32,041 bases of DNA, taken from contig QHSR01000018.1 of the NCBI GenBank assembly GCA_003221635.1, positions 26,096-58,136 on the forward strand, read 5' to 3'. Shown piece after piece: positions 1 through 32,041 of the stretch. A program made the translations under genes and the position numbers. Positions within the stretch are counted from its first letter, which is position 1; each line of letters starts with the position of its first letter. Below the pieces are notes generated by a model. The model worked only from the letters and a program-made list of their open reading frames with translations. It was not told the origin of the DNA and searched no databases. The stretch comes from Candidatus Rokuibacteriota bacterium (lineage in GTDB: Bacteria > Methylomirabilota > Methylomirabilia > Rokubacteriales > CSP1-6).

Positions 1-552
1 TATCGCAAGCTCGGCCTGCACGCGTCGAACACCGCCGAGCTGATCTTCGAAGACGCCCGCGTCCCCCAGGCCAACTTGCTGGGCGAGCGTGACACCGGGT
101 TCGTGCAGGCCATGAAGGTCCTCGAGGGCGGACGCATCGCGATGGCGGCGATGGGCGTGGGCATCGCGCAGGCGGCGGTGGACCAGGCCGTCAGGTACAT
201 GCGACAGCGCACGGCGTTCGGGAAGACGCTCGCGGAGTTCAACGGCCTCCAGGGTATGATCGCCGACCTCGCGACCGAGGTCGAGGTGGCGCGTCTGCTC
301 ACGCTGCGCGCGGCGTATCTGAAAGACCAGGGCCGGCCGGCGACGCACGCCGCGGCGATGGCGAAGCTCTTCGCCTCGGAGACGGCGATGAAGGCGGCGA
401 CGAAGGCCGTGCAGATCCACGGCGGCGCCGGCTACATCACGGAGTTCCCGGTCGAGCGCATCTTCCGAGACGCGAAGCTCACCGAGATCGGCGAAGGCAC
501 GTCCGAGATCCAGCGCATGGTCATCGCCCGGGAGATCCTCCAGCTCACGTGA
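1..552 (+). CDS. Acyl-CoA dehydrogenase, C-terminal part (5' end outside window)
   Basis: The reading frame is open from base 1 and encodes the last 183 residues of a short-chain-type acyl-CoA dehydrogenase, an FAD enzyme that oxidises acyl-CoA to enoyl-CoA and passes electrons to ETF. The visible part runs from the end of the middle beta domain (KLGLHASNTAELIFEDARVP) through the C-terminal helical domain. It has the family blocks RMVIAREIL, QIHGGAGYITEFPVERIFRD and IGEGTSEIQ. The Glu of IGEGT (codon 493-495) aligns with the catalytic base of this family. The stop overlaps the next start (GTGA at 549-552), so the gene is probably translationally coupled to the ABC transporter behind it. Substrate chain length cannot be told from this half. 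Confidence 0.93.
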   Translation, partial: YRKLGLHASNTAELIFEDARVPQANLLGERDTGFVQAMKVLEGGRIAMAAMGVGIAQAAVDQAVRYMRQRTAFGKTLAEFNGLQGMIADLATEVEVARLLTLRAAYLKDQGRPATHAAAMAKLFASETAMKAATKAVQIHGGAGYITEFPVERIFRDAKLTEIGEGTSEIQRMVIAREILQLT

Positions 553-1331
553 CCGCCGCGCGCGGCGCGCTGATCGCCATCGAGGCCGTCACCAAGCGCT
601 ATCTCACCAGCTCGGGCCCGGTGGAAGCGCTCCACGACGTCTCGTTCTCGGTCGGTGAAGGCGAGTTCTGCACGCTCATCGGCCCTTCCGGGTGCGGCAA
701 GTCCACGCTGCTCGGCATGCTCGGTGGTCTCGTGGCGCCCGATCAGGGGTGCCTCCTGGTCGACGGCCAGCCGGTGACGGGGCCGGATCCCCGGCGCGTC
801 GCGACCGTGTTCCAGGACGCCGGCCTCTTTCCGTGGCGGACCGCGCTGGAGAACGTCGAGTTCGGCCTCGAGCTCCAGGGCGTGCCGGCGGCGCGCCGTC
901 GCCGGATCGCCGGCGAGCTGCTCGGCCCGCTCGGGCTCTCCGGCTTCGCCGACAAGTACCCGCGCGAGCTGTCGGGCGGGATGAAGCAGCGCGTGGCGAT
1001 CGGACGCGCGCTGGCGATCGACGCCAAGATCCTCCTGATGGACGAGCCGTTCGGCGCGCTCGACGAGCAGACACGGGTCCTGATGGGCGAGTGGCTACTC
1101 GACATCTGGCGGCGCACCCGAAAGACCGTCATCTTCGTCACCCACAGCCTGCACGAGGCGCTGTTCCTGTCGACCCGCGTCGCCGTCATGACGGCCCGGC
1201 CCGGGCGGATCAAGTCGGTGCTGGAGCTGGCGATGGAGTATCCGCGCTCGATGGAGTCGCCCGAGATGGCGGCGGTCCGCGCGAAGCTCTGGCGCGAGAT
1301 CCGCGAGGAGTCGCTGCGGGCGATGCGGTGA
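549..1331 (+). CDS. ABC transporter ATPase, SsuB/TauB/nitrate type
   Basis: This 260-residue cytoplasmic ATPase is of the nitrate/sulfonate/taurine/thiamine-precursor importer family. Walker A is GPSGCGKST (residues 45-53) and the Q-loop region is VFQDAGLFPWRTALENV, where LFPW is typical of SsuB/TauB. The signature is LSGGMKQR, Walker B is ILLMDEPFGALD, and the switch histidine is in VTHSLHEAL. The start is GTG at 549, four bases inside the upstream stop; no better start lies downstream before the conserved N-terminal strand. It is coupled in turn by GTGA to the permease at 1328. No binding protein lies next to it in the window. The NMT1-type protein at 8087-9058 is a possible partner, but it sits on the other strand 5 kb away. 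The substrate is unknown. Confidence 0.93.
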   Translation: MTAARGALIAIEAVTKRYLTSSGPVEALHDVSFSVGEGEFCTLIGPSGCGKSTLLGMLGGLVAPDQGCLLVDGQPVTGPDPRRVATVFQDAGLFPWRTALENVEFGLELQGVPAARRRRIAGELLGPLGLSGFADKYPRELSGGMKQRVAIGRALAIDAKILLMDEPFGALDEQTRVLMGEWLLDIWRRTRKTVIFVTHSLHEALFLSTRVAVMTARPGRIKSVLELAMEYPRSMESPEMAAVRAKLWREIREESLRAMR

Positions 1332-2074
1332 GAGTCCCCTTGTTCCGGCTCGGTCTCCTCCTCGTCGTGCTGGCGGTCTGGGAGGTCGCGGGGCGCGCCG
1401 CGAACCCGCTCCTCGCCGTCCCACCCTCGTCGGTCCTGCCGGCGCTGCGCGATCTCTTGCTGCTCCGCTCCTACTCGGAGCTGCCGGCGAGCCTCTGGCT
1501 GACGCTGCGCGAGATCGGTGCGGCGTACCTGCTGGCGGTCGGAGCCGGACTCGGCGGCGGCTTCATGCTCGGCATGCACCGGCTCATCGGCCGCGCGTGG
1601 GGCCCCATGCTCGCGGCGCTCTACGCAGTGCCGGCGGTCGTCTGGTACCCCTCCCTGATGCTCTTCTTCGGCCTCGACGCGGCGTCGAAGATCGCGTTCG
1701 GCTTCCTGCTGGGCTTCTTCCCGATCACGCTGGCGGTGCTCGCCGGCGTCCGCCAGGTGAACCCGCACCTCGTCACCGTCGCGCGCGCATACGGCGCGGG
1801 CACGGTGACCGTCTTCCGTCGGGTCATGCTGCCCTCGATGCTCTTCACGCTCGTGGGGGGATTGCGGACCGGCCTCGCGCTGTGCGTGATCGGCGTCATC
1901 GTCGGCGAGATCCTGGGCTCGAAGGCCGGCATGGGAGCCCTCATCAACCACGCGTACGGGCTCCTACGGACCTCGGACTACGTGGCGCTCGTGCTCGTCA
2001 CCCTGGTCCTGGTCGTCGGCTCCGACGTTCTCGCGAGCCTCCTCGAACGCCACGCCCGGCGATGGTCGGAATGA
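1328..2074 (+). CDS. ABC transporter permease, SsuC/TauC type (first)
   Basis: This 248-residue inner-membrane permease is of the BPD_transp_1 superfamily. An N-terminal helix (LFRLGLLLVVLAVWEVAGR) and about five further hydrophobic segments are visible. The ATPase-contact EAA loop is around VTVARAYGAGTVTVFRRVMLPS, and the family phrase YAVPAVVWYPSLMLFFGL is present. The GTG start overlaps the ATPase stop by four bases. A GTG here gives a length normal for SsuC proteins, whereas the same frame open upstream is antisense-like GC-rich sequence. The gene is followed by a second permease of the same type with an ATGA overlap, so the transporter is probably a heterodimer of two related permeases. 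Confidence 0.92.
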   Translation: MRVPLFRLGLLLVVLAVWEVAGRAANPLLAVPPSSVLPALRDLLLLRSYSELPASLWLTLREIGAAYLLAVGAGLGGGFMLGMHRLIGRAWGPMLAALYAVPAVVWYPSLMLFFGLDAASKIAFGFLLGFFPITLAVLAGVRQVNPHLVTVARAYGAGTVTVFRRVMLPSMLFTLVGGLRTGLALCVIGVIVGEILGSKAGMGALINHAYGLLRTSDYVALVLVTLVLVVGSDVLASLLERHARRWSE

Positions 2075-2814
2075 GGCTTCAAATCCGCGTCCTTCAGCTC
2101 GTGACCGTGCTCGCCGTGCTCGGGGCGTGGGAGGTCTCGGCGCGAGCTGGGTGGGTCGACCCGCTCTTCGTTCCGGCGCCGAGCGCCGTCGCCCGGGCGC
2201 TCCTCCGGATCGGCGGCACCGCGTTCGTTGGGCTGGGCGACACGCTCGGCAAGACCGCGGTCGCCTACGCGCTGGCGGTCACCCTCGGCGTCTCGGCCGG
2301 GGTCGTCGTCGGATCGGTGCGGCTGCTTCGGGACGTCCTGTCCCCCTACGTGATCGCGCTCTACGGCATCCCGAAGATCCTGGTGCTGCCCTGGATCGTG
2401 CTCCTGCTCGGCTACGGCACGACGCCCGCGATCTTCTACGGCGCCATCCACGGCCTCTTCCCGATCATGGTGCTCGTGATGGGGGCCGTGCGCGACGTGG
2501 ACCGCACGCTCGTGACGGTGGCGCGGTCGCTCGGCGCGACGACCTGGCAGCTCTACTGGAAGGTGCTGCTTCCGGCGATCGTTCCCTCGGTGCTCGCGGG
2601 GATGCGGCTTGGCATCGTGTTCTGTCTGCTGGGCGTGCTCGTGGTCGAGATGTTCGCCGGGGTCCGCGGCATGGGCCATGTCATGGGCTCGCTCGCCAAC
2701 GGCTTCCAGGCCCCCGAGCTCTTCGCGGCGACCGGGCTCGTGTCGGCGGCGTCGATCGCGATCGTTCTCGCGCTCGACCACCTGAACGACAAGCTCTCGC
2801 ACTGGCGCGGCTGA
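2071..2814 (+). CDS. ABC transporter permease, SsuC/TauC type (second)
   Basis: This 247-residue permease is homologous to the one before it: both have the WEV..RA N-terminal motif, and YGIPKILVLPWIVLLLGYG here corresponds to YAVPAVVWYPSLMLFFGL there. The EAA loop is VTVARSLGATTWQLYWKVLLPA. ATG at 2071 overlaps the previous stop (ATGA) and is preferred over ATG 2062, which would overlap 13 bases. Two different SsuC-type permeases served by one ATPase is less usual than the single homodimeric permease of SsuABC or TauABC and suggests a heteromeric channel. After this gene about 150 bases carry no gene. Confidence 0.92.
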   Translation: MRLQIRVLQLVTVLAVLGAWEVSARAGWVDPLFVPAPSAVARALLRIGGTAFVGLGDTLGKTAVAYALAVTLGVSAGVVVGSVRLLRDVLSPYVIALYGIPKILVLPWIVLLLGYGTTPAIFYGAIHGLFPIMVLVMGAVRDVDRTLVTVARSLGATTWQLYWKVLLPAIVPSVLAGMRLGIVFCLLGVLVVEMFAGVRGMGHVMGSLANGFQAPELFAATGLVSAASIAIVLALDHLNDKLSHWRG

Positions 2815-2967
2815 TCTCCTCCGGTCCAGCGCTTCTCACCCCGCCGCCCAATTCCTGAACACCCGGCTTCGTCAGCGTCGCCGGAGTCCCGATATTCCAC
2901 GGTGTTAGCGCGTGTCTGTCCCTGGAATGCCGATTGCTTTCTTCGAGGTCCAGGAGGGCAAACGGCA

Positions 2968-3171
2968 ATGAGCACCTCGGTCGCGGCAGAAGTCGTCACC
3001 GTGTACATGGCACTCGACGGCGGACTCCACCACTCCCGGTGCAGTCAGCGGCTCTCGCTCCAGGGGCACCGCGCGGGGCTTGAGCTCGACTTCTACTGCC
3101 TGACGTGCGCGGAGTCCGTGACGATTCCGTTCTGCGTCCTCGAGCGCATCCCCATCGCCGACGGCGCCTAG
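2968..3171 (+). CDS. Small cysteine-bearing protein, unknown function
   Basis: This is a 67-residue protein I do not recognise. The start is ATG 2968, with AGGAGG at 2952-2957 ten bases upstream; an open frame from 2902 lacks such a site. It contains a His-His-Ser-Arg-Cys stretch (residues 21-25) and a Cys-Leu-Thr-Cys pair followed by a further Cys twelve residues on. This spacing could hold a zinc ion or form disulfides, but that is inference. There is no signal peptide or membrane segment. It lies in its own transcriptional space between the SsuBC-type operon and the convergent dpp genes, so its neighbours give no clue to its job. Confidence 0.6.
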   Translation: MSTSVAAEVVTVYMALDGGLHHSRCSQRLSLQGHRAGLELDFYCLTCAESVTIPFCVLERIPIADGA

Positions 3172-3195
3172 CCCCCCTCCTCGCCCCTCAGGGTC

Positions 3196-4104
3196 CTACT
3201 CGCCCCTCAAGGTCGGATCGAGCAGGTCGCGGAGCCAGTCTCCCGTGCGGCTCACGACGATCGACGTGAGCATGAGCACGATCCCCGGCGCGGTCGAGAT
3301 CCACCACGCCGAATCGAGGTACTCCCGCCCCTCGTGGACCATCCCGCCCCAGGACGGCGTCGGCGGCTGAACGCCGAGGCCCAGGAACGAGAGCGTCGCC
3401 TCGAGCACGATCGCGCGGGCCAGCTCGAGCGTCGCGATGACGACGATCGACGAGAGCACGTTGGGGAGGACGTGGCGGGCGATCACGCGCGCCACCGAGC
3501 CGCCGAGGGCCTGGATCGCATCGACGAACTCGCGCGAGCGCAGCACCATGACCTGCGACCGGAGCACGCGCGCATAGGTGACCCACCCCGAGAGCCCGAT
3601 GACGACGATCAGCGTCGGGAAGCTCGGCCCGAGCACCGCGATGATCCCGATCGCGAGCAGAATGAAGGGGAATGCGAGCTGGGCATCGGCGAGCGTCATG
3701 ATCATGCTGTCGGCCCAGCCGCCACGGAACCCGGCCAGGAGGCCGAGCGTGGCGCCGACGATCCCGCCGACCACCACCGCCGCGAAGCCGACCAGCAGCG
3801 AGACCCGCGCGCCGTGGATCGTGCGCGAGAGGACGTCGCGCCCGAGATGGTCGGTGCCGAGCAAGTGCGCCTTGCCGTCGGCGCCGGTGAGCGTGGGCGC
3901 CGCCAGCCGCGCCCGCAGCGACTGGCGCACGGGATCGTGCGGCGCGATCAGGGGCGCGGCCAACGCGGTCACGACCAGCAGCAGCACGAACGCGCCGCCG
4001 CCGAGCGCCATCCAGCGGGTCCGGCGCGCGCGGCTCGAGCGGACCGCCGTCACCTCGGCCGGCGCCAGCTCAGCTCGCGCGGACACGGGGATCGAGGAGT
4101 CCAT
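3196..4104 (-). CDS. dppC: ABC transporter permease, DppC/OppC type
   Basis: This 302-residue inner-membrane permease belongs to a peptide/opine/nickel-type importer. A cytoplasmic N-terminus is followed by a first helix (about 35-55) and the OppC_N motif APLIAPHDP. The hallmark LLGTDHLGRDVLSRTIHGARVS segment follows, and then five more helices. The EAA loop is in IQALGGSVARVIARHVLPN, and the C-terminal family phrase SFLGLGVQPPTPSWGGMV is present. The start ATG 4104 lies 35 bases inside the end of the dppB frame, normal for this gene pair. The gene itself looks intact, but its partner dppB is broken. The last 16 bases of the gene are imperfectly repeated just after the stop (3180-3195 versus 3199-3214). 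Confidence 0.93.
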   Translation of the reverse strand: MDSSIPVSARAELAPAEVTAVRSSRARRTRWMALGGGAFVLLLVVTALAAPLIAPHDPVRQSLRARLAAPTLTGADGKAHLLGTDHLGRDVLSRTIHGARVSLLVGFAAVVVGGIVGATLGLLAGFRGGWADSMIMTLADAQLAFPFILLAIGIIAVLGPSFPTLIVVIGLSGWVTYARVLRSQVMVLRSREFVDAIQALGGSVARVIARHVLPNVLSSIVVIATLELARAIVLEATLSFLGLGVQPPTPSWGGMVHEGREYLDSAWWISTAPGIVLMLTSIVVSRTGDWLRDLLDPTLRGE

Positions 4105-4898
4105 AGATCAGGTCGATGCAGAAATTGATCACGATGAAGAGCACGGCGGACAGGAACACCGTGCACTGCACGATCGGGTAGTCGCGGTTGTAGATGGACT
4201 GGATGGCCAGCCGCCCGATGCCGGGCCACGCGAACACCGTCTCCGTCACCACGGCGCCGCCGAGCAGGGTACGACCACCAGCGCCTCGGACACGCCCTTG
4301 GCGCGGGCGGTCCGGATATAGTCCGCGCTCAGCACCTCGAGCACGGCCGACCGGGTGAGCCGGGCGATCGAGGCCATGGCGAAGGCGCCGAGCGTGAGCG
4401 CCGGCAGCACCAGGTTTCGCCAGTCCCCCCGCCCCGAGGTCGGCAGGAGGCCGAGGTTCAGCGAAACGACCAGGATCAGGAGGATCCCGATGAAGAACGT
4501 CGGCGCTGACTGTCCCACGAGCGCCAGCCCCATGGTCGCCTGGTCGACCGCCGAGTTGCGCCGGACCGCGGAGAGCACGCCGATGGGCAGCGCGACGACC
4601 GCCGCAAGGACGAACGCCGAGAGACCGAGCTCGATCGTCGCCGGCAGGTAACCGGCGACCACCCGGAACGCGGACTGCCGGAAGTGGATCGACCGACCGA
4701 AGTCCCCGCGGAGCACGTTGCCGAGGAAGATGGCGTACTGGACGAGCACGGGACGGTCGAGGCCGAGCTCGTCCAGTACGCCATCTTCCTCGGCAACGTG
4801 CTCCGCGGGGACTTCGGTCGGTCGATCCACTTCCGGCAGTCCGCGTTCCGGAGGGCGCGGAGGAGCCGAGAAGCGAGGAACGGGAGGAGCCCGCGCAT
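4070..4898 (-). pseudogene. dppB: DppB-type permease gene, disrupted by inverted repeat and deletion
   Basis: DppB is the partner permease of DppC, but here its sequence lies in three frames. The N-terminus (MRGLLPFLASRLLRAL, from ATG 4898) is interrupted at 4851. The central part (from LGLDRPVLVQYAIFLGNVLRGDFG to DYIRTARAKGVSEALVV, about 4770-4265) is in a second frame. The C-terminus (LLGGAVVTETVFAWPGIGR to the stop at 4070) is in a third. About 40-50 residues after the first helix are replaced by a reversed copy of the following 85 bases. About 20 residues between KGVSEALVV and LLGGAVV (normally RHALRNALIPVVTV-like) are missing. As written, no functional permease can be made. Genuine decay and misassembly are both possible. 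Confidence 0.85.
4663..4851. repeat. 85-bp perfect inverted repeat with 19-bp spacer
   Basis: Bases 4663-4747 are the exact reverse complement of 4767-4851, with a 19-base spacer (4748-4766). The left arm, read on the minus strand, is authentic dppB coding sequence (LRGDFGRSIHFRQSAF). The right arm is the same coding sequence turned around and placed where the N-terminal third of DppB should be. A 7-base palindromic motif (GACGAGC/GCTCGTC) marks the inner edges. This is the form expected of a strand-switch or fold-back event, in the cell, during DNA amplification, or in assembly. Confidence 0.98.
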
Positions 4899-4905
4899 AG
4901 GCGCA

Positions 4906-4932
4906 GGGGCGGAGCCGGCCGGGCTCCGCCCC
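4906..4932. other. Intergenic stem-loop between dppA and dppB
   Basis: GGGGCGGAGCC (4906-4916) pairs perfectly with GGCTCCGCCCC (4922-4932) around a 5-base loop, in the 45-base gap between the dppA stop (4944) and the dppB start (4898). There is no U-tract. A stable hairpin directly after a binding-protein gene often protects its mRNA or lowers expression of the downstream permease. That role is inferred here. Confidence 0.6.
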
Positions 4933-4943
4933 CGGGAGCCGGT

Positions 4944-6488
4944 CTACGCGCGGCGGAACTTGAAGTTGAAGCGCCTGATCTCGAGCTGCTGGAGCGGGTC
5001 CGGCGTCCACTCGACGCGTTTCTGGAGCCCGTAGTCCTCGTACGGTTGGATCACCGGAATCCATGGAAAGTGCTCCAGGGAGATCTTGGTCATCTTCCGG
5101 TACGCGTCGGCGCGAAACTTCTCGTCGACCGAGAAGCGGGCGGCGTTGCCGAGCTCGTCGAACTCGGGATGACGCCAGTAATCCTGGGGCGCGCCCGGAC
5201 CGAGCAGGCGCCACATCATGCCGTCGGGGTCGCGCAGCGTGGACGTCGGGTCCGACCACCACACGCCCTTGAAGCTCTTGTCGCGGTTCTTCTGGGCACG
5301 CACGGAGTATTCGAGGACCTCGACCTTGGCGTTGACCCCCGCGTCACGCCACATGGCCTGGACGGCCTCGGCCATGGGCTTGTCGCCCGCCATGTAGCCC
5401 GCGGTGGTCTCGATGACGATCTCCTCGTTCTTGTAGCCGGCCTTGCGCAGACGCTCGCGGGCTTCCTTCGGATCGTAGGCGAGCGCCGGGAGCGAGGGGT
5501 CGAAATGATTGTCGCCCTTGGCGATCGGGCCGCTGGGAACGACGCCTCGCCCTCGCCACAGCTCCTTGACGATGACCTCTCGGTCGATGGCCAGGGAGAG
5601 CGCCTGCTTCACCAGCGGATTGTCGAGCGGCGGCCGCCCAGAGTTCACGGCGAGCACGTAGAGCCCGCCGTAGAGCGCGCCGCTCACGACGGTGCTGGCG
5701 TGGGCCTTGATTCGCTCGCCCTGGTCGGGCGGAACCTGGGTGATCAGGTCCACCTCGCCCTTGAGCAGGGCCGCCACGCGGGGTGCCATCTCGGGCAAGG
5801 CCCGAACGATGAGCCGATCGAAGTCCACACGGCCGCCCCAGTAGTCCGGGTTCGCCTCGAGCACGACCCTGTCGTCTTTCGTCCACGAGACGAAGCGCAC
5901 GGGTCCCGTGCCGATCGGCTTCTGGCCGAAGGTGTCGGGGCCGACGGCGTCCAGATATTTCTTGGGCACGATCTGCCCGCCGTAGAACCCGAGTCGCGCC
6001 GGCAGCAGCGGATCGGGCTTCTTGGTGTGGATGACCAGCGTCGCCGCGTCCGGCGCCTCGATCCTCTCCACGGTCGTGAAGACGGTGCTGACCCGCATTT
6101 TGGCATTGGGATCGTACGTGCGCTCGATGCTGAACTTCGCGTCGGCCGAGCTGAAGGGGTCGCCGTTGTGCCACTTGACGCCCTGGCGCACCTTGAACAC
6201 CCACGTCGTCTGGCCCTGGAGCTTCCATTCCGTCGCGAGGCCCGGCGCCAGCTTTCCGTCCGGCCGCCGGCTCGTCAGGTTGTCGAAGAGATTGAACGAG
6301 ACACGGATATCGTTCGATGACGTGCTCATGTGCGGGTCGAACTGGGCGACGTCGCCGCCCTGCGCGACGACGAGCTCGCGCTTCTGCGTGCCTTGCGAGT
6401 GCGCGAGGCTGGGGACCACGCCCGGCAGCGCGGCGGCGGCCCCGGCCGCCGCCATCTTGAGCACGTCACGTCGGGTCATCTCTGCCAT
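4944..6488 (-). CDS. dppA: ABC transporter substrate-binding protein, DppA/OppA type (SBP_bac_5)
   Basis: This 514-residue exported protein captures solutes for the DppBC-type permease. The N-terminus MAEMTRRDVLKMAAAGAAAALPG is a Tat-like signal (twin arginine, then a hydrophobic stretch) ending near AHS. Family landmarks follow in order: FDPHMS near the start of the mature protein, LAPGLATEWK, VKWHNGDPFSSADAKFSIER, PIGTGPVRF, EANPDYWGG, NNPLVKQALSLAIDRE-like (here DNPLVKQALSLAID), and GYMAGDKPMAEAVQAMWRDAG. ATG 6488 is preferred because GAGGAG sits 6 bases upstream. ATG 6494 touches that site and ATG 6521 lacks one. No ATPase (DppD/F) is present in the window, and dppB is broken, so this transporter is incomplete here. 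Confidence 0.94.
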   Translation of the reverse strand: MAEMTRRDVLKMAAAGAAAALPGVVPSLAHSQGTQKRELVVAQGGDVAQFDPHMSTSSNDIRVSFNLFDNLTSRRPDGKLAPGLATEWKLQGQTTWVFKVRQGVKWHNGDPFSSADAKFSIERTYDPNAKMRVSTVFTTVERIEAPDAATLVIHTKKPDPLLPARLGFYGGQIVPKKYLDAVGPDTFGQKPIGTGPVRFVSWTKDDRVVLEANPDYWGGRVDFDRLIVRALPEMAPRVAALLKGEVDLITQVPPDQGERIKAHASTVVSGALYGGLYVLAVNSGRPPLDNPLVKQALSLAIDREVIVKELWRGRGVVPSGPIAKGDNHFDPSLPALAYDPKEARERLRKAGYKNEEIVIETTAGYMAGDKPMAEAVQAMWRDAGVNAKVEVLEYSVRAQKNRDKSFKGVWWSDPTSTLRDPDGMMWRLLGPGAPQDYWRHPEFDELGNAARFSVDEKFRADAYRKMTKISLEHFPWIPVIQPYEDYGLQKRVEWTPDPLQQLEIRRFNFKFRRA

Positions 6489-6494
6489 ACACAT

Positions 6495-6500
6495 CTCCTC
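6495..6500 (-). promoter_or_regulatory. Ribosome binding site deciding the dppA start
   Basis: GAGGAG on the minus strand lies 6 bases before ATG 6488 and directly abuts the in-frame ATG 6494. The spacing favours 6488. Confidence 0.6.
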
Positions 6501-6787
6501 AGCGGTTGTCGCGAATCTCACGACGTCGACAGGGTGGCAGCTATCGCCCCCGATGGTCCCATCGGCATTCGAAACTCACGCGGGCCTCCGCGCAAAGTAC
6601 GCCAGAATGTAGCACGCCGCGTGACCAACACGCGCAGGATCGCCTCGCGACGTGGGAGCGGCCTCGATCGCCTGACGCATCCGCGCGACCGCCGTTCCTG
6701 GCACTGTCGCCCGGGTTCCTGTCTACTGGGAACACCGCGTGAGGAGAAGGGCTCCCGGCGGGCGGCGGCTTCGGCGGGCCCCTCGGC
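6501..6787. other. Non-coding gap between the unknown protein gene and dppA
   Basis: About 290 bases separate the stop at 6788 from the dppA leader, both on the minus strand. I see no gene. On the minus strand a TGCTACATT sequence (6606-6614) resembles an extended -10 element without a matching -35, so a dppA promoter here is possible but weak. The part around 6745-6787 is very G/C-rich with short inverted repeats, and no U-tract marks a terminator. Confidence 0.35.
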
Positions 6788-8100
6788 TCAGCTCGGCGGG
6801 GGCTCGGTGATGGGCGTGCGGCGCACGCGCGCCTGCACGTCGGTGACGACGTCCCGCTCGATCGTGATCTCGACCTCGTGCCGCTCCACTGACCAGCGAC
6901 TCACGGTCGCGAACCAGCCGAGGCCGCGCCGGCCCTGGGGCGCGACGCGCTGGCCGCGGTACAGCAGGGTGCGCCGGCCGGGTGCGGTCAACTGTTCGTG
7001 CTCCTCGGCGTCGGGTCCGCTGAGCCGCAGGACTTCCGGATACGTCGTCACTCCCGGAACGATGCGCGCGAGCGTTTCCCGCGAGAAGACCACTCCCGTC
7101 TGCCGGGCGGCGTCGCCGGGTCCGAGCTGAACGCGGCTGGCGAGCGTCGCGCTGACCCGACGCGCGAGCATCATGAACATGGGCATCGCCAGGTTGCCCA
7201 GCACGAAGAACACCATCGGGATCAAGACCGGCGCCCAGGACCGCATCCCTCGGAAGTAGCCGAACTGCACCGTCAGGACCTGAGGCGTGAGGCCTTCGGA
7301 GCGGTCGAGGAAGAGGGAGACCTCCTCGGTCGAGTCCAGCGTCTCGCTGAGCCCCCGGCCCGCCGAGCGCGGGAAGATCTCGTAGATCTTCAGGTGCTCG
7401 GCGTCGCGGAGGTTGACGACGAGCTGCGAGGGGTCGTCGGCGAGACGGATGACGCGGTCTCGCCGCTCGAAATAGAGCGGGAACAGGGCGCGCGCCCGCA
7501 CGTCGTTGAAGGTGAGCGAGATCGAATAGTGCGGGCCCCAGAACGCGTCCTCGATCCACGTCGCCGTGCGCCGCTTGACGAGGTCCGTCACCTCCATGCG
7601 GAGGTCCATCAGCCAGGTGCGGTTGGCCAGCAAGGGTGTCCACGGGATGCGGATGTACGTGACCGGCGACGTGAGGCCGAGCGGGCCGCCCAGGCCGACG
7701 AACGTCACGAACGGCGCGCCGACGCGGAGGGGCTCTGGCGGACGCTCCGCGCCGCTCCGATAGAGACCCTGCGCGAGCAGCGATAAGCGCCCTTCCCTGA
7801 TCGGCGTGAATCCACGTTCTTTGACGTAGGCGGCGAGGGCGGGATCGGGTGGCCCGGCGGCCGAGTCTCCGTCGACCGCGTTCGGCCAGAGGAGGTACAG
7901 GTCTTGCTCGATGGCGGCTCGGGCGTCACGGTCGCACGCACGAACAAGGGGCCGATCGTGAATGCGGGGTTGGACCGCGAGGCGAGGAACACCTGTCCCT
8001 CGGCGATCGCGGGCGACCCCGCCCCGAGCAGCAGCGCGATGATCCCGGCGGACGATGGTCCCCGGAGCGCCGTGAGGAGCGCGAGCCTAGACCCGAACAG
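6788..8100 (-). pseudogene. Envelope-type protein of unknown function, one frameshift
   Basis: I do not recognise the family. The upstream frame reads as a signal peptide (LALLTALRGPSSAG, IIALLLGAGSP, AIA/EGQ) and a mature start VFLASRSNPAFTIGPLFVRATVTPE. Near 7918 it stops making sense, while the frame one base over continues smoothly as AAIEQDLYLLWPNAV to the stop at 6788. One missing base explains this. A membrane helix follows (SWAPVLIPMVFFVLGNLAMPMFM, about two-thirds along). The C-terminal part (PGVTTYPEVLRLSGP ... LLYRG ... VVTDVQARVRR) resembles a SmpA/BamE-type fold. The start is uncertain: no ATG/GTG/TTG precedes the signal-like stretch and CTG 8100 is a guess. The gene overlaps the end of the binding protein upstream, suggesting one operon. 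Confidence 0.6.
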
Positions 8101-9058
8101 GCGTGAACTCCCGTGTGTAGTGATCGCCGATCGGGAGCTTCTTCTTGATCAGCCCGTACTCCAGGAGCGTCTCCTGCATGGCCGCGAGCGCCTCCGCGTC
8201 GATCTGCCCGTCGACGGGCAGCAACGGGCCAGAGATCTTGTGGGCGCCGAGCACCGCCTCCGGCGTCCAGCCGAGCTTCTTGGACACGAGCTCCGCCGCG
8301 TCTCTCGGGTTCTCGCGCATGAGCTTGAGCGCACGGAAGAGCGCTCGCTGGCTCTTCCGGATCGCGTCGGCCTGCTTGACGATCGCATCCTCGGACGCGT
8401 ACTGGATCTGACTGATCCACTTCGGCGTCACCGAGTCCAGGCGCAGCAGGACCTTGGACTTGCCCTGAAGCTCGGTCACCGCGCCGCCGTCGCCCCAGAC
8501 ATAGGCCGCGATCTCCTTGCGAGCCATGGCCGCGAGCTGCGCGTCGAGCCCGCCGAGGCCGACGACCTGCACGTCCCTGTCCGGGTCCCAGCCTTCCTTC
8601 TTGGCGAGCATGCGCGCGAAGACCCACGTCGTGGCGCCCGCGCGGGTGACGCCGATCGCCTTGCCCTTGAGGTCGCCGACCCGCTGGACGTCGTGCGCGA
8701 CGTTCAGCGTGAAGTGGTTGCCCTCGGTGTGCGTCGCGATCATCTTGATCGGCGCGCCGGCCTCGCGGAAGACGAGAATGTCGGTGCTGCCGCTGATCCC
8801 GACGAGACACTCGCCGGCCATCACGGCCTTGAGCAGATCCGGGCCGCCGCGAAACGGCACGAACTCGGCGGCGAGCCCCTCGGCCTTGAAGAAGCCTTGC
8901 TCGAGAGCGACGATGACCGGTCCCGCCATCGAGTAGTCGCCGAGCACCGCGGTGCCGATTTTGACCGCGGTCTGCGCGCGGGTGACGCGCGCGAAGACGG
9001 GGGTCGTTGTCACGGCCAGGGCACCGGCGACGAATCGGCGGCGTGTGATCACGGACAT
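8087..9058 (-). CDS. ABC transporter substrate-binding protein, NMT1/SsuA type
   Basis: This 323-residue periplasmic binding protein is of the NMT1/THI5-like fold, which serves importers of sulfonates, nitrate, thiamine precursors or aromatic acids. MSVITRRRFVAGALAVTTTPVFARVTRAQ is a Tat-type signal (R-R-R-F). The mature part carries the family order: VALEQGFFKAEGLAAEFVPFRGG, LLKAVMAGECLVGISGSTD, DLKGKAIGVTRAGATTWVFARMLAKKEGWD, then a C-terminal lobe with SQRALFRALKLMRENP. ATG 9058 has AAGGAGG eight bases upstream; the open frame from 9124 runs through repeats and is not used. No ATPase or permease adjoins it. The SsuBC-type genes at 549-2814 lack a binding protein and are the nearest candidates. 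Confidence 0.92.
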   Translation of the reverse strand: MSVITRRRFVAGALAVTTTPVFARVTRAQTAVKIGTAVLGDYSMAGPVIVALEQGFFKAEGLAAEFVPFRGGPDLLKAVMAGECLVGISGSTDILVFREAGAPIKMIATHTEGNHFTLNVAHDVQRVGDLKGKAIGVTRAGATTWVFARMLAKKEGWDPDRDVQVVGLGGLDAQLAAMARKEIAAYVWGDGGAVTELQGKSKVLLRLDSVTPKWISQIQYASEDAIVKQADAIRKSQRALFRALKLMRENPRDAAELVSKKLGWTPEAVLGAHKISGPLLPVDGQIDAEALAAMQETLLEYGLIKKKLPIGDHYTREFTPVRV

Positions 9059-9066
9059 GGGCGTGG

Positions 9067-9073
9067 CCTCCTT
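9067..9073 (-). promoter_or_regulatory. Ribosome binding site for the NMT1-type binding protein
   Basis: AAGGAGG on the minus strand, 8 bases before ATG 9058, fixes this start over the upstream in-frame ATG at 9124. Confidence 0.75.
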
Positions 9074-9079
9074 ATCACA

Positions 9080-9160
9080 GGCGCGCCTCGCGCTGCGCGC
9101 TGCGGCCGCGCACGGCCATATCATTGGCGCGCCTCGCGCTGCGCGCTGCGGCCGCGCACG
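9080..9160. repeat. 35-bp direct repeat in a divergent intergenic region
   Basis: The same 35 bases, beginning GGCGCGCCTCGCGC and ending GGCCGCGCACG, occur at 9080-9114 and 9126-9160, 46 bases apart. They sit between two divergent genes, the binding protein (start 9058) and the crotonase (start 9209). The short flanks are also similar (TTATCACA and ATATCATT). Position and spacing would suit paired operator sites, but a simple tandem duplication of a GC-rich spacer is equally possible. Confidence 0.9.
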
Positions 9161-9208
9161 TCCGGCCGGCCTTGACTTTCACACGACACGCGGTGATCGT
9201 ACAACCTC

Positions 9209-10030
9209 GTGAGTGGCGTCGACAATCTCACCGCGCGTGACGAGACGGCCGAGGCGCCCGTCACCTACGAAGCCAGGGACGGAGTCGGCTGGATCACGCT
9301 CAACCGGCCGCGTGTGCTCAACGCGCTGTCCACCGAGCTCGCCGCCGCGCTCGCCGACCACGCCGCGACTGCCGCGCGCGACGCGCGCGTCGCGCAGGTG
9401 GTCGTTCGCGGAGCCGGCCGGGCGTTTTGCTCGGGAATGGACCGGACCGCGCTCGCGGCCGGGTCGATCGGCGAGGCGTTTTATCGGCACTGGAACCGCG
9501 CGCTCGACTGCCTGGAAGACATGCCGAAGGTCACGCTCGCGGTGCTCCACGGCTACTCGATCGGCGGCGGGTTGCAACTGGCGCTGGCGTGCGATCTGCG
9601 TATGGTCACCGACGACGCGATCCTCGGCCTCGGCGCGACGCGCCACGGCCTCGTGCCCGACGGCGCGGTGCTGCGGCTGGCGCGCGTCGTCGGCGTCGGG
9701 CGCGCGAAGGAGCTGGCGCTTTTGAACGACCACCTGAGCCCTGCCGAGGCGCGCGCGATCGGTCTCGTCAACTGGGTGTGCCCGCGCGCCGACCTCGACC
9801 GGACGCTCGCGGCCGTCATCGAGAAGGCGCGCGGCGCCGCGCCGACGGCGACCGCCCACACCAAGCGTCTCCTCCACGAGTCGTTCCACCGCGACCCGCG
9901 CGCGCTGCTCGAGGAGGTGCTGACGGCGCAGGACGAGTGCGTGACGTCGTGGGAAATGGGCGAGGCCAACCGCGCGTGGCACGAGCAGCGGGAGGCCCGG
10001 TTCTACCCGCCGCCTGGCTCGCCCTCCTGA
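9209..10030 (+). CDS. Enoyl-CoA hydratase/isomerase family protein (crotonase), unusual active site
   Basis: This 273-residue crotonase-fold enzyme has both oxyanion-hole segments, RAFCSGMDRTAL (71-82) and HGYSIGGGLQLALACDL (114-130). However, both glutamates of the classical hydratase are absent. Gln123 stands where GGGCE has Glu144 (rat numbering), and Ala143 stands where the PE motif has Glu164. PDGA at 150-153 supplies an Asp seen in other crotonases. It therefore probably does not hydrate enoyl-CoA in the standard way; isomerase, hydrolase or another crotonase reaction is open. The GTG start at 9209 has no clear ribosome site. livG follows after one base, so the enzyme belongs to the transporter operon. 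Its stop is 10028-10030. Confidence 0.85.
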   Translation: MSGVDNLTARDETAEAPVTYEARDGVGWITLNRPRVLNALSTELAAALADHAATAARDARVAQVVVRGAGRAFCSGMDRTALAAGSIGEAFYRHWNRALDCLEDMPKVTLAVLHGYSIGGGLQLALACDLRMVTDDAILGLGATRHGLVPDGAVLRLARVVGVGRAKELALLNDHLSPAEARAIGLVNWVCPRADLDRTLAAVIEKARGAAPTATAHTKRLLHESFHRDPRALLEEVLTAQDECVTSWEMGEANRAWHEQREARFYPPPGSPS

Positions 10031-10031
10031 G

Positions 10032-10779
10032 ATGGCCGACGACGTCATTCTGGAGACCGAAGCGCTCACCAAGGAGTTTCGGGGATTCGTCGCGGTGAAA
10101 GACGTGAGGCTGCGCGTGCGCCGCGGGACGATCCACGCGCTCATCGGCCCCAACGGCGCGGGCAAGACGACGTGCTTCAATCTGCTGACCCATTTCCTGA
10201 CGCCGACGCGCGGACGGATTCGCTTCAACGGCCGCGAGATCACCGGCTCCCGGCCCGCGGACATCGCCCGGCTGGGCCTCGTGCGCTCCTTTCAGATCTC
10301 GGCCGTGTTCCCCCACCTCTCGGTGCTGGAGAACGTGCGCGTCGCGCTCCAGCGCAAACGCGGCGTCTCGTTCGACTTCTGGCGGTCGGATCGCGTGCTC
10401 GACGGCCTCAACGGCCCCGCGGCCGAGCTGATCGAAGCGGTGGGCCTCGCGGCCTTCGCGCACACGCCGGCGGTGGAGCTGCCGTATGGCCGCAAGCGCG
10501 CCCTGGAGATCGCGACGACGCTCGCGCTCGACCCGGAGATGATGCTGCTCGACGAGCCGACCGCCGGCATGGGGCACGAGGACGTGGAGCGCATCTCGGC
10601 GCTGATCAAGCGCGTCGCGACGAACCGCACGGTCCTCATGGTCGAGCACAACCTCAGCGTAGTCGAGAATCTCTCGGACACCATCACCGTCCTGGCGCGC
10701 GGCGAAGTCCTCGCGGAGGGCGACTACCAGAGCGTGGCGCGGAGCCCGGACGTGATCCAGGCCTACATGGGATCGGGTC

Positions 10780-10787
<8 letters not shown>
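10032..10787 (+). CDS. livG: Branched-chain-type (HAAT) ABC transporter ATPase LivG (set 1)
   Basis: This is a 251-residue cytoplasmic ATPase. Walker A is GPNGAGKTT (about 39-47), with the Q-loop in RSFQISAVFPHLSVLENV. The degenerate signature LPYGRKRALEIA is normal for LivG, where YGxxR replaces SGGQQ. Walker B is MMLLDEPTAGM and the switch His is in MVEHNLSVV. ATG 10032 follows the crotonase stop by one base. The gene overlaps livF by 8 bases. The partner permeases are livH/livM at 12922-14780. The transported compound is not necessarily an amino acid; this family also imports aromatic and short organic acids. Confidence 0.94.
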
Positions 10788-11484
<697 letters not shown>

Positions 11485-11518
11485 TGCCGCGAACGGCCCG
11501 ACAAAGGAGCGAAAGCGG

Positions 11519-12730
11519 ATGACCATCGCACGCATCGTGGCGCTCATCGGCATCGTGAGCCTGGCCGCGAGCCCGGCCCGCGCCCAGATCTCCGACGGCG
11601 TCGTCAAGATCGGGGTGCTCAACGACCAGTCGAGCCTCTACGCCGACCTGGCTGGCCAGGGCTCGGTGGTCGCGGCGCGCATGGCCGTCGAGGACTTCGG
11701 CGCCGCCGCCAAGGGGCTGAAGGTCGAGATCGTGTTCGCCGATCACCAGAACAAGGCCGACGTCGGCTCGCAGATCGCCCGCCAGTGGTACGACGCCGAG
11801 AAGGTCGACCTGATCCTCGACGTGCCCAACTCCGGCGTCGCGCTCGCCGTCAACCAGATCACCCGTGACAAGGGCAAAGCGTTCATCGTCTCCTCGGCGG
11901 CGACGTCCGATCTGACCGGCAAGGCGTGCTCCCCCAACACGATCCACTGGACGTACGACACGTGGGCGCTCGCGAACGGCACCGGCACGGCGGTCGTGAA
12001 GACCGGCGGCGACACCTGGTTCTTCATCACCGCCGACTACGCGTTCGGCCACGCGCTCGAGCGCGACGTCGAGGCGGTCGTGCTCAAGAACGGTGGCAAG
12101 GTGCTGGGCAAGGTCCGCCACCCGCTCAACACCCAAGACTTCTCGTCGTTCCTGCTCCAGGCGCAGGCCTCGAAGGCCAAGGTCATCGGCCTGGCCAACG
12201 CCGGCGGCGACACCACGAACGCCATCAAACAGGGCGCCGAATTCGGCATCGTGAAGGGAGGCCAGAGCTTCGCCGGACTCCTGGTCTTCCTGACCGACAT
12301 CCACGCGCTCGGCCTGGAGAAGGCGCAAGGCCTCACCTTCACCGAGACGTTCTACTGGGACATGAACGAGAAGACGCGCGCGTTCGCCAAGCGTTTCGCC
12401 GAGCGCAATCGTCAGATCCATCCGACGATGATCCACGCCGGCGTCTACGCGGGGACGCTCCACTACCTCAAGGCCGTCGAGGCGCTCAAGAGCGACGAGG
12501 GCGCCAAGGTGATCGCCAAGATGAAGGAGCTGCCGACCGACGACCCGCTCTTCGGCAAGGGGACGATCCGCGTCGACGGCCGCAAGATCCATCCGGCGTA
12601 CCTCGTCGAGGTGAAGAAGCCGGCCGAGTCGAAGTACCCGTGGGACTACTACAAGATCCGCGCGACCATCCCGGCCGAGCAAGCGTTCCGGCCCCTGGAT
12701 CAGGGTGGCTGCGAGCTAGTGAAGAAGTAG
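11519..12730 (+). CDS. livK: HAAT-type substrate-binding protein LivK (set 1)
   Basis: This 403-residue periplasmic protein is of the Peripla_BP_6 family. The signal peptide is MTIARIVALIGIVSLAASPARA, cleaved before QISDG. The mature part begins VVKIGVLNDQSSLYADLAGQGS, the usual solute-pocket entrance, followed by ADHQNKADVGSQIARQWYD, VDLILDVPNSGVALAV and the second-domain start WFFITADYAFGHALERD. AAAGGAG at 11503-11509 precedes ATG 11519 by 9 bases. This subgroup (ABC transporter permease operons with crotonases) is found with aromatic or acyl-acid import, but the ligand cannot be read directly. A structured repeat element begins right at its stop codon. Confidence 0.93.
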   Translation: MTIARIVALIGIVSLAASPARAQISDGVVKIGVLNDQSSLYADLAGQGSVVAARMAVEDFGAAAKGLKVEIVFADHQNKADVGSQIARQWYDAEKVDLILDVPNSGVALAVNQITRDKGKAFIVSSAATSDLTGKACSPNTIHWTYDTWALANGTGTAVVKTGGDTWFFITADYAFGHALERDVEAVVLKNGGKVLGKVRHPLNTQDFSSFLLQAQASKAKVIGLANAGGDTTNAIKQGAEFGIVKGGQSFAGLLVFLTDIHALGLEKAQGLTFTETFYWDMNEKTRAFAKRFAERNRQIHPTMIHAGVYAGTLHYLKAVEALKSDEGAKVIAKMKELPTDDPLFGKGTIRVDGRKIHPAYLVEVKKPAESKYPWDYYKIRATIPAEQAFRPLDQGGCELVKK

Positions 12731-12911
12731 CCGCCGCCGCGGCCGGGATGGGAGCGGGACGGGAGAGGGGTGCGACGACCACGCGGCACGCGCGCGCATC
12801 GCCCGGCGCGGCTGGGCTCCATCCGGACGCGCCTCGCTCGCCGCGCGCATGGAGGGAACGGGTCGCTGCACCCCGCTCCCGTCCCGCTCCCATCCCGGCC
12901 GCGGCGGCGGC
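12730..12911 (+). repeat. Conserved-loop/variable-arm element, copy A (livK-livH junction)
   Basis: Arms 12730-12773 and 12868-12911 are reverse complements in 43 of 44 positions. Between them lies the conserved loop: box 1 (12778-12797, one base off ACCACGCGGCACGCGTGCGC), a 10-base spacer, box 2 (from 12808, GCGGCTGGGCTCCATCCGG), a variable stretch, and box 3 (12851-12864, GGAGGGAACGGGTC). The element starts on the last base of livK and ends 11 bases before livH. As RNA it would form a very stable hairpin directly after the binding-protein message. Confidence 0.92.
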
Positions 12912-12921
12912 GTAGCCGGGC

Positions 12922-13806
12922 ATGACAATTTTCGGGGTGCCGACGCAGGCGCTGTTCGGCCAGCTGCTGATCGGGCTGATCAACGGCTCGTTCTACGCCC
13001 TGCTGAGCCTGGGGCTCTCCGTCATCTTCGGACTGCTCAACATCATCAACTTCACGCACGGCGCCCAGTACATGACGGGCGCGTTCGTTGCGTACTTTCT
13101 CCTGCAGTGGGCGGGGCTCGGCTACTGGTGGGCGCTGCTCATCGCGCCGGTTGTCGTGGGGATCACCGGGATGGTGCTCGAGCGCACGACGCTCAAGCGC
13201 CTCTATCAGCTCGACCACCTGTACGGTCTCTTGCTGACGTTCGGCTTCGCCCTGATCATCCAGGGCCTGTTCCGACACGAGTACGGCTCTTCGGGGCTGC
13301 CGTACGCGATGCCGGGCGCGCTCGCCGGCGGCCGGAACCTCGGCTTCATGTTCCTGCCCAACTACCGGGCCTGGGTCATCGTGTTCTCGCTGGCGGTCTG
13401 CCTCACGACCTGGTACGTGATCGAACGCACGCGCCTCGGCTCGTACCTGCGGGCCGCGACCGAGAACCCAACGCTCGTCCAGGCGTTCGGGATCAACGTG
13501 CCGCGGATGATCACGCTGACCTACGGGTTCGGCGTCGGCCTGGCGGCGCTGGCCGGCGTGTTGGCGGCGCCGATCTACCAGGTGAACCCGCTCATGGGCG
13601 CGGACCTCATCATCGTCGTCTTCGCCGTGGTCGTGATCGGCGGCCTCGGCTCGATCATGGGCTCGATCGTCACCGGCTTCGGTCTCGGGGTGGTGGAGGG
13701 TTTCACGAAGGTCTTCTATCCCGAGGCGTCCAACACGGTGATCTTCGTCATCATGGCGATCGTGCTGCTGGTGAGGCCCACCGGCCTCTTCGGGCGAGCC
13801 TCGTGA
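12922..13806 (+). CDS. livH: HAAT ABC transporter permease LivH (set 1)
   Basis: This 294-residue inner-membrane permease has about eight hydrophobic segments. The N-terminal family block LLIGLINGSFYALLSLGLSVIFGLLNIINFTHG (about 14-46) is intact. The middle block LDHLYGLLLTFGFALIIQG is the equivalent of the segment missing from livH2. The cytoplasmic loop is LRAATENPTLVQAFGINV, and VFAVVVIGGLGSIMGSI and LLVRPTGLFGR close the protein. ATG 12922 lies 10 bases beyond the repeat element. The stop overlaps the livM start (GTGA). Confidence 0.94.
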   Translation: MTIFGVPTQALFGQLLIGLINGSFYALLSLGLSVIFGLLNIINFTHGAQYMTGAFVAYFLLQWAGLGYWWALLIAPVVVGITGMVLERTTLKRLYQLDHLYGLLLTFGFALIIQGLFRHEYGSSGLPYAMPGALAGGRNLGFMFLPNYRAWVIVFSLAVCLTTWYVIERTRLGSYLRAATENPTLVQAFGINVPRMITLTYGFGVGLAALAGVLAAPIYQVNPLMGADLIIVVFAVVVIGGLGSIMGSIVTGFGLGVVEGFTKVFYPEASNTVIFVIMAIVLLVRPTGLFGRAS

Positions 13807-14780
13807 CGGCGACGACCGACCAGTACGTCGGCGCGGCCGTGCCCGTGGTGACCGGGGTGTCGATCGCACAAGTCATCGCCTTCCTGATGATGACGATCGC
13901 CCTCGTGGCGGCGCCGTTCTTCGTCTATCCGATCTTCCTCATGAAGGCGCTGTGCTTCGCCCTGTTCGCCTGCGCGTTCAACCTCCTCATCGGCTATGTC
14001 GGGCTCCTATCCTTCGGCCACGCCGTCTTTCTCGGCTCGGCCGGCTACGGGGCGGCGCACTCCGCGAAAGTCTGGGGGTTCCCGCCGGAGCTGGCGATCC
14101 TCTTCGGGACCGCGGTCGCGGCCGCACTCGGCGTCGTGATCGGCGCGCTGGCGATCCGGAGCAAGGGCATCTACTTCGCGAACATCACGCTGGCGTTCGC
14201 GCAGATGGTCTACTTCTTCAGCGTGCAGGCCGCGTTCACCGGCGGCGAGGACGGTATCCAGTCCGTGCCGCGCGGAACCCTTCTGGGGGTGCTGGACCTG
14301 CGAGAGACGCTGACGCTGTACTTCGTCGTGCTCGCGATCTTTCTCCTCGGGTTTCTCCTGATCTACCGCGCGATCCACTCGCCGTTCGGTCAAATCCTGA
14401 AAGCCGTCCGGGAGAACGAGCCGCGGGCGATCTCGCTCGGGTACCGCGCCGAGCACTACAAGCTCCTCGCGTTCGTGCTCTCGGCGACGTTCGCGGGCCT
14501 CGCGGGGGCGACCAAGGCCCTCGTCTTCCAGCTCGCCTCCCTCACCGACGTCCACTGGACGATGTCCGGCGAAGTGGTGCTCATGACGCTCCTGGGCGGA
14601 CTCGGCACGGTGTTCGGGCCGGTGGTCGGTGCGTTCATCGTGGTGACGCTGGAGAACTATCTGGCGCAGCTCGGGGCGTGGGTCACCGTCGTCCAGGGCG
14701 TGATCTTCGTCGTCTGCGTGCTGACCTTCCGTCGCGGCGTCATCGGCGAGGTCGGAAACCTCCTGCGAAAATCGCTCTAG
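13803..14780 (+). CDS. livM: HAAT ABC transporter permease LivM (set 1)
   Basis: This is a 325-residue membrane permease. It has the LivM block LFACAFNLLIGYVGLLSFGHAVFLGSAGYG (about residues 58-87), then ALAIRSKGIYFANITLAFAQMVYF and the EAA-like loop LKAVRENEPRAISLGYRAEHYKLLAFVLSATFAGLAG. The C-terminal part is MTLLGGLGTVFGPVVGAFIVV. GTG 13803 overlaps the livH stop by four bases. The open frame upstream of this point is shadow sequence through the repeat and livH. A MenB/BadI-like enzyme follows after 15 bases with its own ribosome site. Confidence 0.93.
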   Translation: MTATTDQYVGAAVPVVTGVSIAQVIAFLMMTIALVAAPFFVYPIFLMKALCFALFACAFNLLIGYVGLLSFGHAVFLGSAGYGAAHSAKVWGFPPELAILFGTAVAAALGVVIGALAIRSKGIYFANITLAFAQMVYFFSVQAAFTGGEDGIQSVPRGTLLGVLDLRETLTLYFVVLAIFLLGFLLIYRAIHSPFGQILKAVRENEPRAISLGYRAEHYKLLAFVLSATFAGLAGATKALVFQLASLTDVHWTMSGEVVLMTLLGGLGTVFGPVVGAFIVVTLENYLAQLGAWVTVVQGVIFVVCVLTFRRGVIGEVGNLLRKSL

Positions 14781-14795
14781 CCGTCGGAGGCCCCC

Positions 14796-15611
14796 ATGGC
14801 GTACACGGACATCCTCTACGACAAGAAGAACGGCGTCGCCTGGATCACGATCAACCGGCCCGAGGTGCGCAACGCCTTCCGCACGACGACGGTGGCGGAG
14901 CTGACCGACGCGTTCCTGGACGCGCGCTGGGACCCCGCCGTCGGCGTCGTGGTGCTCACCGGCGCCGGGGACAAGGCCTTCTGCTCCGGCGGGGACCAGA
15001 AGGAGCGGGGCCAGGGCGGCTACGCCCCGGGCGCCGAAGGTGCCGGAGCCGCGAGCCGACCCTTCAATCGCCCGATGGACGTCGAGGCTCTGCACAGCGC
15101 GATCCGCCACATCCCGAAGCCGGTCATCGCGATGGTCAACGGCTTCGCGATCGGCGGCGGCCACGTGCTGCACGTCCTCTGCGATCTCTCGATCGCCTCC
15201 GAGAACGCCGTCTTCGGCCAGACCGGGCCCCGCGTCGGCAGCGTGGACGCGGGCCACGGCACCGGGTTCCTCGCCAGGGTCGTCGGCGAGAAGAGGGCGC
15301 GGGAGATCTGGTACCTCTGCCGCCAGTACTCGGCGCGCGAAGCCCTCGAGATGGGGCTCGTCAACCGGGTGGTCCCGCTCCGCGACCTGCGCGCCGAGGT
15401 GGAGAAGTGGTGCGCCGAGCTCCTCGACAAGAGCCCGACGGCGCTCGCGCTCGCCAAGCAGTCCTTCAACGTCGACTCCGAGCAGCGGGCCGGCGTGGCG
15501 CAGTTCGCCCACACCGCGCTCGGCCTCTACTACCAGACGGAAGAAGCGATGGAGGGCCGAAACGCGTTCGTCGAGAAACGGCCGGTCGACTTCAAGAGGT
15601 TTCGGAAATGA
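14796..15611 (+). CDS. MenB/BadI-family crotonase (ring-forming or ring-opening acyl-CoA enzyme)
   Basis: This 271-residue enzyme is clearly in the 1,4-dihydroxy-2-naphthoyl-CoA synthase (MenB) branch of crotonases. It has RPEVRNAFR (22-29), [17 protein letters not shown] (60-76), [32 protein letters not shown] (118-149) and [13 protein letters not shown]. Several positions recall BadI, the 2-ketocyclohexanecarboxyl-CoA hydrolase of Rhodopseudomonas: [19 protein letters not shown] and [13 protein letters not shown]. No other menaquinone gene is near, and it sits in a transporter operon, so a catabolic ring-cleaving hydrolase acting on an imported alicyclic acid is favoured by inference. MenB cannot be excluded. 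ATG 14796 has GGAGG five bases upstream. Confidence 0.82.
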
Positions 15612-15748
15612 CAAAAGGTCCTTCGGAGACTGTCACCTGTCGTCAGGCTGACACCCCGGTGGCCAGGGCGCGACGCCGGCACTTCCTTTAGTTTCAAGGC
15701 TCTCCACCCCATCTCCCACCTGGCAGGGCGATTGCCCCCGGGAGGGAC
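15612..15748. other. Intergenic stretch after the MenB/BadI-like gene
   Basis: No gene is seen. An imperfect hairpin (TGTCACCTG / CAGGCTGACA, about 15632-15654) could end transcription of the preceding operon, but it lacks a U-tract. Confidence 0.3.
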
Positions 15749-15988
15749 ATGACTGGGCGAGGCCTCTGCTCCTTTGCGGGGACTCCGCTTGTGCTTGCGC
15801 TGGCGGCTGCCCTCGCGCTGGCCACGGTGGTGACGAGCGGCGAGAACATCCCGCACGTTCGCCCTGCGGTCCTGGTCGGCGACGACTTGCTGCGCGTCTT
15901 CCAGGAAGGCAAGGACGCGGCCGAGCAGGTGGATCCGCCGGAGATCAGTCTCGGGCCCGCGTTCGACCCGCAACAAGACTCCCGATAG
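15749..15988 (+). CDS. Small putative exported protein, unknown function
   Basis: This is a 79-residue open frame. An N-terminal hydrophobic segment (residues 12-29, PLVLALAAALALATVV) looks like a signal peptide or membrane anchor, followed by a hydrophilic tail rich in Asp, Glu and Pro. GGGAGGG just before ATG 15749 could act as a ribosome site, though the spacing (about 3 bases) is short. It stands alone between two operons. I do not recognise a family, and it may not be expressed; the opposite strand is also open here, as is common in GC-rich DNA. Confidence 0.4.
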   Translation: MTGRGLCSFAGTPLVLALAAALALATVVTSGENIPHVRPAVLVGDDLLRVFQEGKDAAEQVDPPEISLGPAFDPQQDSR

Positions 15989-16103
15989 CTCTCCGCTCGA
16001 TGTAAACGCCGGCGCAGCCTTCGTGGTCTACTTCTGTTTGCCCGTGATCGAGGCCGTGACGAAGTAGGGCGTTCCGTAAGTCCTCGTTATTTTGAGCAAT
16101 TTC
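15989..16103. other. Lower-GC upstream region with a small inverted repeat
   Basis: This stretch precedes the promoter at 16104. CTACTTC (16028-16034) and GAAGTAG (16061-16067) form a 7-base inverted repeat with CCGTGA repeated between them, a possible operator. The area is clearly less GC-rich than the genes around it. No gene could be supported in it. Confidence 0.35.
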
Positions 16104-16133
16104 TTGACACAGCCACCAGGCTTTAGCTAGACT
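16104..16133 (+). promoter_or_regulatory. Sigma-70-like promoter for the ligase/Liv operon
   Basis: TTGACA (16104-16109, perfect -35) is followed after 18 bases by TAGACT (16128-16133; 4 of 6 to TATAAT), with GCTAGACT around it. It lies about 57 bases upstream of the ligase start at 16190, in the least GC-rich part of the region and facing the long co-directional run of genes. It is the only convincing promoter I see in the window. Confidence 0.6.
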
Positions 16134-16180
16134 CTCGCCACTGTAGCTCTCTGCCCGCCCTTGTGGCAGCAACTCGTCCC

Positions 16181-16188
16181 GGAGGTGA
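16181..16188 (+). promoter_or_regulatory. Strong anti-SD match deciding the TTG start of ligase 1
   Basis: GGAGGTGA followed by TT matches the 16S rRNA 3' end almost completely. It lies just before TTG 16190, whereas the alternative GTG 16163 has no ribosome site. Confidence 0.6.
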
Positions 16189-16189
16189 T

Positions 16190-18160
16190 TTGGACACGGT
16201 CGCGAGGAGCACCGACGCTCTGGCGCTCGACCCCGAGCGCGACACGTTCCCGAAGCTCGTTCGGGAGAACGCGCGGCGCCTCGGGAGCAAGGTCGCCATC
16301 CGGGAAAAGGATTTCGGGATCTGGCAGCCGTACACGTGGTCTCAGTACTTCGAGCAAGCGCGTCTCATCGCGCTCGGCCTGGCCTCCCTCGGCTTCGCGC
16401 GCGGCGACCGCGTCGCCATCGTCGGCGACAACCGGCCCCAGCTCTACTGGGCGGTCATGGCGGCCCAGGCGCTGGGGGGCGTCCCGGTGCCGATCTACCA
16501 GGACTCCATCGAGAAGGAGATGGAGTACATCATCGAGCACGCCGAGGCCCGCTTCGCCGTCGTCGAGGACCAGGAGCAGGTGGACAAGCTCCTGGCGGTG
16601 CGGGCGCGCTGCCGGCACCTGCAGCACGTGGTCTACGACGATCCGCGGGGCATGCGCGCCTACAGCGAGCCGGGCCTCGTGAGCCTGGCCGAGCTCGCCG
16701 AGATCGGGAAGAAGTTCGAGGTGCGCCATCCCACCCACTTCGACGACGAGGTCGCCCGGGGCGCGGCGGACGACGTCGCCATCATCTGCTACACCTCGGG
16801 CACGACCGGCGCGCCGAAGGGCGCCATGCTGTCGCACCGGAACCTGATCGTGACCGCGCGCAACGCGGCGCGCTTCGAGGGGCTCCGCGAGGACGAGGAA
16901 GTCCTGTCGTACCTGCCGATGGCGTGGGTCGGCGACCACGTCTTCTCCTACGCGCAGGCCATCGTCGCGGGGTTCGCCATCAACTGTCCCGAGAGCGCCG
17001 CGACCGTTCTCGCCGACCTGAAGGAGATCGCGCCGACCTACTTCTTCGGGCCGCCGCGCATCTGGGAGAGCATCCTGACCGGGGTCATGCTCCGCGTCGA
17101 GGACGCAGCGCGACCGAAGCGCGCGACGGTCCATTTCTTCCTGCGCCTGGCCCAGAACATCGAGCGCAAGCGTCTGGGCCGGCAGCCGGTCCCGCTCTGG
17201 CAGCGGCTCTTGTATCCACTGGGGAGCCTCCTCGTGTACGGCCCGCTGAAGGACAATCTCGGCTTCTCGCGCGTCCGCCGGGCCTACACCGCCGGCGAGG
17301 CCATCGGCCCGGAGATCTTCCTCTTCTTCCGCGGGCTGGGCGTCAACGTCAAGCAGCTTTACGGCATGACCGAGGCCAGCGTGTTCGTCACCATCCAGCG
17401 CGACGGCGACGTGCGACTGGACACCGTGGGCACGCCGATCCCCGACGTCGCGATCCGCATCTCGCCCGAGGGGGAAGTGCTCTTCCGGAGCCCCGGGGTC
17501 TTCCAGGGCTACGCGAAGGACCCGGAAGCCACGCGACAGACCGTCGAGGACGGCTGGATCCGCTCGGGAGACGCCGGCTTCGTCGACCACGACGGCCACC
17601 TGAAGATCATCGATCGGGCGAAGGATGTGAGCCACCTGGCCGACGGGACCGTGTTCGCCCCCAAGTTCCTCGAGAACAAGCTCAAGTTCTCCCCGTATGT
17701 CCGCGAGGCTGTCTGCATCGGACAGGGGCGACCCTGCGTCACCGCGCTGGTCAACATCGATCTCGCGGCCGTCGGGAACTGGGCGGAGCGCCGCAACATT
17801 GCATACACGAGCTACACCGATCTGGCCCAGAAGGCGGAGGTCTACGAGCTGATCCAGGCAGAGGTGAAGCGCGTGAACCGGAGCCTCGCCGAGGACGAGA
17901 TCCTGCGCGGGGCCCAGGTCCGGCGATTCCTGATCCTCCACAAGGAGCTGGATCCGGACGACGAGGAGATCACGCGGACGCGCAAGGTGCGGCGCGGGTA
18001 CATCGCGCAGAAGTACGCGCCGCTCATCGAGGCGCTCTACTCCGGGCAGGACCGTGTCCAGGTCGAGGCGAAGGTGACCTACGAGGACGGGCGCACCGGC
18101 ACCATGCGCGCGGACGTGCGGATCCGCGACGTCGACGTGGTGGCGGCGGCGGCGCGGTGA
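16190..18160 (+). CDS. AMP-forming long-chain-type acyl-CoA synthetase (ligase 1)
   Basis: This 656-residue ANL-superfamily ligase makes acyl-CoA from a carboxylic acid, ATP and CoA. N-terminal LC-FACS features are REKDFGIWQPYTW and GDNRPQLYWAVMAAQALGGVPVPIYQDS. The P-loop ICYTSGTTGAPKGAMLSH lies near residues 199-215, then PPRIWE, the adenine motif YGMTEAS near 391, GWIRSGDAGFVDHDGHLKIIDRAKD and the C-terminal TRTRKVRRGYIAQKY with the family lysine region near 596. Its length and insertions match fatty-acid-type (FadD15-like) enzymes. TTG 16190 is chosen for its strong ribosome site. It heads the operon and overlaps livG2 by GTGA, so it probably activates the imported acid. Confidence 0.93.
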   Translation: MDTVARSTDALALDPERDTFPKLVRENARRLGSKVAIREKDFGIWQPYTWSQYFEQARLIALGLASLGFARGDRVAIVGDNRPQLYWAVMAAQALGGVPVPIYQDSIEKEMEYIIEHAEARFAVVEDQEQVDKLLAVRARCRHLQHVVYDDPRGMRAYSEPGLVSLAELAEIGKKFEVRHPTHFDDEVARGAADDVAIICYTSGTTGAPKGAMLSHRNLIVTARNAARFEGLREDEEVLSYLPMAWVGDHVFSYAQAIVAGFAINCPESAATVLADLKEIAPTYFFGPPRIWESILTGVMLRVEDAARPKRATVHFFLRLAQNIERKRLGRQPVPLWQRLLYPLGSLLVYGPLKDNLGFSRVRRAYTAGEAIGPEIFLFFRGLGVNVKQLYGMTEASVFVTIQRDGDVRLDTVGTPIPDVAIRISPEGEVLFRSPGVFQGYAKDPEATRQTVEDGWIRSGDAGFVDHDGHLKIIDRAKDVSHLADGTVFAPKFLENKLKFSPYVREAVCIGQGRPCVTALVNIDLAAVGNWAERRNIAYTSYTDLAQKAEVYELIQAEVKRVNRSLAEDEILRGAQVRRFLILHKELDPDDEEITRTRKVRRGYIAQKYAPLIEALYSGQDRVQVEAKVTYEDGRTGTMRADVRIRDVDVVAAAAR

Positions 18161-18945
18161 GCCGGCCCGAGCCCGCGGGACCGCTGCTCGAGGTGGACGG
18201 CGTGAGCGTGCGGTTCGGCGCGCTCGTCGCGGTCAACCAGGTGAGCCTGCGCGTCGGGCGCGGGGAGATCGTGGCCATCATCGGCCCGAACGGCGCCGGC
18301 AAGACGACGCTGCTCAACGCCATCAGCGGCTTCTACCAGCCGTACGCGGGGCGGATCGCCTTCGAAGGACGGGAGCGGACGACCCTGAAGCCGCCCGACG
18401 TCGCCGCCCTCGGCATCGCCCGCACGTTTCAGAACGTCGCGCTGTTCCGTGGCATGAGCGTGCTCGACAACATCATGACCGGGCGATTGCTGAAGATGCG
18501 GGGCAGCTTCCTGCTCGAGGCGCTCTACTGGGGGCCGGCCCGGCGTCAGGAGCTCGAGCACCGGGCCTTCGTGGAGCGGATCATCGACTTTCTCGAGATC
18601 CAGGCGATTCGCAAGACGCAGGCGGGGCGTCTGCCCTACGGCCTGCAGAAACGCGTCGAGCTCGCTCGGGCGCTCGCCGCCGAGCCCAAGCTCCTGCTGC
18701 TCGACGAGCCCATGGCGGGAATGAACGTCGAGGAGAAAGAGGATATGTGCCGCTTCGTCCTCGACACCAACCAGGAGTTCGGCACGACCATCGCGCTCAT
18801 CGAGCACGACATGGGCGTGGTCATGGACATCTCCGACCGGGTGGTCGTCCTCGACTACGGCCGGAAGATCGCCGACGGCCCGCCCGCCGCGGTCCGGAAG
18901 GACCAGGCCGTCCTGGACGCGTACCTGGGCGTCGCCCATGACTAG
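18157..18945 (+). CDS. livG: HAAT ABC transporter ATPase LivG (set 2)
   Basis: This 262-residue ATPase has Walker A GPNGAGKTTLLN, Q-loop ARTFQNVALFRGMSVLDNIM, the LivG-type signature LPYGLQKRVELARAL, Walker B LLLLDEPMAGMN and switch IEHDMGVVMDISD. It carries the insertion FLLEALYWGPARRQELEHRAF also seen in livG3 (FAYWGFAQKEEVEHRKR), showing that the two are paralogues. The GTG start overlaps the ligase stop by four bases. It is intact and may have to serve both permease pairs, since livG3 has lost its Walker A. Confidence 0.94.
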   Translation: MSRPEPAGPLLEVDGVSVRFGALVAVNQVSLRVGRGEIVAIIGPNGAGKTTLLNAISGFYQPYAGRIAFEGRERTTLKPPDVAALGIARTFQNVALFRGMSVLDNIMTGRLLKMRGSFLLEALYWGPARRQELEHRAFVERIIDFLEIQAIRKTQAGRLPYGLQKRVELARALAAEPKLLLLDEPMAGMNVEEKEDMCRFVLDTNQEFGTTIALIEHDMGVVMDISDRVVVLDYGRKIADGPPAAVRKDQAVLDAYLGVAHD

Positions 18946-19056
18946 AAATCGAAGGGGGCGGCTGACCGACGGGCTCCGCCCTCTGGGGCCCCCTCCGAGC
19001 CTCCCCCAGAAAAGGATTGCGCCGGCAAAGCCGGCGCTCGAAAGCGGTCGGGACTG
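18946..19056. other. Intergenic segment with two hairpins (livG2-livH2)
   Basis: GCGCCGGC-AAA-GCCGGCGC (19019-19037) is a perfect 8-bp hairpin. Upstream, AGGGGGCGG and CCGCCCTCT (about 18953-18983) can pair with one mismatch, and the phrase GGGCTCCGCC also occurs in the dppA-dppB hairpin. No gene and no U-tract are present. The segment probably tunes RNA processing within the operon. Confidence 0.45.
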
Positions 19057-19930
19057 ATGCTGGAGCTTCTGCATGCCGTTCTGGTGGCGCCGTTCAAGGA
19101 CATGGCCGGCTCGCCTGCCTTTCTGGTGGAGGTGCTGATCGGCGGCATCTTCGCGGGCCTCATGTACTCGCTGGTCGCGCTCGGCTTCGTGCTCATCTTC
19201 AAGGCCTCGGGCGTCTTCAACTTCGCCCAGGGCGTGATGGTGCTGTTCGCGGCCCTCACGCTCGTCGGCCTGCTCGAGCGCGGCGCGCCGGTCGTCGTGG
19301 CCCTCGTCCTGACGAGCGTCGTGATGGTGGCGCTGGCGTTCGCGATCGAGCGGGTCGTGCTGCGACCCCTGGTCAACCAGGAACACATGCGCCAACGTCA
19401 AGAAGCTCGACATCGGAATTCCCGACCGCTCGTTCATCGTCCACGGCGTCCAGATCAACGAGCTCGAGCTGACGGCCGCGGTGACGGCCGCGGTGCTCGT
19501 CACGCTGCTGGCGCTGTTCTTCCAGAAAACGCGCATCGGGCGGGCCCTGCGCGCGGTCGCCGACGACCACGAGGCGGCGCTCTCGATCGGCATCCCGCTC
19601 AAGACGATCTGGGTCGTCGTGTGGTCGGTGGCGGGCGTCGTCGCCATCGTCGCCGGGCTGATGTGGGGCGCCAAGAGCGGCGTGCAGTTCAGCCTCTCGC
19701 TCATCGCGCTCAAGGCGCTGCCCGTGCTGATCCTGGGCGGCTTCGAGTCCGTGCCGGGCGCGATCGTGGGCGGGCTCATCATCGGTGTCGGCGAGAAGCT
19801 GGGGGAGGTCTACTGGGGGCCGCTCGTCGGCGGCGCCATCGAGAACTGGTTCGCCTACGTCCTCGCCCTCGCGTTCCTGCTGGTGCGGCCCCAAGGCCTC
19901 TTCGGCGAGAAGATCATCGAGCGCGTGTGA
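19057..19930 (+). pseudogene. livH: LivH-type permease gene (set 2), internal deletion with frameshift
   Basis: The N-terminal third (MLELLHAVLVAPFKD to ERVVLRPLVNQE, 19057-19382) is in one frame. The remainder (NVKKLDIGIPDRSFIVHGV to GLFGEKIIERV, 19393-19930) is in another. Comparison with the intact LivH at 25911-26807 shows that about 25 residues are missing at the join, the segment that there reads VIAVVMATIGLASILRGVG. The loss removes one membrane helix and shifts the frame, so the gene as written cannot make a full permease. Both halves are otherwise well conserved, which suggests a recent event or an assembly fault. Confidence 0.88.
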
Positions 19931-19934
19931 CGCC

Positions 19935-21146
19935 ATGAAAGCCTTCGATCGACGCTGCACACCAGTGACGCCCCACGGGTCGGGGGATGGCGGGGTGGGG
20001 GGTCGCGGGACCACGCGGCACGCGTGCGCAGCACCGCCAGCGGCTGGGCTCCATCCGGGCGCAGTTCCACCGATCTATCGGGAGGCCGGACAGTTCAAAG
20101 CGACGTACGCGCGTGACCAGGCGATCTTCCCGATCGTCCAGGACCGTGTGTTCGTCACGACCGCTGTGGTCGCGGCCTTCGTGGTGCCGCCGCTCGCCGC
20201 CAGCGAGTACTGGCTCCAGGCGGTACTGATCCCGTTCCTGATCTACGCGCTGGCCGCCATCGGGCTCAACTTGTTGACGGGGTACGCCGGACAGCTCTCG
20301 CTCGGCACCGGCGGCTTCATGGCGGTCGGCGCCTACTCGGCGTTCAAGCTGGCGACGGCGTTCCCGCAGCTCAACGTCATCGTCGTCTTCGTGCTCTCGG
20401 GCGTGGTCGCGGCCGCCGTCGGGCTGCTGTTCGGCATCCCGAGCCTCCGCATCAAGGGCTTCTACCTCGCCGTCGCGACCCTCGCCTCGCAGTTCTTCCT
20501 CATCTGGCTCTTCAACAAGGTCGCGTGGTTCACCAACTATGCGTCGTCGGGCACCATCACCGCCCCGGACCGGGCGCTCTTCGGCGCGCTCATCACCGGC
20601 CCGAACTCGACACCGTCGGCGCGGTACCTCACCGCGCTGGGACTGGTCGCCGTGTTCGCCCTCGTCGCCAAGAACCTGGTCCGCGGTCGCGTCGGCCGGT
20701 CCTGGATGGCGATCCGCGACCGCGACATCGCCGCCGAGATCATCGGCGTGCGGCCGCTGCGCACCAAGCTGCTCGCCTTCGGCATCAGCTCGTTCTACTG
20801 CGGGGTGGCCGGGGCCGAGCTGGTGTTCCTCTATCTCGGCAGCGCCGAGACCCTGGCGTTCGACATCGGCATCTCGTTCCTCGTCCTGTTCATGGTGATC
20901 ATCGGCGGCCGGGGCAGCATCCTGGGCTCCTTCCTCGGCGCCGCGTTCATCGTGCTGGTCCCGATCGTCTTGAGCAACGCGCCCCACGCGGTCGGGCTCC
21001 GGCTTCCGGTTGCGCTCCAGAAGCAGATCGAGCTGATGGTCTTCGGCGGATTGATCCTCCTCTTCCTGATCGTCGAGCCGCACGGCCTGGCCCGGCTCTG
21101 GCAGATCACGAAGGAGAAGCTGCGGCTCTGGCCATTCCCCCACTGA
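19935..21146 (+). CDS. livM: HAAT ABC transporter permease LivM (set 2), N-terminus altered by repeat
   Basis: The LivM core runs from about 20076 (YREAGQFKATYARDQAIFP, matching IHRECGVLKTTYEAD of livM3) through IGLNLLTGYAGQLSLGTGGFMAVGAYS, IPSLRIKGFYLAVATLASQF, IRDRDIAAEIIGVRPLRTKLLAFGISSFYCGVAGA and GGRGSILGSFLGAAF to RLWPFPH. The only in-frame ATG/GTG upstream is ATG 19935, which would add about 47 residues encoded by repeat copy B. livM3 starts with GTG at the equivalent of 20073, where here CCG stands. Either the repeat sequence is translated as an odd N-terminal extension, or the true start has been lost with the repeat's right arm. The membrane part itself is intact. Confidence 0.85.
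   Translation: MKAFDRRCTPVTPHGSGDGGVGGRGTTRHACAAPPAAGLHPGAVPPIYREAGQFKATYARDQAIFPIVQDRVFVTTAVVAAFVVPPLAASEYWLQAVLIPFLIYALAAIGLNLLTGYAGQLSLGTGGFMAVGAYSAFKLATAFPQLNVIVVFVLSGVVAAAVGLLFGIPSLRIKGFYLAVATLASQFFLIWLFNKVAWFTNYASSGTITAPDRALFGALITGPNSTPSARYLTALGLVAVFALVAKNLVRGRVGRSWMAIRDRDIAAEIIGVRPLRTKLLAFGISSFYCGVAGAELVFLYLGSAETLAFDIGISFLVLFMVIIGGRGSILGSFLGAAFIVLVPIVLSNAPHAVGLRLPVALQKQIELMVFGGLILLFLIVEPHGLARLWQITKEKLRLWPFPH
19971..20062 (+). repeat. Conserved-loop element, copy B (left half only)
   Basis: A G-rich left arm (19971-20009) is followed by an exact box 1 (20010-20029), a 10-base spacer and an exact box 2 (from 20040). The sequence then passes straight into livM2. Box 3 and the right arm are missing, so no long hairpin can form here. 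It is located at the livH2-livM2 junction, equivalent to copies C-E before livM3. Confidence 0.88.
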
Positions 21147-21166
21147 ACGCGCGAAAGGAGAACGTC

Positions 21167-22480
21167 ATGACGATGCGAACTGTCTCGATCGCGGTGCTGG
21201 CCGCGCTCGCGATCACGGCGCCGATGCTGGCCGCCGCCCAACCGAAAGAGGTGTTCATCCCGCTGCTCGTCTACCGGACCGGCCCGTACGCGCCGAGCGG
21301 TATTCCGATCGCGGACGGCTTCGTCGACTACTTCGCGCTCCTGAACGAGCGCGACGGCGGGATCAACGGCGTCAGGGTCGCGTGGGAGGAGTGCGAGACG
21401 CAGTACGACAACAAGGCGGGCGTCGAGTGCTACGAGCGACTCAAGGGGAAGAGCCCCGTGCTCGTGAATCCCTACAGCACCGCGATCACCTACTCGCTGA
21501 TCCCCAAGGCGCCCGTCGACAGGGTGGTGGTCTTCTCGATGGGGTATGGCATGAGCGCCGCCTCCGACGGCCGGTGGTTCCCGTGGGTGTTCAACTTCCC
21601 GACGAACTACTGGAGCCAGGCGTCGGCGGTCATCCGCTACGTCGGTCAGCAGGAAGGCGGCGTCGAGAAGCTGAAGGGCAAGAAGATCGCCCACATCTTC
21701 CACAACAGCGCCTACGGCAAAGAGGCGAACCCGACGCTCGAGGAGCTCGCGAAGAAGTATCAGTTCGAGCTCACGCTGCTCGCCGTGGACCATCCCGGAC
21801 AGGAACAGAAGGCGACGTGGCTCCAGGTGCGCCGGCTGAATCCGGACTGGATCTTCATGTCGGGCTGGGGCGTCATGAACCAGGTGGCCATCAAGGAAGC
21901 GTCGTCCGTCGGCTTCAAGATGGACCATCTGATCGGCAACTGGTGGTCGGCCAACGACTCCGACGTCGTCCCGGCCGGCGACGGGGCGAAGGGCTACAAG
22001 GGCGCGACGTTCCACGCGCCGGGCAGCGCGTTCAAGGTGCACGCGGAGATCCTCAAGCACGTCTACGACAAGGGGAAGGGCACCGGCAGAAAAGAGGACA
22101 TGGGCGCGCCGCTCTACAACCGCGGCGTCGTCAACGCGATGCTCTCGGCCGAGGCCATCCGCACCGCGATGACGAAGTTCGGCAACAAGCCGCTCACCGG
22201 CGAGCAGGTGCGCTGGGGTTTCGAGAACCTCAACCTGACCGAGCAGCGCCTTGAGCAAGTCGGCATGAAGGGGTTCACGCACCCGGTCAGGGTCACCTGC
22301 GAGGACCACGAGGGCAGCGGCCCCGTGCTCATCCAGCAGTGGGACGGCAAGAAGTGGAATGTCGTCTCCGACTGGATCGCGCCCATGCGCGACGTCGTCC
22401 GGCCGAAGATCGAGACCGCCGCCGTCGACGAAGCCAAGAAGCTCGGCTACACGATGCGCGACTGCGCGAAGGAGAAGTAG
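21167..22480 (+). CDS. livK: HAAT-type substrate-binding protein LivK (set 2)
   Basis: This 437-residue periplasmic binding protein has the signal peptide MTMRTVSIAVLAALAITAPMLAAA, cleaved near AQP. The mature part starts KEVFIPLLVYRTGPYAPSGIPIADGFVDYF. Conserved cysteines in WEECETQYDNKAGVECYERL (about 79-98) mark a Peripla_BP_6 subgroup that travels with acyl-CoA ligases. The middle of the protein has FPTNYWSQASAVIRYVGQQEGG and KIAHIFHNSAYGKE. AAAGGAG (21154-21160) lies 6 bases before ATG 21167. Its ligand is unknown; the paired ligase points to a carboxylic acid. Confidence 0.93.
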   Translation: MTMRTVSIAVLAALAITAPMLAAAQPKEVFIPLLVYRTGPYAPSGIPIADGFVDYFALLNERDGGINGVRVAWEECETQYDNKAGVECYERLKGKSPVLVNPYSTAITYSLIPKAPVDRVVVFSMGYGMSAASDGRWFPWVFNFPTNYWSQASAVIRYVGQQEGGVEKLKGKKIAHIFHNSAYGKEANPTLEELAKKYQFELTLLAVDHPGQEQKATWLQVRRLNPDWIFMSGWGVMNQVAIKEASSVGFKMDHLIGNWWSANDSDVVPAGDGAKGYKGATFHAPGSAFKVHAEILKHVYDKGKGTGRKEDMGAPLYNRGVVNAMLSAEAIRTAMTKFGNKPLTGEQVRWGFENLNLTEQRLEQVGMKGFTHPVRVTCEDHEGSGPVLIQQWDGKKWNVVSDWIAPMRDVVRPKIETAAVDEAKKLGYTMRDCAKEK

Positions 22481-22490
22481 GGGCGCGCCG

Positions 22491-23309
22491 GTGGCGAGCG
22501 CCGCGCCGCGGCCGCTCCTGGCGGTCAGCAACATCGAGGTGATCTACGACCACGTCATCCTCGTGTTGAAGGGCGTGTCGCTCGGGGTTCCCGAGGGGGG
22601 CATCGTCGCCCTCCTCGGGGCCAACGGCGCCGGCAAGTCGACGACGCTCAAGGCGATCTCGGGCCTGCTGCGCACGGAGCGGGGCGAGGTGACCAAAGGC
22701 GCGATCGAGTTCCAGGGCAAGGCGATCCACCGGCAGAACCCGTCCGAGGTGGTGAAGCACGGCATCGTCCAGGTCATGGAAGGCCGGCACGTGTTCGAGC
22801 ACCTGACGGTCGAGGACAATCTCTTGACCGGCGCGTACACGCGCCGCAACGGTCATTCCACCAGGCGCGACCTCGACCGCGTCTACCACTACTTCCCCCG
22901 GCTGGCCGAGCGCCGGGGCTTCAAGGCGGGCTACATCTCCGGGGGCGAGCAGCAGATGGTGGCCATCGGCCGCGCGCTGATGGCGCGCCCGCGGCTGATG
23001 CTCCTCGACGAGCCGTCCATGGGCCTGGCGCCCATGCTCGTGAAGGAGATTTTCGACATCGTCGTGCGCCTCCACCGGGAGGAAGGGGTGGCGGTGCTGC
23101 TCGCCGAGCAGAACGCGACCATGGCCTTGCAGGTTGCCCAGCATGGCTATGTCATGGAGAATGGCCGGATCGTGCTGGACGGCGATGCGAAGACGATCAG
23201 CGAGAACGAGGACATCAAGGAGTTCTATCTGGGCCTGACCAACGTGGGCCAGCGGAAGAGCTATCGCGACGTCAAGCACTACCGCCGACGGAAGCGGTGG
23301 CTGTCGTGA
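22491..23309 (+). CDS. livF: HAAT ABC transporter ATPase LivF (set 2), with basic tail
   Basis: This 272-residue ATPase has Walker A GANGAGKSTTLK, VQVMEGRHVFEHLTVEDNL, the signature ISGGEQQMVAIGRAL, Walker B LMLLDEPSMGLAP and LLAEQNATMAL. After the usual LivF end (KEFYLGL) it carries a tail of about 20 residues, SYRDVKHYRRRKRWLS, nearly identical to that of LivF3. GTG 22491 is 10 bases past the livK2 stop. The stop overlaps livG3 by GTGA. Confidence 0.93.
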   Translation: MASAAPRPLLAVSNIEVIYDHVILVLKGVSLGVPEGGIVALLGANGAGKSTTLKAISGLLRTERGEVTKGAIEFQGKAIHRQNPSEVVKHGIVQVMEGRHVFEHLTVEDNLLTGAYTRRNGHSTRRDLDRVYHYFPRLAERRGFKAGYISGGEQQMVAIGRALMARPRLMLLDEPSMGLAPMLVKEIFDIVVRLHREEGVAVLLAEQNATMALQVAQHGYVMENGRIVLDGDAKTISENEDIKEFYLGLTNVGQRKSYRDVKHYRRRKRWLS

Positions 23310-24009
23310 GCGCGCTTCTGGAGATCCGCGAGACGTCCAAGGCGTTCGGCGGCGTGCAGGCCGTGACGCGGGTGTCGCTCGAGGCCCAGACGGGATCGCG
23401 CTCGAAGGTCGCGACGTCACCGACCTGGCGCCGAGCCGGATCGCCGAGCTCGGCATCGCGCGCACCTTCCAGAACATCGCCTTGTTCCGAGGCATGACCG
23501 TGCTCGACAACCTCATGCTCGGTCGCCATGTGCACATGAAGACCGGTGTCCTGGGCGCCTTTGCCTACTGGGGGTTCGCGCAGAAGGAGGAGGTCGAGCA
23601 CCGAAAGCGCGTCGAGGACATCATCGACTTTCTGCGCATCCAGGATCTCCGCCGGCGGCCGACCGGATCGCTCGCCTACGGGCTGCAGAAGCGCGTCGAG
23701 CTCGGCCGCGCGCTGGCGCTGGACCCGAAGATCCTCCTCCTCGACGAGCCGATGGGCGGGTGCAACCACGAGGAGAAGGAGGACATGGCCCGCTTCGTCC
23801 TCGACGTCAACGAGGAATGGGGCGTCACCGTGATCCTGATCGAGCACGATATGGGCGTGGTCATGGACATCTCCGACCGGGTCGCCGTCCTCGACATGGG
23901 CCAGAAGATCGCCGAAGGCACGCCCGACGAGGTGCGGGCCAATCCACGGGTGATCAAGGCGTACCTCGGTGAGACGAAGACCATCGCCACCGGAGGGTCC
24001 CGTGGCTGA
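23306..24009 (+). pseudogene. livG: LivG-type ATPase gene (set 3), Walker A deleted and frameshifted
   Basis: The start (VSALLEIRETSKAFGGVQAVTRVSLEA, from GTG 23306) and the remainder (GIALEGRDVTDLAPSRIAELGIARTFQNIALFRG to the stop at 24009) lie in different frames joined near 23390. Aligned with LivG2, about 30-35 residues are absent, precisely the strand and P-loop GEIVAIIGPNGAGKTTLLN. The signature LAYGLQKRVELGRAL, Walker B ILLLDEPMGGCN and the switch His are present. Without the P-loop the protein could not bind ATP, even if a frameshift were bypassed. The GTGA overlap with livF2 and the 8-base overlap with ligase 2 show it belongs to the operon. Confidence 0.88.
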
Positions 24010-25918
24010 GACCACGCTCGCGAGACTGCTGCAGAGGAACGCCCGCGACCGTCGCGACCGGCCCGCGATCCGCGAGAAGGACCGCGGCATCTGGCAAACC
24101 TGGACGTGGAGCCAGTACCACGATGAGGTCCGCGCTTTCGCGCTCGGGCTCGCCGCCCTCGGGTTCAAGCGCGGCGAGCGGCTGTCGGTCATCGGCGACA
24201 ACCGTCCCCGCCTCTACTGGGCGCAGGTCGCCGCCCAGTGCCTGGGCGGCGTGCCGGTGCCCGTCTACCAGGATTCGATCGCGAAGGAGCTCGCCTTCGT
24301 CTGGAATCACGCCGAGTGCTCGGTGATCGTCGCCGAGGACCAGGAACAGATCGACAAGGTGCTGACCCTCCGGGACCAGCTCCCGGCCCTCCGCCTCGTC
24401 GTCTACGACGATCCGCGCGGCATGCTGCAGTACAAGCACGACTGGCTCCGCTCCTATCAGGCCGTCCAGGAGCTCGGGCGCAAGTTCGCGGCCGAGCACC
24501 CCGGCTACTTCGAGGCCGAGGTCGAGAAGGGGAAGCCGGAGGATGTCGCCAGTATCTGCTACACCTCCGGCACCACCGGCAGCCCGAAGGGCGTCATGCT
24601 GACGCACGCCAACGCGATCGCCATCGCGGACGCCTTCCGCAAGGCCGACGACGTCCGGCCGGAGGACGACGCTCTCGCCTACCTGCCGATGGCGTGGGCG
24701 GGCGACGCCGCCTACACCTTGTTTCTCAGCCTCGTGGTGGGCTTCTGCGCCAACTGCCCGGAGAGCCCGGAGACGGTCCAGCGCGACCTGCGCGAGCTGG
24801 GGCCGACGACCGTGCTGGCGCCGCCCCGCATCTGGGAGAACATGCTGACGGCGGTGCAGGTGAAGGCCGCCGACGCGCCCGCCCTCAAGCGGTGGGTCTT
24901 CGAGCGCTTCCGGGCCGCCGCCGAGCGGGCGGAGATCCTTCGCGCCGACGGCAAGCCGATTCCCGTCGGACTGCGGCTGGCGTGCATGATCGGTGACGTG
25001 CTCGTCTACACGCCGATCCGTGATCAGCTCGGCCTGCGCCGCGCCAAGTGGGCGCTCACGGGCGGGGCGCCCCTCGGGCCGGACACGTTTCGCTTCTTCC
25101 GGTCGATCGGCGTCAACCTCAAGCAGGTCTACGGCTCCACGGAGACGACGGGCCTGGTGTCGCTGCAGCCGAGCGCTGAAGCCAATCCGACGACCGCCGG
25201 CCGGCCCTGCCCGGGCATCGAGGTCAAGATCGCCGAGCGCGGAGAAGTGCTGGTCCGGGGTCCCGTCATCTTCAAGGGCTATCTCAAGAACGAAGAGGCC
25301 ACGCGCGAGGTCATCGATCCGGACGGCTGGTTCCACACCGGCGATGCGGGCTTCATGGATCCGCGCGGCCATCTCGTCATCATCGACCGCGTCAAGGATG
25401 TCGGTGCCCTCCAGGACGGTACCCCGTTCGCGCCGCAGTTCATCGAGAACAAGCTGAAGTACAGCCCCTTCGTCCGCGAGGCGGTGGCCTTCGGCCACGA
25501 GCGCGCCTTCGTCACCGCCATGATCGCCATCGACCTCAACACGGTGGGGAACTGGGCCGAGCGGCGCGGGATTCCTTACACGAGCTACATGGACCTGAGC
25601 CAGAAGCCCGAGGTGTGCGAGCTGATCCGCGAGGAGATCCGGAAGGGCAACGAGACGCTGCCGGAGTCCACGCGGATCCGGCGCTTCCTGCTGCTCACCA
25701 AGGATCTGGAGGCCGACGACGCCGAGATGACGCGCACCCGCAAGGTGCGGCGCCGCTTCGTGGCCGAAAAATACGCCTCGGTCGTCGACGCGTTCTACTC
25801 CGGCGGCCACGCGGTGGAGCTGGCGGCGACCATCACCTACGAGGACGGCCGCCAGGCCACCATGAAGTCGCGCGTGCGCGTGGAGGACGTCGAGGCGACG
25901 GTGGTGGCGCGTGTCTGA
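24002..25918 (+). CDS. AMP-forming long-chain-type acyl-CoA synthetase (ligase 2)
   Basis: This 638-residue ligase is a paralogue of ligase 1 (shared phrases IREKDRGIWQTWTWSQY, GDNRPRLYWAQ, GGVPVPVYQDS and VVYDDPRGM). The P-loop ICYTSGTTGSPKGVMLTH lies near 184-201, APPRIWENML follows, the adenine motif YGSTETTG is near 377, GWFHTGDAGFMDPRGHLVIIDRVKD comes next, and TRTRKVRRRFVAEKY is near 578. GTG 24002 has GGAGG five bases upstream and overlaps the broken livG3 by 8 bases. It overlaps livH3 by 8 bases at its end. It should activate the substrate of transporter set 3. Differences around the YGSTET pocket suggest another acid than ligase 1, by inference. Confidence 0.93.
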   Translation: MAETTLARLLQRNARDRRDRPAIREKDRGIWQTWTWSQYHDEVRAFALGLAALGFKRGERLSVIGDNRPRLYWAQVAAQCLGGVPVPVYQDSIAKELAFVWNHAECSVIVAEDQEQIDKVLTLRDQLPALRLVVYDDPRGMLQYKHDWLRSYQAVQELGRKFAAEHPGYFEAEVEKGKPEDVASICYTSGTTGSPKGVMLTHANAIAIADAFRKADDVRPEDDALAYLPMAWAGDAAYTLFLSLVVGFCANCPESPETVQRDLRELGPTTVLAPPRIWENMLTAVQVKAADAPALKRWVFERFRAAAERAEILRADGKPIPVGLRLACMIGDVLVYTPIRDQLGLRRAKWALTGGAPLGPDTFRFFRSIGVNLKQVYGSTETTGLVSLQPSAEANPTTAGRPCPGIEVKIAERGEVLVRGPVIFKGYLKNEEATREVIDPDGWFHTGDAGFMDPRGHLVIIDRVKDVGALQDGTPFAPQFIENKLKYSPFVREAVAFGHERAFVTAMIAIDLNTVGNWAERRGIPYTSYMDLSQKPEVCELIREEIRKGNETLPESTRIRRFLLLTKDLEADDAEMTRTRKVRRRFVAEKYASVVDAFYSGGHAVELAATITYEDGRQATMKSRVRVEDVEATVVARV

Positions 25919-26807
25919 CGACCTCAGCTTCTTCTTTCTCCTGATGTCGAACGGCCTGCTGATCGGCCTGATGTATTCGCTGATCGCGCTCGGGTTCGTG
26001 CTCGTCTACAAGGCGACCGACGCCATCAACTTCGCCCAGGGCGAGTTCGTCATGATCGCGGGTTTCGTGGCGGCCGGCTGTCTCATGGTCTGGGGGGCGC
26101 CGCTCTGGTTGGCCGTCACGCTCGCGGTGGCGAGTCTGGTGGTATTCGGCTTCGTCCTCGAGCGCGTCATGCTGCGCCGGCTCATCGGCCGACCCGTGAT
26201 CGCCGTGGTCATGGCGACCATCGGGTTGGCGTCGATCCTGCGCGGCGTCGGGCCGTTCACCATCTTCTCCGGGACCAAGCCGCTGCCGCTGCCCATCCGC
26301 GACGAGCCGTTCATGCTGGGCCCGCTCTTCATCCCGCCCATCCAGCTCCTGGGCGCCGGCGTGAGCCTGACCTTCCTGGCCGGCTTCGGCTGGTTCTTCT
26401 TGAAGTCGCGCAAGGGCATCGCCATGCGGGCGGTCGCCGACAACCAGCAGGTCGCGATGGCCATGGGCATCGACGTCGAGCGCTACTTCGGCGTGGCGTG
26501 GGCGATGACGGGCGTGGTCTCGGCGCTCGGCGGCATCCTCTGGGGGAACCTCCTCGGCGTCGACGTGAACCTGGCCCTGGTCGGCTTCAAGGTGTTCCCG
26601 GTCGTGATCCTGGGCGGGCTCGACTCCATCCCCGGCGCGATCCTGGGCGGTCTCATCGTCGGCGTCGTCGAGAACATCGCGGCCGGCTACGTCAATCCCT
26701 ACGTCGGCGGCGGCACCAAGGACTTTGCCCCCTACGTCCTCATGATCCTCGCGCTCATGATTCGCCCGTACGGCATCTTCGGCAAACGCATCATCGAGCG
26801 CGTATGA
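25911..26807 (+). CDS. livH: HAAT ABC transporter permease LivH (set 3)
   Basis: This 298-residue membrane permease is intact. N-terminal LLIGLMYSLIALGFVLVYKATDAINFAQGEFVMIAG is followed by VIAVVMATIGLASILRGVGPF (the helix missing in livH2), MRAVADNQQVAMAMGIDVERYFGVAWAMTGVVSALGG and VVILGGLDSIPGAILGGLIVGVVENIAAGY. It ends IRPYGIFGKRIIERV, like livH2. The GTG start at 25911 overlaps the ligase 2 stop by 8 bases. Nearly 500 bases of repeats separate it from livM3. Confidence 0.94.
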   Translation: MSDDLSFFFLLMSNGLLIGLMYSLIALGFVLVYKATDAINFAQGEFVMIAGFVAAGCLMVWGAPLWLAVTLAVASLVVFGFVLERVMLRRLIGRPVIAVVMATIGLASILRGVGPFTIFSGTKPLPLPIRDEPFMLGPLFIPPIQLLGAGVSLTFLAGFGWFFLKSRKGIAMRAVADNQQVAMAMGIDVERYFGVAWAMTGVVSALGGILWGNLLGVDVNLALVGFKVFPVVILGGLDSIPGAILGGLIVGVVENIAAGYVNPYVGGGTKDFAPYVLMILALMIRPYGIFGKRIIERV

Positions 26808-26818
26808 AGTCTCTTACC

Positions 26819-26988
26819 GGGCTCGGGGCGGAGGGGCGGGGTGGGGGGAGGGGGGCTGGGACCACGCGGCACGCGTGCGCATTTCCGGGCGCGGCTGGGC
26901 TCCATCCGGGCGCGGCGCGTCCGCAAACGACTCGGAGGGAACGGGTCCCAGCCCCCCTCCCCCCACCCCGCCCCTCCGCCCCGAGCCC
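26819..26988 (+). repeat. Conserved-loop/variable-arm element, copy C
   Basis: Arms 26819-26863 and 26944-26988 are perfect reverse complements (45 of 45). The loop holds exact box 1 (26861-26880, overlapping the arm by its ACC), a 10-base spacer, box 2 (from 26891) and box 3 (26934-26947, whose GGTC pairs with the GACC of box 1). The left arm contains several runs of four to six G on the plus strand, able to form a G-quadruplex. Confidence 0.95.
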
Positions 26989-27129
26989 TCGCGCGACTCG
27001 CAGAGAACCGGAACGGGTCCCAGCACCCCTCTCCCCACGCCGCCCCCATGCCCTGAGCCCTCCCTCTGCGTGCAGAGAACTCGTGTCAGCACCCTTCATG
27101 CGTGGGTACTCATGCGCGGTCGCCGAGTG
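26989..27129 (+). repeat. Degenerate 72-bp tandem units related to the element's right half (D)
   Basis: The segment AACGGGTCCCAGC plus its C-rich continuation (26940-26990) recurs with about 80% identity 72 bases later (27012-27062). CAGAGAAC at 27001 recurs at 27073, again 72 bases on. These look like decayed right halves of the element with no left arms. Nothing coding is supported. Confidence 0.7.
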
Positions 27130-27289
27130 GAGCCCGCGGGGGTGGGGTGGGGTGGGGGGTGGCGAGACCCGTTCCCGCCACGCGAGCGGCGGAGCGAGAG
27201 CGCCCGGATGGAGCCCAGCCGCAACGGGGAACGCGCACGCGTGCCGCGTGGTCGCGCCACCCCCCACCCCACCCCGCCCCCGCGGGCTC
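27130..27289 (-). repeat. Conserved-loop/variable-arm element, copy E (inverted)
   Basis: Arms 27130-27164 and 27255-27289 are reverse complements in 34 of 35 positions. The loop reads on the minus strand, with exact box 1 at 27252-27233, a 10-base spacer, box 2 at 27222-27200 and box 3 at 27179-27166. It lies just before livM3, 18 bases ahead of its GTG start, and opposite in direction to copies A-C. Confidence 0.93.
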
Positions 27290-27306
27290 GACGCGTGGAG
27301 CAGGGC

Positions 27307-28374
27307 GTGATTCACAGAGAGTGTGGGGTGCTGAAGACGACGTATGAGGCGGATATGGGGCTGTATCCGCTGCCGATCGCGCGCTGGACGGTCGCCGCCG
27401 TCGCGGTCCTGTTCTTCGCGGTCATCCCGCTCACCCTGCACGAGTACTTCCTGTCGGTCGCCAACCTCGTCTGGATCGCGGTCATCGGCGCCCTCGGCCT
27501 CAACATCCTGGTCGGCTACACGGGACAGGTCTCGATCGGCCACGGGGCGTTCATGTCGGTCGGCGCCTACACCGCCGCCAACCTCGCCAATCGTCTCGGG
27601 TCGCCCTGGCCCGTGAATCTGGTCGCCGGTGGGCTCATGGCGGCGCTGATCGGCGCCATCGTCGGCATCCCGTCCCTGCGCATCAAGGGCCTTTATCTGG
27701 CGATCGCCACGCTGGCCGGCCAGCTCATCATCGAGTGGACGATCAACCACGTGACCTTCATCAGCGGGGGCGTGCAGGCCTCAATCGAGGTGGCGCGGCC
27801 GCGTCTGGGCCCGATGGTCCTCGACAGCCAGCGCGACATGTACTACTTCCTGCTCGTCTTCGTCGTCCTGGCCATCATCGGGACGATGAACCTCATGCGC
27901 ACCCGGGTGGGGCGCGCCTTCATCGCCATTCGCGACCACGACATCGCCGCCGAGATCATCGGCATCAACATCTTCCGCTACAAGCTCCTCGCGTTCGCCA
28001 TCTCCTCCTTCTACGCCGGGATGACCGGCGTGCTGTACACGTACTTCCTCGGCATCGCCAACTACGAGCAGTTCCAGATCGGCGTCTCCATCGACTACCT
28101 GGCGATGATCATCATCGGCGGGCTCGGCTCGGTGCTGGGCTCGATCTTCGGGGCCATCTTCGTGACCCTGCTGCCGATCGTCATCCGCTACACCATGGAG
28201 GCCTTCGGCGGAGTCTTCTTCGCTCAACAGACCGTGCTCAACCTGATTCCCAACCTCCGCCTCATGATGTTCGGGGCCCTCATCATCTTTTTCCTGATCG
28301 TGGAGCCCGAGGGGCTGAACCGCTTGTGGCGGAACATCCGCAGCTATTTCAGAGTCTGGCCGTTCGCGTACTGA
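27307..28374 (+). CDS. livM: HAAT ABC transporter permease LivM (set 3)
   Basis: This is a 355-residue membrane permease. GTG 27307 (V-I-H-R-E-C-G-V-L-K-T-T-Y) is chosen because the matching segment begins the conserved part of livM2; GTG 27328 is an alternative. The frame stays open far upstream, but only through repeat DNA. Visible blocks are IGALGLNILVGYTGQVSIGHGAFMSVGAYT, IPSLRIKGLYLAIATLAGQ, IRDHDIAAEIIGINIFRYKLLAFAISSFYAGMTG, IIIGGLGSVLGSIFGAIF and the end FRVWPFAY. It has no clear ribosome site, so the upstream hairpin could influence its translation. Confidence 0.92.
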   Translation: MIHRECGVLKTTYEADMGLYPLPIARWTVAAVAVLFFAVIPLTLHEYFLSVANLVWIAVIGALGLNILVGYTGQVSIGHGAFMSVGAYTAANLANRLGSPWPVNLVAGGLMAALIGAIVGIPSLRIKGLYLAIATLAGQLIIEWTINHVTFISGGVQASIEVARPRLGPMVLDSQRDMYYFLLVFVVLAIIGTMNLMRTRVGRAFIAIRDHDIAAEIIGINIFRYKLLAFAISSFYAGMTGVLYTYFLGIANYEQFQIGVSIDYLAMIIIGGLGSVLGSIFGAIFVTLLPIVIRYTMEAFGGVFFAQQTVLNLIPNLRLMMFGALIIFFLIVEPEGLNRLWRNIRSYFRVWPFAY

Positions 28375-28385
28375 CGTACGCGACC

Positions 28386-28391
28386 AAGGAG
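28386..28391 (+). promoter_or_regulatory. Ribosome binding site deciding the livK3 start
   Basis: AAGGAG ends one base before ATG 28393 but 7 bases before ATG 28399. The spacing favours 28399. Confidence 0.6.
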
Positions 28392-28398
28392 AATGCTC

Positions 28399-29652
28399 AT
28401 GAGGGAGTTTCTGGCTATCGCGACGGCGCTGATCCTGGCGACGGGCAGCCTGCTGACGGCCGCTCCGTCCCATGCTCAGTCGAGGGGCGAAATCGTCATC
28501 GGTGTCCAGTGTGACCGCACCGGACCGACCCAGATCGTCGGCACGGTCCTCTGCCCGGCCTTCCACGACTACGTCGCTCTCGTGAACTCCAAGGGCGGCG
28601 TCGAGGGCTTCAAGCTCAAAGCCCTCGAGATCGACCACGAGTACAAGGTGCCGCCGGCGGTCGAGTCCTACGAGCGCCACAAGAAGGACGGCGCGGTGAC
28701 GATGGCCATCTACGGCACGCCCCAGATCTATGCGCTCGCGGCGAAGCTCACCGAGGATCGCATCCCCGGCACCTCGCCGGGTTTCGGCAGCGCCGCCGCC
28801 GCCGACGGCGTCCGGTACCCCTACATCTTTCCGATCGCCGCGACCTACTGGTCCCAGGGAGCCGCGGCCGTGGACTTCGTGAAGAAGCAGCTGGGCGGCA
28901 GCCTCAAGGGCAAGAAGATCGCGTACATCTTCTACGACAACCCGGCCGGCCGCGAGCCCATCGAGGTCATCGAGGACCTCGCGACGAAGGAAGGGTTCCA
29001 GCTCAAGACGTTCGCGGTCCCGCCCCCCGGCGTCGAGATGGGCGCTCAGGTGCTGGACATCGCCCAGCGCTTCCGGGCGGACTTCGTGATCGGGCACCTC
29101 TTCGGCGGCGCGCCGTCGGTGTCGATCAAGGAGTTCAAGCGGGTGGGCTATCCGCTGCGTAAGGTGGTGTCGTTCGTGTGGGGCGCGGCCGAGGCCAACA
29201 TCGACGGCGCCGGCGGCTTCGCCGTCGCCGAGGGGTATTTCGCGATGCAGTTCGCCGGGGTGGGCACCGACTATCCCGTGCTGAACGAGATCCGCGAGAT
29301 GTACAAAAAGCAGGGCAAGGAGCCGCCCAAGGAGATGGCCTCCACCGTGTTCTACAACCGGGGCGTGCTCATCGCCGCCCTGCACGTCGAGGCCATCCGC
29401 AACGCCTTGAAGGCCAGGCCGGACGGCAAGATCACTGGCGTCGACACGAAGGCCGGCTTCGAGAAGATCTCGAACTTCACCCTGGGCGGGTTGGTGCCGC
29501 CCCTCAAAATCAGCCCGACCGACCACGAAGGGGGCGGGCTCGTGCAGATCTGGCAGGTGAAGGACGGGAAGTTCGTGAAGGTCACCGACTGGTTCGCCGC
29601 CTATCAGGACGTGGTGGCCAAGCACATCAAGGAGTCGGGCGCGAAGAAGTGA
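28399..29652 (+). CDS. livK: HAAT-type substrate-binding protein LivK (set 3)
   Basis: This 417-residue periplasmic protein has the signal peptide MREFLAIATALILATGSLLTAAPSHA, cleaved before QSRGE. The mature part starts IVIGVQCDRTGPTQIVGTVLCPAFHDYVALVNSKGGVEG. Two cysteines about 20 residues apart differ from the LivK2 pattern. Then come YERHKKDGAVTMAIYGTPQI, FPIAATYWSQGAAAVDFVKKQLGG and KIAYIFYDNPAGREPIEVIEDL. The protein is only moderately like LivK2 although the order of the set is the same, suggesting different ligands. The stop overlaps livF3 (GTGA). Confidence 0.93.
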   Translation: MREFLAIATALILATGSLLTAAPSHAQSRGEIVIGVQCDRTGPTQIVGTVLCPAFHDYVALVNSKGGVEGFKLKALEIDHEYKVPPAVESYERHKKDGAVTMAIYGTPQIYALAAKLTEDRIPGTSPGFGSAAAADGVRYPYIFPIAATYWSQGAAAVDFVKKQLGGSLKGKKIAYIFYDNPAGREPIEVIEDLATKEGFQLKTFAVPPPGVEMGAQVLDIAQRFRADFVIGHLFGGAPSVSIKEFKRVGYPLRKVVSFVWGAAEANIDGAGGFAVAEGYFAMQFAGVGTDYPVLNEIREMYKKQGKEPPKEMASTVFYNRGVLIAALHVEAIRNALKARPDGKITGVDTKAGFEKISNFTLGGLVPPLKISPTDHEGGGLVQIWQVKDGKFVKVTDWFAAYQDVVAKHIKESGAKK

Positions 29653-30452
29653 CCGACGCGCTGAGCCTCAACAACGTCGAGGTCATCTACGACGGCGTGA
29701 TCCTCGTCCTCAAGGGCGTGTCGCTCAACGTCCGCGAGGGCGGGATCACGACGTTGCTCGGCGCCAACGGCGCCGGCAAGACGACGACGCTCAAGGCCGT
29801 CTCGGGCCTGTTGCGGTCCGAGCGCGGCGAGGTGACGAAGGGCTCCATCGAGTTCAAGAGCGAGCGGATCGATCGGCTGCCCCCGCACGCGGTGGTCCGG
29901 CACGGCATCGTGCAGGTGTTCGAGGGCCGGCGGGTCTTCGAGCACCTGACCACCGAGGAGAACCTCATCGCGGGGGCGCACATTCAGACGGACCGACAGA
30001 AGGTCGTCGCCGGGATCGAGCGCGTCTACGGGTATTTCCCTCGGCTCAATGAGCGGCGCTCCGTCCAGGCCGGCTACCTCTCCGGCGGCGAGCAGCAGAT
30101 GCTCGTGATCGGCCGGGCGCTGATGGCGGACCCGCACGTCATGCTGCTCGACGAGCCGTCGCTCGGGCTGGCGCCCATGCTGGTCGAGGAGATCTTCGGG
30201 ATCGTGCAGCAACTGAACCGGCAGGAGAAGCTGACGGTGCTGCTGGTCGAGCAGAACGCCGCGCTGGCGCTCACCATCGCCGAGCACGGCTACGTGATGG
30301 AGAACGGACGGATCGTGCTCGACGGCACCGCGGCGGCCCTCACGGAGAACGCGGACATCAAGGAGTTCTACCTCGGCCTCACCGAGGTCGGCGCCCGCCG
30401 GTCGTACCGCGACGTCAAACATTACAAGCGTCGAAAACGCTGGCTCTCCTAG
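29649..30452 (+). CDS. livF: HAAT ABC transporter ATPase LivF (set 3), with basic tail
   Basis: This is a 267-residue ATPase. It has NNVEVIYDGVILVLKGVSLNV, Walker A GANGAGKTTTLK, VQVFEGRRVFEHLTTEENL, signature LSGGEQQMLVIGRAL, Walker B VMLLDEPSLGLAP and LLVEQNAALAL. The C-terminus YRDVKHYKRRKRWLS repeats the LivF2 tail. GTG 29649 overlaps the livK3 stop by four bases. Its stop codon lies within the ribosome site (AGGAGGAG) of the haemoglobin gene. Confidence 0.93.
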   Translation: MTDALSLNNVEVIYDGVILVLKGVSLNVREGGITTLLGANGAGKTTTLKAVSGLLRSERGEVTKGSIEFKSERIDRLPPHAVVRHGIVQVFEGRRVFEHLTTEENLIAGAHIQTDRQKVVAGIERVYGYFPRLNERRSVQAGYLSGGEQQMLVIGRALMADPHVMLLDEPSLGLAPMLVEEIFGIVQQLNRQEKLTVLLVEQNAALALTIAEHGYVMENGRIVLDGTAAALTENADIKEFYLGLTEVGARRSYRDVKHYKRRKRWLS

Positions 30453-30466
30453 GAGGAGCGCAGTCC

Positions 30467-30919
30467 ATGGGACGCACCCGCGCGATCGGACTCGGACTCG
30501 CCATGCTCATCGCGGCGCTGAATCTCGCCGCGTGCGCGACCATGGGCGACCCGCCGCCGACGCTCTACAGGCGCCTGGGCGGGCGCGAGGGCATCTCGAT
30601 CGTCGTCGCCGACTTCGTCACCACCATGAGCGGTGACAGCCGGGTCAACGCCCGGTTCAAGGACATGAAGGGGCCCGACATCGAGAAGCTGAAGTCGAAT
30701 CTCTCGGACCAGATCTGCGACGCCACCGGCGGGCCCTGCTCCTACCTCGGGCGCGACATGAAAACGGCCCACACGGGGATGAAGATCAGCGAGGCCGAGT
30801 GGAACGCGACCGTCGAGAACCTCGTCAAGGCGATGGACAAGAACAAGGTGGGGCCGACGGAGAAGAGCGAATTGCTGGGCGCCCTCGGTCCGATGAAGGC
30901 CGACATCGTCGGCCAGTAG
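30467..30919 (+). CDS. Exported truncated haemoglobin (group 1), lipoprotein
   Basis: This 150-residue protein has a lipoprotein signal with lipobox LAAC (Cys23) and a group 1 truncated-globin domain from about residue 33. The domain reads LYRRLGGREGISIVVADF, then DQICDATGGPCSYLGRDMKTAHTGMKIS, where His102 aligns with the haem-binding proximal (F8) histidine. Val51 stands at the position of the B10 tyrosine found in mycobacterial HbN, so the distal pocket differs. Cys84 and Cys91 could form a disulfide outside the cytoplasm. AGGAGGAG at 30451-30458 precedes ATG 30467. Placed as a lipoprotein after the Liv operon, it may handle oxygen or NO in the envelope; that role is inferred. Confidence 0.87.
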   Translation: MGRTRAIGLGLAMLIAALNLAACATMGDPPPTLYRRLGGREGISIVVADFVTTMSGDSRVNARFKDMKGPDIEKLKSNLSDQICDATGGPCSYLGRDMKTAHTGMKISEAEWNATVENLVKAMDKNKVGPTEKSELLGALGPMKADIVGQ

Positions 30920-30924
30920 TCGAG

Positions 30925-32041
30925 ATGGACGCCCAGGCCTTCACGATCTACGACATGATGGCGCGGGGCGCCGCGCTCTACCGCGACGCTCCCGCGCTGA
31001 TCCAGGGGACACAGCAGTGGTCCTTCCGGCAGCTGCTGGAGCGGGCGGATTCGCTGGCAGCCGGGCTGGGGGGGCTGGGTCTCGCCCGAGGCGATCGCAT
31101 CTGCATTCTCGCCCAGAACGACGTAGCCTACGTCGACCTGTACGCGGCGTGCGCCCGCCAGGGCGTGATCGCGTATCCCATCAACTGGCGGCTCACCGCC
31201 CAGGAAGTCGAGCGGGTGGTGGAGCGGGCCGACCCGAAAATGATGGTCGCGGACGCGTCCACCCTGTCCGTGGTGGGCGACTGGCCCCGCACGCAGCGCC
31301 GCCTCGCGCACTGGTACCAGTTCGGCGCCGCGCCGGGGCCGGGCTTCCAGGCCCTGTCGAGCTTGTACCGCGAGGGCGCGCCGCCGCCGGTCGCGGACGT
31401 CTCCAGCGACGACCCCTTCGCCGTGATCTCCACCGCGGCCGTCGACGTGATCCCTCGGGGTGCCGTGCTCACACACGCGAACGTTCTCACCGCCTCCCTG
31501 GTCGTCATCGCGACGCTCGGCTTCACGGCGGCGGACCGGTATCTTCTGGCTCTGCCGCTGTTCCACATCACGGCGCTGGGCAACCTCGTCGCGCACATGC
31601 ACGCGGGCGGAGCCAGCGTCGTGGTCGCCCGCTTCGACGCTGACGAAGCGGTGCGGCTGATCGATGCCCACCGGGTCACGCACGTCTCCGACTTTCCTCC
31701 CGTGCTGTCGAATCTCCTGGACGCCGCGCAGAAGCTCGGCAGCAAGCTGCCGAGCCTGAAGCACGTCTCCGGACTGGACGTGCCACCGACCATCCAGCGC
31801 CTGCACGCAGAGACCCAGGCTCAGTTCTGGACGGGCTTCGGTCAGTCCGAGACCAGCGGCTTCGTCAGCATCCAGCGTGTGCGCGACAACCCCGGAGCCG
31901 CCGGCAAGCCCATCCCGGTCTGCCGAGTCCGTCTGGTCGACGACTACGACCGCGACGTGCCGGTAGGGACTCCCGGGGAAATCGTGGTGCGCGGGCCGGT
32001 GGTATTCCAGGGCTACTTCGGCCAGCCGGACGTGACCGCCT
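30925..32041 (+). CDS. AMP-forming acyl-CoA ligase family protein (ligase 3), 3' end outside window
   Basis: The open frame from ATG 30925 runs to the window end with 372 residues visible. It is an ANL-superfamily protein of the shorter fatty-acid/aryl-CoA ligase type. N-terminal features are ALIQGTQQWSFRQLLERADSLAAGL and YPINWRLTAQEV. PLFHITALGNLVAHMHAGGASVVV lies in the middle, the adenine motif GFGQSETSG is near 305, and PGEIVVRGPVVFQGYF is near the end. The phosphate-binding loop, normally TSGTTGxPKG, reads STAAVDVIPRGAVLTH (about 169-184), so the Thr/Ser-Gly core and the lysine are lost. It starts 5 bases after the haemoglobin stop. ATP-dependent ligation may be weakened or replaced by another role; the C-terminal catalytic lysine is not in the window. 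Confidence 0.85.
   Translation, partial: MDAQAFTIYDMMARGAALYRDAPALIQGTQQWSFRQLLERADSLAAGLGGLGLARGDRICILAQNDVAYVDLYAACARQGVIAYPINWRLTAQEVERVVERADPKMMVADASTLSVVGDWPRTQRRLAHWYQFGAAPGPGFQALSSLYREGAPPPVADVSSDDPFAVISTAAVDVIPRGAVLTHANVLTASLVVIATLGFTAADRYLLALPLFHITALGNLVAHMHAGGASVVVARFDADEAVRLIDAHRVTHVSDFPPVLSNLLDAAQKLGSKLPSLKHVSGLDVPPTIQRLHAETQAQFWTGFGQSETSGFVSIQRVRDNPGAAGKPIPVCRVRLVDDYDRDVPVGTPGEIVVRGPVVFQGYFGQPDVTA

What the first reader, a model, noticed from the sequence alone, without database searches (positions are those of the whole stretch)
12730..27289. Unrecognised repeat family: conserved ~80-nt loop inside long hairpins at Liv gene junctions
Four copies (12730-12911, 19971-20062, 26819-26988, 27130-27289 inverted) share box 1 ACCACGCGGCACGCGTGCGC, an exact 10-base variable spacer, box 2 GCGGCTGGGCTCCATCCGGG, and in the three full copies box 3 GGAGGGAACGGGTC or close to it. 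All lie between genes of Liv-type operons and would be transcribed. REP, BOX, Correia and MITE elements normally conserve the ends; this one conserves the loop. I know no family of this shape. It may be an RNA processing or stability element, a protein-binding site or a non-autonomous mobile element.
Basis: partly seen in the sequence, partly recalled or inferred. Interest (0 to 1): 0.88.

Follow-up and report, generated by a model that had tools for sequence, protein, structure and literature searches.

The report
Hairpin repeats with conserved tips
Soil bacteria called Rokubacteria carry dozens of short repeats just after the ends of genes, in which the tip of a long hairpin is conserved while the two arms differ from site to site yet still match each other closely, the reverse of the usual repeat design.

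Summary
The window's four copies belong to a dispersed family (F1): 168 distinct copies were held here, about 50 in the own genome; it is present in all 9 held genomes of the genus and patchy in the family. All 80 listed GTDB stretches (of 86 with an exact hit) are Rokubacteria records. There was no Rfam match. A tip of about 80-90 nt is conserved. The 20-60 bp arms mostly differ between sites but are about 95% Watson-Crick paired within a copy. At least three more loop families (F2-F4) share the design, and three sites hold different families in different species. The hairpins stand at gene 3' ends (median 12 nt after a stop codon; convergent 37, divergent 9), mostly beside genes other than Liv. 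Between species the arms change together (260 mirrored substitutions, 95 mirrored indel columns, 130 one-sided differences), transversions lead, and G-U pairs are no commoner than A-C mismatches. This points to copying of one arm from the other by replication template switching more than to RNA-level selection. Y1/RAYT transposases were not found in the genus, and T-tracts are missing. What spreads the loops is unknown. A new variant of short palindromic repeat, probably mobile.

The parts
12730..12911 (+). F1 copy 1: arms 12730-12780 and 12861-12911 around the 80-nt conserved tip 12781-12860; begins at the last base of the stop codon of the gene ending at 12730
   Evidence: F1 stands at the same junction in 7 of 8 other genomes of the genus (G001's copy is 3'-truncated); the eighth (G005) gave no junction row
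19971..20067 (+). F1 copy 2, 3'-truncated: left arm plus box 1 and box 2 (20012-20058), no right arm or box 3
   Evidence: at the same junction G001, G004, G005 and G006 have no element (G006 a 31-nt stretch), G002, G003 and G007 carry F2, G008 inverted F1
26819..26988 (+). F1 copy 3: perfect 45-bp arms 26819-26863/26944-26988 around an 80-nt tip
26990..27062 (+). decayed right half of another F1 copy (box 3-like CCGGAACGGGTC followed by a C-rich arm)
   Evidence: read by eye; G008 has a second full + copy at this junction
27124..27295 (-). F1 copy 4, inverted: arms 27124-27169/27250-27295 (91%) around an 80-nt tip

Best explanation
These are short, non-autonomous hairpin elements of Rokubacteria at gene 3' ends. 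The element proper is the tip: about 80-90 nt plus a short inner stem GGGGTCG.../...CGACCCC. The long outer arms belong to the site. Shown: the tip is conserved and dispersed; outer arms are mostly site-specific; the arms of orthologous copies change together, indels included; tips 96% identical can carry unrelated but self-matching outer arms; truncated tips can still carry long mirror arms. Inferred: the arms are made and kept matching by DNA-polymerase template switching, in which a nascent strand folds back on the inner stem and copies the opposite arm, sometimes running on into neighbouring DNA. Inferred with less support: tips spread to new sites, or into palindromes already present, through an unidentified trans-acting enzyme or template jumps between hairpins. 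At gene ends the hairpins are tolerated, and may serve as symmetric 3'-end structures for the flanking transcripts.
For: Dispersed family. Arms: 138 of 168 copies have an arm score of at least 18; in them 4974 of 5236 positions are Watson-Crick, 56 G-U, 111 A-C, 95 other (the arms were defined as the best-matching stretch, which favours pairing). In the transcription sense of 94 codirectional copies, G-U 61 and A-C 55. Orthologous copies: 41 same-orientation pairs gave 260 mirrored substitutions (158 transversions, 102 transitions), 95 mirrored indel columns, 130 one-sided and 11 complex columns. For comparison, Monttinen & Loytynoja (PMC8794818, abstract and passages) report 61.0% transition-type changes among instantaneous compensatory changes in RNA stems; here it is 39%. 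Passages of PMC8604942 say that template switching homogenises arms and inverts spacers, and that published bacterial data favoured transversions. Unit versus arms: L020 and L030 share a 166-nt unit at 93%, while L024 shares only the inner 128 nt with L020 (96%) and has different, closely paired outer arms; in L020, L030, L047 and L034 the paired arm runs, read by eye, about 9-23 nt past the shared unit into unique sequence. Mirror derivatives: three copies with truncated loops keep 23-43 nt arms, and in one (L231 12177-12282) the mirror includes the element's own inner arm. Loop exchange: the junction at 19930-20148 holds F1+, F1-, F2 or no element in different species, with related outer arms in most comparisons; a second site holds F1 in both orientations and F3 in both orientations.
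Against: No recent insertion with a matching pre-insertion site was found, so neither arm creation nor insertion was caught in the act. The 41 pairs come from few sites and species and are not independent, and G-rich arms align ambiguously. Selection may also rebuild arms. In the loop's own orientation A-C exceeds G-U (111 to 56), a strand effect that simple symmetric template switching does not predict. Only 11 of a first set of 59 copies had faultless arms, and the mismatched bulge of the inner stem has not been homogenised. Arms at the second multi-family site differ between families. The automatic test for F3 copies at G000 F1 sites found 1 of 27, the very site that had led to F3.
Confidence: 0.55

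Rival explanations
1. An RNA element at the 3' end of messages (terminator, stabiliser or processing site) whose arms are kept paired by ordinary compensatory selection.
For: Hairpins stand right after stop codons (median 12 nt, n=87) and avoid divergent gene pairs, 37 convergent to 9 divergent. Orientation bias with codirectional genes: F1 70 to 41, F3 15 to 3. The F3 tip is an irregular hairpin with conserved bulges and covariation near its apex, 32 sequences.
Against: In the transcription sense G-U 61 and A-C 55, so no tolerance of G-U. Mirrored changes are mostly transversions. At least 5 T in the 8 nt after the foot occurs on 1 of 276 sides. Opposite loop orientations occur at one orthologous site.
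Confidence: 0.25
2. A classical non-autonomous transposon: an unknown transposase inserts the tip into the centre of palindromes that already stand after genes.
For: Paired arms extend past the shared unit. Truncated tips sit inside long mirror arms. At one site related outer arms surround different loops.
Against: Long palindromes without such a loop, the supposed targets, were scarce: of 23 long hairpins in 800 kb, 20 carried F1, F3 or F4 loops (the contigs sampled were ones already known to bear copies). Y1_Tnp was found in 0 of 9 genomes of the genus. No recurrent gene family that looked like a mobile enzyme stood beside own-genome copies, judged by eye. In one truncated copy the mirror includes the element's own inner arm.
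Confidence: 0.2
3. Assembly artefact: false palindromes made by chimeric reads or assemblers.
For: These are multi-contig draft assemblies. An N-run (G005) and contig ends (G006) fall at these hairpins, and two palindromes inside coding sequence look artefactual (window 4663-4851; L219 1093-1168).
Against: Orthologous hairpins stand at the same sites in different genomes with diverged arms, and the conserved tip occurs in many GTDB records.
Confidence: 0.02

Closest known systems
REP/BIME elements with RAYT (Y1 tyrosine) transposases
   Same: Short palindromic repeats between genes, tens of copies, both orientations
   Different: REPs are described as 20-40 bp palindromes (PMC3733652, abstract opening in the search listing). 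Here the tip is conserved, arms are mostly 20-60 bp and site-specific, and Y1_Tnp was not found in any of 9 genomes of the genus
Small bacterial MITE-like elements: Correia/NEMIS, ERIC, RUP, Rickettsia palindromic elements (review PMC2229807: abstract and section list only)
   Same: Short intergenic repeats regarded as non-autonomous mobile elements
   Different: In those families conserved ends or stems define the element (recalled, not tested here); here outer arms share no clear sequence between most copies
Template-switch-maintained hairpins (PMC8794818, abstract and passages; PMC8604942, passages)
   Same: Arm homogenisation, mirrored multi-base changes, loop inversion
   Different: Described there for stems of RNA genes and for yeast coding sequence, not for a dispersed repeat family with conserved tips
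Mitochondrial hairpin elements (double-hairpin elements; sponge repetitive hairpin-forming elements, PMC2800124)
   Same: Hairpin repeats in intergenic DNA, regarded as mobile (search listing only; rest recalled)
   Different: Found in organelles; their anatomy was not compared here

Membership tests
REP/RAYT | Y1 (RAYT) transposase in genomes carrying the repeat | tested here: not met
   PF01797: 0 matches in 9 of 9 genomes of the genus (own assembly 88.8% complete); 23 of the 59 genomes searched have it
REP/RAYT | conserved short palindrome with tagged ends | tested here: not met
   arms differ between copies, the tip is conserved; no specific GTAG/CGTC search was made
MITE | terminal inverted repeats shared between copies | tested here: not met
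   outer arms are mostly site-specific, though one subgroup shares about 42 nt; the inner stem is partly shared
MITE | target-site duplication | tested here: inconclusive
   empty sites are too diverged to place the ends
Intrinsic terminator | G+C-rich hairpin followed by a T run | tested here: not met
   hairpin yes; at least 5 T in the next 8 nt on 1 of 276 sides of 138 copies
Any Rfam family | score above the family's gathering threshold | tested here: not met
   0 matches in the window; in a permissive scan of 6 F1/F3 loci 11 weak matches, none reaching a gathering score; F2 and F4 loci were not scanned
Template-switch-homogenised inverted repeat | both arms change together in several bases, without a G-U step | tested here: met
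   260 mirrored substitutions and 95 mirrored indel columns against 130 one-sided differences in 41 non-independent pairs; 158 transversions to 102 transitions; G-U not above A-C
Template-switch-homogenised inverted repeat | inversion of the spacer between unchanged arms | tested here: inconclusive
   opposite loop orientations occur at orthologous sites, but the arms differ too; most of the 38 flipped pairs are only the two inverted copies of the 26819-27295 junction

The most novel reading that the evidence does not exclude
The tips are enzyme-free selfish replicators. Long G-rich hairpins stall replication, and the nascent strand jumps to another hairpin through short G-run matches, copies its tip, folds back and rebuilds matching arms from the DNA at the new site. 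Tips thus hop from palindrome to palindrome, several loop families compete for the same gene-end sites, and no transposase is needed.
Probability: 0.17. Interest if true: 0.88.

Novelty: new variant of a known kind. Interest (0 to 1): 0.66.

Why it matters
It inverts the usual anatomy of short bacterial repeats: what is kept is the tip, while the arms seem to be remade at each site. If so, the family is a natural record of template switching in bacteria, with dozens of hairpins per genome and orthologues in several species, and lets one ask directly whether paired stems need selection to stay paired. It would also warn that strong covariation of a stem, normally the best evidence for RNA structure, can arise from DNA copying.

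Tried and rejected
Liv-operon element: rejected as the defining setting. In 194 predicted proteins around own-genome copies five clusters recur in three or more loci; by eye two are Liv-type ABC genes (5 loci each, several of them the window's own), the others are different. Cluster names are by eye, not from a family search.

RAYT/IS200 mobilisation: not found in this genus.

Known RNA family: none.

Phage origin: no exact F1 match in viral contigs (exact pattern only).

Internal RNA fold of the F1 tip: inconclusive. The strongest covariation is between arm columns; within the tip one column pair (43-70, 65% pairable) ranks fifth. The consensus fold has mixed support and is somewhat better on the opposite strand, -85.6 against -78.8. 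Single-sequence folds of the four window copies gave one z-score of -3.0 and three near 0.

Partner gene beside an element: none recognised by eye in own-genome flanks of about 1.5 kb; a copy with a gene inside its loop was not searched for systematically.

Site sharing as a general rule: only three sites (19930-20148 junction; L129 at about 711 and about 8476) showed different loop families in different species. The automatic test on 27 F3 sites found 1, the site that had led to F3; it would miss sites with tandem copies. At L129 about 711 G007 has neither F1 nor F3, and no rows came for G002-G004. At L127 about 9083 F1 is in G000, partial in G001, and absent from G002-G007, with a remnant-like stretch in G008.

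Rows dropped: 30 of 168 copies without arms of score 18 left the pair counts; arms from six loci were left out of the background (138 to 125); odd or truncated copies were left out of the alignments.

Literature: searches listed no paper whose title or abstract opening describes these repeats. The library is open-licence PMC only; the four papers were not opened, and one search matched 19,286 papers of which 15 were listed.

Full report
Observation. Three have long arms around an 80-nt loop (51 nt at 94%, 45 nt at 100%, 46 nt at 91%); the second copy (20012-20058) is 3'-truncated. The boxes are not chance: box 2 with at most 3 mismatches occurs 62 times in the own genome against 12 for the reversed control, and box 1 72 against 16. 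BLAST with copy 1 gave 44 matches in the own genome, a few of them the same place on both strands.

Extent. With a 107-nt core, 25 of 59 genomes match, the own genome included; all 9 genomes of the genus have 12 or more matches (at most 15 candidates were scored per genome, so these are lower bounds). Matches elsewhere in the family are patchy, one weak hit appeared in another family of the order, and none in the rest of the class. Viral contigs gave none. Rfam gave none. In all, 168 distinct F1 copies were held; they include orthologues.

Anatomy. The conserved unit reads GACCACGCGGCACGCG..CGC, a 9-10 nt spacer, GGCTGGGCTCCA..., and GGGAACGGGTC, closed by a short inner stem. Beyond it, 138 of 168 copies have arms of score at least 18, median 38.5 nt, with 95% of 5236 positions Watson-Crick; the other 30 are truncated, decayed or cut. 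Arms are G-rich on the 5' side, 55% G in a first set of 59 copies, 11 of which were faultless. Outer arms are unrelated between most copies. L020, L030, L047 and L034 share a unit of about 166 nt (87-93%), whereas L024 shares only the inner 128 nt with L020 (96%) and has different outer arms that match each other closely. In these four copies the paired arm runs on past the shared unit into unique sequence.

Other families. Orthologous junctions revealed F2 (same first and last bases as F1, different middle) and F3 (65-nt tip). In 800 kb (400 kb each of G008 and G000, on contigs that were already known to bear copies, so density is inflated) there were 23 long hairpins: 13 F1, whole or partial, 4 F3, 3 of a fourth family F4 beginning TGTAGTCAGG, and 3 others, one of which adjoins a run of N. 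F3 matched in 12 of 59 genomes, 3 of them only weakly and perhaps by chance, and not in G000. F2 matched in 8 of 59, several weakly; a G000 copy in L126 seen was missed by that search.

Position. With a simple codon-usage gene caller, the foot of the 5' arm lies a median 12 nt after the stop codon of an upstream same-strand gene (n=87). Convergent pairs outnumber divergent 37 to 9, and codirectional copies are 70 sense to 41 antisense (binomial p 4e-5 and 0.008, orthologues included). Own genome only: 21 and 10 codirectional, 14 convergent, 2 divergent, 1 undetermined of 48. F3: 15 sense, 3 antisense, 11 convergent, 1 divergent, 3 undetermined of 33. No T-tract follows the hairpins.

How the arms evolve. 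Under RNA-level selection G-U pairs should outnumber A-C mismatches in the transcribed strand. They do not: 61 to 55 in 94 codirectional copies. In the loop's own orientation A-C even exceeds G-U, 111 to 56 (p 2.5e-5 if copies were independent), and F3 shows the same trend, 17 to 9 in 26 copies. I read that as a strand effect tied to the element, either a hairpin acting on the opposite strand or strand-biased mutation; it is unexplained. In 41 orthologous same-orientation pairs, mirrored changes (260 substitutions, 95 indel columns) exceed one-sided ones (130), and 158 of the 260 are transversions; the pairs are not independent. Template switching is known to homogenise arms and invert spacers (PMC8604942, passages) and to create and maintain stems (PMC8794818, abstract and passages). 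Three copies with truncated tips still have 23-43 nt mirror arms; in L231 the mirror includes the element's inner arm.

How the tips move. At the 19930-20148 junction G001, G004, G005 and G006 have no element (G006 a 31-nt stretch); G002, G003 and G007 carry F2, G008 inverted F1, G000 a truncated F1. Outer arms of different occupants resemble each other more than background: each score is reached by 0-10% of 125 other arms, except those of the G003 arm with the two F1 arms, 43-53%. At L129 near 711 G000 and G001 have F1(-), G005 F1(+), G006 F3(+), G008 F3(-), G007 neither; there the arms differ between families. At L129 near 8476 G000 and G003 have F1 and G008 two F3 copies. So both new insertion at favoured sites and tip exchange inside a resident palindrome remain open. 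No transposase candidate was found: Y1_Tnp was not detected in the genus, and no recurrent gene beside own-genome copies looked like a mobile enzyme (by eye).

Judgement. The feature is real, not seen in the paper listings searched, and unusual in anatomy. Arm maintenance by template switching is the best-supported mechanism; the means of dispersal is unknown; an added role as a 3'-end structure is plausible and untested.

Noticed in passing
window 4663-4851: An 89-bp, 99% inverted repeat with an 11-nt gap overlapping the start of an OppB-type permease gene whose first ~46 profile positions are missing; probably an assembly chimera, or a real fold-back duplication.
   Followed up: partly
L219 1093-1168 (G000 C178): A similar 33-bp perfect palindrome with a 10-nt loop inside a predicted gene.
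   Followed up: no
L144, L147, L148, L155-L184: Loop family F3: a nearly invariant 65-nt irregular hairpin with covarying apex, mostly oriented with the upstream gene; deserves a study of its own.
   Followed up: partly
L197 13857-14001, L212 8031-8183, L224 8135-8269: Loop family F4, alike mainly in its first ~16 nt (TGTAGTCAGGCTCGTC).
   Followed up: no
F1 arms in the held genomes: A-C mismatches exceed G-U 111 to 56 relative to loop orientation but not relative to transcription: an unexplained strand asymmetry.
   Followed up: partly
L014/L023 (G000 C290:17454-17587): Two different F1 left halves fused head to head into one palindrome with a mini-loop.
   Followed up: no
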